In this document: positions 1-47,288 of the stretch, piece by piece
Layout: each line of letters opens with the position of its first letter
Numbering within the stretch: position 1 is the stretch's first letter
IMG/VR virus record: IMGVR_UViG_3300045116_000315
Span: 1-47,288 of that record
Source of the DNA: a virus
Length of the DNA: 47,288 nucleotides
Strand: one strand, 5' to 3'
Notes under the pieces: generated by a model
What the model saw: the letters and a program-made list of their open reading frames with translations, nothing else
What the model was told of the DNA's origin: nothing
Database searches by the model: none
Translations under genes and position numbers: made by a program

Positions 1-83
1 TTGACGAGGCTGTCTGGCATGACGTCGAGCCAGCGCCCGGCCCGCAGCACAGCGCCGCCCTCGACGACGACGTCCTCTTCTAA
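1..83 (+). CDS. 3' end of hypothetical gene (second copy of 46837-47244 tail)
   Basis: This is the last 27 codons or so of the gene that is complete at 46837-47244, present here only because the contig ends overlap. The first full codon starts at base 3 and the TAA stop is at 81-83. It should not be counted as a separate gene; in a circular map it joins to the copy at the right end. Confidence 0.9.
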   Translation, partial: DEAVWHDVEPAPGPQHSAALDDDVLF

Positions 84-127
84 CCTCCCCCGCCGCAAGA
101 CGGGGCGCGACCGCTACCTTGCCTCCC
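1..127. repeat. Terminal overlap, copy identical to window end
   Basis: These 127 bases are identical to the last 127 bases of the window. They contain the 3' end of the last gene and a hairpin (CCCCG at 87-91 with CGGGG at 101-105) after its stop codon. An exact overlap of this size at contig ends is what a de Bruijn assembler leaves on a circular or circularly permuted genome, so it probably marks closure rather than a biological terminal repeat. Confidence 0.95.
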
Positions 128-205
128 GCCCCGCCTTGCCCCACCCTGCCCTCGCCAGCACCGGGCACCCCCGCCCATTGCTTGCAGCACAAGGAACCAT
201 ATGCC

Positions 206-571
206 ATGGCAACCAAAGACTCCACCTCCCCGGCCGAGCCCAAGGGCATCAAGACCGATCCCCAGGCCCAGGCAGAGGAAGATGCGGGCGTCCGTCTGCC
301 CGAAGGCGGCACCCGCCAGCGCGAGCCCAAGCCCGAGGATTATCCCCCCTCCGCGAAGGTCACTCCCGCCGCCGAGCAGCTGAACACCGCCAACTCCCAG
401 GTCGTCGGCCATGCCGCGCCCCCGGAGCAGGGCGGCGCCTACGCTGACGACATCGCCGAGGCCGCACAGGCCACCGACGAGGGCATCGCCGCCGCGCGCG
501 AGCGCACGGAGAAGGCCTTCGACGCCAAGGCGAAGCAGGAAGACGCCGACGCGAAGCGCAACGCTTCCTGA
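206..571 (+). CDS. Hypothetical hydrophilic protein, 121 aa
   Basis: I do not recognise this protein. It is rich in Ala, Glu, Asp, Lys and Pro, has no hydrophobic segment, and looks largely disordered or helical, with a charged C-terminal stretch of alternating Ala, Glu and Lys. I chose the ATG at 206 because AAGGA at 191-195 lies ten bases upstream; the in-frame open stretch before it lacks a ribosome binding site. It is the first gene after the circular junction and starts the long plus-strand run of small genes. Function unknown. Confidence 0.7.
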   Translation: MATKDSTSPAEPKGIKTDPQAQAEEDAGVRLPEGGTRQREPKPEDYPPSAKVTPAAEQLNTANSQVVGHAAPPEQGGAYADDIAEAAQATDEGIAAARERTEKAFDAKAKQEDADAKRNAS

Positions 572-605
572 CGCTTCCCTCACCTCCCTCGCACGGAGAC
601 CACAC

Positions 606-689
606 ATGCCCAGTACCGTAAGCCTCGCGGCCTACCTCCTCTTCGCGGCGTTCATCGCCGTCGTCCTGCTCACAGGAAACAAGCGGTGA
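606..689 (+). CDS. 27-residue single-pass membrane microprotein
   Basis: This short gene encodes 27 residues starting MPSTVSLAAYLL, with an almost continuous hydrophobic helix (roughly residues 5-22) and a basic end (NKR). It has a good Shine-Dalgarno, CACGGAGA, about six bases upstream of the ATG, inside a 15-base block (586-600) repeated exactly before the gene at 5141. Its TGA overlaps the GTG start of the next gene (GTGA), the coupling style seen throughout this operon. A one-helix membrane protein early in a phage genome could interact with host envelope proteins, but that is only a guess. Confidence 0.65.
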   Translation: MPSTVSLAAYLLFAAFIAVVLLTGNKR

Positions 690-1192
690 ACGAGGTCGAC
701 GACCGCGTGCCCACCAGCACCTCCACCGCCTTTCCCCGCAGCTACCTGCTCTCCATCTACACGGCCGCGATCGAGCAGGGCTTCATCTGGATCACGCCCA
801 TCAGCGCGGCCAATGCCGTCAGCCTACGCCAGAAACTCTACCGCCTGCGTCGGCGAAGCGACAAGAACAACGCCAGCTTCATCACGCCCAACCACCACCT
901 CGTCACGGTGGGCGATTGGGAGGCTGGACCCGACGGCCAAGGGCGCCTGCCGGTCATGTTCAGCAGCAGCCCCGGCGGCTTGCCCAACATCCAGCTGGCC
1001 GATGGCACCGCCCTCCCGCCAGCCGAGGCCCTTGCCGTGGAGGCCGTGCCAGCGCCTGCCATCATCCCTCTGCCCCTCGCCCCGGACATTCCGGCGAAGG
1101 AGCTCAACATGTCGGCTGAGAACATCGACGACTTCGTCAGCCGCATGATGCAGGACAGCAGCGCGCGGCTCGCAGAGGAGGACGACGAGTGA
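686..1192 (+). CDS. Hypothetical protein, 168 aa
   Basis: Not recognised. Starts with GTG overlapping the stop of the microprotein upstream (GTGA), and its own stop overlaps the GTG of the next gene in the same way, so the three are probably translated by coupling. The N-terminal half is mixed alpha/beta with a basic patch (LYRLRRRSDKNN around residues 51-62). The middle is Pro/Ala-rich, and the C-terminal 35 residues are acidic and helical, ending in EEDDE. No catalytic motif is visible. Confidence 0.7.
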   Translation: MNEVDDRVPTSTSTAFPRSYLLSIYTAAIEQGFIWITPISAANAVSLRQKLYRLRRRSDKNNASFITPNHHLVTVGDWEAGPDGQGRLPVMFSSSPGGLPNIQLADGTALPPAEALAVEAVPAPAIIPLPLAPDIPAKELNMSAENIDDFVSRMMQDSSARLAEEDDE

Positions 1193-1539
1193 CCCCGCCC
1201 GGACGCCTCATCGACGAGGTTCCCCCTCACCTCCTCCCACTCTTCAACGCAGCCCTGTCCCTTATGTACCCCTCCGCCGCCGAAGTCGACCCCGGCCGAG
1301 CCTTCCGCGGCACCACCACAGCTACCTTCGCCATGCACGTCCTCGACCTGCTCCCCCTTAGTGAGCAGGAGCGTGCGGAGGTCGTCGCAGCCGCACGCGA
1401 GGAGGCCAGAGCCGCCATGGTCGCCCGCGCAGAACGCACGCGCGCCGACCTCGACTACTACCTCACCGGCGCTAGCAGCCCCAGCAAGGCCAAGGCCACT
1501 GCCGACCTGCTCGCCTCTCTTGGAGACCTGAAGTTATGA
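1189..1539 (+). CDS. Hypothetical protein, 116 aa
   Basis: Not recognised. GTG start in a GTGA overlap with the upstream gene; its end overlaps the ATG of the gene at 1536 (ATGA). The C-terminal half is predicted helical with a long Ala/Glu/Arg stretch (residues about 60-95), suggesting a coiled coil or helical bundle. There are no cysteines or nucleotide-binding motifs. Confidence 0.7.
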   Translation: MTPPGRLIDEVPPHLLPLFNAALSLMYPSAAEVDPGRAFRGTTTATFAMHVLDLLPLSEQERAEVVAAAREEARAAMVARAERTRADLDYYLTGASSPSKAKATADLLASLGDLKL

Positions 1540-1988
1540 CCACCACCTTCCCCACCGCTGGCATCGTGGGCCAGCTGCACGCTCGCCCGCTCGTCATCAT
1601 CGAGTCTCCATGCGCCGCATCCCCCACCCACAGCTGGGACGCGCACATGGACTACCTCGCCGAGGCCCTTCGCCACAGCGCCCTCCAGATGCACGAGGCG
1701 CCGATCGCCAGCCATGGCCTCTTCGCCTTCAGCCATGCCTTCGACGATGCCTCCGAGCACGAGCGCCACGTCGGCATGCTCTCTGGCTGGGCATGGATGC
1801 GCGCTGCGCAGAAGCTGATCGTCTACGCCGACCTCGGCATCAGCCCCGGCATGCAGCAGGCCATCGCCCTCGCCCCATTCTTCCCACAGCTGCAAATCCT
1901 TTACCGCTACATCAGGTCCGGCAACGGCCCGCTTGGCACCTTCACCGCGCCGCATCCGGCCAACGAAAAAAGCAGCCCAGACGAATAA
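1536..1988 (+). CDS. DUF4406/DUF7768-like (nucleoside deoxyribosyltransferase-type fold) protein
   Basis: The pattern resembles small phage proteins with a nucleoside 2-deoxyribosyltransferase-like fold: a first strand LVIIESPCA (residues about 18-26), a helix with a regular YLAEAL spacing, then APIASHGL (about 57-64), an acidic-ER segment (DDASEHER), and LIVYADLGISPGM followed by a helix. Members of these groups are thought to act on nucleotides or NAD-like ligands, but most are uncharacterised. The assignment rests on order and spacing of motifs only. It starts in an ATGA overlap with the preceding gene and is the last gene before the promoter at 1994. Confidence 0.5.
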   Translation: MTTTFPTAGIVGQLHARPLVIIESPCAASPTHSWDAHMDYLAEALRHSALQMHEAPIASHGLFAFSHAFDDASEHERHVGMLSGWAWMRAAQKLIVYADLGISPGMQQAIALAPFFPQLQILYRYIRSGNGPLGTFTAPHPANEKSSPDE

Positions 1989-1993
1989 GGGGG

Positions 1994-2022
1994 TTGACCG
2001 CGCGTATTCACGCGCATACATT
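1994..2022 (+). promoter_or_regulatory. Sigma70-like promoter with internal palindrome
   Basis: TTGACC at 1994-1999 and TACATT at 2017-2022 are separated by exactly 17 bases. The spacer holds a perfect inverted repeat, GCGCGT at 2000-2005 and ACGCGC at 2010-2015 around ATTC, placed where a repressor or activator could bind between the two boxes. It lies in the 91-base gap before the gene at 2080 and would drive the downstream early operon. Confidence 0.7.
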
Positions 2023-2079
2023 CAATCCCGACGCAAAGGCCGCACCCTTGCCGCCCCCGTCACGGAAAGGAACCCTATC

Positions 2080-2643
2080 ATGCAGATCGAAGCCAACACT
2101 CCCCGCGTCGAGCGCACCATCGCCGACTTCAAGGTCCAGGTGCCGCAGCCCTACGCCGCCGGCCAGCCCCTCACCGAGGCGACCGCCGCGATCCTCAACC
2201 AGACGTTCTCCGAGAACATCAGCAACAACACCCGCGCCAAGCTGGCCCTCGGCCACGTCCCGGAGGGCTCGCCGGAGGGCACCGAGGCCACGCCGCACAC
2301 CGCCGAGTCGGCGCAGGCCCTAATCGACCGCTACGTCGAGCAGTACGAGCCGGGTGTTCGTCGCGGTGGCTCGGGTGTCGCTCGCGTCACCGATCCGGTC
2401 GAGAAGGAGGCGCGCAACATCGCCAAGGACAAGGCGCGCGAGCTCGTCAAGGCGCGCGGCCTCAAGCCCGCCGATGTCAACCTCAGCGAGATCGCCGACA
2501 AGGTCTACGAGGCGAACAAGGACGCCCTCACGGCCGCGGCCAAGAAGATCGTCGCTGCGCGCACCAAGGGCAGCTCGGACGACGGCCTGCAGCTCGACGG
2601 CCTGTTCGACTCGCCCGAGGCGCAGCCGGAGGCCGAGGGCTAA
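2080..2643 (+). CDS. Hypothetical early protein, 187 aa
   Basis: Not recognised. The ATG at 2080 follows GGAAAGGAA (about 2064-2072) and is the first start downstream of the promoter at 1994, so the longer open frame that begins at 1933 is not used. The protein is soluble and highly charged. Residues about 105-165 form a Lys/Ala/Glu-rich helical region, with a tail rich in Asp and Glu. A single-gene transcription unit with a strong promoter and downstream hairpins suggests an abundant early product, possibly DNA- or host-protein-binding; this is inference only. Confidence 0.75.
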   Translation: MQIEANTPRVERTIADFKVQVPQPYAAGQPLTEATAAILNQTFSENISNNTRAKLALGHVPEGSPEGTEATPHTAESAQALIDRYVEQYEPGVRRGGSGVARVTDPVEKEARNIAKDKARELVKARGLKPADVNLSEIADKVYEANKDALTAAAKKIVAARTKGSSDDGLQLDGLFDSPEAQPEAEG

Positions 2644-2660
2644 TCACCCGTCCATTGCGT

Positions 2661-2728
2661 GAGGAGGTCCAAGCTGGCCTCCTCCGCTTTGGCGGATGCT
2701 GGGCGTTATGGCCTTTCTCCCAGCATCC
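2661..2728 (+). terminator. Tandem hairpins after the 2080-2643 gene
   Basis: Two strong stems lie 18 bases after the stop codon. GAGGAGG (2661-2667) pairs with CCTCCTC (2678-2684), and GGATGCTGGG (2694-2703) pairs perfectly with CCCAGCATCC (2719-2728) around a 15-base loop. No run of T follows, so this may be a partial terminator, a transcript-stabilising structure or a processing site rather than a classical intrinsic terminator. Confidence 0.5.
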
Positions 2729-2755
2729 TCCTAAGCGAGCAAGCAGGAGCAAGCA

Positions 2756-2944
2756 ATGCCGCAAGCACGTACTGTCATTCTGCTGCACTGTGTCGACAGC
2801 CCTCAGGGACGTGACAACGATACGTGGTGGCTGGCAGAAACCTATATGACCAGCGACGGTCCGCGTATGCGCCTCCTTGGCTCGCGGCGCAGTGAAGATG
2901 AGGCACGTACCTGGATGAAGGAAGTGGAAGCACGTCTTGCCTAA
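2756..2944 (+). CDS. Hypothetical small protein, 62 aa
   Basis: Not recognised. The ATG at 2756 is preceded by AGGAGCAA at the usual spacing. The sequence alternates hydrophobic and polar residues at the N-terminus (TVILLHCVD) and ends in a charged helix (SEDEARTWMKEVEARLA), consistent with a small two-strand plus helix domain. The fold outline is similar to the 69-residue protein at 7428, but I see no convincing sequence similarity. Its stop overlaps the TTG start of the next gene. Confidence 0.65.
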   Translation: MPQARTVILLHCVDSPQGRDNDTWWLAETYMTSDGPRMRLLGSRRSEDEARTWMKEVEARLA

Positions 2945-3188
2945 GCAAGCCCCCTCTGCGCACTTCGATGTCGCCGCGCTTCTCTCCGCCGTGCAGGAGC
3001 AGGACTGCGGCCTCGTCGTCAGCACCAACCATCCGGCGGGGCTCCAGCGCCTGCTCTACGATCATATGCGTGCGCAGCCTGCCCGCCGTTGCAGCATTCT
3101 GCAGGCGCCGGACTCGCCCCGCAAATTCTGGCTGGTCAAGACCAGCGCCCTTCCGCCGGAGCTCGCCAGCAATGCCGCAGACCGCTGA
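2937..3188 (+). CDS. Hypothetical small protein, 83 aa
   Basis: Not recognised. The best start is a TTG at 2937 overlapping the preceding gene by eight bases; no ATG or GTG gives a better placement, so the start is uncertain. The predicted protein has a helix followed by strands (LVVSTN, FWLVKT). It overlaps the next gene by 17 bases, which fits the compressed organisation here. Confidence 0.5.
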   Translation: MPKQAPSAHFDVAALLSAVQEQDCGLVVSTNHPAGLQRLLYDHMRAQPARRCSILQAPDSPRKFWLVKTSALPPELASNAADR

Positions 3189-3423
3189 CCAAACCGTCAC
3201 GATCCGCCTGCCCCTCGGTCAGCGCGATCGCCTTGTCGCCCTCACCGGCCAGCCCTTCTCTCGCCTCATGCGCTTCATGGTGGCGGAGCTGATCAAGGCC
3301 GAGGAGGCCAAGCTGGTTGCGCTGCAGCAGGCCGGGCTTCCTGCCTCCGGCGATGCGCGTGTGGACGTGCGCAGCGAGATCGCCGACGTGGTCGACAGCG
3401 CAGGCGACCTTCCGCCAGAGTAA
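3172..3423 (+). CDS. Ribbon-helix-helix-like protein, 83 aa
   Basis: Residues about 7-45 match the ribbon-helix-helix pattern of small DNA-binding regulators (Arc/MetJ/CopG type): a short strand TVTIRLPLG, a first helix QRDRLVALTG, a turn with PFSR, and a second helix LMRFMVAELIKAEEAK. Such proteins dimerise through the strand and bind palindromic operators. The C-terminal 30 residues are acidic. The ATG at 3172 was chosen because the strand starts just after it. Candidate binding sites in this genome are the palindromes at 2000, 40092, 40211 and the 33-bp repeats, but nothing links them directly. Confidence 0.55.
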   Translation: MPQTADQTVTIRLPLGQRDRLVALTGQPFSRLMRFMVAELIKAEEAKLVALQQAGLPASGDARVDVRSEIADVVDSAGDLPPE

Positions 3424-3457
3424 CTCCCCCGCGCCTCAGGCGCACATCGAAAGGCCC

Positions 3458-3748
3458 ATGATGACCCAGCTTCCCGACACCCCCGAAGGCGCAGCCGAGG
3501 AAACAGTGCTGCCGCCCGTCGACGCCTACAGCCTCCTCACCAAGCCCACGCTCGAGATCACCGACGCCGAGGTGGACATCATCGTCGCGGACCTGCGCCG
3601 CCGACGCGCCAACCACCTTGCCAGCGGCAAGCCGGACAAGCCCGCCGCTGAGGCAAAGGCCAAGCGCACGCCCAAGGGCAAGCCCTCGCAGGCCGCGAAG
3701 GACGAGGCCACCAAGGCCCTCCTCGCCGACATTGACTGGAAGCTGTGA
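3458..3748 (+). CDS. Hypothetical protein with basic Lys/Ala-rich tail, 96 aa
   Basis: Not recognised. The start is the ATG at 3458 (or the adjacent ATG at 3461), preceded by GAAAGG. The N-terminal half is acidic. A helix around residues 38-55 contains LRRRRANH, and the C-terminal part is a Lys/Pro/Ala-rich stretch (KRTPKGKPSQAAKDEATKA) typical of flexible nucleic-acid-binding tails. The stop overlaps the start of the zinc-ribbon gene (TGATG). Confidence 0.65.
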   Translation: MMTQLPDTPEGAAEETVLPPVDAYSLLTKPTLEITDAEVDIIVADLRRRRANHLASGKPDKPAAEAKAKRTPKGKPSQAAKDEATKALLADIDWKL

Positions 3749-3915
3749 TGGCACGCTTCACGCGCACCAGCTATCCAAATGGTGAGGGCTGGCACACCAC
3801 CAATCACTGCCCTGTGTGCAACGTGCTCGGCTTTCGCAGTATTAAGCGCATTGGCGGTGAGCTGATCGGCCATTGCCGTCGCGGCCATCCCTATTCTCTG
3901 GAGCCCGTCGCATGA
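3748..3915 (+). CDS. Zinc-ribbon microprotein, 55 aa
   Basis: A complete 55-codon gene packed between its neighbours: the ATG at 3748 overlaps the upstream stop (TGATG) and the TGA at 3913-3915 overlaps the ATG of the nuclease gene (ATGA). The protein has a CPVC pair at residues 21-24 and a second set of ligand candidates, HCRRGH, at 42-47. This is the Cys2...Cys-His arrangement of a one-knuckle zinc ribbon, flanked by aromatic and basic residues. The tight coupling on both sides and the intact zinc site support a real gene. It is probably a nucleic-acid- or protein-binding accessory factor, perhaps for the nuclease downstream (inference). Confidence 0.75.
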   Translation: MARFTRTSYPNGEGWHTTNHCPVCNVLGFRSIKRIGGELIGHCRRGHPYSLEPVA

Positions 3916-4928
3916 GCATCGACACTTTCCTCCCCGCCGCCGACACCGGCCAGCCGGACTCGCAGTTCCTCCCCGGCACGAGCGTCCAGTACGCTTGGGA
4001 CTCCGTCAGCCTCACCTCCATCCTCGCCTGCCCTCGCCGCTACAAGTACCAGATCGTGGACGGCCTCGTCTCGCGCAGCCCCAATTTCGCCATCGCCCTC
4101 GTCTTCGGCATCCTCCTGCACAAGGGCCTCGAGTTTTATGAGCTGGCCAAGGCTGACGGCGCTGACCATGACGCTGCCCTGCACACTATGGTCAGCCGTG
4201 TGCTTGCTCTTCCCGCGACCGCAACGCTTCCCACGGACGAAGACGTCGAGGAGATGAAGGAGGAGGCCAAGGCTGCAGCAGACGAGGACGACGGGATCAC
4301 CCTGCGCAACAGCAAGGTCCGCACCCGCTACTACCTCATCCGCGCCTTGGTCTGGTACGTCGAGCACTACAAGGACGATCCGCTCCAAACCCTCTGCCTG
4401 CCCTCCGGCAAGCCCGCCGTCGAGGTCAGCTTCCGTCTGCCCATCGAGATGCCTGAGTTCAACCACCCCCTCCTGCTTTGCGGCCACATCGACCGAGTGG
4501 TTGACTACAACGGCAGCCTCTACGTCACCGACTACAAATCCACCAAGAGCATCAGCCGCCAGTTCTTCGCCAGCTACCTCCTGTCCCACCAGCTCACCGG
4601 CTACACCATCGCCGGCAGCAGTCTGTTCGAGCAGCCTGTCCGTGGCGCTATCGTGGACGGCATTGCCCTGCAGGTGGGCGGCGTCAAGCTGGGCCGAGCG
4701 CCGTCTCAGCGCACCCCTGGCCAAGTCGGCGAATACTTCCAGACGCTGGCCCTTGCACAGCGGCTCGCACACAGCTTCGCCGAGACTGGGTACTACCCGA
4801 TGAACACGGCGAGTTGCTACTTCTGCGAGTTCAAGGAAATATGCGCTCAGCCGCCGGAGTACCGCGACAAGTACCTGAACCTGCACTTCGAGCGCCGTCG
4901 CGGCTGGAACCCGCTCGAGAACCGCTGA
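3912..4928 (+). CDS. RecB/Cas4-type PD-(D/E)XK exonuclease with Fe-S cysteines
   Basis: A 338-residue member of the RecB/Cas4/AddB C-terminal nuclease group. Visible landmarks in order: CPRRYKY with C40; H70 in a LLHKGLEF helix; the metal-binding core GHIDRVVDY (D194) and VTDYKS (D207, K209); then a helical region; and C302, C305 and C311 near the C-terminus. One early Cys plus a late C-x2-C-x5-C is the 4Fe-4S arrangement of Cas4 and AddB. These enzymes resect DNA ends, often with a recombinase, and a Sak4-type recombinase lies 1.3 kb downstream. The start at 3912 is set by the ATGA overlap with the zinc-ribbon gene. Confidence 0.88.
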   Translation: MSIDTFLPAADTGQPDSQFLPGTSVQYAWDSVSLTSILACPRRYKYQIVDGLVSRSPNFAIALVFGILLHKGLEFYELAKADGADHDAALHTMVSRVLALPATATLPTDEDVEEMKEEAKAAADEDDGITLRNSKVRTRYYLIRALVWYVEHYKDDPLQTLCLPSGKPAVEVSFRLPIEMPEFNHPLLLCGHIDRVVDYNGSLYVTDYKSTKSISRQFFASYLLSHQLTGYTIAGSSLFEQPVRGAIVDGIALQVGGVKLGRAPSQRTPGQVGEYFQTLALAQRLAHSFAETGYYPMNTASCYFCEFKEICAQPPEYRDKYLNLHFERRRGWNPLENR

Positions 4929-4939
4929 GGAGAACGCCT

Positions 4940-5110
4940 GTGAACACCTACGTCATCGAGAAGCTGAACAGCAGCGCCGACCCGGTCGAGGTCCAAGCCG
5001 ACCGCGCGGTGGAGGACAAGACCTCCGGCCGCATCAACTTCTACACCGGGGAAGACCTCGTCGGCAGCTTCCTCAACGTCACCTTCTACAAGAAGACGGC
5101 GCAGGCCTGA
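4940..5110 (+). CDS. Hypothetical small protein, 56 aa
   Basis: Not recognised. GTG start at 4940 with GAGGAG seven to twelve bases upstream. The short sequence looks like an all-beta domain: TYVIEKL, GRINFYTG, FLNVTFYKK. It sits immediately after the nuclease gene. The gap to the next gene carries a 15-base block (5121-5135) identical to the one before the microprotein at 606. Confidence 0.65.
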   Translation: MNTYVIEKLNSSADPVEVQADRAVEDKTSGRINFYTGEDLVGSFLNVTFYKKTAQA

Positions 5111-5140
5111 CGCCTGCTTTCCCTCGCACGGAGACAAGAT

Positions 5141-5482
5141 ATGAATGAACAATTCTCGAGCGCTTATCAGGGAGCGGCGAACGCCTCCCTCAGCGGAGCG
5201 CAGCCCAACGAAAACCTCGCCAAGGTCATCAAGACCCCAGCCTTCGCCCATCTGCAGAAGGACCTCGCAACCGCGCAGGAACGCCTGTATGATCTGCGGG
5301 ACAAGCTGGCCAGTTTGCGTGGCCGCACGTTTGGCGAGCAGCCGCCTCAGCCGCCAGCGACCACCGCACGCCCGCAGCGCTTCAGCGGTGGACTCGGTGA
5401 GCTTGAGCAGCGCATCAACATCCAGCACAACATCCTCGACGATCTGATGGAGATCGTCGGCGAGCTGGAGTCACTGGCATGA
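5141..5482 (+). CDS. Hypothetical coiled-coil protein, 113 aa
   Basis: Not recognised. Start ATG at 5141, preceded by the repeated leader CCCTCGCACGGAGAC (5121-5135) that supplies GGAGA as Shine-Dalgarno. Two amphipathic helices (residues about 32-62 and 86-112) flank a Pro-rich linker (EQPPQPPATTARPQ), so it is likely a dimeric or bundled helical protein. The end overlaps the start of the pyrophosphohydrolase-like gene by four bases. Confidence 0.65.
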   Translation: MNEQFSSAYQGAANASLSGAQPNENLAKVIKTPAFAHLQKDLATAQERLYDLRDKLASLRGRTFGEQPPQPPATTARPQRFSGGLGELEQRINIQHNILDDLMEIVGELESLA

Positions 5483-6051
5483 CCCCCGCCCTCCAGAAGG
5501 CGCTGGACCTTCACCAGCCTCTCGCCACCCAGCTTCCCCAGTTCCCGACCGAGGAAGAGAAGGCCGCGGTCCGTACCCTCAACCGCGTGCGCGCCAGCCT
5601 TCTCGACGATGACTGGCCGAAGAAGATCGCTGCCTTTCGTGCACTCTACAGCCTGGCGCAGCACGATCGCGAGGTGCCGGGGCCGTTGAGTGGTCCGCGC
5701 TTTATGCTGCATATGCGACTGCTCGCAGAAGAGTGGAAGGAGACGGTAGACGCAGTGGATGGGCTCCGCTACGTCGAAGACCCCATCGACGAGGCCGTCT
5801 GCTTTGCCGAGTGGGTCGATGGCATCCTCGACCTCATCTACGTCGGCATCGGCGCCCTGTGCGAGTCGGGCTTCACGCCGCAGGAGATCAATCTCCTCAT
5901 GACCGAGGTCCACGCCAGCAACCTCACCAAGGTCGACGAGCACGGCAAGCCGATCTACGACGAGGGCGGCAAGGTGCTCAAGGGCGAGCACTACGTCAAG
6001 GCGGACATCGCAGCGCTGATCGCGCAGATCGTGGAGGCCCGCCGTGGTTGA
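5479..6051 (+). CDS. MazG/PRA-PH-like nucleotide pyrophosphohydrolase
   Basis: The 190-residue protein matches phage proteins of the all-alpha NTP pyrophosphohydrolase superfamily (MazG, HisE/PRA-PH, dUTPase-2 type). Key features are the acidic helix LLAEEWKETVDAV with EExxE-type metal ligands, the second helix AEWVDGILDLIYVGIGAL carrying DxxxD, and the conserved tail EVHASNLTKVD followed by GKVLKGEHY. Such enzymes hydrolyse (d)NTPs to monophosphate and pyrophosphate and may clean the nucleotide pool or lower ppGpp. Located in the replication gene block, which fits nucleotide metabolism. Substrate cannot be read from sequence. Confidence 0.8.
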   Translation: MTPALQKALDLHQPLATQLPQFPTEEEKAAVRTLNRVRASLLDDDWPKKIAAFRALYSLAQHDREVPGPLSGPRFMLHMRLLAEEWKETVDAVDGLRYVEDPIDEAVCFAEWVDGILDLIYVGIGALCESGFTPQEINLLMTEVHASNLTKVDEHGKPIYDEGGKVLKGEHYVKADIAALIAQIVEARRG

Positions 6052-6271
6052 GCTCGTACAGTCGTGGAAAGCCGCTGACGGCACTCTTCACTCGACGCAC
6101 GACGCGGCAGCGCTGCACGAGGCTAAGAGTGTTCTTGAGGACATTAGAAGCAAAGACGGCAGCGCCAAGGTGTTCAACGTCGGAACTATCCACGCCATCC
6201 TCGAGCACAGGCAAAGCATCTATGAGGTGCTACATGACCTGTGCTCGGACAACACTCGCAGTAAGGACTGA
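6044..6271 (+). CDS. Hypothetical small protein, 75 aa
   Basis: Not recognised. GTG start overlapping the end of the upstream gene by eight bases. Hydrophilic and mostly helical. The next gene begins seven bases after its stop, so it sits inside the same translational string. No ligand-binding or catalytic motif is visible. Confidence 0.55.
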   Translation: MVELVQSWKAADGTLHSTHDAAALHEAKSVLEDIRSKDGSAKVFNVGTIHAILEHRQSIYEVLHDLCSDNTRSKD

Positions 6272-6277
6272 CCCTCC

Positions 6278-7090
6278 ATGCCCTCCCTCGCACAACATGA
6301 GTCGACCGGCGTCGTCAAGGCCCTGTGCCTCGGCAACTCCGGCACCGGCAAGACCGGCGCAATGGCCAGCCTCGTTGACGCCGGCCTCAAACTCCGCGTC
6401 CTCGACTTTGATAACGGCCTTGGCCCGCTCGCAGGCTTCGCCAAGCGCAAAGACCTCCTCGCCTCCAACGTCCACTTCGTCACGCTGCGCGACAAGTTGC
6501 AGCTGCGCGGCGCACGGATCGGCGTCCAGAAGGCCGATGCCTTCGCCCGAGCCATGGACGCCCTCGACGGCGGACCCAAGGCGGCAAAGCTGTGGGGTTC
6601 CGAAGAGGAGCCCATGGACTTCGGCCCCGTCACCAGCTGGGGCCCGGACGTGGTCCTCGCCGTGGACACGCTCGCCCTCGCCGGCAAGAGCGCGCTGCAG
6701 CATGTCATGGGCATCAGCCCTGGTAAGACGCCCGGCCAGCCCGAGCTCCAGCACTACGGCGTCGGCATGGACAATATCGAGAAGCTGCTCGACATTCTCA
6801 CCTCGCCTGCCGTGGGTTGCCACGTCATCGTGAACACTCACACGGCCACGCCGGAGGGCCAGACCATCCCCGTCCCCGAGGCCCTCGGCAGCAAACTCGG
6901 CCCCAAGGTGCCGAAGTTCTTCGACAATATGTTCAGCATCAGCCTGTCCGGCAGCAAGCGCAGCATCAAGACGAAGCGTGACGGCCTCGTGGCGCTGAAG
7001 TCGGCCAAGCAGCTGGCGGACGAGTATCCGATCGAGACGGGCTGGGCCGACATCTTCAAGGAGCTGACGGGGAAGAAGGAGCTGGTGTGA
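6278..7090 (+). CDS. Sak4-type RecA-like recombinase/annealase (AAA_24)
   Basis: A 270-residue P-loop ATPase with Walker A GNSGTGKT (residues 19-26), an early DFDNG motif (about 44-48) typical of the phage AAA_24/Sak4 group, and Walker B VVLAVDTLALAG near residue 127. A NTHT motif near residues 185-190 is followed by a basic C-terminus. Sak4 proteins are short RecA/Rad51 relatives that anneal single strands and work with a phage SSB; an SSB-like gene lies at 8009 and a Cas4/RecB-type nuclease upstream. Together these form a likely recombination module for replication and genome mosaicism. The product acts on cytoplasmic phage DNA. Confidence 0.87.
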   Translation: MPSLAQHESTGVVKALCLGNSGTGKTGAMASLVDAGLKLRVLDFDNGLGPLAGFAKRKDLLASNVHFVTLRDKLQLRGARIGVQKADAFARAMDALDGGPKAAKLWGSEEEPMDFGPVTSWGPDVVLAVDTLALAGKSALQHVMGISPGKTPGQPELQHYGVGMDNIEKLLDILTSPAVGCHVIVNTHTATPEGQTIPVPEALGSKLGPKVPKFFDNMFSISLSGSKRSIKTKRDGLVALKSAKQLADEYPIETGWADIFKELTGKKELV

Positions 7091-7431
7091 TGCCCTTCGT
7101 CCACGCACAGCTCGCCGTCGAGGGGATCGACTCCGACCTCCTCGACCAAGCCCGCGACGTCTACAGGCAGGAGGTCGGCTGCTGGCGCATCGTCGGCCCC
7201 GCCATCGTCAAGGGTCAGGAAAGCTGGCTTGCCAGCCGCAACAGCGAAGCAGCCTTTGCCGAACAAGGTGAGATGCCTTTGGCTGATTTGCTCAAACCCG
7301 ACCTCGACATCGAGGCCATGGAGTTCTCCGAGCGCGGCTACGCCATGGACTTCGTCATGTGGCGAGCCCTCGGCAAGGCCATCGCCTTCTACCAGAACAA
7401 CGACAAGCCGAAACTCATTGGCCTGTCATGA
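7090..7431 (+). CDS. Hypothetical protein, 113 aa
   Basis: Not recognised. The ATG at 7090 overlaps the TGA of the recombinase gene. The N-terminus (MPFVHAQL) resembles that of the 45688 product (MVFVHATI), which may be chance. Acidic, mixed alpha/beta, ending with YQNNDKPKLIG. Its stop overlaps the next ATG (ATGA). Confidence 0.65.
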   Translation: MPFVHAQLAVEGIDSDLLDQARDVYRQEVGCWRIVGPAIVKGQESWLASRNSEAAFAEQGEMPLADLLKPDLDIEAMEFSERGYAMDFVMWRALGKAIAFYQNNDKPKLIGLS

Positions 7432-7637
7432 GCCTTGCACCAACCTTTCGCGGCACGCCTCGTATGCCGTACCCCTTCAAGTATGTCCTTGTCCTCGCCG
7501 GCTCGGACGAAGCGGGTACGGTTGAGGCGTTCTTCGTAAGCAAAACTCTTGCAGACAAGTGCTGCAATGAGCTCAACGCTACGATCGGATCAGGGAAGCC
7601 GATGTGGGCCGTTGCGAAAATCTTCCCTGACGACTAG
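7428..7637 (+). CDS. Hypothetical small protein, 69 aa
   Basis: Not recognised. ATG at 7428 in an ATGA overlap; a second Met at residue 13 is a possible alternative start. The body starts with a strand (YVLVLAGSD), then TVEAFFVSK, a helix with two adjacent Cys (LADKCCNEL) and a final strand WAVAKIF. The outline resembles the 62-residue protein at 2756 without clear similarity. Confidence 0.6.
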   Translation: MSLAPTFRGTPRMPYPFKYVLVLAGSDEAGTVEAFFVSKTLADKCCNELNATIGSGKPMWAVAKIFPDD

Positions 7638-7645
7638 GAGCAGCT

Positions 7646-7909
7646 ATGCGGATCAACGTTTACAGTCAGGAGCTTACGGACGAGGTGCAGGTCGAGGAGA
7701 AGGTCTCCAACACCGGCCTTACCTACACCGCCGTGCGCATCATCCTTCACAGCAGCGACATGCTGCACCACCCGCCGCAGGACGACGATCGCAGCGGTAT
7801 CACCTTCTGGCTGCCGAAGTCGGAAGATCGCCGCGAGAACCTGGCGCAAACTTTCGAGAGGATGGCAGACGCCGTGCGCAATGCACGCCCGGAAACCGGC
7901 CTCGACTAA
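7646..7909 (+). CDS. Hypothetical protein, 87 aa
   Basis: Not recognised. The start is set by the cassette TAGGAGCAGCTATG, the same ribosome-binding context found before the gene at 30517 and, with a GTG, before 11574. Strand-rich N-terminal half (INVYSQEL, YTAVRIILHS) followed by a helix with Glu/Arg pairs. Followed by a 99-base gap with hairpins. Confidence 0.65.
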   Translation: MRINVYSQELTDEVQVEEKVSNTGLTYTAVRIILHSSDMLHHPPQDDDRSGITFWLPKSEDRRENLAQTFERMADAVRNARPETGLD

Positions 7910-8008
7910 TACCAGCACAGCTGGTTTGCGAGCGGTGGCGCTATCCACCGCACTGGGGCAATCCGACGCCTGACGGCAAATAAACGCCCCACTTCAAGGA
8001 ACCAAGAC
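7910..8008 (+). other. Intergenic leader with hairpins
   Basis: Ninety-nine bases without a gene. They hold a small stem ACCAGC/GCTGGT just after the upstream stop, and a perfect 7-bp stem, GCGGTGG (7932-7938) with CCACCGC (7945-7951). A GGGGC/GCCCC pair also flanks the stretch before the Shine-Dalgarno AAGGAA of the gene at 8009. No poly-T tract and no clear promoter. A translational leader or processing site is possible. Confidence 0.45.
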
Positions 8009-8446
8009 ATGAGCATTTTCGCAGACCTCGCCAATACCAAGGTCGGTGACGTCGAGCCGCCGAAGCTGATCCCGATCGGCCATTACGAGGTCCAGATCAC
8101 CGGGCCGTTCAAGGAGCACAAGGCCAAGTCGGGCAACACCGCAGCGCGGTTCCCGATGAAGGTCATCGCTCCCTCGGACGACGTCGACGCCGAGGCGCTC
8201 GCCGAGGCCGGCGGCCTGCCGACCAAGGAGTTCAACCTGGACTTCTGGATGTCGCCGGAGGCCCTGTTCCGCTTCACCAACTTCGCCAAGGCGCAGGGGG
8301 TGTCCGAGTCGGCCAACCTGATCGAGGCGCTCGAGGAGGTCGGCACCAACGGCACGCCCTTCCTGATGGAGGCGAAGCACGAGCCCGACTCGCGCGACCC
8401 GGAGAAGGTCTACCTCCGCTGGGACAACCCGGCGCCGCTGGCCTAA
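8009..8446 (+). CDS. Putative ssDNA-binding protein (DUF669-like)
   Basis: A 145-residue acidic protein that starts MSIFADL and continues with GHYEVQITGPFKEHKAKSG, a layout seen in phage DUF669-type and related single-stranded-DNA-binding or replication accessory proteins: a beta-rich body around an early strand pair, a helical middle (FRFTNFAKAQGV) and an acidic end. It follows the Sak4-type gene at a short distance, and a Sak4 protein needs a partner SSB, so the context fits. No OB-fold motif is certain by eye, so SSB is an inference. It is transcribed into a strong terminator. Confidence 0.55.
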   Translation: MSIFADLANTKVGDVEPPKLIPIGHYEVQITGPFKEHKAKSGNTAARFPMKVIAPSDDVDAEALAEAGGLPTKEFNLDFWMSPEALFRFTNFAKAQGVSESANLIEALEEVGTNGTPFLMEAKHEPDSRDPEKVYLRWDNPAPLA

Positions 8447-8460
8447 GCGCCGCACAAGGA

Positions 8461-8489
8461 GTAGGGGGGCTTCAGCCCTCCTGCTTTTT
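8461..8489 (+). terminator. Intrinsic terminator
   Basis: A 10-bp stem with two G-T wobbles (GTAGGGGGGC at 8461-8470 with GCCCTCCTGC at 8475-8484), loop TTCA, followed by TTTTT at 8485-8489. It begins 14 bases after the stop of the SSB-like gene. The T tract is also the 5' edge of the long stem described at 8486-8570, so the two structures compete for the same bases. Confidence 0.85.
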
Positions 8490-8570
8490 GGCGACGGCAG
8501 CAGTTTCGTCATGGGCTTTCAGCCCGCAAGCAGGTTCATGCCCCCGAACCGGCTGCTGCCGTCACCAAAA
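8486..8570 (+). ncRNA. Structured leader, three-way-junction-like RNA
   Basis: TTTTGGCGACGGCAGCAG (8486-8503) pairs with CTGCTGCCGTCACCAAAA (8553-8570) over 18 positions with a single C-A mismatch. The stem encloses two hairpins: GGGC/GCCC (8513-8516 with 8522-8525) and GGTTC/GAACC (8533-8537 with 8546-8550). The GGGC strand could instead pair with GCCC at 8540-8543 in the second loop, giving an alternative fold or pseudoknot. It lies between a terminator and the ribosome binding site of the ParB-methyltransferase gene (AGAGGAA, start 8598). It could be a cis-regulatory leader or a stable small RNA; there is no match to a riboswitch class I know. Confidence 0.6.
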
Positions 8571-8597
8571 CGCCATCCGTAGCCAGAGGAACCCACG

Positions 8598-10088
8598 ATG
8601 CCTGCCTCCTCCGCCGAGTTGCCTTCCACCCTCATCCCCCTCGACAAGATCGTCGTGCCGCCCGAGCGTCAGCGCGATAACGCCAAGGCCGATGGAGCCC
8701 TGTGCGATAGCATCGCGCGTGATGGCCTGCTCAACCCGATCGTCGTCCACCAGCAGGGCTCCGGCCACGACATCACCTATGTCCTCGTCGCAGGCGAACG
8801 CCGCCTTGACGCTCACCGGCAACTCAAGCGCACCAGCATCCGGGGCACCATCCTTGAGTCCCTCGATCCTCGGACCGCGTTCCGCATCGAGCTGGCTGAG
8901 AACGTCGCCCGCAAGCAGCTTAGCTGGCAGCAGGAAACCAAGGCTGTGGCTGACTACCACGCCATGCAGCTGCAGCATGTCGGCGCCATGTGGAACCAGC
9001 GCGGCACCGCCGCTGACCTTGGCATGAGCGAGACCGACGTCAGCCGAAAGCTGGCCGTCGCCAAGTGGCTCAGCGATGATGAAGTCGCCGCGTGCCCGAC
9101 GCTGCAAGGCGCGTTCAACCTCCTTGAGGGTCGGGCCCAGCGTGCGCTTGCAGCCGCTCAAAGCCGCGGCGTGGACGTGGTCGCAGGCATTAGCGCAGCG
9201 CTGCCTCCCTCCATCCCCGTCGGCGCCACGAAGGAGGAAAAGACGCGCATCCTCATGCAGAACATGGACCTCGGCGCCACTGTCACCACAGCCCTCGACA
9301 GCACGGCCAAGGCCCTGGAGGTCATCGCCGCGGGCGCTGAGGCCACCACCGCACTCGCCGCAGTACAGCAAGAGGAGCGCAAGCTGGCGGGCGGCAACAT
9401 CGTCACCGCCGACTTCCTCGAGTGGGCGGCCGAGTACGAGGGCCCGAAGTTTGACGTCCTGCACGTCGACTTCCCCTACGGCAAGGGCTACAAGGGGAGC
9501 AACACTCGGCGCACCGGCAAGGCTCACATCAACCCCACCTACGCTGACGATCCCGACATCTACTTCGGCCTCGTCGACGGCTTGTGCAACCTCCAGGACC
9601 GCATCGCCTTCCCAGCCGCGCACATGATCTTCTGGTTCGACATGCAGTACTATGCCTGGACCATCGAACGCTTGACGCAGGCAGGCTGGACCCTCGTCCA
9701 ACCCTTCCCGCTCATCTGGACGAAAGGATACACAGGTGTTGCCTCCGACACGAAGCGCCGGCCTCGTCACTGCTACGAGACTGCCCTGATGTTCAGCAGG
9801 GGTGATCGACGCATCAGCAAGCTGGTCAACGATCATTTCGAGTGCCCGCTCGACGAGTCGAAGCTGCATCTCAACCAAAAGCCCCTCCCCATGCTCCGGC
9901 ACTTCCTCAGCCTCGTCGTTGATGAGCACACGGCACTACTCGATCCCACGTGCGGCTCTGGGTCGGCCGTCGCGGCAGCCATGCAACTGCGGGCAGCACG
10001 AGTTCTTGGCGTCGAGCTTGACCCCGCTAACGCCGATGTGGCCCGCTACCTTATTCAGAAGCGAGCGCCCGTAGAGGAGCAGAACTAA
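8598..10088 (+). CDS. ParB-like domain fused to N4/N6 DNA methyltransferase
   Basis: A 496-residue two-domain protein. Residues about 10-85 form a ParB N-terminal domain (LIPLDKIVVPPERQR, GLLNPIVVHQ, VAGERRLDAHRQL), followed by helices including SETDVSRKLAVAKWL, a helix-turn-helix candidate. The C-terminal half is an amino-methyltransferase of the type with motif IV before motif I: DFPYG (291-295, a variant of DPPY), then LNQKP (425-429) and the AdoMet site DPTCGSGS (449-456). Such fusions occur in phages and mobile elements and are thought to modify DNA at sites chosen by the ParB/HTH part. Likely role is self-methylation against host restriction. It is the first gene after the terminator and structured leader, so it is probably regulated apart from its upstream neighbours. 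Confidence 0.88.
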   Translation: MPASSAELPSTLIPLDKIVVPPERQRDNAKADGALCDSIARDGLLNPIVVHQQGSGHDITYVLVAGERRLDAHRQLKRTSIRGTILESLDPRTAFRIELAENVARKQLSWQQETKAVADYHAMQLQHVGAMWNQRGTAADLGMSETDVSRKLAVAKWLSDDEVAACPTLQGAFNLLEGRAQRALAAAQSRGVDVVAGISAALPPSIPVGATKEEKTRILMQNMDLGATVTTALDSTAKALEVIAAGAEATTALAAVQQEERKLAGGNIVTADFLEWAAEYEGPKFDVLHVDFPYGKGYKGSNTRRTGKAHINPTYADDPDIYFGLVDGLCNLQDRIAFPAAHMIFWFDMQYYAWTIERLTQAGWTLVQPFPLIWTKGYTGVASDTKRRPRHCYETALMFSRGDRRISKLVNDHFECPLDESKLHLNQKPLPMLRHFLSLVVDEHTALLDPTCGSGSAVAAAMQLRAARVLGVELDPANADVARYLIQKRAPVEEQN

Positions 10089-10375
10089 TGTCTGATGTTG
10101 AAGAAACGCTCAGCAATCGTGGGACTCGTTACGGGCGCTTCCTCGATGGGGCACGTAGCTGGCGCGAACTGCAAGACGCCCTCGAGCGTCAGCCCGGCTG
10201 GGGCAATCTCATGCAGGACCAGCAGTACGCTGCCACCATGATTATGATGAAGCTGGCCCGCGCCATGAACGGCGACCCTGATAACACGGACAACTGGCAC
10301 GACATTCAGGGCTACGCCAAGCTGATCGAGGATCGCCTGCTTTCGCGAGGTAGCTATGCCCCTAAGCCTAGCTGA
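10088..10375 (+). CDS. DUF6378-like protein, 95 aa
   Basis: The core TRYGRFLDGARSWRELQDAL, then a tract with QYAATMIMMKLARAMNGDPDNTDNWHDI ordering and GYAKLIEDRL, matches a small helical phage family often annotated DUF6378. The family is usually found beside nucleotide-metabolism and replication genes; its spacing of Asp and His residues recalls all-alpha pyrophosphohydrolases, but the activity is unknown. ATG overlaps the stop of the methyltransferase gene (TAATG). Confidence 0.65.
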   Translation: MSDVEETLSNRGTRYGRFLDGARSWRELQDALERQPGWGNLMQDQQYAATMIMMKLARAMNGDPDNTDNWHDIQGYAKLIEDRLLSRGSYAPKPS

Positions 10376-10571
10376 GCGCATTGCGCAGATCGACCAGCAG
10401 GTCGCCAACCTCCTCACCGAACGGGAAGCACTTCAGAATGTCCTCGCCTCTTCCCAGCACGCCCCCAGCGCGGAGCTGGCCGATGTATGCACCTGCGACG
10501 AGACCAATCGTGGCAGCAGGCTCGACTGCCCCATTCACTTTGGTAATCCTTGGGGAAGCGCCGGGGGCTGA
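10356..10571 (+). CDS. Small putative zinc-binding protein, 71 aa
   Basis: ATG at 10356 with GAGG upstream, overlapping the end of the preceding gene by 20 bases. An N-terminal coiled-coil helix (AERIAQIDQQVANLLTEREAL) is followed by CTCDETNRGSRLDCPIHFG, a C-x-C...C-P-x-H arrangement that could hold a metal ion. The end overlaps the start of the glycosylase gene by nearly 90 bases in another frame, which is unusual here and leaves some doubt about one of the two starts. Confidence 0.55.
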   Translation: MPLSLAERIAQIDQQVANLLTEREALQNVLASSQHAPSAELADVCTCDETNRGSRLDCPIHFGNPWGSAGG

Positions 10572-11562
10572 CGAGGAGAAGGAGGGCCGGCCTTTCGTCG
10601 GCGCCTCCGGCCGCCTGCTGCGCAAGGAGCTCCTGCCGCAGGCCGGGCTTGACATTGCGCAGGCCCACGTCCTCAACACCTTCCTGCAGAGGCCACCGAA
10701 CAATGACCTCAAGCACTGGACCGCGAACAAGACCGAGCTCAAGAAGCTGGGCCTCGTCCCGCAAGGCGACCCTCTTAACAAGCGCTACCTGCTACCCGAG
10801 TATCGTTGGCAGCTGGCTGAGCTCGATACGCGTCTTCGCGAGCTCAAGCCGGACCTCATCATTTGCCTGGGCGGAACTGCCCTCTGGGCTGTCAGTGGTG
10901 ATGGTGCCATCGGGACTCACAGGGGCACGTTCTTCCAGTCGCGCTATGGCCTTGCTATTGCAACCTACCACCCCGCTGCACTACTTCGTCAGTGGTCGAA
11001 CCTTCCGCTGGCTTGGGCGGACCTTCGGAAAGCTGCGCAGCTTATAAAGGGCACCCTGCCGGAGCCCCTAACGCGCCGCCTCTACATCAACCCAACTTGG
11101 CAGGAGATGGGCCATGTCTATGCAGCTTTTGCACGCGATCCTTCTGCGCCGTTGGGGGTTGATATTGAGACTTGCCCTGCAATCGACCAGATCACGACGA
11201 TCGCCTTTGCGACACCTACGCTCGGCATCTGCATCCCCATCTGGGACAAGCAGCCGGGAGGGCTAGGCAACATCTACGCCTCAGTCGCCGACGAACGGCG
11301 CGCGTGGCGATGGATACAGCGTTTCGCTCGGCTTCCCAACCCAAAGGTTATGCAGAACGGACTGTATGACTCGCAATACCTACTGGATGCGCCGATTGAC
11401 ATCCGACTGCGCAACTGGCACGATGACACCGCCATCTTGCACCACGCCCTCCAACCTGAGCTCCCCAAGGCGCTTGGCACCCTCGCCAGCCTTTACCTGA
11501 ACGAGCCCAGCTGGAAGCAGATGCGGACGAGCAAGAAGGACGAGGCGAAAGCCGACGAGTAG
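10483..11562 (+). CDS. Uracil-DNA glycosylase domain fused to 3'-5' exonuclease (N-terminal part of split Pol A)
   Basis: A 359-residue protein. Residues about 18-190 form a family 4/5-type uracil-DNA glycosylase: VILGEAPG (21-28), GRPFVGASG (35-43), and the second motif YHPAAL (162-167). Residues about 215-345 carry a DnaQ/Pol I proofreading domain with ExoI DIET (227-230) and ExoII QNGLYDSQYLLD (291-302, N292 and D296). The protein stops after LASLYLNEPSW, before ExoIII, which is instead at the start of the polymerase gene 280 bases downstream. UDG-exonuclease-polymerase fusions exist in other phages; here the chain is cut in two. The Fe-S cysteines usual in family 4 glycosylases are absent. 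The ATG at 10483 has GGAG seven bases upstream. Confidence 0.85.
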   Translation: MYAPATRPIVAAGSTAPFTLVILGEAPGADEEKEGRPFVGASGRLLRKELLPQAGLDIAQAHVLNTFLQRPPNNDLKHWTANKTELKKLGLVPQGDPLNKRYLLPEYRWQLAELDTRLRELKPDLIICLGGTALWAVSGDGAIGTHRGTFFQSRYGLAIATYHPAALLRQWSNLPLAWADLRKAAQLIKGTLPEPLTRRLYINPTWQEMGHVYAAFARDPSAPLGVDIETCPAIDQITTIAFATPTLGICIPIWDKQPGGLGNIYASVADERRAWRWIQRFARLPNPKVMQNGLYDSQYLLDAPIDIRLRNWHDDTAILHHALQPELPKALGTLASLYLNEPSWKQMRTSKKDEAKADE

Positions 11563-11573
11563 GAGCAGCTACC

Positions 11574-11846
11574 GTGACGGATGATGAAAAGACTGAGCTC
11601 AAGGAGCTCTGGCAGAAGGTGTTACCGAAGGTAGACCTGATGCGCATGATGAACGGCGATCTCTGGTTCGTTGACGCTACGCCGCCACTCGCATTTCCCC
11701 TTCCAGGCGAAGAAGTGCCTATGACAATCGAGATGCGCCGGGCTGTATTCTGGGCCAGGTACTATGGGCGTCCCGCCAAATATAAGGTCTTTGGCACCTT
11801 CGACATGCGCGATGCTGAAGGCACTTTTGTAGACTGGATCAATTGA
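11574..11846 (+). CDS. Hypothetical protein inserted between the two polymerase genes, 90 aa
   Basis: Not recognised. GTG start preceded by TAGGAGCAGCTACC, the recurrent ribosome-binding cassette; the stop overlaps the polymerase ATG (TGATG). The sequence is helical at the N-terminus (DDEKTELKELWQKVL) then mixed, with conserved-looking hydrophobic/aromatic residues (MRRAVFWARYYG). It does not resemble a homing endonuclease or intron-encoded protein. Its location, exactly at the break in the exonuclease domain, is the interesting point: it may hold the two halves together, or simply be a later insertion. Confidence 0.65.
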   Translation: MTDDEKTELKELWQKVLPKVDLMRMMNGDLWFVDATPPLAFPLPGEEVPMTIEMRRAVFWARYYGRPAKYKVFGTFDMRDAEGTFVDWIN

Positions 11847-13378
11847 TGCCCTACATCGAGATGACGGGCGCCATCCCCTCTGGCCTCACCCCCTACGACA
11901 ACTATCAGGTCTACAACTGCCTCGACAGTTGCATCACCTCCCAGCTCCTCCCTGTCCTGCGCGCGGAGCTCAACCCTAACACCAGCGTCACGTACAACCG
12001 CGAGATGCGCGTGCTGGCGCTGTGCCTTGAGATGAGCAGCAAGGGCTTCCCCGTCGATCAGATGGCGCTGGCCGGTCTCATCTACGACCTGGACAAAGCG
12101 GCCGATCGTGCCCTGCTCCTCCTGCACCGCTTCTGCGAAGCAGTGGGCTTCCGCCCCGTCAACCCTCGTTCGCCGAAAGACGTGCCGGAGCTCTTCTACG
12201 AGCACCTGCGCCTGCCCGAAATCTGGGAGTTCGACAGGAAGACGAACACCCGCAAGCTCGCCGCGGACATCAAGGCGCTTGAGAAGCTGCGGACGCAGTA
12301 CCCCATCGCCGCTCCCTTCGTCAACGCCATCGTCAGCTATCGTGAGAACACGAAGATGGCCAGCGTGTTCAAGCGCGGGCTGGAGCCGGGGACGGGGAAC
12401 CTGCGCTGCAACTACTCGCCGAGCGGCACCGAGACCGGCCGCTTGTCGTCTCAACAGAACCCCTACGGGCGAGGCACCAATGGCCAGAACCTCACAGATC
12501 GTGTCAGGCAAGTTATCACGGCGCCTGAGGGATATGCGATACTCAACTTCGATCTCAAAACGGCCGAGAGCGTTGCTGTCGGCTACATCTCGGGAGACCG
12601 TGCTTACATCGAAGCATGTGAAGGAAGTGACCTTCATACAGCGGTATGTCGACTTGTGTGGCCTCACCTACCATGGGCAGGAGATAAGTCTGACAAGGCG
12701 CTTGCTGAGTCACCCTTCTATCGCCATTTCTCGTATCGAGATCAGGCAAAACGAGGAGGGCACGGCAGTAATTACTACGGTCAGCCTAGCACCATAGCTG
12801 GCATCATCAACGTCCCCACCAGCTTCGTCGAAAGCTTCCAGCGCCAATACTTCGAGGCGTTCCCCGGCATCCCAGAGTGGCACCTCGACGTCATCGCCCG
12901 CGTCCAGCGTGAAGGGGTCATTGTCACTCCTCTCCGTCGTGAGCGCCGTTTTTGGGGTCGTCCTGATGACAAGGCGACGTGGCGCGAGGCCATCGCGTAT
13001 GGCCCGCAGTCGCTCGTCGGCGACGTGATGAACGAGGGGCTGATCCAAGTCATGACCTGGATCAAGGCGAACATGGACAACAAGACCTGGAAGCTGAATA
13101 GGCAGCTGGCCGACCTGCGCTCGCAAATCCACGACGCCGGTGTCTTCCTCGTGCCGCTTGAGGCCCTCGAAGAGGTCGCGCCGATCATCGAGCAGAAGCT
13201 GCTGTTCCCTGTCGAGTTCCCCGGCATCGGCACCATGTCGATCCGCAGCGACATGATGGTGGGCAAGCGCTTCTGCAAGAAGCCGAAGGGCGGCAAGTGG
13301 AAGCTGCACCCGGTCATGTCGCAGGGCTTAGCGGATTGGGAACCGGGTCAGCCCCTGCATTGGAAGGACGCAGCATAA
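11846..13378 (+). CDS. Family A DNA polymerase (polymerase domain plus ExoIII motif)
   Basis: A 510-residue replicative polymerase. The N-terminus carries VYNCLDSCITSQLL (Y23, D27), the ExoIII motif that should complete the exonuclease domain of the preceding glycosylase/exonuclease protein. The polymerase motifs follow: TETGRLSSQQ (195-204), motif A NFDLKTAES (D236, E241), the O-helix R298-K302-H306-Y310 in YRDQAKRGGHGSNYYG, and motif C QIHDAGVFLV (H429, D430). Both catalytic aspartates are present. The O-helix residue equal to Phe762 of E. coli Pol I is His306, and the residue after motif C Asp is Ala instead of Glu. There is no 5' nuclease domain, as usual for phage polymerases. Start ATG overlaps the upstream stop. 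Confidence 0.95.
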   Translation: MPYIEMTGAIPSGLTPYDNYQVYNCLDSCITSQLLPVLRAELNPNTSVTYNREMRVLALCLEMSSKGFPVDQMALAGLIYDLDKAADRALLLLHRFCEAVGFRPVNPRSPKDVPELFYEHLRLPEIWEFDRKTNTRKLAADIKALEKLRTQYPIAAPFVNAIVSYRENTKMASVFKRGLEPGTGNLRCNYSPSGTETGRLSSQQNPYGRGTNGQNLTDRVRQVITAPEGYAILNFDLKTAESVAVGYISGDRAYIEACEGSDLHTAVCRLVWPHLPWAGDKSDKALAESPFYRHFSYRDQAKRGGHGSNYYGQPSTIAGIINVPTSFVESFQRQYFEAFPGIPEWHLDVIARVQREGVIVTPLRRERRFWGRPDDKATWREAIAYGPQSLVGDVMNEGLIQVMTWIKANMDNKTWKLNRQLADLRSQIHDAGVFLVPLEALEEVAPIIEQKLLFPVEFPGIGTMSIRSDMMVGKRFCKKPKGGKWKLHPVMSQGLADWEPGQPLHWKDAA

Positions 13379-13381
13379 GTC

Positions 13382-14614
13382 ATGGCTGGGGGCAGGCGTC
13401 TGAGCAACTACGTGGAGTCCTTCTGCGAGTTTGCGACAATCTACAACACCACTCCACTCTTCGCACGCTACGCCGCGCTCTGGATGATCGGCACGGTGGT
13501 CGGCCGCGCTGTGGGCATGAAGGCCCGCAACAACGACCTGCACCCGAACTTCTTCATCCAGCTAGTCGGCGGGCCGGGCACCGGCAAGTCGCAGGCGATC
13601 AAGAGCGTGCGTCGCATCATGCTCAAGGCGGTCAAGAGCGTTAGCCTCATCCCTGCTTCCATCACCCGCGCGGGCATGGAGGACTATATGAAGGGCAACC
13701 TTCAGCGTCGGCGCACGCCCGATGGCGCGATGCTGATGGCAAACGAGTGCCTTGGCCTGAGCGATGAAATGCAGGGCATCCTGCCGGATCAAGACCTTGG
13801 CCACCTGACCCTCTACAACATCCTCTATGATCTGCCGGGCCTGCACGTCGCCGTCACCCGCACGCACGGCGAGGTGCGGTTGGAGTCCCCATACTGCAGC
13901 TTGCTCACCGGCGCACAGCCCGCCTTCCTCGCAACCACCATGCCGGAGCAGGCGTGGGGCATGGGCTTCATGAGCCGCAGCATCATGGTCTTCGACCAGC
14001 CCCGCGCACGCAAGAGCATGTTCGCCGCCGTCGAGACCAACCCGAAGCTGGAAGCCGACCTCATCGCCGACCTCCGCCACATCCACGACAACCTCACCGG
14101 ATGGATGACGTGGAGCAAGGAGGCCATCGCCCTCTACGAGGAGTGGTTCGTGAAGCATGGCGGGCTGCCGATCCCGCAGGCCAAGCGCCTCGCCATGGGC
14201 TACAACAGCCGCCGCGAGCTCCACATGACCAAGCTGGCCATGGTGATCAGCATCGCCCGTAGCGATAGCCTCCGCGTGGAGCAGCAGGACGTTGCCGAGG
14301 CCATCAAGCTGCTGCTCTTCACCGAGGAGCGGATGAAGATGGTGTTCACGGAGATGAGCGCAACCGGCAGCGCAGTGGCCCTCGAGGACGCCCTCGACAT
14401 GGTCCGCAGCGCTACGCTGGAGGGCGGCGCCGTGGAGGAGGCGCAGCTGATCGACGTGCTCATGCAGCGGTTCCCGCCGACGCAAATCCACAGCATCATC
14501 GAGAACCTACTTGTCAGCCGCGCCATCCAGAAGGCGGATATGAAGCAGCACAAGTATATCGACGCCAAGGGCTTCAGGAAGTTTGTGGCGTCACCTCGGC
14601 CAAGCGGGCTGTAA
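13382..14614 (+). CDS. DUF3987-type replicative helicase/ATPase
   Basis: A 410-residue ATPase with Walker A GGPGTGKS (63-70) and an acidic Walker B-like segment GLSDEMQG around residues 125-132. The Arg-containing region that follows (TRTHGEVRLESPYCSLLTGAQPAF) is ordered as in DUF3987/phage primase-helicase C-terminal ATPases. The last 70 residues look like a winged-helix domain (VEEAQLIDVLMQRF, IHSIIENLLVSRAIQK). Directly follows the polymerase gene with a three-base gap; no DnaB- or T7-type helicase is seen elsewhere, so this is the likely replicative helicase. Its TAA stop lies inside the left arm of a perfect 14-bp inverted repeat. Confidence 0.75.
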   Translation: MAGGRRLSNYVESFCEFATIYNTTPLFARYAALWMIGTVVGRAVGMKARNNDLHPNFFIQLVGGPGTGKSQAIKSVRRIMLKAVKSVSLIPASITRAGMEDYMKGNLQRRRTPDGAMLMANECLGLSDEMQGILPDQDLGHLTLYNILYDLPGLHVAVTRTHGEVRLESPYCSLLTGAQPAFLATTMPEQAWGMGFMSRSIMVFDQPRARKSMFAAVETNPKLEADLIADLRHIHDNLTGWMTWSKEAIALYEEWFVKHGGLPIPQAKRLAMGYNSRRELHMTKLAMVISIARSDSLRVEQQDVAEAIKLLLFTEERMKMVFTEMSATGSAVALEDALDMVRSATLEGGAVEEAQLIDVLMQRFPPTQIHSIIENLLVSRAIQKADMKQHKYIDAKGFRKFVASPRPSGL

Positions 14615-14644
14615 TACAATTTCAAATCGCAATTGTATTACAGC
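14608..14644. repeat. 33-bp palindrome family, copy A; convergent terminator candidate
   Basis: GCTGTAATACAATT (14608-14621) and AATTGTATTACAGC (14631-14644) are perfect inverted repeats around a 9-base loop. The 33-base core 14610-14642 matches copies at 30538-30570 (29 of 33 on the opposite strand) and 41443-41475 (28 of 33). It sits between the convergent helicase and internal virion protein genes, so it may act as a bidirectional terminator, but conservation of the loop bases (TCGC) suggests protein recognition as well. Confidence 0.85.
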
Positions 14645-14652
14645 CTGCCCCG

Positions 14653-17600
14653 TCAGCGCTGCACGCCCAGCGCTTCCGTATACCTCATCACCTTATCAGC
14701 GTCGAAGCGGTCGAACAGGTCGCCTTCCTGCTCCCGCTTCATCCGAGTCTGCGCGCTCTTCAGCACGCTGCTCAGCGGCACGCTCGCCATAACCGCACGG
14801 TCGATGACGTTCTGCATTTCCCCGCTATCACCGCTCATCATCGCATCAGCATAGATGATGCCGAGGTTCTGCACCACAGCCCGTTCGCGCGTCTGATCCT
14901 CATAGAGCTCCCGCGCGGCGACTTGCTGCCGCTCGACCTCAAGCTGGTTCAGGCCCAGCGCGTGCATGATCTGCGTGGAGGGGCCCAGCCCCCTGACCTG
15001 CGGATACCCAGTCCCCATGCTCTTGATGTAGTCGCCCTCCAGACTGCTCACCGCCCGGAAGATGGCTCGCGGCGCCAGCGCATTCAGCATCTGATCCCGC
15101 ACGTTCGGGTTTCGGAGGGCGTTGATGTCCCCCGTACTCCCGATGTCCCATGCCGTGCCGATGGCCTTGCCCACAGCCTTCGCCCGCTCCAGGAACACGA
15201 AGTTGCCGAGGTTCGCAACCTCATTCCGCACATCTGTGCCGGGGATGGTGCTGCTTGCTTGCAGGCTCACGCCAAGGAACGCGGGCAGGCCGAAGTAGAT
15301 TTCGTCTGCACTATCGTGCCAGTTCTCTTGCAGCCACTGGAAGCTGCTTGGCGAGTCGCTGTGCCACCGGGCGAGGCCATCGGCCAAGGCAACCAGCGGC
15401 GTAGCGCCCAAGCCGCCCATGGCCAGCGCGCTTGCCCCTTGCCACATCAGCGGCGCGAAGCTTTCCCCTCGCATGGCCAGCCCGGCATACTGCGTCATCT
15501 GGTTGATGTAGTGGAACTGCCAGTTCTTGAACAGGCCGAACATGCTGCCCACAGGCCCAGTGAACATGCGGCTGCGGTCCACCACGCTATATCCGTAGTT
15601 GGTCACATGCACGCCGCGCTGCATGAAGCGATACAGGTTCTCACCCTCGAGACCGAAGTGCCCCTTGCCGACCTGATACATCGCAGCCGCACTGACCATC
15701 CGGCTATACTGCTCGCTCTTCTCAGCCCCATACGTCGCAAGGCGCTTGATGCCTTCCCAGCCGCCTTGGTTCTTGAAGGTGTCGCGCAGCGTGCTCGCGC
15801 TGGCACTTTGCGGCCCGACCCACTCGTCGACCTGACTGTGCTGCAGCGTGCCGTCCGTCGTCGCGCGCTCCAGAAACGACTTGAGCTCCGGTCCCGGATC
15901 GCGCAGCGCCTTGGTCGCGCTCGCCAGCACCTTGATCGGCGACATGATGCCAGCCATGCCGCGCACCTGCCCTGCGCCATCAATCTGCGGGACGAAGTGG
16001 TAATGCGCCGCCACCTCGGCCGCCGGAGCCCTTGTGATGTAGGCAATCGCCGGTAGCACCGTCTGCAAGGGCTGCAGCAGGTTCAGCACCGCAAATGTCG
16101 GGTTCGCAATGGCGAGGTTCCAGTTATACATCAGCGCGTTGGTCGCCTGCGCGATGCGCGTGGCAGGCTTGCCGCCGAGCACCTTGCCTAGCACCGGCTC
16201 CAGCGTCTTGTTCAGCACATTGGTGATCTGCCCCTCGATCCCCATGTACTGGTCAGCCTTGCGCATCAGGTCCGTATACAGCGTCGGATCGCTTTTGCTG
16301 AGGTTCATGGCCTCTTGCCCCCAGCGCTGCCGCCATGCGTACTGCCCAGCAAAGCTATAGATGCGGCGGTAGTGGTCCTCGGTCTGCTTCACCACGTCGT
16401 CCAGCGAATACTCCCTATCCGCACTGCCCCGAACGCCTGTGCGTTCCGTCGTCAGGCTCTTCGGCGCAGTCGGCGTGCGCAGCCGTCCGATGCCCCCACG
16501 ACTTTGCCCCAGAGCATCCATGCGCTTCATCGCCGCCTCGACGACATCCTTCGCTTCCCCGCTCTTCCCGATCCTGTCCGCCACCATCTGATTGATCGCG
16601 CTGAGGTTGTCGAGCTCCGCAGCGTGCTTGGCGCCCTTCATATAGTCAGCGCCGATGCTCCACTTCAGCCCCCTATTCTGCGCCTCTTCCAGCACAGCCT
16701 TGGCCTCCGCCTGCGCCGCCCCGGCATTCTTGCCCGTTGCCAGCCACTGCACCTTGCCGTGCTGATCCACGACCTGCGTGTACCAGTCGCCCTTGAAAAC
16801 CCTCGGCAGCACGTACCCATCGAGCAGCTGAAACTTGCCCTCCAGGTCCGTGTTCTTGAACACCGGCAGCACTTCCTCCCACACGCTGCGGTTGATCGCC
16901 TGCAGCGCTTGATAGGTCTCCGTGGCCTTCTTGCTGATCAGCCCATCCGCCGTCAGCTTAGCAAGGTCTTCCGCCGGGGTCTGCGACATGGCTGCCTTCA
17001 CCACCAGCTGGAACCCCCTCGGGTCCTCCTTCGCCAGTTCGCCCCACAGCTGACTAACCGGCCGATGCCCTTGGAAGCCGCTGACGAAGTCCATCTGCCC
17101 CCGGACGGCAGCAGAGGGCGTGGACCTAAAGCGGGCATCGCCCTTGATGATCTTGCTAACCTTCTCCCCTGCCATCAGCTGCGTGCCGCGCAACAGTCCA
17201 AAGAGCCGCCCGAACACCGGGTTGCGAGCCTCCTTGAACATCGTCGGCTGGAACCAGTCGTAGAACGTATCAGCCAGCGCCTTGGCCTGCGCGCTGTCGC
17301 TCAGCCCGGTCTTCTTCATCAGGCGGTCGGCCATCTGCGTGGTCCAGGCCTTCTTGCCTAGCCGCTGCATATCGCTGGGGTCTTTCGGCGACATGGCGGC
17401 CAGCGCCTCGTCCATCCCCTTGTTGAACACGTCGTCGCGCAGCGCAGGCTGATACGCTTCGCGCATCTTGCTCCAGGCCTTGACCGTCTGCTCGGCCACA
17501 GCGTGCTCACCGCCGACAAACCGCTGAGGCTTATCCGTCATGCCCACGAACCAGATATCGCCGTCTGCCACCTGCAGCTGACCGAACCCCTTCTTGCCCT

Positions 17601-18741
17601 CGGTCTCTGCCACGCCGCTCCGCAGGCGCTTCGCCACGACCCACAGGCCGCTATCCGCCTGCCTGCCCAGCAGCACACCCGGCGCAACCGCTTGCAGCCC
17701 CGGCGCCTCATCAAACGCCTTAGCCAGCGTTCCCGCCGCCCGATCGCTCTTCACCGTGACCTGCCGCGGATAGCGTACCGTGCTCGTCAGATCGCCCACA
17801 TCCTTGAAGCCCAGCGCACCCAGCACTTCCTGCTGCTGCCCGAAGTCCAGCGTCTTGGCATCGTTTGCGCTGCCCTCGGCGAGGAAGCGCCGGTCGAGCC
17901 CGGTCTTCACGCCCTTGCTACCATCAGCCCGGAACAGCACATCGACCAGCGAGTCCGTCTCCGGATTGCCGCCCTCCAGCTGCGTGATATACCGCGCCTT
18001 CGCTCCGTTCGGCACGTTGTCCGCAGGCTTCTCGAACAGCACCCGCGTGTCCAGCGCTTGGCGAACATCGGCGATGTCCATATTCCCTGTGACTTGTGCG
18101 GACGGCGCATCAGCCAGTCGACGCTCGAATGTCGGCGCCAGCCCCATGTCCGCGCCGATCACACGGCCCTGCTGCGGCAGCAGCTTTCCGCCCGCCCTGA
18201 AGAAGCCGCCGATCCCGCCGAAGCCTCCAGCCAGAACCGTGCTCAGCCCCACATCGGCCAGCAAGTCCCCATAGTTTTCCTCCGGCGCAGTGGCGAGGCC
18301 AACACCCAGCCGTCCAATCTCAAACGGCGCAAACTTGACCATCTCACGCACAGCGCCATATGCCACCGGATTGTCCAGCGCCGTGATGCCCTTCTTGCTC
18401 AGCCCGAAGCCTTTGCCCGCCAGCTCAGTCCACTTCTCCACCCGCTTGGCCAGTGCAGGCACTTTCGCAACTGCGTACTCCATGCCAGCATACGGCACAA
18501 GCGCGGCACCCAGCTCGCTGACCACACCAGCAACCGGGTACTCGTTGCGGAACCGTTGCGCCTCAGGCGTAGCATCCTGCCCGAACATCTCAGGGATGGT
18601 GGACAAGGCACTGCTGAAGAAGCCGCCCAGCGGGCCGGGGTCCAGTGCTCCGGGCGCCCTTTCTGGCACCGCCGTAACAGCACTGGCCCTATCTGCCTGC
18701 TGTGCCCCCTGCCATTGCTTCATCCAGTCGTCTTGCGGCAT
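14653..18741 (-). CDS. Large internal virion/ejection protein, 1362 aa
   Basis: The largest gene and the last of the late operon. Such very long, mostly helical proteins at the end of podovirus structural operons (T7 gp16-like in role) are packed in the head and ejected into the host to form the DNA-translocating channel. The N-terminus is Ala/Gly-rich with hydrophobic patches (residues about 80-185). The remainder is long helices with scattered hydrophobic stretches, and no lytic domain is obvious here; that is in the adjacent 690-residue protein. The ATG at 18741 lies one base after the stop of that gene. Assigned by size, position and composition, not by a family motif. Confidence 0.7.
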   Translation of the reverse strand: MPQDDWMKQWQGAQQADRASAVTAVPERAPGALDPGPLGGFFSSALSTIPEMFGQDATPEAQRFRNEYPVAGVVSELGAALVPYAGMEYAVAKVPALAKRVEKWTELAGKGFGLSKKGITALDNPVAYGAVREMVKFAPFEIGRLGVGLATAPEENYGDLLADVGLSTVLAGGFGGIGGFFRAGGKLLPQQGRVIGADMGLAPTFERRLADAPSAQVTGNMDIADVRQALDTRVLFEKPADNVPNGAKARYITQLEGGNPETDSLVDVLFRADGSKGVKTGLDRRFLAEGSANDAKTLDFGQQQEVLGALGFKDVGDLTSTVRYPRQVTVKSDRAAGTLAKAFDEAPGLQAVAPGVLLGRQADSGLWVVAKRLRSGVAETEGKKGFGQLQVADGDIWFVGMTDKPQRFVGGEHAVAEQTVKAWSKMREAYQPALRDDVFNKGMDEALAAMSPKDPSDMQRLGKKAWTTQMADRLMKKTGLSDSAQAKALADTFYDWFQPTMFKEARNPVFGRLFGLLRGTQLMAGEKVSKIIKGDARFRSTPSAAVRGQMDFVSGFQGHRPVSQLWGELAKEDPRGFQLVVKAAMSQTPAEDLAKLTADGLISKKATETYQALQAINRSVWEEVLPVFKNTDLEGKFQLLDGYVLPRVFKGDWYTQVVDQHGKVQWLATGKNAGAAQAEAKAVLEEAQNRGLKWSIGADYMKGAKHAAELDNLSAINQMVADRIGKSGEAKDVVEAAMKRMDALGQSRGGIGRLRTPTAPKSLTTERTGVRGSADREYSLDDVVKQTEDHYRRIYSFAGQYAWRQRWGQEAMNLSKSDPTLYTDLMRKADQYMGIEGQITNVLNKTLEPVLGKVLGGKPATRIAQATNALMYNWNLAIANPTFAVLNLLQPLQTVLPAIAYITRAPAAEVAAHYHFVPQIDGAGQVRGMAGIMSPIKVLASATKALRDPGPELKSFLERATTDGTLQHSQVDEWVGPQSASASTLRDTFKNQGGWEGIKRLATYGAEKSEQYSRMVSAAAMYQVGKGHFGLEGENLYRFMQRGVHVTNYGYSVVDRSRMFTGPVGSMFGLFKNWQFHYINQMTQYAGLAMRGESFAPLMWQGASALAMGGLGATPLVALADGLARWHSDSPSSFQWLQENWHDSADEIYFGLPAFLGVSLQASSTIPGTDVRNEVANLGNFVFLERAKAVGKAIGTAWDIGSTGDINALRNPNVRDQMLNALAPRAIFRAVSSLEGDYIKSMGTGYPQVRGLGPSTQIMHALGLNQLEVERQQVAARELYEDQTRERAVVQNLGIIYADAMMSGDSGEMQNVIDRAVMASVPLSSVLKSAQTRMKREQEGDLFDRFDADKVMRYTEALGVQR

Positions 18742-18742
18742 G

Positions 18743-20815
18743 TCAGTACTGCTCCCTGACGGTTCGGCCCTTCGGCCCTGTGGTAATGGTCGTCTTCGCC
18801 TCAGCCTGCCTACGGGCGGACATCACCGCCTGCGCAGGTCCACCAGCTTTCATCAGCGCCTGTCGGAACTGCGGGTTCGACAGCGCGGCGGCGGTCACGC
18901 GCTCCTGCAGCGCGATCTGCATCGCCTCGCTATATTCCTTGCTGCCCGGCATCAGGCCCTGTCCACGCACGCTCTGCTCAACCTCCTTCGTCAGCGTCTC
19001 CAGCGCCCCGCCTGCGTTGCCGGGGAACAAGCTGCTCAGCCGTCCGGTGCTAATGATGTCGCCAGCCAAGCTCGCCACGCCCATCACCACGCCGCCCGCC
19101 TGCTCATCCGGCGCGCTGGTCAGCTGCGCTGCCTGCGCCGCTGCGCCCAGCTTGATGCCGTTCATCGCCTTTGCAGTGTCCATGCTTGCACCGGCCTGCA
19201 TACTGCCAATCTGGCTGTGCAGCTGCGCCCGCTTCAGTGCACGATCGGCCATCACAGCCCCCCGAATGGGAGTGCGCGTCAGTTCCGCAGTCTTACCGTC
19301 AGCACTCGTCCGGCTGCTAATGAAGTTATCACCTTGCACTGTGCTGTAGTTAAACTTGAAGTAGCGGTCGCTTTCAACGCTGAACTTCTTGTACCCATAG
19401 TCCTGCATCTGATCAGCGTAGTGCTGCGCCTCCTGCTGCAGCGTCTTGGCCTTCATGTTCTCCTGATTGGCCAGCGCCACATTATACTGCGCCATCTTCT
19501 GATCGAAGGCATCCTGCTGCGCCCGCAGCTCTCGATCGCCGCTCGCCGCGCCAGCCATAGCCCCGCCGCCCATCGCGGCCAGCACCTTGCCGAGCCCCGC
19601 GCCGTCCTCCAGGTTCATCAGCGCCTGCCCGAGCCCACTGAACCAGCCATTCCGCCTGATCTGCAGTGCTTCCTTCTCGCTGATCTCCGCCGGCTTCAGT
19701 GCCGCAATGGCCTTGTCCGCTGCGCTGAAGTCTGTGCCCGCAACCTTCTCCGGCGCAGCGGGCATTGCCGGCGCACCACTGATGTCGAAGCTAACACTTT
19801 GCGGCTGCATGGCAGCTGCGGCTGCAGCATCAATGTCAGCAAAGGCCGCATTGAACACGCTGGGGTCGAAGCCCGTCTGCAGGCCACCCGCGGCATCCAC
19901 ACCCTGCATCACTCGCTGCACATACGCAGCCGTGGTGCTGCCGTAGTTGCTCGGATCAGTTCCGCCGATGTATTGCCGAACGCCGCCTTCCAGGCTCCCG
20001 GTCCGGTCAATACCCTCCTTCAGCACCAGCGCCGCAGCCTTCGCCGCATTGCTGGGTGACGAGTACGCATCCACCCCGTACTTGTCCATGATCAGCTTAC
20101 GGGTCGTCGGCGTCACCTGATACACCGTCCGCGCGCCAGCACTGCTGACCTGATCATTATTGCTCCGCTCGCCGCGGGTGCGGATCATCCCCAGGCTGCC
20201 CTGCGGAATGCCCACCAGCTTCTCGACATCCGCCTCCATCGCGCCCCAGCGACTATCCTTGTAGCTATTGATCGGACCGCTGGGTGCGGCCCCCGGCGCC
20301 AGTGCTCGCGTCGCCGTGCTCGCCGCTAACGCGCGCTGATCCTGCTTCCGCCGTGTGTCACCAGCATACGCGAACGCCTGCGCCACAGGATTGACCATGC
20401 CCTGCGCCAAACTTTGCCACAGCTGCTCGGCTTGCGTCTGCGCACCAGCCAGCGGCGTCGGGCCTTCCATCAGCCTCCGACCAACGCCCTGCATCGTGCG
20501 GCCGAAAAGCTGCCGTCCGCCCGCCAGGAAGTTCGGCTCGTCATAGCCTTGCGGCGCGAGGTAGTCAGATTGAGGCATCCCGGTCTGAGCGAAGGGGTTG
20601 CGGCGCCGGGTTTGTTCCGGTTTTGTCCGGCCCGTAGAACCCCCTTTCGCGACGGGCGCGGCCACCGGCACCGGAACCGGGATAGGCACCGCCACCGGCG
20701 TTCCCCTAGCGGTCATCGGCGGGATTGCGCCCGCGATCGGCCCCCTACCGAACACCGCACCCGGCCACATGGGGGCATCCGGTTGCGCCGCCAGCCACCT
20801 CGGATCAATCGCCAT
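18743..20815 (-). CDS. Internal virion protein with lytic transglycosylase (SLT) domain
   Basis: A 690-residue protein. Residues about 180-300 form an SLT-like lytic transglycosylase domain: catalytic Glu candidate E216 in RTRGERSNND, followed by SAGARTVYQVTP (225-236, the equivalent of the GAxGLxQ motif), then helices and QYIGGTDPSNYG. The N-terminal 80 residues are Pro/Ala/Val-rich; the C-terminal half is helical with coiled-coil stretches. In podoviruses, virion-associated transglycosylases open a local hole in the peptidoglycan during DNA ejection. Placed between the other two internal-protein candidates, which supports an ejection complex. Confidence 0.8.
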   Translation of the reverse strand: MAIDPRWLAAQPDAPMWPGAVFGRGPIAGAIPPMTARGTPVAVPIPVPVPVAAPVAKGGSTGRTKPEQTRRRNPFAQTGMPQSDYLAPQGYDEPNFLAGGRQLFGRTMQGVGRRLMEGPTPLAGAQTQAEQLWQSLAQGMVNPVAQAFAYAGDTRRKQDQRALAASTATRALAPGAAPSGPINSYKDSRWGAMEADVEKLVGIPQGSLGMIRTRGERSNNDQVSSAGARTVYQVTPTTRKLIMDKYGVDAYSSPSNAAKAAALVLKEGIDRTGSLEGGVRQYIGGTDPSNYGSTTAAYVQRVMQGVDAAGGLQTGFDPSVFNAAFADIDAAAAAAMQPQSVSFDISGAPAMPAAPEKVAGTDFSAADKAIAALKPAEISEKEALQIRRNGWFSGLGQALMNLEDGAGLGKVLAAMGGGAMAGAASGDRELRAQQDAFDQKMAQYNVALANQENMKAKTLQQEAQHYADQMQDYGYKKFSVESDRYFKFNYSTVQGDNFISSRTSADGKTAELTRTPIRGAVMADRALKRAQLHSQIGSMQAGASMDTAKAMNGIKLGAAAQAAQLTSAPDEQAGGVVMGVASLAGDIISTGRLSSLFPGNAGGALETLTKEVEQSVRGQGLMPGSKEYSEAMQIALQERVTAAALSNPQFRQALMKAGGPAQAVMSARRQAEAKTTITTGPKGRTVREQY

Positions 20816-20817
20816 CT

Positions 20818-21810
20818 TCAGCCACCCTTCTTGAACAGGCTGCCCAGCAGTTGCCCGCCGAGGCTACCGCCACCACCCATCGGCAGGCTACCGATCATGC
20901 CGGCCAGCCCCGCAATCCCCTGCACCACGTTGCCGAGGCCGCTGCTCGTCTGCACCTGCGTCTGCGTGCCGTTGCTGGTCTGCGTGCCGTAGTTGCCGCT
21001 CAGCTGGGCCAGCAGCGCGCTCGCAATGTCGAGGCCGCGGAAGGGGTACTTGAGGCTGGCGTCATACTTTTGCAGGTCATTGTCGATGCCCGCCTGCTGC
21101 CGCTGCATGTCCAGCCCCAGCGCCGCTTGGTTCAAATCCCCCACGCTGCTGCGGAGCATCATGTCCTGATTGACAAGGTCAGCCAGCTGCTGCCCGCTCT
21201 GTAGCGCGTAGTTGTTGTTGAACTGCTGCGCTTCGAGACTGTTCGCCTGATCCACGCCGTAGGCTTGCAGACGCCTTGCCTCGCGGGCCTGATAGTCTTG
21301 CAGGCCGATCGTCGCCGCCACGTCCTGAGCGTCGCGCAGGGACTGCCCGATCACCGCCTGCGGGATGACCGACATCGCCCGATCGCCGCTGTACGCCCCA
21401 CTGTCCAGCGCAGCACTACGCAGGCCAGGCAGCGTGCCCTCGGTAAGCTGGCGGAAGATCGGCGCGGTCGCAGCACTGATGGCAGGGTTGACGTCATACG
21501 CCCCTCCGACATCATACGTCCCTGTCGTCACAGGCTGCACGCCCTTGATCCGATCGCTTATGCTCTGCAGCTGCATCAGGTTGCCGGGCACTGCCCCAGC
21601 CGCGCCGGTGTACCCCGCCATCGCAGCATCGACGAGGCCGCTGTTCGGCTGAGCCGTGAAGTCGCCGGTGTACGGGCCGACGCCCTGCACCTGCTTCACG
21701 GCATCCGTCACCAAGCCAGCCGTGCTCGTCAGGCCGGGCAACGTCCAAGCTGGAGGCGCATTGGTCTGCGTGTTGTTGCTGGTTGTCGTCTGCTTCTTCT
21801 TACTGCCCAT
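20818..21810 (-). CDS. Putative internal/tail-associated virion protein, 330 aa
   Basis: The protein starts MGSKKKQTTTSNNTQTN, then PPAWTLPGL, a beginning typical of podovirus proteins encoded just before the SLT-containing internal protein. The centre is Ala/Gln-rich helical (residues about 100-270) and the C-terminus is Gly-rich (MGGGGSLGGQLLGSLFKKGG). The start is the ATG at 21810 rather than one 37 codons earlier, because that places it in a short overlap with the upstream gene. No enzymatic motif. Probably a core or ejection protein. Confidence 0.65.
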   Translation of the reverse strand: MGSKKKQTTTSNNTQTNAPPAWTLPGLTSTAGLVTDAVKQVQGVGPYTGDFTAQPNSGLVDAAMAGYTGAAGAVPGNLMQLQSISDRIKGVQPVTTGTYDVGGAYDVNPAISAATAPIFRQLTEGTLPGLRSAALDSGAYSGDRAMSVIPQAVIGQSLRDAQDVAATIGLQDYQAREARRLQAYGVDQANSLEAQQFNNNYALQSGQQLADLVNQDMMLRSSVGDLNQAALGLDMQRQQAGIDNDLQKYDASLKYPFRGLDIASALLAQLSGNYGTQTSNGTQTQVQTSSGLGNVVQGIAGLAGMIGSLPMGGGGSLGGQLLGSLFKKGG

Positions 21811-22192
21811 CGCCCGTCCCTTCGACCTGCCAGACCATGTTCCATGCCTCAGGCTTGGCTCGTATGCGGACCATAGCCTGCATGAGCCGCTCGCTAAACA
21901 CGGTCGTTTCCACCGTGTCACACCCCATGTCCGAGGCGAGCCTGTCCATCACGTCCCTGAAGCTGCGCATACGCCAGCCAAAGCCGTCGATGGCCAGCAC
22001 CCGCACGTAGAGGCGCGTACCCACCGTCTCCACGGCGAAAGCGCCGCCGTCACAGGCGAACGCCATCCAGCGCTTGCTGAGCAACTGCTCGGCAATTTCC
22101 GCAGGCGTCCAGCCTCCGGGTTCGCCTCCCGCGCAGAGTGCCTGCCAGTGCTCGTCGCTGAGCAACAGCGGATTGAGCCAGACTAGCTGCAT
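21800..22192 (-). CDS. Putative GNAT-fold-like protein, 130 aa
   Basis: The order of a Trp-rich N-terminus, FACDGGAFAVETVG, LYVRVLAIDGFG and a helix MRSFRDVMDRLASDMGCD, then strand-helix VETTVFSERLMQAMVRI, resembles GNAT-like small proteins often encoded among podovirus tail and internal protein genes. Acetyl-CoA-binding residues are not clearly visible, so enzyme activity is doubtful and a structural role is possible. ATG overlaps the upstream stop (TGATG). Confidence 0.5.
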   Translation of the reverse strand: MQLVWLNPLLLSDEHWQALCAGGEPGGWTPAEIAEQLLSKRWMAFACDGGAFAVETVGTRLYVRVLAIDGFGWRMRSFRDVMDRLASDMGCDTVETTVFSERLMQAMVRIRAKPEAWNMVWQVEGTGDGQ

Positions 22193-24219
22193 CAGACTTC
22201 CACCGTAGAAATGCCAGTGCGCTGCACCGTAGGGTTGTCCAGCCCGCCGCCGCGACTGAGGATCGCTTGGAAGCTGCGCGTCGCCGTGCTGCGTTCAGTA
22301 TCCGTCCGCGTGAAGCTGTCGCCCGTCTGCGTCAGGATCGTGGCGCTACCGGGCGAGTCACCTGGGATCGGAGCAATGCCGTCGAAGGTCTGCGTGGCAG
22401 TGTTGATGGTGATGGTATCCAACACCACTCCGTTCTTGGCGACGGATAGCTGCACGCCAAGCCCCGACAGCGTGCGGCTGCCGCGATAGCTGCCACTCCC
22501 GTTGTCTGTGGCGTTGTACGCAGCCGCATCGGCCTCGAACGTGTTGCGACCGTCCAGCGTGGCGGGATAGCGCGCAGAACCAAAGTTCTGCGTCCTGCTA
22601 TACGACCAGCTTGCAACGATCTGTATCTCGCCGCCGTTGCTCGAAATGTTTCCTGTATCCGCCGTGACGTTAGCAGCCGCGCTGGGGTTCTGCACGCCCG
22701 AGCGCAACTGCCCTGCAAGGAAGACGCCGCCGAAGTAGGCGCTGCCCGCAGTGTTCATCCACACAGTACCGTTGACCTCGGAGCAGTTTGCCATGCTGGC
22801 CTGCGTCGGGCCAAACCACAGGAAGAACTGATTGTTCGTGCCAAAGCCTCTGCCGAGGATCAGCTGGCTCCCGCCAACAGTGAAGACGATCGTGCCGCTG
22901 CCCATGTCGATGCGCGCGTTCAGCGTGCCCGCCGTCATCTTGTCAAAGCTGAGGTTGGCGATCTTGGCATTGGTGATTGCAGCATCGGCGATCTTCACGT
23001 TGCTAATGGCTGCATCCGCGATCAGCGCAGTGGTAATCGCCGCATTGTCAATGTTCGCTGTGCCGATGGCCGCAAGTGCAATGAGCGCTCGACTAATAGC
23101 CGCTCCCTCAATATACGTGCCGATGTTACCAGCAGTTAGCAGGCTCAGCGCCGCCAAAGTGCCGAAGCCGCTTGTTCGGCTGCGATCAATCGAGCCGTTG
23201 ACGTAGTTGAAGTTTGGAAGCGCGTTGTAAACCTGCGTAGCAAGGTCAACAGCGTTGGCGCTGGACAATGCCCCGAAGCCTGTCAGAAGCGGCGAGCCAT
23301 TGGCAAGACTGCTCAATGCTGCAAGAGCGCCGAAGCCTGTGGTCTGGCTGCGGTCTACGCTGTTCTGCCCTGCAAGAGCGCCGAAGCCTGTCAGGTTCTC
23401 GCTGCCAAGCGCCAGTGCGCCGATTACCTGCGTGGCAAGGTTGACCTTGCTACCGCTGGCGAAGGCGATGCTGCCATCAGCATTGTAGATGGTAATGTTC
23501 CGGCCTTCGATGCTGCCGTCCTTAGTGATCCTCCAGCCATCTTTGGTCGTGTCGTTCCAGCCATAACTCTGGATCAGGTTGCCGATCTTCGCATTGATGA
23601 TCTGACCGTCGATGATGTGCGCCGAGCCGACCGACAAATTGGCGATCTTCGCGCTGGTGATCGCAGCATTGGCGATCTTCGCGCTGTTCACAGCGAGGTC
23701 AGCGATCTTCGCCTCGACGATCTGCGCCTCGCCGATCAGCGCACTGACGATGGTGGCGTCAGCGATCTTCGCGCCGAGGATCGTCGCGTTGGCGATCTTC
23801 GCGTTGACGATGGCTGCATCACGCATCTTCGCCGTGCTGACGGCAAGGTCCGCCAGCTTCAACTCGCCCACGGCGCCGTCGAGCAGCTTGTCGATGCTGA
23901 CGCTCAGGTCCGCCAGCTTCGCCGTCTCGATGGCTGCGTTAGCGATATTGCCTGTGTCGATCTGGAACAGGTCAGCAGCCTGCGGCGGATCGAACTGTGA
24001 GTTGCCGAGGAAGAGCTCCGCATCCGCTTGGCTCAGCCAGACCATCTTGTAGCCGTCAGGCATGGTGATGGAAGTGGCAGGCCCGCCGCCTCCGCCCCCA
24101 CCACTCGCAGCCGTCTGCACCGGCGCGATGAGGTCGCCGAGCCCGGCCTCATCCATCGCCTTGTTCAGCGCGCGCGCATAGTCCTTCCAGTCAGCATAGG
24201 ACTCAGGATTAGGCAGCAT
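22192..24219 (-). CDS. Tail fibre-like protein with decapeptide repeats, 675 aa
   Basis: Residues about 1-90 form a head with a Gly-rich linker (GGGGGGG near 40-46). Residues about 96-215 hold some twelve ten-residue repeats of the type AKIANAAITS, a pattern common in phage fibres and in the C-terminal part of J-like host-specificity proteins. A middle block repeats TGFGAL (about 277, 294, 313, 350), then a second set of about six decapeptides covers 372-427. The last 250 residues are beta-rich and end in a tail with QRTGISTVEV. The repeats suggest a trimeric beta-fibre shaft. It is encoded right after the nozzle protein, so it is probably a tail-attached fibre; the receptor is unknown. Confidence 0.7.
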   Translation of the reverse strand: MLPNPESYADWKDYARALNKAMDEAGLGDLIAPVQTAASGGGGGGGPATSITMPDGYKMVWLSQADAELFLGNSQFDPPQAADLFQIDTGNIANAAIETAKLADLSVSIDKLLDGAVGELKLADLAVSTAKMRDAAIVNAKIANATILGAKIADATIVSALIGEAQIVEAKIADLAVNSAKIANAAITSAKIANLSVGSAHIIDGQIINAKIGNLIQSYGWNDTTKDGWRITKDGSIEGRNITIYNADGSIAFASGSKVNLATQVIGALALGSENLTGFGALAGQNSVDRSQTTGFGALAALSSLANGSPLLTGFGALSSANAVDLATQVYNALPNFNYVNGSIDRSRTSGFGTLAALSLLTAGNIGTYIEGAAISRALIALAAIGTANIDNAAITTALIADAAISNVKIADAAITNAKIANLSFDKMTAGTLNARIDMGSGTIVFTVGGSQLILGRGFGTNNQFFLWFGPTQASMANCSEVNGTVWMNTAGSAYFGGVFLAGQLRSGVQNPSAAANVTADTGNISSNGGEIQIVASWSYSRTQNFGSARYPATLDGRNTFEADAAAYNATDNGSGSYRGSRTLSGLGVQLSVAKNGVVLDTITINTATQTFDGIAPIPGDSPGSATILTQTGDSFTRTDTERSTATRSFQAILSRGGGLDNPTVQRTGISTVEV
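23580..23960 (-). repeat. DNA repeats encoding fibre decapeptides
   Basis: The motif GCGATCTTCGC recurs at roughly 30-base steps across this stretch (each unit codes for KIA(N/D)A-type decapeptides on the minus strand). Sequence identity between units is imperfect, so length changes by recombination or slippage are possible but not shown. Confidence 0.75.
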
Positions 24220-25663
24220 CGCGCTTCGTTCCCTCTACCACGCCAAAGAGCATGAAGCCCTGTAGGTCCATCGACCAGTCCGCTTGTGTGCTGCGGAAGT
24301 CCAGCTTCCAGTACACGCCATCCGCAGGTGTGCTGCCGATTTGATACGTTGCAGCACCAGTAATTGTCTCGATCCAGTCGGACCAGACATATGGCCCCTC
24401 AACGTGCTGCGACGAGCCCAACCTGAACTGTACATCGTTCTTATTCTTCAGCAGCAAGACGACTTCATCGATCTTCGTGCTGATGTGCAGTCCGGCCGGC
24501 CCGCCTTGGCTCATGAGCAACGGTTTCGTCCGCAGCGTCAACGGTCCCGCCGCCCCAGCATTATCCTGATCCCGCATCACCCGCCCATCGCTGGTGCCAA
24601 GGATTGGCTTGCCGAAGAGCCTGCGCTCATCCTTCAGCGTGAAGGGCGGGATCGGCGTCCAGCCGCCGGTGCGCGGATCATACGACCAGCCCTCCGACGG
24701 TTCCAGCGCCGATCCCATTGGGAACGCAAAGTCGATGCAGCCCGTATAGTCATTGCGACAGGCAGTGATCTTGCTTTGCTGACCCCAATTCACGTTGTCT
24801 TGCAGATAGTCATGCAGGAAGCCCTCATCGATATAGCGGTAGCTGAGGCCATCCGTCCACCAGATGCCGCCGCGGCCGACGCCAAAATGCTCCTTGCCGG
24901 TGGATGCCACGCTGAACTTGCCGCAGGCCCCGATGCCGTCAAGAGCCATCTTGAAGCCGAACACGGCTGTGCCGCCGATGTAATTCACCAGCGCCATTTG
25001 GTCCTCAGCATACACCGCAATGCTGCTGCCCAGCTGCTTCGCCGCCTTGATCCTCGTGTCGAAGCCGTCGATAGTCAGCGCGCCTGCGAGGTTGCTGGCG
25101 CTCGCCGTCCACTCCTCGATGTTATCGCCGTCCGACCAGCCGACACGCGTCCCCCTTGCGCCGTAGCCAAAGGCCATGACGAAGCTGAGATACTTGAGGA
25201 AAGTCGCCACGCCGTTTGGCGCGTTGCCGAAACCGATGATGCCTGCACCCGGCTTAAAGATGCCATTGCTGCCATTGGCAGCGCCGTTGATAATCGTCCA
25301 GTCGCCGTAATGTGTGAAGTCGTAGAAGCCTGCAGGCTTCGTGCTGGTCTCGTGCTGATCCCAACCGTCGTCGACGAATACCTCAGGCGCGGGGCCGTAC
25401 CAACGAGCAATGGTGCCGCCGTTGACCGTCCACAGCCAACGGGTGCCATTGGTTGCCTGCTGCTGGCTGATGCCGCGAATGGGGTTGGCGTTGACACTGT
25501 GGATCAGCGCAGGCGGCAGCCGTCGCTTCACCCTTCCACTGGCAAACTGCACGTTCGCGGCCGCTTCCCACAGAAGCGAAAGCAGCGGATGCAGATCAGG
25601 CTGCAATCCGCTGCTAAACACCCTGGGGTCGAACGCCGTATAAAGCGGCTCACGACGCGCCAT
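24209..25663 (-). CDS. Tail nozzle/stabilisation-like protein (beta-propeller type), 484 aa
   Basis: A beta-rich protein with regular blade-like segments ending in W or aromatic residues (GTRWLWTVNGG, HYGDWTIINGA, YLSFVMAFGYG, IGGTAVFGFK, GRGGIWWTDG, IDFAFPMG, GRVMRDQDN). This matches the beta-propeller nozzle proteins of podoviruses (P22 gp10 or T7 gp12 role), which close the tail tube below the adaptor. It lacks a transmembrane helix or enzymatic motif. Located between the lysis cassette and the fibre. AAGGAAGAGGAAG provides the ribosome binding site. Assignment by fold pattern, so moderate certainty. Confidence 0.65.
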   Translation of the reverse strand: MARREPLYTAFDPRVFSSGLQPDLHPLLSLLWEAAANVQFASGRVKRRLPPALIHSVNANPIRGISQQQATNGTRWLWTVNGGTIARWYGPAPEVFVDDGWDQHETSTKPAGFYDFTHYGDWTIINGAANGSNGIFKPGAGIIGFGNAPNGVATFLKYLSFVMAFGYGARGTRVGWSDGDNIEEWTASASNLAGALTIDGFDTRIKAAKQLGSSIAVYAEDQMALVNYIGGTAVFGFKMALDGIGACGKFSVASTGKEHFGVGRGGIWWTDGLSYRYIDEGFLHDYLQDNVNWGQQSKITACRNDYTGCIDFAFPMGSALEPSEGWSYDPRTGGWTPIPPFTLKDERRLFGKPILGTSDGRVMRDQDNAGAAGPLTLRTKPLLMSQGGPAGLHISTKIDEVVLLLKNKNDVQFRLGSSQHVEGPYVWSDWIETITGAATYQIGSTPADGVYWKLDFRSTQADWSMDLQGFMLFGVVEGTKRDAA

Positions 25664-25678
25664 CTTCCTCTTCCTTTC

Positions 25679-26305
25679 TTAGCCTCGCAGCTGCTGTCCC
25701 AGCTCATACCGCTTACGAACGCCGGCGCTGGCCTCGGCCTTCGTAATCACCTTGTCCTTGTTCAGGTCCAGCCCAGCGTTCTGCTTGTAGGCCAAGCTGC
25801 CGGCCTCCCACGGCATAGCCCAGGTCAGGGGCTTGCCGATCGCCTGTGGGAACAGGATCGCCATGTAGACGTCCTCGAGCTCCCACCCGCTGAGGTCCTT
25901 GCCGAAGCTAAGGAAGTAGTAGTAGACGAACGTCAGCTGCTGCGTCGCGGTGAGGTTCGCCAGTGCGCTGTGGCTCGGCGCGACCTTCTTCAGGTTCGGG
26001 TACAGCTTCACCATACTACTGTAGGTGAACGACATGAACTGGATCAGGCCGAGCCCGCTGCTACCTGCGGCGTTCTTAACGCTCGGCGAGAACGTGCCGC
26101 CGGTCTCGAACGCCATGCAGGCCATCAGGTAGTCCGCATCCAGCTTCAGCTTGTCCTCGATCCAGAGCACGCCGGCCTTGAAGGTGTCGTCCACCTGCTG
26201 ACCGTAGATGATCTCGCGCTCCTGCGGTTCGGCGGTGAGCTGCTCGATCAACTCGTCGAGCTCTCCGCGGATGCGGAGGAGTTCCGTGCGAATGAGCTCG
26301 TCCAT
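25679..26305 (-). CDS. Endolysin, SLT-type lytic transglycosylase with EF-hand loop
   Basis: A 208-residue protein. Residues about 55-175 match the SLT fold: catalytic candidate E67 in MACMAFETGG, then GSSGLGLIQFM (81-91), and a Tyr-rich helix FVYYYFLSF. At the C-terminus, residues 180-191 (DLNKDKVITKAE) fit all positions of an EF-hand calcium loop. The N-terminal 50 residues form a charged helix with no signal peptide, so export would need a holin. Position directly after the small membrane proteins supports a lysis role. The start is the ATG at 26305, overlapping the upstream stop (TGATG), rather than the GTG one codon earlier. Confidence 0.8.
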   Translation of the reverse strand: MDELIRTELLRIRGELDELIEQLTAEPQEREIIYGQQVDDTFKAGVLWIEDKLKLDADYLMACMAFETGGTFSPSVKNAAGSSGLGLIQFMSFTYSSMVKLYPNLKKVAPSHSALANLTATQQLTFVYYYFLSFGKDLSGWELEDVYMAILFPQAIGKPLTWAMPWEAGSLAYKQNAGLDLNKDKVITKAEASAGVRKRYELGQQLRG

Positions 26306-26700
26306 CACTTGCGCTCCTGCTGCGCGGCAGCGGTCTGCCCGAGGACGCCATAGGCATCGAAGGTGTCAGGCGCGGCGCCAAGGCTCTGCGGCACGACGGC
26401 CTCCGCCTCTGCATCCAGCGGCACCGCGACTGCGGCGACCGGCTGTGCCTGCTCGATCAACTCCGCAGCCTTCTTCGCCGTGCCCGTCACCACAGGCGCA
26501 TGGGTCTGCTTCATCCGGCCGATGAGCGCGTAGAGGTCACCCGCACCGCCCGCGAGCGTGACGAGGAGGTTCGTGATCTGCTGCTGCTGCTCACCGGCTA
26601 TGTCGCCGGTCAGGCCGCTGACGACGAGCGCCTTACACACCAGCGACACCATGATGCCGACGATGATGCTGCTCTTATACCAGGGAATTGCGGGGTCCAT
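26305..26700 (-). CDS. Putative holin, 131 aa
   Basis: N-terminal hydrophobic segment WYKSSIIVGIMVSLVCKALVV (about residues 7-27), then a helical region with QQQQITNLLVTLAGGAGDLYALIGRMKQ (layout of phage holins found beside SLT endolysins) and a long Pro/Ala-rich hydrophilic tail. AAGGAGC precedes the ATG. It overlaps the endolysin start. One or two membrane helices are possible. Holin is a context-based inference supported by the pattern. Confidence 0.65.
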   Translation of the reverse strand: MDPAIPWYKSSIIVGIMVSLVCKALVVSGLTGDIAGEQQQQITNLLVTLAGGAGDLYALIGRMKQTHAPVVTGTAKKAAELIEQAQPVAAVAVPLDAEAEAVVPQSLGAAPDTFDAYGVLGQTAAAQQERK

Positions 26701-26710
26701 GTTCTGCTCC

Positions 26711-26905
26711 TTAATGCAACCTGTCGAGAAGGTGCTTCATATCAGGCGGCACCTTCTGAATCGCCTGGAAACCATCACGCAGCACGAAGCCTAGCACTGT
26801 GACCTTGACCCAGCTGACCACCTTCCCCTGCCAAAGGGGTTGTGTCATCAGCCAAGACCCTGCCGTAATCAGCAACGTCGATAGCAGCATAAGCTGTTCC
26901 TTCAT
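26711..26905 (-). CDS. Small membrane protein of lysis cassette, 64 aa
   Basis: Two hydrophobic segments are visible: LMLLSTLLITAGSWLM (about 5-20) and VKVTVLGFVL (about 33-42), with a polar C-terminus. The ATG overlaps the stop of the upstream gene (ATGA). Small size, two helices and location make it a second holin or antiholin candidate. No homology recognised. Confidence 0.6.
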   Translation of the reverse strand: MKEQLMLLSTLLITAGSWLMTQPLWQGKVVSWVKVTVLGFVLRDGFQAIQKVPPDMKHLLDRLH

Positions 26906-27171
26906 TGCCCCTGCTTCTGCCTTGCCTGCTCGACCAGAAAGTCGAGCTTCGTTGCACTCTGCGCCCCACGAATATTCAAATCCTGCATCGTCTTATCGGT
27001 CGCCGCCGTCACGGACTCCAGCTTAACGATGCGGGTTGTATTGTTGTCTACCTGCGCGGTTATTTGCCCAGCATTGTAGACGTACCCGGCCACCATCAGC
27101 AGAAAGCCTGCATATGGCAACCAGCTGCCGCCTCCGGGAGGACTTGGCAGCTTGCGACCCGCCGTGCTCAC
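26902..27171 (-). CDS. Membrane-anchored coiled-coil protein of lysis cassette (spanin- or holin-like), 89 aa
   Basis: A short basic N-terminus, one membrane helix LPYAGFLLMVAGYVYNAG (about 18-35), then a coiled coil (residues about 38-85) rich in Thr, Asn, Gln and Lys. This is the layout of an inner-membrane spanin (Rz-like) or of single-helix holins. No lipobox partner (o-spanin) gene could be found nested or adjacent. GTG start just after the stop of the adaptor gene. Confidence 0.55.
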   Translation of the reverse strand: MSTAGRKLPSPPGGGSWLPYAGFLLMVAGYVYNAGQITAQVDNNTTRIVKLESVTAATDKTMQDLNIRGAQSATKLDFLVEQARQKQGQ

Positions 27172-27172
27172 C

Positions 27173-27829
27173 TTAGAGGCTCGCGGGGTAACGCTGACCC
27201 CGAGGCCCGTTTGCCTCTCTCATCATCATGTTCATCCCCTGCCACTCCAGCTCATTCGCGAAGATGGCGATGCTCGTCATCTCATCCTGCACACGCGCAT
27301 CGAATACCGGCGCCAGTTCCTCCTTCCGCAATTCGCTGGTGAGGAGGAAGCAAGCACGGCTGAAGATCAAGTCCTCGAAGTCGTCGAGCAGCCACGTGGT
27401 GCTCTCCGTATCCACCACGAGGCTCTGATGCCAGAGGACGAGGTTCAGGCCGCCAACCGGCATCGGTCGGTCGACGTAGAGGTTGGTGCCCTCGATCCAG
27501 TAGTAGCGACCGTAGGGGCGCTCCGTATCGCCTACCTGCGGCAGCACGAAGCCGTCCTTGCGTTCGAGCTCGTCACTCCACGTCCCGTCGACAGGGTTGG
27601 TGAAGCGGAGCTCCAGTGGCCGCTTGAGGCCTGCAGGCACAGGGTAGCTCTGCGCGCCGATGGCCGCTCCGGCCCACGTCTGTCGACGCACGCTCTTCGG
27701 GAAGTTGTAGTCACGCAGCATACGCTTCATCGTCCGCGTGATCGCGTCCGTGACGACGGTGCCGTCATAGGTGCTGGAGACTGCCGCGGCGACACGGACC
27801 TTGGCAGCAAGTTCGGCTACAGTGGTCAC
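27173..27829 (-). CDS. Head-tail adaptor (tail tubular A/gp4-like), 218 aa
   Basis: A 218-residue protein with helix TVAELAAKVRVAA, then ITRTMKRMLRDYNFPKSV, a beta section with SYPVPAG and LELRFTNP, YYWIEGTNLYVDRPMP, and C-terminal helices LLDDFEDLIFSRACFLLTSEL. The pattern of a helical bundle with an inserted beta domain resembles podovirus adaptors (T7 gp11 or P22 gp4 role) that sit beneath the portal. The start is GTG at 27829 with AGGAG upstream. Gene order (capsid, then adaptor) supports the assignment. Confidence 0.7.
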   Translation of the reverse strand: MTTVAELAAKVRVAAAVSSTYDGTVVTDAITRTMKRMLRDYNFPKSVRRQTWAGAAIGAQSYPVPAGLKRPLELRFTNPVDGTWSDELERKDGFVLPQVGDTERPYGRYYWIEGTNLYVDRPMPVGGLNLVLWHQSLVVDTESTTWLLDDFEDLIFSRACFLLTSELRKEELAPVFDARVQDEMTSIAIFANELEWQGMNMMMREANGPRGQRYPASL

Positions 27830-27847
27830 GATGCGCTCCTGCTAGGC

Positions 27848-27946
27848 TTAGGTGAGTGGCGGGGTGGAATTACCCACAGGGAGAGGAGTCCCCGCCACTC
27901 GCCTAAACCGAGGTGCGAATGGAGGGAAGGTCGAAACCCTCCCTCC
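27848..27946 (-). terminator. Two strong hairpins after the major capsid gene
   Basis: On the minus-strand transcript the first hairpin lies 22 bases past the capsid stop (27921-27946): an 11-bp stem with one wobble capped by a UUCG tetraloop. The second (27848-27906) has 17-bp arms, TTAGGTGAGTGGCGGGG with CCCCGCCACTCGCCTAA, differing by a single wobble. Neither is followed by a T run, so they may stabilise the capsid message or partly terminate it, lowering expression of downstream genes. Confidence 0.7.
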
Positions 27947-27967
27947 ACCCTTCCCTCGCACGGAAGC

Positions 27968-29152
27968 TCAGTCGTCCTTGATGGCCTTCTTGAAGCCCTT
28001 CAGGAGGTAGTGGTGATCCGCGTGGTGGACCTCCAGCCCGCACTCCGTCAGGTACTCCTCGGCCTCGCCGTCAACGCCCTTGTCCTGCCGATCCTTCAGC
28101 AGCACCGTATCGGTGATGTACCGATACTTCAGGCTGTTCGTGTCCATGATGAACAGGTCTTCGGCGAGCATCTGCCCGGCCTGACCGAAGAGCGGATGCT
28201 CCATGAAGGTCAGCGTGCCGGCCGGCGAGTACAGACGCTTGACATCCATACCGTATTCCTTCTCGTTCGGACCCCAGTTATACTGGCCATTCTTCCGAAC
28301 GATCTGGTTGATGACGATCATCGTCGCGATGCTGCCCCAGGCCACCTTCTCGCGGCTGCCCTTAGCGAAGATCGCGGCCATGTAGCCCTCGAGCTCGTCC
28401 ATGTCGACGCCGCCTGCCGTGACGGTCTTGATGTTCGCCGCGGGCAGGAAGTTGAGCAGGCCGTCCGTGAAGCGCAGCGGCTGGCCGGCCTCGAGCGTCT
28501 CGTAGCGCGAGCCCATCCACAGCGCACGCTCGATGCCGAGCGCATGCTTGTGCGCTGCACGGCGACGATCGTTCTTCCAGGGATCGCCGGTGCGAAAGGT
28601 CGTCTTCGCTGCGGTACGGGTCAGCTCGACCGGGTCACGGAAAATCTGCGTGACGTTCGAGCGCTTCGTCGGATTGAAGCTGACGCCGAGCGCACGCGGC
28701 GCACCTTCGCGATAGGCCGAGCCGATGTAGAGCAGCTTGCTGTCCGTCGCGGCCGTGATGGCGGAGGCAGTGCCTGCCGCCGAGCCGTTCGGACCCATCG
28801 CGCGCGTCACCGTGATGCTGGTGTCGCTCACGACGCTGACGACGCGGATCGCCTCGCCGCTGCTGTTGACGCGCAGCATGTCGCCCGACTTCAGCATCGT
28901 GCCGCCCTTGACGAGCCCGATGGTCGTCGCGCCAGTGCCGACATCGGCGCTGACGTTGAAGCCGAACATCTGCACGTCCTCTTCCCACCAGCTGAACTCG
29001 GGGTCGTCGGTCGACTCCGAGCCCATCATGGAGGTGAGCGCGTACAGCGGCGCGTTGTTGCGCGGCGAGTTGAGGAGGATGCCCTGCCGCCAGTTCTTCG
29101 GACGCTCGTCGGCGGCGAAGTCGGCGGTGCTCTTCATTCCGGGAAGTGCCAT
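27968..29152 (-). CDS. Major capsid protein (DUF5309/SU10-type, HK97 fold)
   Basis: A 394-residue protein with the layout of DUF5309/SU10-like capsid proteins: an early WWEEDVQMFGF segment, beta strands MLRVNSSGEAIRVVSV, VTRAMGPNGSAAG, SAYREGAPRALGVSF, the YNxTQIF-like NVTQIFRDPVELT, and a helix RRRAAHKHALGIERALWMG. It is preceded by a scaffold-like gene and followed by an adaptor, as expected. Its N-terminus MALPGMKSTADF is shared with the 651-residue fibre protein at 37860-39815. Start ATG at 29152 with AGGAA upstream. Strong hairpins follow the stop, consistent with high expression. Confidence 0.9.
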   Translation of the reverse strand: MALPGMKSTADFAADERPKNWRQGILLNSPRNNAPLYALTSMMGSESTDDPEFSWWEEDVQMFGFNVSADVGTGATTIGLVKGGTMLKSGDMLRVNSSGEAIRVVSVVSDTSITVTRAMGPNGSAAGTASAITAATDSKLLYIGSAYREGAPRALGVSFNPTKRSNVTQIFRDPVELTRTAAKTTFRTGDPWKNDRRRAAHKHALGIERALWMGSRYETLEAGQPLRFTDGLLNFLPAANIKTVTAGGVDMDELEGYMAAIFAKGSREKVAWGSIATMIVINQIVRKNGQYNWGPNEKEYGMDVKRLYSPAGTLTFMEHPLFGQAGQMLAEDLFIMDTNSLKYRYITDTVLLKDRQDKGVDGEAEEYLTECGLEVHHADHHYLLKGFKKAIKDD

Positions 29153-29189
29153 AACCTGTTCCTATTCTCGATCAAGGCAGGAGCTGGGA

Positions 29190-30191
29190 TTAGCCCCCAC
29201 CAAAGCCAAAGGTATCCCCGATGACATCGGCCTGGCCGTTCTCGGCCTCGAAGGCTGGGATGCCCGAACGCTGGGGAGCGGCCGGGGCGAACGCTGCGGG
29301 AGCACGCGGCGGAACCGGCGCAGGCGCTGGGACTTGCGGCTGCGGCACTGCGGGTGCCGGTGCTGCCGGGGCACGGAACGAGTCGATCACAGCGTTGACC
29401 CGCGCACCGAGGGAGTTGACATAGTTGTCGTCCCAGGGGGCGTTGGGATACTGCGCCGCGAGCTTCCCTGCTTCCTGCGCCACGATCGCCTTGACGGCGG
29501 GGTTCTCGTGCTGCGGGAAGCGACCGTAATAGTCCTTCTGCATCTGCGTGATTGCGTCACGCTCTTCGCGTTGCGAACGCTCGAGTGCATACTGCTGGTC
29601 GCGCTGAGCCATGCGGCCCCCCACGTCCTGCAACACGCGCTGGTGGATGTGCTGGGCGAGCGAGTTGACGAGATGCACCATGCCGTTTTGTGCGACCTGG
29701 GGGTTCTCGTTGAAAATCGCCTCGGCCAGTGGCTGCGGGATCGAGAGCTCGTAGCGGGGGGCATCTTCCCCCTGCGGAGCAGGCGACGGTGCAGGCGCGG
29801 TTCCGGGCACCTGCGGTTGCGGCTGCTGTTGCTGCATCCGCTCATAGGCCTCGACGCGCGCACGCAGCGAGGCCAGTTCCAGCGCCGTCTCATTGGGTGC
29901 GGCAGGCGCGGCCGGTGCCGCAGGAGCTGCCAGAGACGGCGTGGGCGCCGCAGGCACAGGCGTCGGCGCAGCAAGCGGAGGGAGGGCCGGGGCCGCCTCC
30001 GGAGCTGCCGGTGCCGGGGCTGGCTGCGGCGGGGTGGGTTCGGCGGGGGCCGCAGGAGCAGCCGCGGGTTCTCCCCCCGCCGGTGCGGAAGCGGGGGGCG
30101 CCTCCTGCACGTCGAGCGCAAAAACGTCAGCGATCGTCTGTTCGATCGAGCCGCCGTTGTCGCCTGTGTTTCCTGGTGCGTTCGGGTCCAT
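29190..30191 (-). CDS. Scaffold protein, 333 aa
   Basis: An extremely Pro/Ala-rich N-terminal third (residues about 30-105), a Gln-rich coiled-coil (LRARVEAYERMQQQQ), a helical centre, a second Ala/Pro-rich stretch (about 275-315) and a conserved-looking tail with DVIGDTFGFGGG. Low-complexity, helical proteins between portal and capsid genes are scaffolding proteins that guide procapsid assembly and then leave. The start is the ATG at 30191 in a TGATG overlap with the upstream gene. Confidence 0.8.
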   Translation of the reverse strand: MDPNAPGNTGDNGGSIEQTIADVFALDVQEAPPASAPAGGEPAAAPAAPAEPTPPQPAPAPAAPEAAPALPPLAAPTPVPAAPTPSLAAPAAPAAPAAPNETALELASLRARVEAYERMQQQQPQPQVPGTAPAPSPAPQGEDAPRYELSIPQPLAEAIFNENPQVAQNGMVHLVNSLAQHIHQRVLQDVGGRMAQRDQQYALERSQREERDAITQMQKDYYGRFPQHENPAVKAIVAQEAGKLAAQYPNAPWDDNYVNSLGARVNAVIDSFRAPAAPAPAVPQPQVPAPAPVPPRAPAAFAPAAPQRSGIPAFEAENGQADVIGDTFGFGGG

Positions 30192-30517
30192 CACTTCTGC
30201 TCCTGCGAGGGTGCCTCATCTGGTACGGCGAGTCGTAACAGCTCCTGAGGCAAAAGATCAATTCCCTTGATAACGCCTTGTATGGCAGAAGCGTGATAGA
30301 CTCCTTCCGGCGTACCAAGCTGCGCGTTGCCAAGCTGCAAATAGTAGCCCTGCCTGATGCCAATCATCAGCCCCAGCAGCAGCTTCATGCCCGGGTGCCC
30401 GATGAGACTTAGGAGGTCATCGGCCTGATCCAGCGTCAGGTCGGCCACGCTTGTCACCGCCGTGACGCTGTCGAGCCATTCCTGCACCGCTACCTCGGTG
30501 CGCTTCTTGTCCGTCAT
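30191..30517 (-). CDS. Hypothetical protein between portal and scaffold, 108 aa
   Basis: The start at 30517 is set by TAGGAGCAGCTATG, identical to the leader of the gene at 7646; ten further codons upstream in frame are not needed. A helical protein with an acidic N-terminus, a DLTLDQADDLLSLIG motif and a central hydrophobic helix (MKLLLGLMIGIRQGYY). Small helical proteins in this position exist in many podoviruses but their role is not settled. Copy B of the 33-bp palindrome lies just upstream. Confidence 0.7.
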   Translation of the reverse strand: MTDKKRTEVAVQEWLDSVTAVTSVADLTLDQADDLLSLIGHPGMKLLLGLMIGIRQGYYLQLGNAQLGTPEGVYHASAIQGVIKGIDLLPQELLRLAVPDEAPSQEQK

Positions 30518-30537
30518 AGCTGCTCCTATGCTCAGAA

Positions 30538-30570
30538 TGTAACACAATTGCGACTTGGAAATGTATTACA
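30538..30570 (-). repeat. 33-bp palindrome family, copy B
   Basis: On the minus strand this matches copy A at 29 of 33 positions, including the arms TGTAATACA and CGCAATTGTGTTACA. It lies in the 64-base gap between the portal stop (30582) and the start of the small gene at 30517, so it may mark a promoter, operator or transcript boundary inside the late operon. Confidence 0.85.
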
Positions 30571-30581
30571 CTCCCTGCCCC

Positions 30582-32618
30582 TTACCCCTGAAACCCGCTC
30601 CCCAACATCAGTGGCTGCGTCGGCATCGCCGGTCCCAGCGCCTGCAGGTTCGGGTCGCTGCCCGGATCAGCCATCGCAGCCGTCTGCACCTGCGGAGGCG
30701 GTTGCCGCCGAAAGCTGTCAATGTTCTTCGCGCCGCCAAGATCGGCTGTGTAGCGGAAAATCTCATTCAGGTCCCAACCCTGCCGCAGCTCCGGGTCCTG
30801 CGCCACGCCGAGCATGATCTCCTTCCAGACCTCCACCAGCGCCTGCTTATCGAACGGCAGCGTGCCATCACTGATCTGGAAGTTGAAGCTGCCCACCAGC
30901 ATATCCGGCGTCATCTTCCTGCTGTCGAGCTGCCCGTCGTCCCCCGTCACCTCGACCCACATTTCATCCGGCATGAACTGTTGAATGTTGCTGATCATCT
31001 GCTCGACCATGGGGTGATAGGCCTGCGAGCTGATCCGCACCGCATGTTGGCTCAGCCGACCACCGCCGTTCTGCATGGCGATCCGCGCCTCGGTCGCCGA
31101 GCGACGACCCCCCGCCGTTTGGATGCCACGCATGTTATCATTCACGCCTGTGATGGTATCCGCCAGGATACGCATGTTCTGCATATCCGTCAGGTTTCCC
31201 ATCGTGACGTCCTGCGTGATGATCTGCTGGATCGCCTCCTTCACCGGCAGGCCCATCGCCGTCTGCTTCAGCCGAATGAGTCGGCCGATCACGTTGCTCC
31301 TGATGTCGTTGATGTCGATCCGGCTGGGGTCGACGGCGAACGTGTTCTGCACGCTGGCGCGCACGTTCTCGATCCTGCTGCTGACCAGCCAACTCAGAAT
31401 ATCCTGAAAGTTGCCGATCATGTCGGCCATGCTCAGGCTCATAAACTCGTGCCCAAAGCTGGTCGGCTCCGGCGCCACATACGGGTGCTGGTTATGCATC
31501 ATGCCCAGCGGCTCCGCCTGCATGATCTGCCCGCCCTCGACCCACATGAACTTCCAGAGCTCGGCGTCCTTCCCGTCGCCCAGCTTCCAGTCCTTCGGCA
31601 CCAGCCGCACCGTACCCTCGACCACCTTCTGGAAGCCGACCACGTTCGAGGGTGTGGGCAGGAGCTCACCTGCGCCGATGCCCAGCCGCACGCGCCGACG
31701 GCTATCAGCCACCACCTCCACCCGACGACCCTTCGCCTTCCTGATGGCCTCGTCCACGAACTTCAGCTGCTGCGCCGTTTCCATGCTGCGCAGCGTCGTT
31801 TCGCTCAGCTTCATCTCCGTGAAGATGAAGTCGCCCTCGACGTTGCACTTGCTGATGCTTACGCGCGGATCAGGGAAATAGGCATAGGGATCGACCGCGC
31901 TCAGCACGTTCCCGGCGAACGTCAGCTCCTCGCTGTAGCTACGCACACCAGCGTTCCACCTGATGCTGTTCCCTCGCCGCGTCTCCCACGTCAGGCGCTT
32001 TGGGCCGAACCCGTACACGAAGCTGTCCCAGATGCCCTGCCACAGCGTCTCATACCCGCGGCTCGCATCGAGGTGGCTCTGGATCGCCGCCTCCATCCCC
32101 CGGCCGCGTTCGACCGCAGTGCCGCGCGTCGCCAGCAGCGGAAAGACCGGCTTCCGGCCCAGCAGCACCGTGGCGACGAACGTGGCCGCAGCATGGATGG
32201 TCGCATACGTATAGGGCACCACGACGCTGCCCAGCTGCGGCGGCTCGTTCCCCCGGTTCAGGCTACCCATGAGCTGCTCATAATCCTGCATACCTGTGTA
32301 CGCTTGGATTTTCAGCTCATTGAAGTTCCAGCGGCTATAGTGCTTCTTCATCTCGTCGCGGCTGAACTTCAGCGCGGCATCGAGCTTCCGCAGCACCTCT
32401 CCATGCACGTCGCTGCCCGGCGTCAGCTTGTCGATCGCAGGCGTCGGGGCTGGGGCCACTGCAGGCGCCTGCGCCACGAACCCGTCCAGCAGCCCGCCGC
32501 CAGTCATCAGACCAGGCTGCAGCGCATAGTCCGCGGGCGAGGTGGGCAGGGCAGGCTGCGGCATGGTCGCAGGCATCGCCGCGGCACCCGCAAAGGCAGC
32601 AAAGGGATTGGTCGCCAT
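30582..32618 (-). CDS. Portal protein
   Basis: A 678-residue protein immediately after the large terminase gene. Podovirus portal features: KFSRDEMKKHYSRWNFNELKIQAY near residue 90, VVVPYTYATIHAAATF, GRKPVFPL, FVYGFGPKRLTWE, VDPYAYFPDPRVS (a signature PFPDPR-like segment), NVVGFQKV, and long clip/stem helices around IENVRASVQNTFAVDPSRID. The N-terminal 60 residues are Ala/Pro-rich. It forms the dodecameric DNA gate at one capsid vertex and docks the terminase. Ribosome binding site AAGGAA before the ATG at 32618. Confidence 0.9.
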   Translation of the reverse strand: MATNPFAAFAGAAAMPATMPQPALPTSPADYALQPGLMTGGGLLDGFVAQAPAVAPAPTPAIDKLTPGSDVHGEVLRKLDAALKFSRDEMKKHYSRWNFNELKIQAYTGMQDYEQLMGSLNRGNEPPQLGSVVVPYTYATIHAAATFVATVLLGRKPVFPLLATRGTAVERGRGMEAAIQSHLDASRGYETLWQGIWDSFVYGFGPKRLTWETRRGNSIRWNAGVRSYSEELTFAGNVLSAVDPYAYFPDPRVSISKCNVEGDFIFTEMKLSETTLRSMETAQQLKFVDEAIRKAKGRRVEVVADSRRRVRLGIGAGELLPTPSNVVGFQKVVEGTVRLVPKDWKLGDGKDAELWKFMWVEGGQIMQAEPLGMMHNQHPYVAPEPTSFGHEFMSLSMADMIGNFQDILSWLVSSRIENVRASVQNTFAVDPSRIDINDIRSNVIGRLIRLKQTAMGLPVKEAIQQIITQDVTMGNLTDMQNMRILADTITGVNDNMRGIQTAGGRRSATEARIAMQNGGGRLSQHAVRISSQAYHPMVEQMISNIQQFMPDEMWVEVTGDDGQLDSRKMTPDMLVGSFNFQISDGTLPFDKQALVEVWKEIMLGVAQDPELRQGWDLNEIFRYTADLGGAKNIDSFRRQPPPQVQTAAMADPGSDPNLQALGPAMPTQPLMLGSGFQG

Positions 32619-32629
32619 CTCTTGTTCCT

Positions 32630-34330
32630 TCAGACCGGGTAGCGCTGGCCAATATTGACCCTGCCGCGACCTTCCATGATATATCCGCCGAGCGTTTGCA
32701 ACTCGGGCAACGGCGCGTAGTCTTGCACAGTCGCCAGCGTGCTCGGCCCAACAAACTGCCCGAGCGCGAGGTCTTGGCTCTCGCCCAGCAGCTTCAGCGC
32801 CATACTCGCCGCGTCAGCAAAGTCCTTCTTGCCGTTCGGCCAGTCGGCGAGGTTGCCCTCAAGGTTGCTCAGCGGTCGCAAGTGCCTGACGACACCGACC
32901 TTGTAGCGCGGGCTGAGAATGCCCTCAATGCGCGCGAGCTTCTCGGCTTGTCCATGCCGGATCGCCTCAACCACGAAATAATCCTGCCGACGCGCCATCT
33001 CCTCGCGCATAATGTAAAGCAGAGCCTCCTGATACGCGATCGCCTCAATGCCCTGTAGGATCGTCTGCCACTTTCGCCTGTACTCGAACACGGCATCAAT
33101 CAGCTCCTTCGGCTCCTTGCCCTTCCCGCCCCACTCATCGAGGAACCAAAGCGCACCGTCGCTGGCCCGCCGACCAGCCACCACCAGCGCAGCGCTGTCC
33201 GCCCGCTTGCTTTTGCTGATTGCGGGGTCAAGCGCCAGCGCCCGCTGGACGAGGTCGCTCAGCGGCGTGGGCTGATAGATGAAGGTGGAGGGAAAGACGC
33301 TCTCGTCCGTCACGCGGATGCTGCTGTCGAGCTCCCTTGTAAACTCAGCCAGCTTGCCCACCTTCTGGTGTCGAGCCCGCTCACGCTGATAGGTCTCATA
33401 CCCCATCTTGAACGGCCAGAGCATCTGCTCATCATCCGGCTCATCCAGCTTCAGCTTCGCGCCGAACCGCACAGTGTTAAACTTCGGGTCTTTGGCCAGC
33501 GTCATCATGAGGCACTCGGCGCCGAGCAACGTACCGAGGTTCGTGATCCGCAGCGGGTCCTGCGCGTCCTTGTGGCCGATCATGCCCTCCATGACCTGAC
33601 CAGCCTTTTCAACGCTGCTGTAGAACCAGCTTTCGTTCTTCGTCCGCTCCGTCGTGCTCGCGACCTTGTCGTCGTCCTCCACGTCGTCCAGCACGATCCG
33701 GTTCGGCCTTCGAGCCTGGAAGTTGAGACCGCGGACCTGACCGCCGCGGCCCCTCGCCACCAGGATCGCGCCATTGGTCAGCTGCAGCTGGTCGCTCTGC
33801 CACTTCTCGACGTCAGCCCGCGTCGGCACCACGTTGCCATAAGCGTTGCGGAGAAGCCCGTTCGTCTCCAGCTCGATCTTGATGTTGCCCAGCTGAGTCT
33901 CGGCGTGGTCGCTGCTCTTCGAGATATAAACGCAGAACGTCTTGCCGTCAGTGAGCACGTCGTAGAGGTTCGAGCCGTTCATCAGCGTAGTCTTGCTGAA
34001 ACCGCGAGGCACGATGATGTTATTGTGCTCGCCCGCGACCATGATGATCTTGCCCTCCGGGTTCTTCTGGAACACCGGCAGCTCGACGCTGTCAGGATCA
34101 TCCGGGTCAGCTGCGTAGCGGAAGTGCTCCAGCAGGAAGCTGTGCGCCGCCGGGTAGTGGTTGAGGAACTCCACCTTCCGCTGCATCAGCGCGAGGATGC
34201 CAAGATGGAACGGCGGCAGGTCGCTCGGGAACCAGTGGCTGAGGAAGAAGCGCAGGAAGTACGCCGGGTCCCAGCTACTCCGCTCCACCGCGGCCTGCAG
34301 CAGCACTTGGCTCTGTTTATCAATCGGCAT
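32630..34330 (-). CDS. terL: Terminase large subunit
   Basis: A 566-residue packaging motor. ATPase domain: Walker A PRGFSKT (108-114), Walker B RIVLDDVE (211-218), coupling region SAVASTTERT. Nuclease (RNase H-like) domain: LALDPAISKSKRADSA with D368 and the late acidic motif NGKKDFADAASMAL. It cuts and packages concatemeric DNA through the portal. Start chosen at ATG 34330 because it overlaps the stop of the nuclease gene as TGATG, the rule in this operon; the upstream in-frame codons would overlap that gene by 40 bases. Packaging type cannot be told from sequence alone. Confidence 0.95.
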   Translation of the reverse strand: MPIDKQSQVLLQAAVERSSWDPAYFLRFFLSHWFPSDLPPFHLGILALMQRKVEFLNHYPAAHSFLLEHFRYAADPDDPDSVELPVFQKNPEGKIIMVAGEHNNIIVPRGFSKTTLMNGSNLYDVLTDGKTFCVYISKSSDHAETQLGNIKIELETNGLLRNAYGNVVPTRADVEKWQSDQLQLTNGAILVARGRGGQVRGLNFQARRPNRIVLDDVEDDDKVASTTERTKNESWFYSSVEKAGQVMEGMIGHKDAQDPLRITNLGTLLGAECLMMTLAKDPKFNTVRFGAKLKLDEPDDEQMLWPFKMGYETYQRERARHQKVGKLAEFTRELDSSIRVTDESVFPSTFIYQPTPLSDLVQRALALDPAISKSKRADSAALVVAGRRASDGALWFLDEWGGKGKEPKELIDAVFEYRRKWQTILQGIEAIAYQEALLYIMREEMARRQDYFVVEAIRHGQAEKLARIEGILSPRYKVGVVRHLRPLSNLEGNLADWPNGKKDFADAASMALKLLGESQDLALGQFVGPSTLATVQDYAPLPELQTLGGYIMEGRGRVNIGQRYPV

Positions 34331-34806
34331 CAGGGCACCAATAGCGTCGGCGTCGGGCGGCCCCACTGCCACCCCCAGCCTGCTTCCATAACATCAGCAA
34401 AACTCAGGAGCGGCTTATGAGCCAGACCACGAACGTTGCCAACCACCATAAGAGGACGAGTGTCAACGCCAAACGCCGAGCGAACAACGCTGAGGTAGAG
34501 TCCGAGGAGCTTTTCATCCCTGCCGTCCCTCCAGTTCTTCTTGACCTCGATCACGAGCGCCTCGCCGCGCTCCCGATTTAGCAGCACGGTGTCGGGGCTG
34601 CACAGCCTCTGCGACTTGACCGCCTTGAACCATGGCTCCACCATAAGCTGCCAGCCCGGCCACTGCAAGCCCGCGTTCAGGCGTAGGATTTTATAGATGC
34701 GCTTGTGGTAGCGGATGCCCGCCAGCATCGCCTTGTTCGTCGTTGTGCTGTTGGTGCTGGCACCCATGCGCGTGTCCGTCAGCCGCCACTCTTCAACAGG
34801 CAGCAT
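34330..34806 (-). CDS. PD-(D/E)XK nuclease between terminase genes
   Basis: A 158-residue protein with a clear PD-(D/E)XK core: a helix GIRYHKRIYKIL (about 30-41), strand WQLMVEPWF, then SPDTVLLN (P71, D72) and ALVIEVKKNW (E87, K89). The remaining helices, with RDEKLLGLYLSVV, complete a minimal restriction-endonuclease fold. It starts in a TGATG overlap with terS and ends in another with terL, so it is made together with the packaging enzymes. It could resolve branched DNA before packaging, assist terminase cutting, or degrade host DNA; I cannot choose among these by sequence. Confidence 0.75.
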   Translation of the reverse strand: MLPVEEWRLTDTRMGASTNSTTTNKAMLAGIRYHKRIYKILRLNAGLQWPGWQLMVEPWFKAVKSQRLCSPDTVLLNRERGEALVIEVKKNWRDGRDEKLLGLYLSVVRSAFGVDTRPLMVVGNVRGLAHKPLLSFADVMEAGWGWQWGRPTPTLLVP

Positions 34807-35474
34807 CAGCCCTCGTCCTCCTCGGCTACAGGCTTCGGCAGGCTCTCGACCACCTTATGCCTCGGCACGATGTATTCCGCGCTGCTTGCTCGCGCTGCTG
34901 CGTTGAGCTCAGCCAGACGCGCATGGTCGATTTGATGGCTTTCGCTGGTGACGTGGTGACTGCTGCTGGGCCCATGCCCGCTTCGATCCAGCCCCAGCTT
35001 CGCCACGCCGACGAGATCGCTGACGCTCAGGTCCTCGTCCGTGCGCACCTTCTTCTCAATCTTCTCGACCGCTTCCATCGCCACAGTCCGCAGCTTCTCG
35101 GTCAGCACCATCGTGTTGCTGCCCATCTGCATCTTGTAGAGGCCCAGCAGCTCCTTGAAGGCAGGGCCGTTCTGCAGGATGCTGATGTACTGCGGCGTGT
35201 AGCCAGTGATGGTGGCGACCAGCCCCGGCGAGACCCCGCTGGCCAGCAGCCGCGCCACTGCATGATGCCGCTCGCGCAGCTTCTTCAGGTCGGCCGGATT
35301 GTCCACCGGCTCAGCCGCAGCCGTCACGACCTCTTGCGCGTGCTGCTCGGCCTCGTCGACCTTCTGCTTCAGCTCACCGCTGGCAAGCGCCGCGAGGTCG
35401 CTGGGCTCGAGAAGTCCCTCGATCGTGCAGGTGATGATCGGCATGGTGTCCACGCCGCTGAGGTCTAAGTCCAT
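34806..35474 (-). CDS. terS: Terminase small subunit
   Basis: A 222-residue protein encoded upstream of terL. Residues about 68-102 contain a helix-turn-helix (HAVARLLASGVSPGLVATITG, then YTPQYISIL), the DNA-recognition part of TerS. A helical oligomerisation region follows (KTVAMEAVEKIEKKV-like), then a flexible His/Ser-rich C-terminal tail. The start is the ATG at 35474, preceded by AGGAGCAGC; an earlier in-frame Met lacks this site. Together with terL it recognises pac or cos and starts packaging. Confidence 0.8.
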   Translation of the reverse strand: MDLDLSGVDTMPIITCTIEGLLEPSDLAALASGELKQKVDEAEQHAQEVVTAAAEPVDNPADLKKLRERHHAVARLLASGVSPGLVATITGYTPQYISILQNGPAFKELLGLYKMQMGSNTMVLTEKLRTVAMEAVEKIEKKVRTDEDLSVSDLVGVAKLGLDRSGHGPSSSHHVTSESHQIDHARLAELNAAARASSAEYIVPRHKVVESLPKPVAEEDEG

Positions 35475-35529
35475 TGTGCTGCTCCTGTGCGAGGGTTGTG
35501 GCACGAGTGGCGGGCAGGCTGCAAGCGGA

Positions 35530-35557
35530 GTGGCGGTGCCGTGTATGACACCGCCAC
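35530..35557 (-). terminator. Hairpin between spike gene and terS
   Basis: GTGGCGGTG (35530-35538) and CACCGCCAC (35549-35557) form a perfect 9-bp stem six bases after the stop of the 766-residue spike gene. No T tract follows, so it is likely an attenuating or RNA-protecting structure rather than a full terminator. Confidence 0.5.
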
Positions 35558-35562
35558 CAGCT

Positions 35563-37863
35563 TCAGGCCACCGTCACCTTGCTCCGGATGCCGTCGACCG
35601 GGTTGCCGGTGAGGTCGCCGGTCTGCCTGTTCCAGTTCAGGCTGATGGACTCGCTGCCCGTCCCCGCAGCTCGTGCCGTTCCCTTGTCCTTGATCCGCAG
35701 CGTCGCAGCCTGCGCCTTCGTCAGCGTGACCGTGGAGCCCGTCGCCGTAATGGTGGTGTAGGTCGGAGCCGCGCCGAAGTCCTGCACCACGACGCCGCTG
35801 CCCATCGGCGGGCTTGCCGGAAGGCCCCTGCCCCCATCGAAGCCGTCAGTGCCGAACAGCATCTGATCCAGCCGAGTCGTGATATTGGCCTCGCCGCCGA
35901 ACGCGCCGCCCTCGGTATCCCACGGCGTGCTCCGGCAGTAGTCCACGCGCGGGTTGCCGGTCCAGGCGCCGCTCGTCTTCGTCAGCCTCACCTTGCGCGC
36001 ACTTACGATCGCAGCCGTGAACCCAGCCTCGTACACCGCAGGCAAGTTGTTGGTCTGTGCCCAGTTATCCGTGCTGACGCTGAACAGCGGCAGGTTGTCG
36101 ATGATCCCGGCAGGCGTCTCGATGTCAGCATCATAGGTAATGTCGATCGCCGTCTTGGCTGCGCTGGTGAACCGAGCCTCCACCACAGTCGGCCCGAACC
36201 GAGGCACGTTAGCCCCCATGATCGCACTAGAGATGCAGCGGCCCATACGCGTGCCACCCCTGATGTTGCCGGTTAGGCCGGGCACCTGGTGCGGGCTGCC
36301 GTCGTCAACCATCTGCCAGTCCAGCAGGAAGCCTGCCAGCCCGTAGTCCCCGCCACCCAGCGCCAGCTGCATCTGCGCGTTGCGCAGCTTCCAGTTTTTG
36401 CCGTTGGTCAGGCCGTCGTCATCACAGCTGCGTGGGTGCGGCATGATCCACAGCTTGGGTAGAAAGCCCAACTGCGCCTGCAGGTAGCCCATGAACGTCG
36501 CGATGTTGGTCGCGAACCAGCCCGGCGTCGTCTGTTCCGAGCTAATCAGCGCCGTGCCCCAGAAGCAGATGGCCGCAGTCGTCTGGCCCCGACACGCCTG
36601 CATGATGGGGATCAGGAACCCGGTGCGGATCGGGGTCGTGGTCCCAGGAATTGCGGCATCCGCCGTGTAGTCCTGCAGGCCGGTGCCCGGAATGTTGATG
36701 TCGACCAGCATGATCGGCTCGCCCGTATCCAGCCAGATCTGCACGGCCGCACTGTAGAGGCCGGAGCCAACGCTCGTCGCGCTGGTGATCTTGGTGACTG
36801 TAGCGGTGCAGGGCGCGCCCCCTGCCGGCGTCTCCGTGACGGCGTGGAGGACCGAGGCGATCATGCCTGTCGGGAAGGCTGGAACGCCTGCCGTACCCGC
36901 GCCATCGCTGCGCAGCTTGTGCAGCTGTGACTGTCCAGCGAGCGGCACTACCGTTCCCACGCTGAAGTCGTTCGCGCCATCATAGCGGACGGAAGTGTCG
37001 TTCGCGAACCGCACCTGATGCCTGTACCAACCGCCGCGCGGCAGGCCGCTGACGGTATAGGTGAACGCGCCACCGGAGGGCGAGGTCACCACCGTCTGCC
37101 AGTCAAAGCCAGAGACAGGGTTGCCCGTCACGCGGTCGATCACGCGCGCCTGGATTGCAGTCGGCACGCCGTTGGCGTAGGTGCCGCTTACCGGGATGCT
37201 GCTCGTGCCGCGCTTGCCCTCCCAGCTGAAGCCCTCCGGCACCTCCGTCAGCATGATGCTGGCGCCGACGCTGGCACCATCATTGCCAGTGAAGTTGTCG
37301 ACGCCCGAGCCGCTGGTGCCGCCCGTCGTATTCGACATGATGCCGAGCACGCCGCCGGTCTTCCGGTTGGCAGCCGTGTCGGTGTACGTCCCCAGCTGCG
37401 TGCCGTTTTGGTACAGCGTCAGCACCGTCTTCGTCGGATCGCTGTTGTCGCTGCGCAGCGTGATGCCATCGCCGTTGGCAAGGCCGCTGACGTTGATAAC
37501 CGGCGACTCGCCAGTGACGTTACCGTTCGTCACCCTGTAGACGCGGGCGGCCGTCAGGCCGGTCTGCATCCGGACGAAGTACCCGTTGAAGCTGGCAGCA
37601 TCCACGCCGCTGCCGTTCGTGAAGAAGCCGATGCCCGTCGCAAACTTCAGGTCACCGCCGACGATCTGGACAGCCCCACCCGCTGCGCCGATGCTATACG
37701 CCACGATGGCTGCGGCCGTGGAGCCATCTTTCTTCAGCAGGCCGCTGCTACCCGTACCTGTCGTGACGAAGGCGTTAACCTCGCCGAACATGCGCTGCCA
37801 CGGACTGATGCTCTCCAGCGGCGTGGAGACGTTTTGGTTGAAGTTCTCTGCAAAGACAGTCAT
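35563..37863 (-). CDS. Tail spike/fibre with jelly-roll and SGNH-esterase-like domains, 766 aa
   Basis: Residues about 1-200 form a lectin-like (LamG/concanavalin-type) beta sandwich (FVRMQTG, ITLRSDN, TLYQNGTQLGTY, DNFTGND). Residues about 300-545 resemble an SGNH/sialate-O-acetylesterase domain: GQS (310-312) as the nucleophile block, a WGT segment (435-437) and DDGSPH (520-525) with an Asp-His pair. A beta-sandwich follows. Phage spikes with such esterases deacetylate capsule or O-antigen. The block III Asn is not apparent, so activity is uncertain. Starts in an ATGA overlap with the fibre gene upstream. Confidence 0.7.
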   Translation of the reverse strand: MTVFAENFNQNVSTPLESISPWQRMFGEVNAFVTTGTGSSGLLKKDGSTAAAIVAYSIGAAGGAVQIVGGDLKFATGIGFFTNGSGVDAASFNGYFVRMQTGLTAARVYRVTNGNVTGESPVINVSGLANGDGITLRSDNSDPTKTVLTLYQNGTQLGTYTDTAANRKTGGVLGIMSNTTGGTSGSGVDNFTGNDGASVGASIMLTEVPEGFSWEGKRGTSSIPVSGTYANGVPTAIQARVIDRVTGNPVSGFDWQTVVTSPSGGAFTYTVSGLPRGGWYRHQVRFANDTSVRYDGANDFSVGTVVPLAGQSQLHKLRSDGAGTAGVPAFPTGMIASVLHAVTETPAGGAPCTATVTKITSATSVGSGLYSAAVQIWLDTGEPIMLVDINIPGTGLQDYTADAAIPGTTTPIRTGFLIPIMQACRGQTTAAICFWGTALISSEQTTPGWFATNIATFMGYLQAQLGFLPKLWIMPHPRSCDDDGLTNGKNWKLRNAQMQLALGGGDYGLAGFLLDWQMVDDGSPHQVPGLTGNIRGGTRMGRCISSAIMGANVPRFGPTVVEARFTSAAKTAIDITYDADIETPAGIIDNLPLFSVSTDNWAQTNNLPAVYEAGFTAAIVSARKVRLTKTSGAWTGNPRVDYCRSTPWDTEGGAFGGEANITTRLDQMLFGTDGFDGGRGLPASPPMGSGVVVQDFGAAPTYTTITATGSTVTLTKAQAATLRIKDKGTARAAGTGSESISLNWNRQTGDLTGNPVDGIRSKVTVA

Positions 37864-39815
37864 GCGACGTACTCCAGGTCATGCATATTGGTGCCCGATG
37901 GCAGGTGGAGGGTGATCGGGGTGCCGTCGGGCACCATGCTGAGGTCGAGGTTCAGCGGCACAGCCCCGGTGGTGGCGACCGTCTTCGGCTGCTGGCTGTA
38001 GGTGCCCGCCACGCTCCTCAGCATGCCGACCGCGGGCGTGCCATCAGCGTTGAGCAGGCCAAGGTCGATCCAGAGCGCCTTGGTGCGCGCATCCAGCGTC
38101 GCCGGGTTCCAGAACCAAATGCCTGTGATGCTTGCCTGCGGCGAGGTGCGGTCCTTGTAGACTACAGGGCCGTAGCCGAAGACCTCGTTCCCGAAGAACC
38201 CGATGTTCTCCTTGTAGCCGCCGCCCAGTGTCAGCACGTCCGTGAAGTTCGGATGCACCTGCACGGCGTCGCCCGCATTGCCGCTGAGCCGGAAGGCCGC
38301 AGGCGCAAAGATGTTGAACGCCACAGTGATGTTGCGGGTGATGCTATCCGTCTGCTGCGCCGTGACCGTGACCGGGTAGTAGCTGCCGAAGGCGCACAGG
38401 TTGCCGAGGAAGTGCACCTCCTCCACGTTCTTCGGCGAGCCGCTGCTGTCGATCCGCAGCGCGTTCGTCAGGCCGTAGCTGCCGGTGCTATACTGGCTGT
38501 CGCTGGGCGAGGAGTAGAACACGCAGCTGACCACGCGCGAGCGTCCGACCGTGCTATACTGAACGCCGTCGCCGTGTGCAGCCGGGTTGCCATACCCGCA
38601 GGCCTCGAACCAGCTACGCCTGATCTGCTGCGGCGCAGTCGCCGCACCTCCGGTGCCGCCCTTCACATTGTCCGCAGCAGAGTAGCGCTGATAAACCCGC
38701 TCCATGATGAAGTAGGCGACGTCATTTGCCTGCCCGGTTTCCATCGTCACATCAGCAATGCTGACGTAGTAGGTGTCGCTGTTGTCCTTCTGGACCTTAT
38801 AGGATGGCTCGCTGCCATCCTGCTTCGCGCTGATCAGCGAGTCGGTGATGCTCACGTTCGTCGTGACGCTGGCGCCGACAAACACGCTGCCGGGGATGCT
38901 CAGGTTGTTGACGTTCGGCGCGCCGGTGGTGACGCTCAGCACGCCAGTGCTATTGTTCCACCGGCTGTCGCCGGAGCCAACAATGCTCGTCAGCGCCTGG
39001 CTCTTGTGCCCGACGCTCAGGTACGTGCGGAGGGCTGGGAACGCCGCGAAGAGGGCAGCCGCCTTGTCGCCGCTTGCCGGCTCATAGCTTTTCACCCGCT
39101 GCCGGAAGCTGTAGGCGAGGTTCAGGTCGGGGTCGCTGAATTGCGTGCTGGCGTCGTCGTTGACGATGGTGCCCTGCAGGGTACTCGGCGAGCCCAGCAC
39201 GTAGCCGTTTGGCGCCACCAACACGAAGCTGAAGTTCTCGTCCGGCTCCAGCGTGTTGTCGCCATTGATGACGACGGGCTGGCCGTTGGCCGTGTCACTC
39301 CCATCAGCGAAGTTGAAGGTCTGGTTGGCAGGCAGGGTGCCACCAGCATAGTCCGCGGCGTTGGTGGTGCCAGCGTTGAAGGTGGCCGTTGCTGTCAGCG
39401 CACCTTCCGTGCTGGTGCGCTTGGCAATCGGCGTGATGCTGGTGGTGGTGCCCGCGTTGCCCTCGGTGATGGTGACGCTGGGCTGGCTGAAGAAGATTTG
39501 CGGCTGCACGCCACCGGCGGGGCTCACCGTCAGCGTAGCCGTGTTGCCGACCGCGTCCGTGGCGCTGACCACGAAGTCGTTACCCCCAGGCGTGCCAGTC
39601 AGTCGGCCGCTTAGGCTGATGGTCATCACCGGGTCGCTGCTGACGGAGTAGCGGAACGGCGGCTTGCCTCCGTCGATGCGCACGTTGACGGCAAGGGGCA
39701 CGCCCACCTGCACGTTGAGGATCGGGCGAATGTTCGGCAGCACATAGCCGTCGATCGGCCTACGCCGCTCCCCGACGGAAAAGTCCGCCGTGCTCTTCAT
39801 CCCAGGTCCGGCCAC
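37860..39815 (-). CDS. Fibre/spike with Ig-like, Calx-beta and beta-helix parts, 651 aa
   Basis: First gene of the late operon; GTG start with GGAGGAA six bases upstream. The N-terminus AGPGMKSTADF closely matches that of the major capsid protein (ALPGMKSTADF). Then a putative Ig/cadherin-like domain (about 35-95: KPPFRYSVSSDP, LTGTPG), a Calx-beta domain (about 105-225: VTITEGNAG, NQTFNFADGS, EPDENFSFVL, GTIVNDD) and a right-handed beta-helix-like region (about 250-580). The last part ends with LHLPSGTNMHDLEYVA. The shared N-terminus could mean it assembles on the head or shares a maturation signal with the capsid protein. Host receptor unknown. Confidence 0.7.
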   Translation of the reverse strand: MAGPGMKSTADFSVGERRRPIDGYVLPNIRPILNVQVGVPLAVNVRIDGGKPPFRYSVSSDPVMTISLSGRLTGTPGGNDFVVSATDAVGNTATLTVSPAGGVQPQIFFSQPSVTITEGNAGTTTSITPIAKRTSTEGALTATATFNAGTTNAADYAGGTLPANQTFNFADGSDTANGQPVVINGDNTLEPDENFSFVLVAPNGYVLGSPSTLQGTIVNDDASTQFSDPDLNLAYSFRQRVKSYEPASGDKAAALFAAFPALRTYLSVGHKSQALTSIVGSGDSRWNNSTGVLSVTTGAPNVNNLSIPGSVFVGASVTTNVSITDSLISAKQDGSEPSYKVQKDNSDTYYVSIADVTMETGQANDVAYFIMERVYQRYSAADNVKGGTGGAATAPQQIRRSWFEACGYGNPAAHGDGVQYSTVGRSRVVSCVFYSSPSDSQYSTGSYGLTNALRIDSSGSPKNVEEVHFLGNLCAFGSYYPVTVTAQQTDSITRNITVAFNIFAPAAFRLSGNAGDAVQVHPNFTDVLTLGGGYKENIGFFGNEVFGYGPVVYKDRTSPQASITGIWFWNPATLDARTKALWIDLGLLNADGTPAVGMLRSVAGTYSQQPKTVATTGAVPLNLDLSMVPDGTPITLHLPSGTNMHDLEYVA

Positions 39816-39874
39816 CTTGCTTCCTCCAGCTTACGTTGCGCACCTGCGCGGTTGCAGGCAAGGTAGAGGAAGGA

Positions 39875-39903
39875 GGGGGCGGCATCAAGTCGAAGCCGCC
39901 CCC
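39875..39903. other. Hairpin in late-operon leader
   Basis: GGGGGCGGC (39875-39883) pairs with GCCGCCCCC (39895-39903), a perfect 9-bp stem with an 11-base loop. On the minus strand it lies about 60 bases before the first late gene. It could stabilise the late message or act in either direction as a transcription barrier. Confidence 0.6.
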
Positions 39904-39955
39904 GCGTAGGACAAGGCGGGCAGGCCTGGGGGAATTGGCCTGCGAAGGCCTTGCT

Positions 39956-40029
39956 AAAACTTGGCGGGAAATTTTTCAGGCTGCTGGGGACTAGCCTCGC
40001 AAAACTTGCTGCGAAATTTTTCAGGCTGC
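39956..40029. repeat. Two direct repeats of 29 bp, period 45
   Basis: AAAACTTGGCGGGAAATTTT begins the first copy (39956-39984) and AAAACTTGCTGCGAAATTTT the second (40001-40029); both end TTCAGGCTGC-style and agree at 26 of 29 positions. A third, shorter relative (GGCGGGAAATTTGCTCAGGC) lies at about 41296-41315. Evenly spaced direct repeats in a divergent gap can be iterons or activator sites. Confidence 0.8.
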
Positions 40030-40091
40030 CCCGCCGACGGAAGGGTGCCCTTTGTGGGGAGGAGGCCACCCCCTAGGCACCCACCCCCAGC

Positions 40092-40118
40092 AACGTTGCG
40101 TTACAATCTAGCAACGTT
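40092..40118. repeat. Inverted repeat AACGTTGC / GCAACGTT
   Basis: Perfect 8-bp inverted repeat (40092-40099 and 40111-40118) with an 11-base spacer containing GTTACAAT, which resembles a half-site of the 33-bp palindrome family. Operator-like spacing. Confidence 0.7.
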
Positions 40119-40285
40119 TGCGTGGCGCAGCCGTTTCGCGCATGTTGGGCATCAGCAACAATTTGTTACAAAGCCTCATCACTTTTTGCTGGAACCTTGG
40201 TGCGACTCGTGTATTCATATGCATACCGACACCGAGTCGGAACGAAGGGGTGGGTGGTTCCACCCCATGACGAAAGGCCAATGTT

Positions 40286-40888
40286 ATGAGCATCACTATC
40301 AGCATCGAGCTGCCGACCGACGTCAAGGTTGCGCTGGGCGACACCGGCCGCGAGACCCTGATCCCCGTCAGCGCCATCGCGAAGGCTCACCCGCAGGTCA
40401 TCCGCTTCGCGGTCCTCAACGGCCTCATCGGCGCGGTGAACAACGTCAGCCGAGGCAAGGATGAGAACGGCAAGGAGAACAGTGATGATGTGTGGGCCAG
40501 CATGCGCGACAAGCGCGTGGCCGTCTGGATGACGGGCGACTGGGCTGGCAAGGGCGGCGGCGGCGAGCGCGCCAGCGCGGCGCTCAAGGAGGCGTTCATC
40601 GCAGAGCGGCTCGCGGCTGGCGCGACCATGCGGCAGATCGAGGCGGCCATTAAGGCTGCCGTCAAGGATGCCTTCGGCGAGAAGGAGCCCGCGACGTTCA
40701 GCCGCTTCATGGATGCCCTTGCACTGACGCTGTCGGCAAGGGACAACGGCGGGAAGCCTGCTAAGGCTGAGGACGTTGCCGCCATGCGCGACCGCATCGA
40801 GGCGAAGTATAAGGGGCTGGCCGAGGAAGCCGCGAAGCAGCGCGCGAATGTGAAGGCAGGGCTGGACTTGAGCGCCATCGACATTTAA
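40286..40888 (+). CDS. Hypothetical early protein, 200 aa
   Basis: Not recognised. First plus-strand gene after the divergent control region; AAAGG precedes the ATG and its leader has two hairpins. Beta-rich start (ITISIELPTDVKVALG) followed by a long helical region, Lys/Ala/Glu-rich near the C-terminus (EEAAKQRANVKAG). A Gly-rich segment GKGGGGERAS sits near residue 90. The separate control elements suggest an early, abundant product; role unknown. Confidence 0.75.
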   Translation: MSITISIELPTDVKVALGDTGRETLIPVSAIAKAHPQVIRFAVLNGLIGAVNNVSRGKDENGKENSDDVWASMRDKRVAVWMTGDWAGKGGGGERASAALKEAFIAERLAAGATMRQIEAAIKAAVKDAFGEKEPATFSRFMDALALTLSARDNGGKPAKAEDVAAMRDRIEAKYKGLAEEAAKQRANVKAGLDLSAIDI

Positions 40889-40950
40889 GCCAGCCGGGGG
40901 CGGTGCGATCGCCCCCCACCATTTCCCTGCACCTCACGAAAGGCAAAATC

Positions 40951-41187
40951 ATGGCACGCAAGAGCACCCCGACTCCCGTTGACGCCAACACGCTGACCGC
41001 CGCTTATTACGAGACCGCCCGACTAGTGCGCGGCATGGCTGAAGCGGCCGCATACGAGGGCAACGTCGATCAGGTTCACTCGCTTGTGACTGAGGAACGG
41101 CGGTTGATGAACACTGCGCGGCTGATGGAGCGGCGCTACGGTGGAAGTCTGCTTACCCGCGATCCCTACGCAGCACCTGCCTACTGA
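40951..41187 (+). CDS. Hypothetical protein, 78 aa
   Basis: Not recognised. Start ATG at 40951 after GAAAGG; the longer upstream frame is not supported. Basic N-terminus, then a helical body (YYETARLVRGMAEAAAYEG, EERRLMNTARLMERRYGG). Followed 26 bases later by a strong intrinsic terminator, so it ends the transcription unit that begins at 40286. Confidence 0.7.
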   Translation: MARKSTPTPVDANTLTAAYYETARLVRGMAEAAAYEGNVDQVHSLVTEERRLMNTARLMERRYGGSLLTRDPYAAPAY

Positions 41188-41213
41188 CCCGTTTCAACCT
41201 GCAACCTATCGAG

Positions 41214-41240
41214 CCCCCGCCTAGCAAGCGGGGGTTTTTC
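41214..41240 (+). terminator. Intrinsic terminator
   Basis: CCCCCGC (41214-41220) pairs perfectly with GCGGGGG (41228-41234) around CTAGCAA, followed by TTTTTC. A classical rho-independent terminator placed right after the 78-residue gene, separating it from the next plus-strand unit. Confidence 0.93.
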
Positions 41241-41755
41241 TTTGCCCAGCGTTTCCGCACCCTGCGCCGCCGGGGTTTCGGAAGGGCCCCAGCGTGGCGG
41301 GAAATTTGCTCAGGCGAGGCGCGGGCGGCTAGAACATGCTTGATCCACTAGGCTCCGCTTGCCCGGCTAGCCGCCGCATAACATAATGCCCCTTTTCGCC
41401 CAGCTTTTCGCCGTATTGCTGCCCAGCCTGAAGGGCGGCTCGTGTGTTACAATTGCGAGTTGGGATTGTATTACATCCTACTTCCCATCAGCCTGCGCGA
41501 CCTCTCTCTCCCTTCAGGTGCTTTTGTGTTGTAATACCCCCTCTTTTTAAAAATTTTTTTCAGATACTATAGAGCACAAAGCACAGCACAGCCTGAAGCC
41601 ACCAGCCTCACCCGGGCGTGTTACGCCCCGCAACGCCCCCATATTGACCACTATGTTATGCGCCACTAAGCCCGCCTAGCGGAGCGCAGTGGAGCAACCC
41701 GCCCCAACCGCCCGCCCTTGTCCCACGGCCCAACCCCTCCCTCCGGAGCCCCGCC
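41241..41755. promoter_or_regulatory. Structured, AT-rich intergenic region; origin or early control candidate
   Basis: About 515 bases with no convincing gene. It contains a third relative of the 39956 repeats (41296-41315), a 9-bp inverted repeat GGCGGCTAG/CTAGCCGCC (41324-41332 with 41367-41375), copy C of the 33-bp palindrome (41443-41475), TTGTAATACCCC (about 41529), and a strongly AT-rich tract at 41541-41570 with TTTTTAAAAATTTTTTT followed by TACTAT (41565-41570). The AT tract is exceptional in this GC-rich genome and could be a DNA-unwinding element or promoter. Confidence 0.6.
41443..41475 (-). repeat. 33-bp palindrome family, copy C
   Basis: On the minus strand it matches copy A at 28 of 33 positions, with arm TGTAATACAAT and the conserved inner block CTCGCAATTG. 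Lies in the middle of the non-coding region before the gene at 41756. Confidence 0.85.
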
Positions 41756-42400
41756 ATGCCCATTCCCCTTCCCCCGCGCTTCCACCTTCCCCTCCTCGCC
41801 GCAACGGAGCGCTTCCGCTACCTCGCACGGCTTGGCCAGCCCATTCCTGCCAGCCACATCCTCGACCTCGCCCGAGAGTTAGCAGAGGAAGGCAAAGACG
41901 CCGATCCCCCCCAGCAGCTAGTTCGTGACCTCGCCCGCAGCCTCCGCATCCTCGCAGCCTTCATCCTGCCGCTTTGCGCCCTTCAGCGGCCGCTTACGTT
42001 AACTGATCTCGACAAGCACTTTGCCGGCCTCGGCCACAAGATGAAGCAGCACCTGGAGGCCCAGCAGCGTCTCCGCATTGCCAACCGCGAAGCCCGCAGC
42101 AGCCGTCCCCTCACCACACCCACGCATACACGAGCGGGCGTGCCCCTCACCCCGCGCCAGCAGCAGCAGCGCGAGGCCAGCAACCGCGCAAAGCGAGCAA
42201 AAGCCCAGCAGCGCCTTGTTGCTGAGCTCAACGCCGATCCCCTTTTGCAAGCGCACAAGCAACGCGAAAGCTATCGCGGCACAGCCTTGCTCCCAATCAA
42301 CGCTCCGCACCTACTCCCCCTGCTTCTCGACAGAGACGGCAACGTACTGCCCTTGCCTGACTGGGCACTGCACGGCGTGGCACCGGCGGCAGACGTATGA
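41756..42400 (+). CDS. Hypothetical basic protein, 214 aa
   Basis: Not recognised. Start ATG at 41756 after TCCGGAG. Helical, Arg/Gln/Ala-rich in the middle (TPRQQQQREASNRAKRAKAQQRL) with a more ordered C-terminus (LLPINAPHLLPLLLDRDGNVLPL). The basic helical part could bind nucleic acid. First gene after the AT-rich region. Confidence 0.65.
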   Translation: MPIPLPPRFHLPLLAATERFRYLARLGQPIPASHILDLARELAEEGKDADPPQQLVRDLARSLRILAAFILPLCALQRPLTLTDLDKHFAGLGHKMKQHLEAQQRLRIANREARSSRPLTTPTHTRAGVPLTPRQQQQREASNRAKRAKAQQRLVAELNADPLLQAHKQRESYRGTALLPINAPHLLPLLLDRDGNVLPLPDWALHGVAPAADV

Positions 42401-42454
42401 CACCCTGCACGCGTATGACACCGAATACACCGCACACCAGCCAAACACCGCCCA

Positions 42455-42482
42455 TTGCCAGCCGCGGCCAAATCGCTATAAT
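42455..42482 (+). promoter_or_regulatory. Sigma70-like promoter
   Basis: TTGCCA (42455-42460) and a consensus TATAAT (42477-42482) separated by 16 bases, 32 bases upstream of the gene at 42514. The -10 box is embedded in AAATCGC-TAT-AATTGTGATCA, a half-copy of the 33-bp palindrome with three extra bases, suggesting shared regulation. Confidence 0.75.
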
Positions 42483-42513
42483 TGTGATCAGGCAACACAG
42501 AAAGGCCACTCTC

Positions 42514-42768
42514 ATGACCCGCTTTAGCGACACCAACGCTGACCTCCGTCGCATCCTCTCCGCTCCCGTCGTCCGCAGCGCTAACGTGACGCTGTTGGGC
42601 GAAGGCGACCATACCAACAGCAATGGCCAGCCCTTCACCGTTGCCTGGACCTCGCGCATCATCGGCGGTCCCGGCTGGTGCTGGAGCGATAGCGACGGCG
42701 AGCCGCATGGCCCCTTCAACACCGCCCACACAGCCTACCTCGCAGGCTATCACAAAGGAGACTTCTGA
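42514..42768 (+). CDS. Hypothetical protein, 84 aa
   Basis: Not recognised. Start ATG at 42514 with AAAGG upstream, directly downstream of the promoter at 42455. Mixed beta structure with Gly and Trp (RIIGGPGWCWSDSDGEPHGPF). Next gene begins one base after its stop. Confidence 0.7.
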   Translation: MTRFSDTNADLRRILSAPVVRSANVTLLGEGDHTNSNGQPFTVAWTSRIIGGPGWCWSDSDGEPHGPFNTAHTAYLAGYHKGDF

Positions 42769-42769
42769 C

Positions 42770-43000
42770 ATGGCCCGCAAACGCACTAGCCTCAGCACAA
42801 CGTCCGTCCCCGGCCTCGGCGCGAGGTTTGAGCTTCGCCAGCCCGATGGCACTACCCTCGCCGTCCGCATCGTCGAGGGCAGCACCTGTATCATTAGCTT
42901 TGCGACCGACACGGGCTGTAACAATCTCATCGAGATGACCAAGCACCAGGCTTTGTTCCTCACGGAGTTCCTCGTAGCGAAGGTAGGGCTGCTCAAGTGA
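42770..43000 (+). CDS. Hypothetical protein, 76 aa
   Basis: Not recognised. ATG at 42770 with AAAGGAG upstream. Basic start (MARKRTSLSTTS) followed by beta strands (ARFELRQPDG, LAVRIVEG, CIISFATD) and a helix (HQALFLTEFLVAKVG). Ends in a GTGA overlap with the following gene. Confidence 0.65.
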   Translation: MARKRTSLSTTSVPGLGARFELRQPDGTTLAVRIVEGSTCIISFATDTGCNNLIEMTKHQALFLTEFLVAKVGLLK

Positions 43001-43287
43001 CCCGCTTCCTCATCATCCCCCAGCGCCGCGAGCCCGGCCAAGGCTGGCTTGACACCCAGCCCCATCGCGCCCAGCGCTGGATGGTCCGCTCCCCGCGCAA
43101 CGTCGACCTCGTACCCTTCACCAGCAAGCGCGATGCCGAGGCCTTCCTCGCCCGACGCAAAGCGCTTGCTGGCCCGCCGAACGCCCTGCGCCAGAGCGTC
43201 GGCCGCATCTTCACCTTCCAGCGCCAGTGCCCGCCCGCGCTTCCCCCTTCGCAGCTGCTCGCCCAAGGCAGCAAGCCCCGCTCGTAG
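42997..43287 (+). CDS. Hypothetical basic protein, 96 aa
   Basis: Not recognised. GTG start overlapping the previous stop. Arg/Pro-rich, with a small alpha/beta core (RFLIIPQRRE, WMVRSPRNVDLVPFTSKRDAEAFLARRK). High positive charge could point to nucleic-acid binding. Followed by a 42-base gap with AAGGAA before the next gene. Confidence 0.6.
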   Translation: MTRFLIIPQRREPGQGWLDTQPHRAQRWMVRSPRNVDLVPFTSKRDAEAFLARRKALAGPPNALRQSVGRIFTFQRQCPPALPPSQLLAQGSKPRS

Positions 43288-43329
43288 CCGAGCCCAGCTG
43301 TTCCCTCCACCACAGCTAAGGAACCCCAC

Positions 43330-43692
43330 ATGCCCCCGACGCTCACCGACCAGCAGTGGCACCTCGCCGCCGACTGCATCAACGACAGCGGCGATGCCCT
43401 CCTTCGCGGCATCACCCTCCAGCTCCGCAACCTCACCGGCTATCCGATCGCAGAGGTGCCCGAGCCCACCGTCCGCTTCCGCACCGCAGATGAGGCCATG
43501 AACAGCCTCAACGCCATGACCCTCCACGTCAACGCGATTAGCATGTTGCTGGACGAGGTCTTCCGCTTGCAGATTGACCGCGACGCTGCGACCAAAACCG
43601 CGCAGTTCTTCGTCAGCGATCTGCACTCGGTCCTTCACGCCCGCTGCGGGCTGTGCCTCTTCGAGGTCACGGACGGAGGGCAGGCACAGTGA
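43330..43692 (+). CDS. Hypothetical helical protein, 120 aa
   Basis: Not recognised. ATG at 43330 after TAAGGAA. Helical with amphipathic segments (QWHLAADCINDSGDALLRGI, NAMTLHVNAISMLLDEVF) and a C-terminal part with two cysteines (HARCGLCLFEV). Stop overlaps the next GTG. Confidence 0.65.
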   Translation: MPPTLTDQQWHLAADCINDSGDALLRGITLQLRNLTGYPIAEVPEPTVRFRTADEAMNSLNAMTLHVNAISMLLDEVFRLQIDRDAATKTAQFFVSDLHSVLHARCGLCLFEVTDGGQAQ

Positions 43693-44000
43693 GCACTTCC
43701 ATCTCTTGGCTGGCCCTCCCCTTCGCGCAGGCCAACGGCAAGCATCAGCTCAGCTACGTGCGCGTCAACGCCATCGTCGCTGTCACGCCCAAGGTCAAGG
43801 CCGAGCTGCTCCCCGGCGACGCCCCATGGCAAGAGCGCCAGACCGTCACCACAGAGGGCAGCTACGTCTTCGTCGCTGGCGGCTCAGGCGAGGACGGCGA
43901 CAGCAGCTTCTTCACCTCCCTCCTCCCCGAGCGCGTGCTTGAGCTGATCACTAACCTCAACGCGCGCCTTGAGCACAACGCCAGCTATGGCCTGAAGTAA
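43689..44000 (+). CDS. Hypothetical protein, 103 aa
   Basis: Not recognised. GTG start at 43689 in a GTGA overlap; the 12 codons before it are ignored. Beta-rich with clear strands (SWLALPFAQ, SYVRVNAIVAVTP, GSYVFVAGG) and a C-terminal helix (PERVLELITNLNARLEHN). Directly precedes the SF1 helicase. Confidence 0.65.
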   Translation: MSTSISWLALPFAQANGKHQLSYVRVNAIVAVTPKVKAELLPGDAPWQERQTVTTEGSYVFVAGGSGEDGDSSFFTSLLPERVLELITNLNARLEHNASYGLK

Positions 44001-44012
44001 GGACTTTGTAGT

Positions 44013-45686
44013 ATGACCTCTTTCTCCCCCACCCCCGAGCAGCAGGCAATCTTCTCCACCTTCGCCACCTCCACCGCCGACGTCATCATCGATGCCAAGG
44101 CAGGCGCAGGCAAAACCTCCACCGTCATCGCCGGCCTGCAGCACCTCTCCGGCACCAGCCTCCTCATGGCCTTCAACAAGGCCATTGCTGAGGAGATCAA
44201 GCGCAAGGTCGGCGACGACCTGCCCTTCCACCTCAAGGCCATGGTGCAGGTCAGCACCGTGCATGCGCATGGCCTCAGCGCTCTCAAGGCCGGCGGGCAC
44301 AAGCAAGCCCAAGTGCAAGGCGGCAAGCTTGCCTTCCTCTGCAAGGACATGCTGCGCGACCGGCGCGACAGCGACCCCGCCCACCTCAACGCGCGGCACA
44401 TCCGCTCCCTCACCAGCATGGCCAAGAACAGCGGCTTTGGCCTGACCGCCTGTGACGGCAGGGAGCAGTTTCCTGCTTTCAACTCCCGCGGCTCGTGGCA
44501 CCAGCTGATCGAGCACTTCAACCTCGACACGGAGCTCGAGGGCGACTACAGCGCAGACGACCTCGTGGACGATGCCCTGGAGCTCCTGCAGCTTTCCAAT
44601 CGCAAGCTGGGCATGATCGACTTCGACGACATGGTCTACCTGCCCCTCCTCCTTTCCCTGCCCCTCCGCCTCTACGACAACGTGCTCATCGACGAGGCCC
44701 AAGACATCAACGCCACCCGGCGCGAGCTCGCCTTCAGGTCGCGCAAGCCCGGTGGCAGGCTCATCGCGGTCGGCGACCCTCATCAGGCCATCTACGGCTT
44801 CACCGGCGCAAGCGTCGACAGCCTCGACCGCATCCGCCAGCGCAGCACCAACTCCGTCACGCTGCCCCTGAGCATCTGCTGGCGCTGCGCCGACGCCATC
44901 CTCGTCGAGGCACGCAAGATCGTCCCCGGCATCCAGACTGCACCGAGCAAGGTCGGCAAGGGCACTGTGCGGAAGATGGCCTTCCGACAAGAAGCGCTGC
45001 CTGCAGCTGGACACCAGCGTGAGCCGCTGCCTGCACAGGACTTCCTAGCTGCGCCAGCTCCCGGCGACGCCATCCTCTGCCGGCTGAACAAGCCGAACGT
45101 CGCCGTGGCCCTCGGCCTCCTTCGCCGCGGCACGCCGGCCAAGATCGAGGGCCGTGACCTTGGCAACAAGCTCCTTGACCACGTCAAGCGCGCAGACGAC
45201 CTCTATGCCCACCACCCCCTCGTCGAGCAGATCGACGGCCTCGAGCACTACCGCGAGCAGGAGGCCATGCGCCTCGCCAACAAGAAGCGCGAGGCCGCGG
45301 CCGAGCTCCTCAAGGACGAGGTCGACGCGGCCATCCTCCTCATCGAGCGCTGCCTCGAAACCGTCGGGCCGAAGGCAGGCTTCAACGACCTCGACGCCCT
45401 CGTCAAGAGCCTGTTCGGCGATGACGTCAGCAGCCGTCAGGTGGTCACCCTTGCCTCCATCCACAAGGCCAAGGGGCGCGAGTGGCCGCGCGTCTACCTG
45501 CTGGGCTACCACGACTACCAGCCCTTCTGGAAGGCGGAAGAGGGCTGGCAGTTGGAGCAGGAGTACAACCTCATGTATGTTGCCTGGACCCGCGCGGAGG
45601 AGGAAGCCATCATCGTCCTCGGCGCGCAGTCCGCCATCAACAAGGGGCTGCACCGCCTAGCGCCCCTGCAGGCGCAGGTGGCCTGA
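44013..45686 (+). CDS. UvrD/Rep-like SF1A helicase, 557 aa
   Basis: The full set of SF1A motifs is readable: Q-motif-like TPEQQAIF, Walker A AKAGAGKT (28-35), motif Ia STVHAHGL, motif II VLIDEAQD (224-231), motif III GDPHQAIYGF, motif IV-like CWRCADAIL, motif V ASIHKAKGREWPRVYLLGY and motif VI YVAWTRAEEEA. The 2B domain is reduced, as in short phage members. ATP-driven 3'-5' unwinding of DNA is the family activity, probably serving replication restart or recombination. It is the only well-known enzyme of the right-hand gene block and lies far from the other replication genes. Confidence 0.93.
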   Translation: MTSFSPTPEQQAIFSTFATSTADVIIDAKAGAGKTSTVIAGLQHLSGTSLLMAFNKAIAEEIKRKVGDDLPFHLKAMVQVSTVHAHGLSALKAGGHKQAQVQGGKLAFLCKDMLRDRRDSDPAHLNARHIRSLTSMAKNSGFGLTACDGREQFPAFNSRGSWHQLIEHFNLDTELEGDYSADDLVDDALELLQLSNRKLGMIDFDDMVYLPLLLSLPLRLYDNVLIDEAQDINATRRELAFRSRKPGGRLIAVGDPHQAIYGFTGASVDSLDRIRQRSTNSVTLPLSICWRCADAILVEARKIVPGIQTAPSKVGKGTVRKMAFRQEALPAAGHQREPLPAQDFLAAPAPGDAILCRLNKPNVAVALGLLRRGTPAKIEGRDLGNKLLDHVKRADDLYAHHPLVEQIDGLEHYREQEAMRLANKKREAAAELLKDEVDAAILLIERCLETVGPKAGFNDLDALVKSLFGDDVSSRQVVTLASIHKAKGREWPRVYLLGYHDYQPFWKAEEGWQLEQEYNLMYVAWTRAEEEAIIVLGAQSAINKGLHRLAPLQAQVA

Positions 45687-45687
45687 G

Positions 45688-46038
45688 ATGGTCTTCGTCC
45701 ACGCAACCATCCTCGGCGGCTTGCCAGTCGTCGCCGAGGTCTGGTTCTCCGGCCCCGACTTTGACGGCGAGTACGACGCCGGTGTCGTCGGCCTCTACTG
45801 GCGCAAGCGCGACGGCAGCAAAGGTGCACCGCTGTCCCAACGCCTCATGGACAAGATCGAGGCCAAGGATAGCTGGTGGCAATCCGACGTTACGGAGCAG
45901 GCAAGTGACTGGCTTGGCTACCATTGCCCAACGCGCACCCGTAGCAGGCACCAATCTCCGTACACCCTTGACAACCCTGAGTGGATCGAGGAAGGGGAGT
46001 ACAGCCCCGAGTACAAGCTTTTGAATGGAGATCGCTGA
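45688..46038 (+). CDS. Hypothetical protein, 116 aa
   Basis: Not recognised. Starts immediately after the helicase stop. Beta-rich start (VFVHATILGGLPVVAEVWF), Trp-rich middle (KDSWWQSDV, SDWLGY) and acidic C-terminus. The stop overlaps the next ATG (TGATG). Confidence 0.65.
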   Translation: MVFVHATILGGLPVVAEVWFSGPDFDGEYDAGVVGLYWRKRDGSKGAPLSQRLMDKIEAKDSWWQSDVTEQASDWLGYHCPTRTRSRHQSPYTLDNPEWIEEGEYSPEYKLLNGDR

Positions 46039-46328
46039 TGTCTCGCCGTCGCCACAGCAACGCCCACGGCTTCTCCATCTATCGCGGGCTGCCCACTCAG
46101 GCCCGCCGTATCCAGACCCTGCTCTTCGGGCAGTGGCTGATGCTTCACCATGGCGCAACCCCTCTGCACACCACTAACGAGTACGAGGTTGCGCGATGGA
46201 GGCGCGCGGACGGCACCGTCTGCATCATCTACAAAAAGGCCAACGGCGAGGTAACTTGGACCATCCCTGCTGCAGAAGACTATCGCGCCTTCCTCGCAGT
46301 AATGGCTCAGGCAAAACGCAGAGGTTGA
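46038..46328 (+). CDS. Hypothetical basic protein, 96 aa
   Basis: Not recognised. Basic start (MSRRRHSNAHGF), then an alpha/beta body (TLLFGQWLMLHHGA, YEVARWRRADGTVCIIYK) and a helical end (DYRAFLAVMAQAKRRG). Ends the unit that includes the helicase; followed by the repeat-containing promoter region. Confidence 0.65.
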   Translation: MSRRRHSNAHGFSIYRGLPTQARRIQTLLFGQWLMLHHGATPLHTTNEYEVARWRRADGTVCIIYKKANGEVTWTIPAAEDYRAFLAVMAQAKRRG

Positions 46329-46340
46329 TAGACAAGGCAA

Positions 46341-46358
46341 ATTGTGGGACAATCCCAT
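46341..46358. repeat. Degenerate palindrome, related to copy D
   Basis: ATTGTGGGACAATCCCAT contains two interlocked inverted repeats, ATTGT/ACAAT and TGGG/CCCA. It shares ACAATCCCAT with copy D 57-75 bases downstream. It lies just after the stop of the gene at 46038-46328. Confidence 0.6.
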
Positions 46359-46384
46359 AGCGCCCCTCGAGATAGTAACAGTTA

Positions 46385-46413
46385 TTGACACCTGAAGGGT
46401 TTCAAGGAATAAT
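46385..46413 (+). promoter_or_regulatory. Sigma70-like promoter overlapping palindrome D
   Basis: TTGACA (46385-46390, consensus) and AATAAT (46408-46413, five of six) are 17 bases apart, about 70 bases upstream of the gene at 46481. The -10 box is the left end of palindrome copy D (46408-46440), so a protein bound there would block RNA polymerase or its start site. Confidence 0.75.
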
Positions 46414-46440
46414 ACAATCCCATCTTGAAATTGTCCCACA
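46408..46440 (+). repeat. 33-bp palindrome family, copy D
   Basis: Agrees with copy C (its minus-strand reading) at 26 of 33 positions, with AATACAATCCCA and AAATTGTCCCACA as the two arms. Covers the -10 box and likely start site of the promoter at 46385. Confidence 0.75.
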
Positions 46441-46480
46441 AAACGGCGCTTCGCGCCCCTCAACGAAAGGCACCCACCTC

Positions 46481-46798
46481 ATGTCTCTTCCCCACTACCG
46501 CCTCTACCCGCACGACACCACCTACACCCTCTACCGCGACGACCCTGCCGAGGAGATCGAGGTCAACATCGAGTACGGTGTGGAAGAGTATGGCTCGCCT
46601 GCGTCTGGCCTATCCGGCCCGCCAGAGAACTACGATCCCGGCAGCGGCGCGCTCTTCCGCACCTATGAGAAGGCCACTCGCCTCGACACCGAGGAGGAGA
46701 TCACACTCACCCCCGAGGAAATCGAGAAGTTCGAGCAGTGGCTCGCCGAGCATCCCGAGGAGTGGGAGCCTGATCCCTGCTATTACGACGACTACTGA
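46481..46798 (+). CDS. Hypothetical acidic protein, 105 aa
   Basis: Not recognised. Start ATG at 46481 (AACGAAAGG upstream); the longer frame overlaps the promoter and is rejected. Very acidic, with runs such as DDPAEEIEVNIEYGVEEYG and EEEITLTPEEIEKFEQW, Tyr-rich, ending CYYDDY. The charge pattern resembles DNA-mimic or host-enzyme-inhibitor proteins of phages, but that is only a suggestion. Has its own promoter with an operator-like palindrome. Confidence 0.7.
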   Translation: MSLPHYRLYPHDTTYTLYRDDPAEEIEVNIEYGVEEYGSPASGLSGPPENYDPGSGALFRTYEKATRLDTEEEITLTPEEIEKFEQWLAEHPEEWEPDPCYYDDY

Positions 46799-46836
46799 AC
46801 CCATCCACCCCACCTTGAGCAGAAGGAACACATCAC

Positions 46837-47244
46837 ATGGACCCCGCAAACCTCACCGACGCCGAGCTGGTCGCCGCTGGCAACGAGCTCGTTCGCCGCA
46901 CCATGTCGCGCATCGCTCCCATCAACGCTTATCGCGACTGTGTGCAGGTCATCGCCTCCAGCTACGGTCACAGCAAAGGCGAGTTCACTATCACCTGGAT
47001 TGTGGCGGCTGAGCCGAGCTCTGGCGATGGCCCGACCCTGCGTGGCGGCGATCCTCTTCAGCTCGCAGCTAAGCACCTCGTCATCGCTGACATCAAGACC
47101 GACCCGCCCGTTGAGGTCACGCCCATGCTCCCCGCCCCAGCTCCCTCGCCGAAGGAGCAGATTGACGAGGCTGTCTGGCATGACGTCGAGCCAGCGCCCG
47201 GCCCGCAGCACAGCGCCGCCCTCGACGACGACGTCCTCTTCTAA
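46837..47244 (+). CDS. Hypothetical protein, 135 aa
   Basis: Not recognised. Start ATG at 46837 after AGAAGGAA. An N-terminal helix (LTDAELVAAGNELVRRTMSRI), beta strands (RDCVQVIASSYG, GEFTITWIVAAE), then a Pro-rich acidic tail ending DDDVLF. The final acidic Asp-Asp-Asp-x-Leu-Phe end is of the kind used by phage SSB-like proteins to contact partners, though the fold is not clear. Its 3' end repeats at the window start because the contig is circular. Confidence 0.7.
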   Translation: MDPANLTDAELVAAGNELVRRTMSRIAPINAYRDCVQVIASSYGHSKGEFTITWIVAAEPSSGDGPTLRGGDPLQLAAKHLVIADIKTDPPVEVTPMLPAPAPSPKEQIDEAVWHDVEPAPGPQHSAALDDDVLF

Positions 47245-47288
47245 CCTCCCCCGCCGCAAGACGGGGCGCGACCGCTACCTTGCCTCCC
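47162..47288. repeat. Terminal overlap, identical to bases 1-127
   Basis: Exact copy of the first 127 bases. The unique genome is therefore 1-47161 in circular form. See entry at 1-127 for interpretation. Confidence 0.95.

Follow-up and report, generated by a model that had tools for sequence, protein, structure and literature searches.

In a podovirus-like phage, the replicative family A DNA polymerase is, very probably, a two-subunit enzyme, its gene having been split once, long ago, between the ExoII and ExoIII parts of the 3'-5' exonuclease domain. The proofreading sites of family A polymerases are, by the textbook, built from a single chain. In the window analysed here, 47,288 nucleotides forming one metagenomic virus contig (IMG/VR record IMGVR_UViG_3300045116_000315), the exonuclease gene, a 90-residue gene and the polymerase gene each have a reading frame of their own and are separated by in-frame stops. 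The original prediction, made from the sequence alone, gave the coordinates, frames, motifs and coupled junctions of these three genes as we find them. It also placed ExoI and ExoII on the first protein and ExoIII on the polymerase protein; indeed, D227/E229 and N292/D296 lie on the former and Y23/D27 on the latter, and no single chain carries ExoI-III. The features are:

10483..11562, plus strand: gene of 359 residues for a UDG-like domain (residues ~1-193) and the N-terminal part of a PolA-type 3'-5' exonuclease (~196-356), from Pfam, PHROG and AF2
11161..11169, plus strand: ExoI, D227-x-E229 (DIE); D and E each in 67/67 split pairs (one row truncated)
11356..11370, plus strand: ExoII, N292..D296 (NGLYD); N in 67/68 and D in 68/68 split pairs
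11561..11565, plus strand: ribosome-binding-site-like AGGAG overlapping the stop of the exonuclease gene, from sequence comparison
11574..11846, plus strand: 90-residue gene in the gap, GTG start, its stop overlapping the polymerase start as TGATG; no known family
11846..13378, plus strand: gene of 510 residues for the last exonuclease helix (ExoIII) and a complete family A polymerase, from Pfam and AF2
11912..11926, plus strand: ExoIII, Y23..D27 (YNCLD), within predicted helix 16-40; Y in 67/68 and D in 68/68 split pairs, from alignment to PolA
12551..13135, plus strand: polymerase motifs A (D236, E241), B (R298, K302, Y310) and C (H429, D430), from residue conservation

Profile searches place the two flanking proteins end to end on one polymerase. 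The 10483-11562 protein matches UDG (Pfam, 3.3e-19) and the 11846-13378 protein matches DNA_pol_A (Pfam, 1.1e-30), and both match PHROG 17 (DNA polymerase) over adjacent stretches of the profile, 555-789 and 802-1235, respectively. On the bacterial PolA of Acinetobacter (L165) the first-half profile aligns at 340-449 and the second-half profile at 493-921, with no overlap, the second alignment beginning on YAAED, the counterpart of the YNCLD of ExoIII. By sequence profile, Klenow is likewise covered from chain position 13 or 14 to 124 by the first protein and from 173 to 604 by the second. AF2 models, with each chain modelled alone and the row of the cultured phage Kuura (below) left out of the underlying alignments, give the same division: residues 1-191 of the first protein (pLDDT 91.7) match family 4 UDGs (Z 19.2 to 1ui0) and residues 196-356 match Klenow 1kfs 324-483 (Z 13.2, 3.6 Å, 152 aligned), and the polymerase protein (pLDDT 92.3) matches 1kfs 466-928 (Z 32.2, 4.4 Å, 423 aligned). 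The ExoIII-like motif therefore falls on the exonuclease fold, both in the alignment to bacterial PolA and as a predicted helix. Sequence and predicted fold together indicate that the products of the two genes complement each other as parts of one polymerase and, with the motifs on separate chains, support the earlier proposal of an exonuclease site assembled from two polypeptides. The divided exonuclease leaves the assignment of the polymerase domain to family A unaffected, as the DNA_pol_A fold and motifs A, B and C are all present by Pfam, motif residues and Klenow fold.

Viral contigs were searched with both halves and read via stop-to-stop ORFs and profiles, yielding the same break in 105 loci (82 distinct), a single-chain form in 36 loci and a break elsewhere in 6 loci. 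In a polymerase tree of 106 rows, built by quick search and rooted on PolA outgroups, the split rows group as a single clade with 68 members (SH-aLRT 99), which takes one change of state, single-chain forms occupy several branches outside it, and re-fusion is seen in 0/68 sampled split-clade rows. The tree is thus most simply read as one fission, without re-fusion among the sampled rows. Unsplit relatives, a search for which had been suggested as a check, thus exist as single-chain UDG-exo-pol forms outside the split clade. The occurrence of the same break in all close relatives, the retention of the exonuclease residues in 67-68 split pairs and the non-overlapping alignment of both halves to one PolA argue that the break is not due to chance. 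The original prediction called it unusual, which holds within the literature searched; it is, however, not a one-off, being fixed throughout a large clade. The cultured Caulobacter phage Kuura (OQ067476) is split at the same point, with the first half annotated as a hypothetical protein; the Kuura article (PMC9959647) names the polymerase itself, and its main text has no mention of a split under the terms polymerase, exonuclease or glycosylase. As for links to prophages or hosts, a search of genome contigs gave no more than three from bacterial MAGs, of which two are split.

The gap between the halves ranges from 1 to 3314 nt across the clade. The nearest relatives (L006, L007, L008, L010 and L017) keep the split with a gap of 1-31 nt and no gene. 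In L006, which is 82% identical, TAGGAGCAGCT follows the exonuclease stop and leads directly into the polymerase start; the same TAGGAGCAGCT is found in this phage (at the AGGAG of 11561..11565), but here the 90-residue gene lies between the site and the polymerase. Other gaps hold genes unrelated to it: a 60-residue P-loop-like ORF in L009, two other small genes in Kuura and, in one split locus, a ribonucleotide reductase. A DUF7768 or DUF1937 gene (nucleoside 2-deoxyribosyltransferase-like superfamily) is present in the gap of 44/82 distinct split loci and lies within 120 nt of the polymerase in 40 of these 44 (e.g. L053:4612-4965 and L095:6241-6558). For the 90-residue protein, searches of Pfam, PHROGs, phages and viral contigs gave no match, and plasmid matches were at chance level only. 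Its gene has a GC3 of 0.64, compared to 0.72 and 0.78 for the flanking halves, and this low value together with the lack of detectable relatives is consistent with a recent acquisition. Among the sequences searched the gene is specific to this phage, and the comparison of loci indicates that it is incidental and not part of the split pattern.

It had been suggested that the third protein bridges the two halves, as its gene occupies the break and is coupled in translation to that of the polymerase. Such a structural role is highly unlikely, given that relatives at 50-82% identity keep the split without the gene and with gaps of 1-31 nt, that unrelated genes (the P-loop-like ORF, DUF7768/DUF1937, ribonucleotide reductase) take its place at other split loci, and that no homologue of the protein was found in the collections searched. 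There is similarly little to commend the idea that an intron, a split intein or programmed recoding merges both frames into one polymerase. While phage polymerase genes with introns or split inteins have been described (PMC7156551, PMC6892783), and some members of this very family contain inteins, Rfam gave no match at E<=1 in 10300-13500, the 1-31 nt gaps of five relatives could not accommodate an intron, and chain 1 continues only 14 residues past the conserved SWK and chain 2 begins ~22 residues before ExoIII, too short for intein halves. Neither an intron RNA fold (by Rfam) nor intein blocks (by chain-end lengths) were found at the break. Nor is a conserved recoding signal apparent, as stops (TGA 58, TAA 33, TAG 14) and relative frames (43/33/29) are mixed across the 105 loci. 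In L007 (3927-6551) the halves are in the same frame, and reading TAG as a residue would give one chain. We therefore see only a very slim chance that the frames are joined; RNA splicing, named at the outset as a result that would overturn the split, is contradicted for the clade by the tiny gaps and the lack of an Rfam intron match. An artefact of sequencing or assembly, or a recent pseudogenisation, might be suspected in a single metagenomic contig, but the same break occurs in 82 distinct loci and a cultured isolate, and the ORFs are intact and under selection, which reduces the probability of such an origin to almost nil.

Selection also bears on whether the exonuclease is vestigial, with chain 1 serving as a UDG-like factor or recruiter, chain 2 polymerising without proofreading and the Exo motifs surviving as relics. 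The degeneration of the UDG motif in several members indicates that domains of chain 1 can lose catalysis. Relics would decay, however, whereas the six exonuclease residues are near-invariant at median pairwise identities within the split clade of only ~44% (exonuclease half) and ~41% (polymerase half), and pairwise dN/dS is low (0.07-0.31) across all parts, signifying purifying selection on both halves. We thus regard a vestigial exonuclease as very unlikely for the clade, though some members could have lost the activity without visible change in the motifs. The near-invariance of these residues in 67-68 split pairs instead points to a two-polypeptide proofreading site under selection, and the pattern of substitution indicates that the split enzyme is functional. 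Substitution is faster in the ExoIII segment (polymerase residues 1-45; dN/dS 0.23-0.31) than in the remainder. Residues of the polymerase motifs are also kept in the split clade (A-D, B-R, B-K, B-Y and C-D 68/68; C-H 61/68), and the distances measured for one half correlate with those for the other (r 0.73; 0/1000 permutations as high), as expected from their joint inheritance.

The reading we favour, a two-subunit polymerase derived from one old fission between the ExoII and ExoIII segments, would have chain 1 supply the UDG-like domain along with the main part of the exonuclease, ExoI and ExoII included, and chain 2 the ExoIII helix and the whole polymerase, both translated from one operon. 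The chains most likely dock as the contiguous domain of Klenow does, and we infer that they associate physically. The metal-binding proofreading site (D227, E229 and D296 of chain 1; Y23 and D27 of chain 2) would then be completed only in the heterodimer, which is where exonuclease activity would be expected. The DNA between the halves would serve as a normal site for a gene within the operon, occupied in this phage by the 90-residue gene, which is probably dispensable for the enzyme.

The N-terminal domain of chain 1 is less readily assigned an activity. The 10483-11562 protein has the UDG fold together with the GEAPGADEE and HPAA motifs of the family 4/UdgX type, but residues 1-195 contain a single cysteine (C128) in place of the four expected to bind an iron-sulphur cluster, and because of this we term the domain UDG-like and claim no activity for it. 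The UDG motifs are degenerate in several members, with no GEAPG in L010 (L010:3986-4999) and W for P in 27/62; L001:5992-7101 is a further example. The domain (10483-11049 in this phage) may therefore be a structural or DNA-binding one.

Split phage polymerases are already known, and what is new, in the literature searched, is the position of the break between ExoII and ExoIII. Single-chain UDG-exo-pol proteins occur in phages, as the original prediction noted, in Microcystis phage Mel-JY34 (PP438425), vir526 and MW202489, and a structure is available for that of phiLo (9qhs). These resemble the split form in domain order, motifs and operon neighbours, Mel-JY34 sharing with this phage a downstream DUF3987 helicase/primase, but they consist of a single polypeptide in which a short linker connects ExoII to ExoIII, and those in the tree lie outside the split clade. 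A precedent is the 43A/43B pair of the T4-like Aeromonas phages 25 and 44RR, likewise a two-chain replicative polymerase with a gene or untranslated stretch at the break; the phage 25 proteins, the closest tested case, co-purify and polymerise (PMC2988022). That enzyme, however, belongs to family B, its halves are separated by a homing endonuclease or intercistronic insert, and a UDG domain is not mentioned (PMC2988022). No such insert is recognisable here, where the 90-residue gene matches no family and relatives have DUF7768/DUF1937 genes or 1-31 nt.

Family A polymerases in two ORFs, with a small ORF or 'intron' between, have been described in the OM43 phages MEP401/402 (PMC10580990) and, as a pol-gamma type, in cyanophage Mic1 (PMC7156551). 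They differ in that the break falls in the polymerase domain: all Exo motifs of Mic1 are explicitly in the first chain (PMC7156551), and MEP401/402 keep the exonuclease domain there (PMC10580990). A second split class (L005, L103, L123, L141, L142 and L158), found among the single-chain relatives in our set, is broken just before polymerase motif A, with 20-851 nt between the halves and about three independent origins in the tree, matching the published MEP401/402 arrangement. A phage PolA-type exonuclease as a separate protein is also known from ExnV1 (7r0t) and Thermus phage G20c PolI (PMC9629493), but ExnV1, regarded by its authors as truncated, has a complete exonuclease domain, with all Exo motifs, the ExoIII Asp included, on one chain (PMC9629493). 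Open-licence literature on split polymerases, UDG fusions and separate exonuclease genes yielded no report of a family A polymerase split between ExoII and ExoIII; an earlier report elsewhere is possible.

A long-lived clade with a divided active site offers a natural, testable system for communication between polymerase and exonuclease, in which both activities can be taken apart, titrated and put back together with no need for engineering. Automated annotation will overlook the exonuclease half, as with the 'hypothetical protein' of Kuura, and take the polymerase as one without proofreading. More tentatively, and with rather more doubt than confidence, we propose that an obligate two-subunit family A polymerase, with its proofreading metal site across the interface and no re-fusion, extends to the whole clade and that genes of nucleotide metabolism are accommodated in the gap; a possible reason is that, with a dissociable proofreading/UDG subunit, the phage could adjust its fidelity or exchange that subunit.

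Motif C reads HDA or HDS, not HDE, almost throughout the family, split and fused alike (HDA in this phage, 13130-13138). Intein-like inserts, mostly of the form CLT.DHEVLTP...VTGN, occur at several conserved polymerase positions in the split members L076-L079, L081, L083, L084 and L089, with two in L084. In L142:4890-7409, whose polymerase is also split at motif A, an intein-like insert of ~260 residues lies exactly in ExoIII (YN / CLTGD...VVVHN / CED). Upstream of the exonuclease gene in this phage, a ParB N-terminal domain and an N6/N4 DNA methyltransferase are joined in one gene (8598-10088).

Follow-up and report, generated by a model that had tools for sequence, protein, structure and literature searches.

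Cluster A mycobacteriophages, such as L5 and Bxb1, carry stoperators, which are described as repressor sites distributed genome-wide, where they occupy promoters as well as short gaps between genes (PMC6550527, PMC9283540). In the same descriptions, the stoperator motif is alike within a genome and differs between relatives along with the repressor. Stoperators are asymmetric 13-bp sites; a genome has more than 20 of them, which follow the direction of transcription and are recognized by a repressor acting as a monomer. Known operators of ribbon-helix-helix proteins are mostly local to one promoter. Another kind of site, matS, is a palindrome with an RNY centre; matS sites are single and are not known to be paired at 24 bp. 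Published accounts mention heptad repeats for omega (PMC4803016) and describe matS, the 13-bp site connected with MatP, as organising a replicon region (PMC3330122, PMC8523169).

The current work concerns a repeated element in the viral record IMGVR_UViG_3300045116_000315 (G000), hereafter “the window”, i.e., the whole analyzed stretch of 47,288 nt. A preliminary description had listed four AT-rich 33-bp copies in a GC-rich genome, and all coordinates and strands were correct: site A at 14610-14642 (+), site B at 30538-30570 (-), site C at 41443-41475 (-) and site D at 46408-46440 (+). Each copy has 21-25 A or T among its 33 bases, while the GC content of the genome is 63.5%. The similarity of 26-29 shared bases claimed for the copies holds for four of the six pairs (A-B 29, A-C 28, B-C 27, C-D 26) and fails for A-D and B-D (22 each); site D is more distant from A and B. 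A 31-base pattern derived from the copies recovers A, B and C at no more than three mismatches and gave no hits in 100 shuffles. In the proposed scan of the window with a four-copy matrix, the copies score 48-57 on their own strands, which they match by construction because they built the matrix; the next best score elsewhere is 12.7. Arm pairing decreases from 14 of 16 positions in A to 12 in B, 11 in C and 8 in D, so that D indeed forms no full hairpin. The supposedly conserved TCGC loop is present in A, B and C and replaced by TTGA in D. An extra single half-site (TGTGGGACAATCCCAT, 46343-46358, +), which the preliminary list missed, begins 65 bp ahead of D.

Site A (boxes 14610-14618 and 14634-14642) lies where the primase gene and a late gene encoding 1362 aa converge with their 3' ends; it overlaps the final five bases of the primase gene. 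Site B (boxes 30538-30546 and 30562-30570) is directly 3' of the portal gene and 5' of the capsid gene block and overlaps 10 bases of a TTG-started open reading frame (ORF). Site C (boxes 41443-41451 and 41467-41475) is about midway in a 568-bp non-coding region. Site D has a right box at 46432-46440 and a degenerate left box at 46408-46416 (AATAATACA) and falls inside a TTG-started ORF (46385-46798). The TTG starts at B and D are probably over-long.

The degenerate left box of D coincides with the -10 box of a promoter-like sequence, TTGACA-17-AATAAT (46385-46413, +; 11 of 12 consensus matches), for which D supplies the -10 hexamer with its first six bases. A second promoter-like sequence, TTGATA-17-GACAAT (46325-46353, +; 9 of 12 matches), has its -10 hexamer within the extra half-site. 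Among the relatives described below, G003 also has site D on a promoter -10 box. In G008 a promoter is located just 3' of D, and in G004 there is a weak opposite-strand promoter match only, with its -35 hexamer within the site. TAATAC within the sites resembles a T7-like promoter. Such a promoter was considered and set aside, as no phage RNA polymerase was recognized among the scanned proteins and the sites are symmetric.

Together with five related phages the window yielded 19 sites in six genomes, two to four per genome, at four syntenic positions. Site A is present in all six genomes, B in four of the six (absent from G002 and G008), C in all five genomes having the region and D in four of the five genomes having its region (absent from G002). 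One relative, G008, came from the pattern scan, and its sites are thus partly selected; the polymerase search also reached it. A polymerase search of genomes gave one distant match with 25% identity. If small overlaps with ORF ends and over-long starts are tolerated, all 19 sites are in gaps between genes, as had been claimed for the window.

Each site consists of two inverted boxes, TGT-N3-ACA, with starts 24 bp apart and a 15-bp core between them. This spacing is found in the 15 sites with two intact boxes; each of the remaining four has one imperfect box. Outside the sites, boxes are about as frequent as expected (28 versus approximately 24, summed). The identity of the TGT/ACA positions is 0.95 both within and between genomes. 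The identity of the core is 0.81 within a genome versus 0.47 between genomes, a value reached in none of 2000 label shuffles, and it is just 0.48 at the same locus across genomes. For the N3 triplets the values are 0.60 and 0.44 (2 of 2000 shuffles). Thus the likeness of the cores and, less strongly, of the triplets follows the genome and not the syntenic position. The statement that the loop is as conserved as the arms is therefore valid within one genome (D excepted) and not between genomes, where the core varies and the boxes are constant. Such co-variation of all sites within each phage fits one phage-made DNA-binding protein that uses all of them.

The sites resemble stoperators in being intergenic in all 19 cases and in that two of the genomes have D placed over a -10 box. 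Unlike stoperators, they are palindromic, 33 bp long and few in each phage, and the scanned proteins included no recognizable repressor of that type. The position of A between convergent genes in all six genomes also differs from the orientation of stoperators with transcription. One arm of the element is comparable to the 13-bp matS site, whose sequence differs from that of the element; no Pfam match to the MatP family was found in the scanned subset of proteins.

Could the elements be transcription terminators or RNA hairpins? Such a role agrees with the position of A and B close behind stop codons and with the good RNA folds of site A in the window (-10.2 kcal/mol, z -6.7) and in G001 (-17.1, z -4.7), as well as with the fairly good fold of B in the window (-7.0, z -2.9). 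The TGT/ACA positions pair in 16-19 of the 19 sites. Compensatory stem changes in relatives, named in the preliminary description as a sign of a terminator family, were not seen in the triplets: their three positions form Watson-Crick pairs in 9, 8 and 9 of the sites (13, 11 and 13 with G-U). The triplets are fully paired in seven sites and in two more with G-U, but they fail to pair in the other ten even so. Additionally, a T-tract was found beside none of the 19 sites, Rfam has no match for them, and z exceeds -3 in seven and -2 in six of the nine sites folded. Within the window, C and D fold weakly, and A and, to a lesser degree, B fold better than shuffles. A hairpin of the ordinary intrinsic-terminator type is located elsewhere, 3' of the gene at 40903-41187 (41211-41237, +). 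Because of the unpaired triplets, the missing T-tracts, the mostly weak folds and the lack of an Rfam match, we rejected terminators as very improbable, in agreement with the earlier preference for a protein-binding DNA site. A-sites are fully paired in four of the six genomes and therefore may play an additional role as hairpins there. The nearly constant boxes, genome-specific cores, unpaired triplets and absent T-tracts together point to a DNA site, which very probably binds protein and is most likely read by a trans-acting, probably phage-encoded factor. The 33-bp inverted arms with a spacer also resemble the core sites of tyrosine recombinases, and so a recombination or mobile-element site (dimer resolution, a miniature transposon) was considered. 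It is hardly credible: no recombinase or integrase was recognized in the scanned subset of proteins, and the positions are fixed across genomes, unlike those of mobile elements.

A regulator of the host might bind the sites instead, each phage matching the version of its own host. Boxes of the TGT-N3-ACA kind could suit several dimeric regulators, and differing hosts could also explain differing cores. We regard this as improbable, since agreement within a genome and strong difference between related phages are explained more simply by a phage-encoded reader, and the scan of viral contigs gave one GC-rich match beyond the family, perhaps by chance. The remaining alternative is structural or replicative: a phage protein bound at the sites would help to start or regulate replication at C, and it would organize or keep apart the two divergently transcribed arms where they come together at A. 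Indeed, C is situated in an origin-like non-coding region (41188-41755), flanked by an inverted repeat (arms 41340-41388, +, 49 bp, 76% complementary; 41649-41697, -) and near an A/T tract (41544-41560, +), to which a T-rich tract corresponds in position in each of the four relatives having the region. In all five genomes C lies beside the T-rich tract and between such arms (42-78 bp, 71-83% complementary, the repeats being without a chance control). Of the short direct repeats expected in an iteron-type origin, a 9-bp series is clear in G004, additional single boxes occur within the region in three of the five genomes, and A is the convergence point of the two transcription arms. On the other hand, neither B nor D is an origin or a terminus, D overlaps a promoter in two genomes, and in the three genomes examined cumulative GC skew does not switch at either C or A. 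The suggestion of an origin made in the preliminary description may thus apply to C but would leave A, B and D unexplained, and we consider the replicative role rather unlikely.

The explanation we favour, with a probability of about 0.45, is that the sites serve as operators and transcription boundaries (“stoperator-like” sites) of a single dimeric protein that the phage encodes. The box in each arm is self-palindromic with A/T-rich inner bases and would suit one symmetric dimer, two boxes at 24 bp would place two dimers side by side, and the 15-bp core would add genome-specific recognition. At D, we infer, the bound protein would cover the -10 box and thereby silence the early/replication block including its own gene. 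Sites A (converging operons), B (portal/capsid border) and C (non-coding, origin-like region) have no promoter in common. There, elongation might be blocked by the protein acting as a roadblock that, like the stoperators of Cluster A mycobacteriophages, limits read-through between gene blocks, although this boundary role is a tentative part of the explanation. No lysogeny genes were recognized among the scanned proteins, so the role of a lysogenic repressor is without support. An extended version, which we find improbable, is that a small dimeric phage protein binds the paired self-palindromic boxes that mark the borders within a compact circular genome (the origin-like region, the point of convergence, the promoter of the early genes and the head-gene border), bridges them so that the genome is folded into transcription and replication domains, and switches its specificity through the core and an orientation-free triplet in all sites together. 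The sites would represent a compact multi-site control system in a little-studied group of environmental phages, in which six genomes provide natural specificity variants of perhaps a single pair of protein and site. Were the boundary role true, the asymmetric stoperators of mycobacteriophages would have a palindromic counterpart that works with a ribbon-helix-helix protein.

The best candidate binder is the ribbon-helix-helix-like protein of 83 aa (3172-3423, +), named in the preliminary description. Its gene belongs to a plus-strand block downstream of D, which probably forms one operon. The protein is found in all six genomes with T10, R12, L13 and P14 invariant; when viral contigs were searched for one conserved peptide pattern, the five relatives alone proved to have it. 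Its small size, the putative N-terminal strand (TVTIRLP) and the short repeated boxes are reminiscent of the operators of Arc, CopG, omega, AmrZ and NikR. The differences are that boxes here are 24 bp apart, the core is genome-specific, several genome positions are occupied and the binder is predicted. The fold itself is weakly suggested: Pfam RHH_1 was matched by one of the six members (E 0.073), an unrelated tail-protein family was matched better (0.03, two members), and the best PHROG was Arc-like (0.14, one of six members). In the structure model (mean pLDDT 70) no strand is formed, all 18 hits of the model to the PDB have E > 1, and a profile search against solved structures gave no usable match.

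The co-variation known for stoperators and their repressors was assessed with six genomes, i.e., 15 non-independent pairs, and with proteins recognizable in all six genomes (one of 25 was dropped because of too few aligned columns). The divergence of the 83-aa protein follows that of the core best of the 24 proteins (rho 0.64, the next 0.54; Mantel p 0.007), with a partial correlation of 0.50 (p 0.015). Without G001 it is second (0.66), after a head-tail adaptor-like protein (0.73). The triplet distances are not tracked by the 83-aa protein (rho -0.10), and the best of all 24 proteins reaches only 0.13. The presumed TerS (34806-35504), which had also been proposed for a binding test, has no PHROG match; its raw rho of 0.27 is the 20th of 24 and its partial value of 0.25 the third. 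The comparisons made here gave no indication of the packaging signal that the preliminary description had suggested as one option. We give the 83-aa protein an even chance of being the binder.

A de novo dyad search in the distant cultured phages Kuura, ABTNL-3 and Tiera revealed no clusters, but it also missed them in two of four positive controls and is therefore hardly informative; a direct pattern scan of these phages, L164 and L174 revealed no exact site (the best match, in ABTNL-3, has two mismatches). G006 was left out of the comparison: it has a one-mismatch match near a ribbon-helix-helix-like ORF, but its helicase is 32% identical and the control pattern scores 2 versus 3. The pattern scan of viral contigs gave 104 stretches, and the 103 examined (without L010) are mostly AT-rich and for the most part look like chance matches. 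Eleven stretches have a GC content of at least 0.56; ten of them come from four of the relatives, the exception being G002, whose sites fit the scan pattern inexactly. The eleventh, L058, is outside the family, adjoins a bacterial-looking gene and may be a chance match. The short contig L010 (G005, 4271 bp), excluded from the counts of 19 sites, shares its B site with G003 in identical sequence.

We propose that the 33-bp palindromic element is a set of sites, built as nested palindromes, with an operator or stoperator-like role. All four copies are where the preliminary description placed them in the window: A at 14610-14642 (+), B at 30538-30570 (-), C at 41443-41475 (-) and D at 46408-46440 (+). 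The likeness reported there (26-29 of 33 bases) holds for four of the six pairs: A, B and C share 27-29 of 33 with one another, and D shares 22-26 with them. Sites A, B and C fit the form TGTNNNACA(A/T)T-N11-A(A/T)TGTNNNACA exactly, and D is off at two positions, both in its left box. One extra half-site lies at 46343-46358. The shuffled window sequence gave zero matches of this type.

Four related phage genomes (G001-G004) were found by primase and portal searches. A fifth, G008, was found via a scan with the site pattern, and its relatedness was then confirmed by its proteins and by a polymerase search. The five relatives share about 51-82% identity with the window in primase, portal and polymerase, and the six genomes together hold 19 sites. 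Site A occurs in 6/6 genomes and B in 4/6; C and D occur in five of five and four of five genomes that hold the corresponding region, which G001, a 38.7-kb fragment, seemingly lacks. The positions are syntenic. Site A separates the replication genes from a convergent late gene of 1348-1483 aa, and it directly follows the primase gene except in G004, where a 94-aa ORF comes after primase. Site B directly follows the portal gene, C is roughly central in a long non-coding gap, and D is ahead of the gene block leading into the replication genes. According to simple gene calls, 12 of the 19 sites are clear of ORFs, four extend 5-10 bases into an adjacent ORF and three are inside ORFs; we judged the ORFs containing D of the window and of G003 to have over-long starts and the one containing C of G004 to be spurious.

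Each site includes two inverted boxes, TGT-N3-ACA, separated by a 15-bp core. TGT and ACA hardly vary over the 38 arms. The two innermost bases are A/T and T (A in all four arms of G002), and no triplet begins with T or ends with A; a single box is thus palindromic on its own. In the 15 sites that have both boxes intact, one box starts 24 bp after the other. Further box pairs within 60 bp were found only in G002 (52 bp) and G008 (14, 15, 15, 39 and 39 bp). In G008, D and C each have a third box, starting 15 bp away from whichever of the two is nearer (L155:10131-10178 and L155:16958-17005), and a one-mismatch box is likewise 15 bp off at site A. Outside the sites there are 28 boxes in the six genomes vs about 24 expected.

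The preference of the preliminary description for a protein-binding DNA site over a terminator is supported by pairing, flanks and folding. Pairing between the arms is seen in 16-19 of 19 sites at the TGT/ACA positions, and in 9, 8 and 9 (13, 11 and 13 with G-U) at the three triplet positions. Whole triplets are paired in seven sites, in two more with G-U, and unpaired in ten. No T-tract, defined as five T within eight bases, flanks any of the 19 sites. RNA folding, which covered nine sites, was much better than shuffles for A of the window (z -6.7) and of G001 (z -4.7), fairly better for B of the window (z -2.9), and without clear gain for the other six (z -1.6 to 0.2). An added hairpin role is possible at the A-sites, since they are fully paired in 4/6 genomes. 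An ordinary terminator-like hairpin is located near C, at 41211-41237.

Core identity is 0.81 among sites of the same genome vs 0.47 between genomes (0/2000 label shuffles as high). Position adds no likeness: cores at the same position in different genomes are 0.48 identical vs 0.53 for others. The effect is weaker for triplets (0.60 vs 0.44; 2/2000 label shuffles). GTT or its reverse complement AAC fills 4/4 arms of G002 and 6/6 of G008. The TGT/ACA letters are 0.95 identical everywhere. Such co-variation suggests a genome-specific reader acting in trans: it would arise if each site in a phage followed one changing protein. Alternatively, the likeness may stem from gene conversion between sites.

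The preliminary description suggested a ribbon-helix-helix protein (3172-3423, +, 83 aa) as a binder. It is present in six of six genomes, with T10, R12, L13, P14, G16, G26, S30 and R34 among its invariant residues; the family assignment proved weak. Of the six members, one matched Pfam RHH_1 (E 0.073), less well than the two that matched a tail-protein family (0.03), and one matched an Arc-like PHROG (0.14). The predicted structure has an extended N-terminus followed by two helices, with no strand (pLDDT 84-92 by blocks, residues 11-50). The model had 18 PDB matches, all with E above 1; we take eight of them to be ribbon-helix-helix proteins (AtaR twice, TacA2, PutA, Arc, CdbA, MatP and AmrZ), and five are presumably homeodomains. 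Compared with 23 further proteins shared by the six genomes, the candidate has the homologue distances that follow core distances best (rho 0.64, next 0.54; Mantel p 0.007; partial rho 0.50, p 0.015), though it is second when G001 is left out (0.66 vs 0.73). For triplet distances its rho is -0.10, the best of any ranked protein being 0.13. A scan of viral contigs with one peptide pattern found the candidate in the five relatives only, and the GenBank phage set had no match. Shared ancestry would also explain the co-occurrence of candidate and sites.

At D of the window, the -10 of the promoter TTGACA-17-AATAAT coincides exactly with bases 1-6 of the site, and AAT replaces TGT in the left box under it. 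Another promoter-like pair places its -10 within the extra half-site. At the equivalent place in G003 a looser scan gave TTGACA-19-TGTATT, and a stricter one (spacers 16-18 only) no promoter. In G008 a promoter follows closely downstream of D; the sole match in G004 is weak and on the opposite strand, its -35 falling inside D. One weak match lies near C of the window, its -10 61 bp before the site. Over all 19 sites the looser scan gave, besides the match of 11/12 at D, scattered matches of 8-10/12, including TTGTCA-19-TGTAAT on A of G003, all as raw scores without a shuffle baseline. A simple operator function may suit D, but it hardly accounts for A or B, since the standard scan found no promoter around them in the window. 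A bound protein that limits transcriptional read-through would fit all four sites. The stoperators of Cluster A mycobacteriophages provide a precedent (PMC9283540, PMC6550527). Stoperators are asymmetric and oriented with transcription, unlike our sites, which are therefore outside that class but may work in a stoperator-like way. Among the open-licence papers listed for phage palindromes and ribbon-helix-helix proteins, and for Kuura and Tiera, two distant phages, none describes the element in its title or abstract opening.

The leading alternative is a role in replication, since the region of C looks like an origin. In five of five genomes holding C, the site has a T-rich tract beside it and lies between inverted-repeat arms (42-78 bp, 71-83% complementary, without a chance baseline). 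In the window, non-coding 41188-41755 has 49-bp arms with an A/T tract and C between them; the plan is similar in four relatives, and short repeats near C are clearest in G004. Cumulative GC skew, computed for three genomes, does not switch in any of them.

Two observations concern other phages. In Vibrio phage ABTNL-3 an inverted repeat with 12-bp arms, seen by eye between convergent gene blocks (L176:23195-23240), occupies a position equivalent to site A. In G006, which was left out of the comparison, L158:5393-6385 has a one-mismatch site with a box-like sequence 24 bp before it, close to an ORF in which one stretch resembles, by eye, a ribbon-helix-helix.

The window, a single IMG/VR virus record of 47288 bases, has a 127-bp repeat at both ends. 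Since G003 and G002 also have end repeats (127 and 99 bp), they probably represent overlaps left by the assembly of circular maps. Window proteins include an SU10-like portal and major capsid protein, terminase large subunit, DNA polymerase A, a uracil-DNA glycosylase-domain protein, PD-(D/E)XK nuclease, a primase-like protein and a UvrD-type helicase; no integrase or repressor was recognised in the part of the gene set scanned. One gene (8598-10088), conserved in 5/5 relatives, encodes a ParB N-terminal domain joined with a DNA methylase domain. At 10381-13378 DNA polymerase functions are apparently divided between two genes, one for the uracil-DNA glycosylase domain protein, which also matches a polymerase PHROG, and the other for the polymerase A domain protein. 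The tail-fibre-like gene 22192-24219 contains repeats spaced by 30 bp (some by 15 bp) at 22958-23863.
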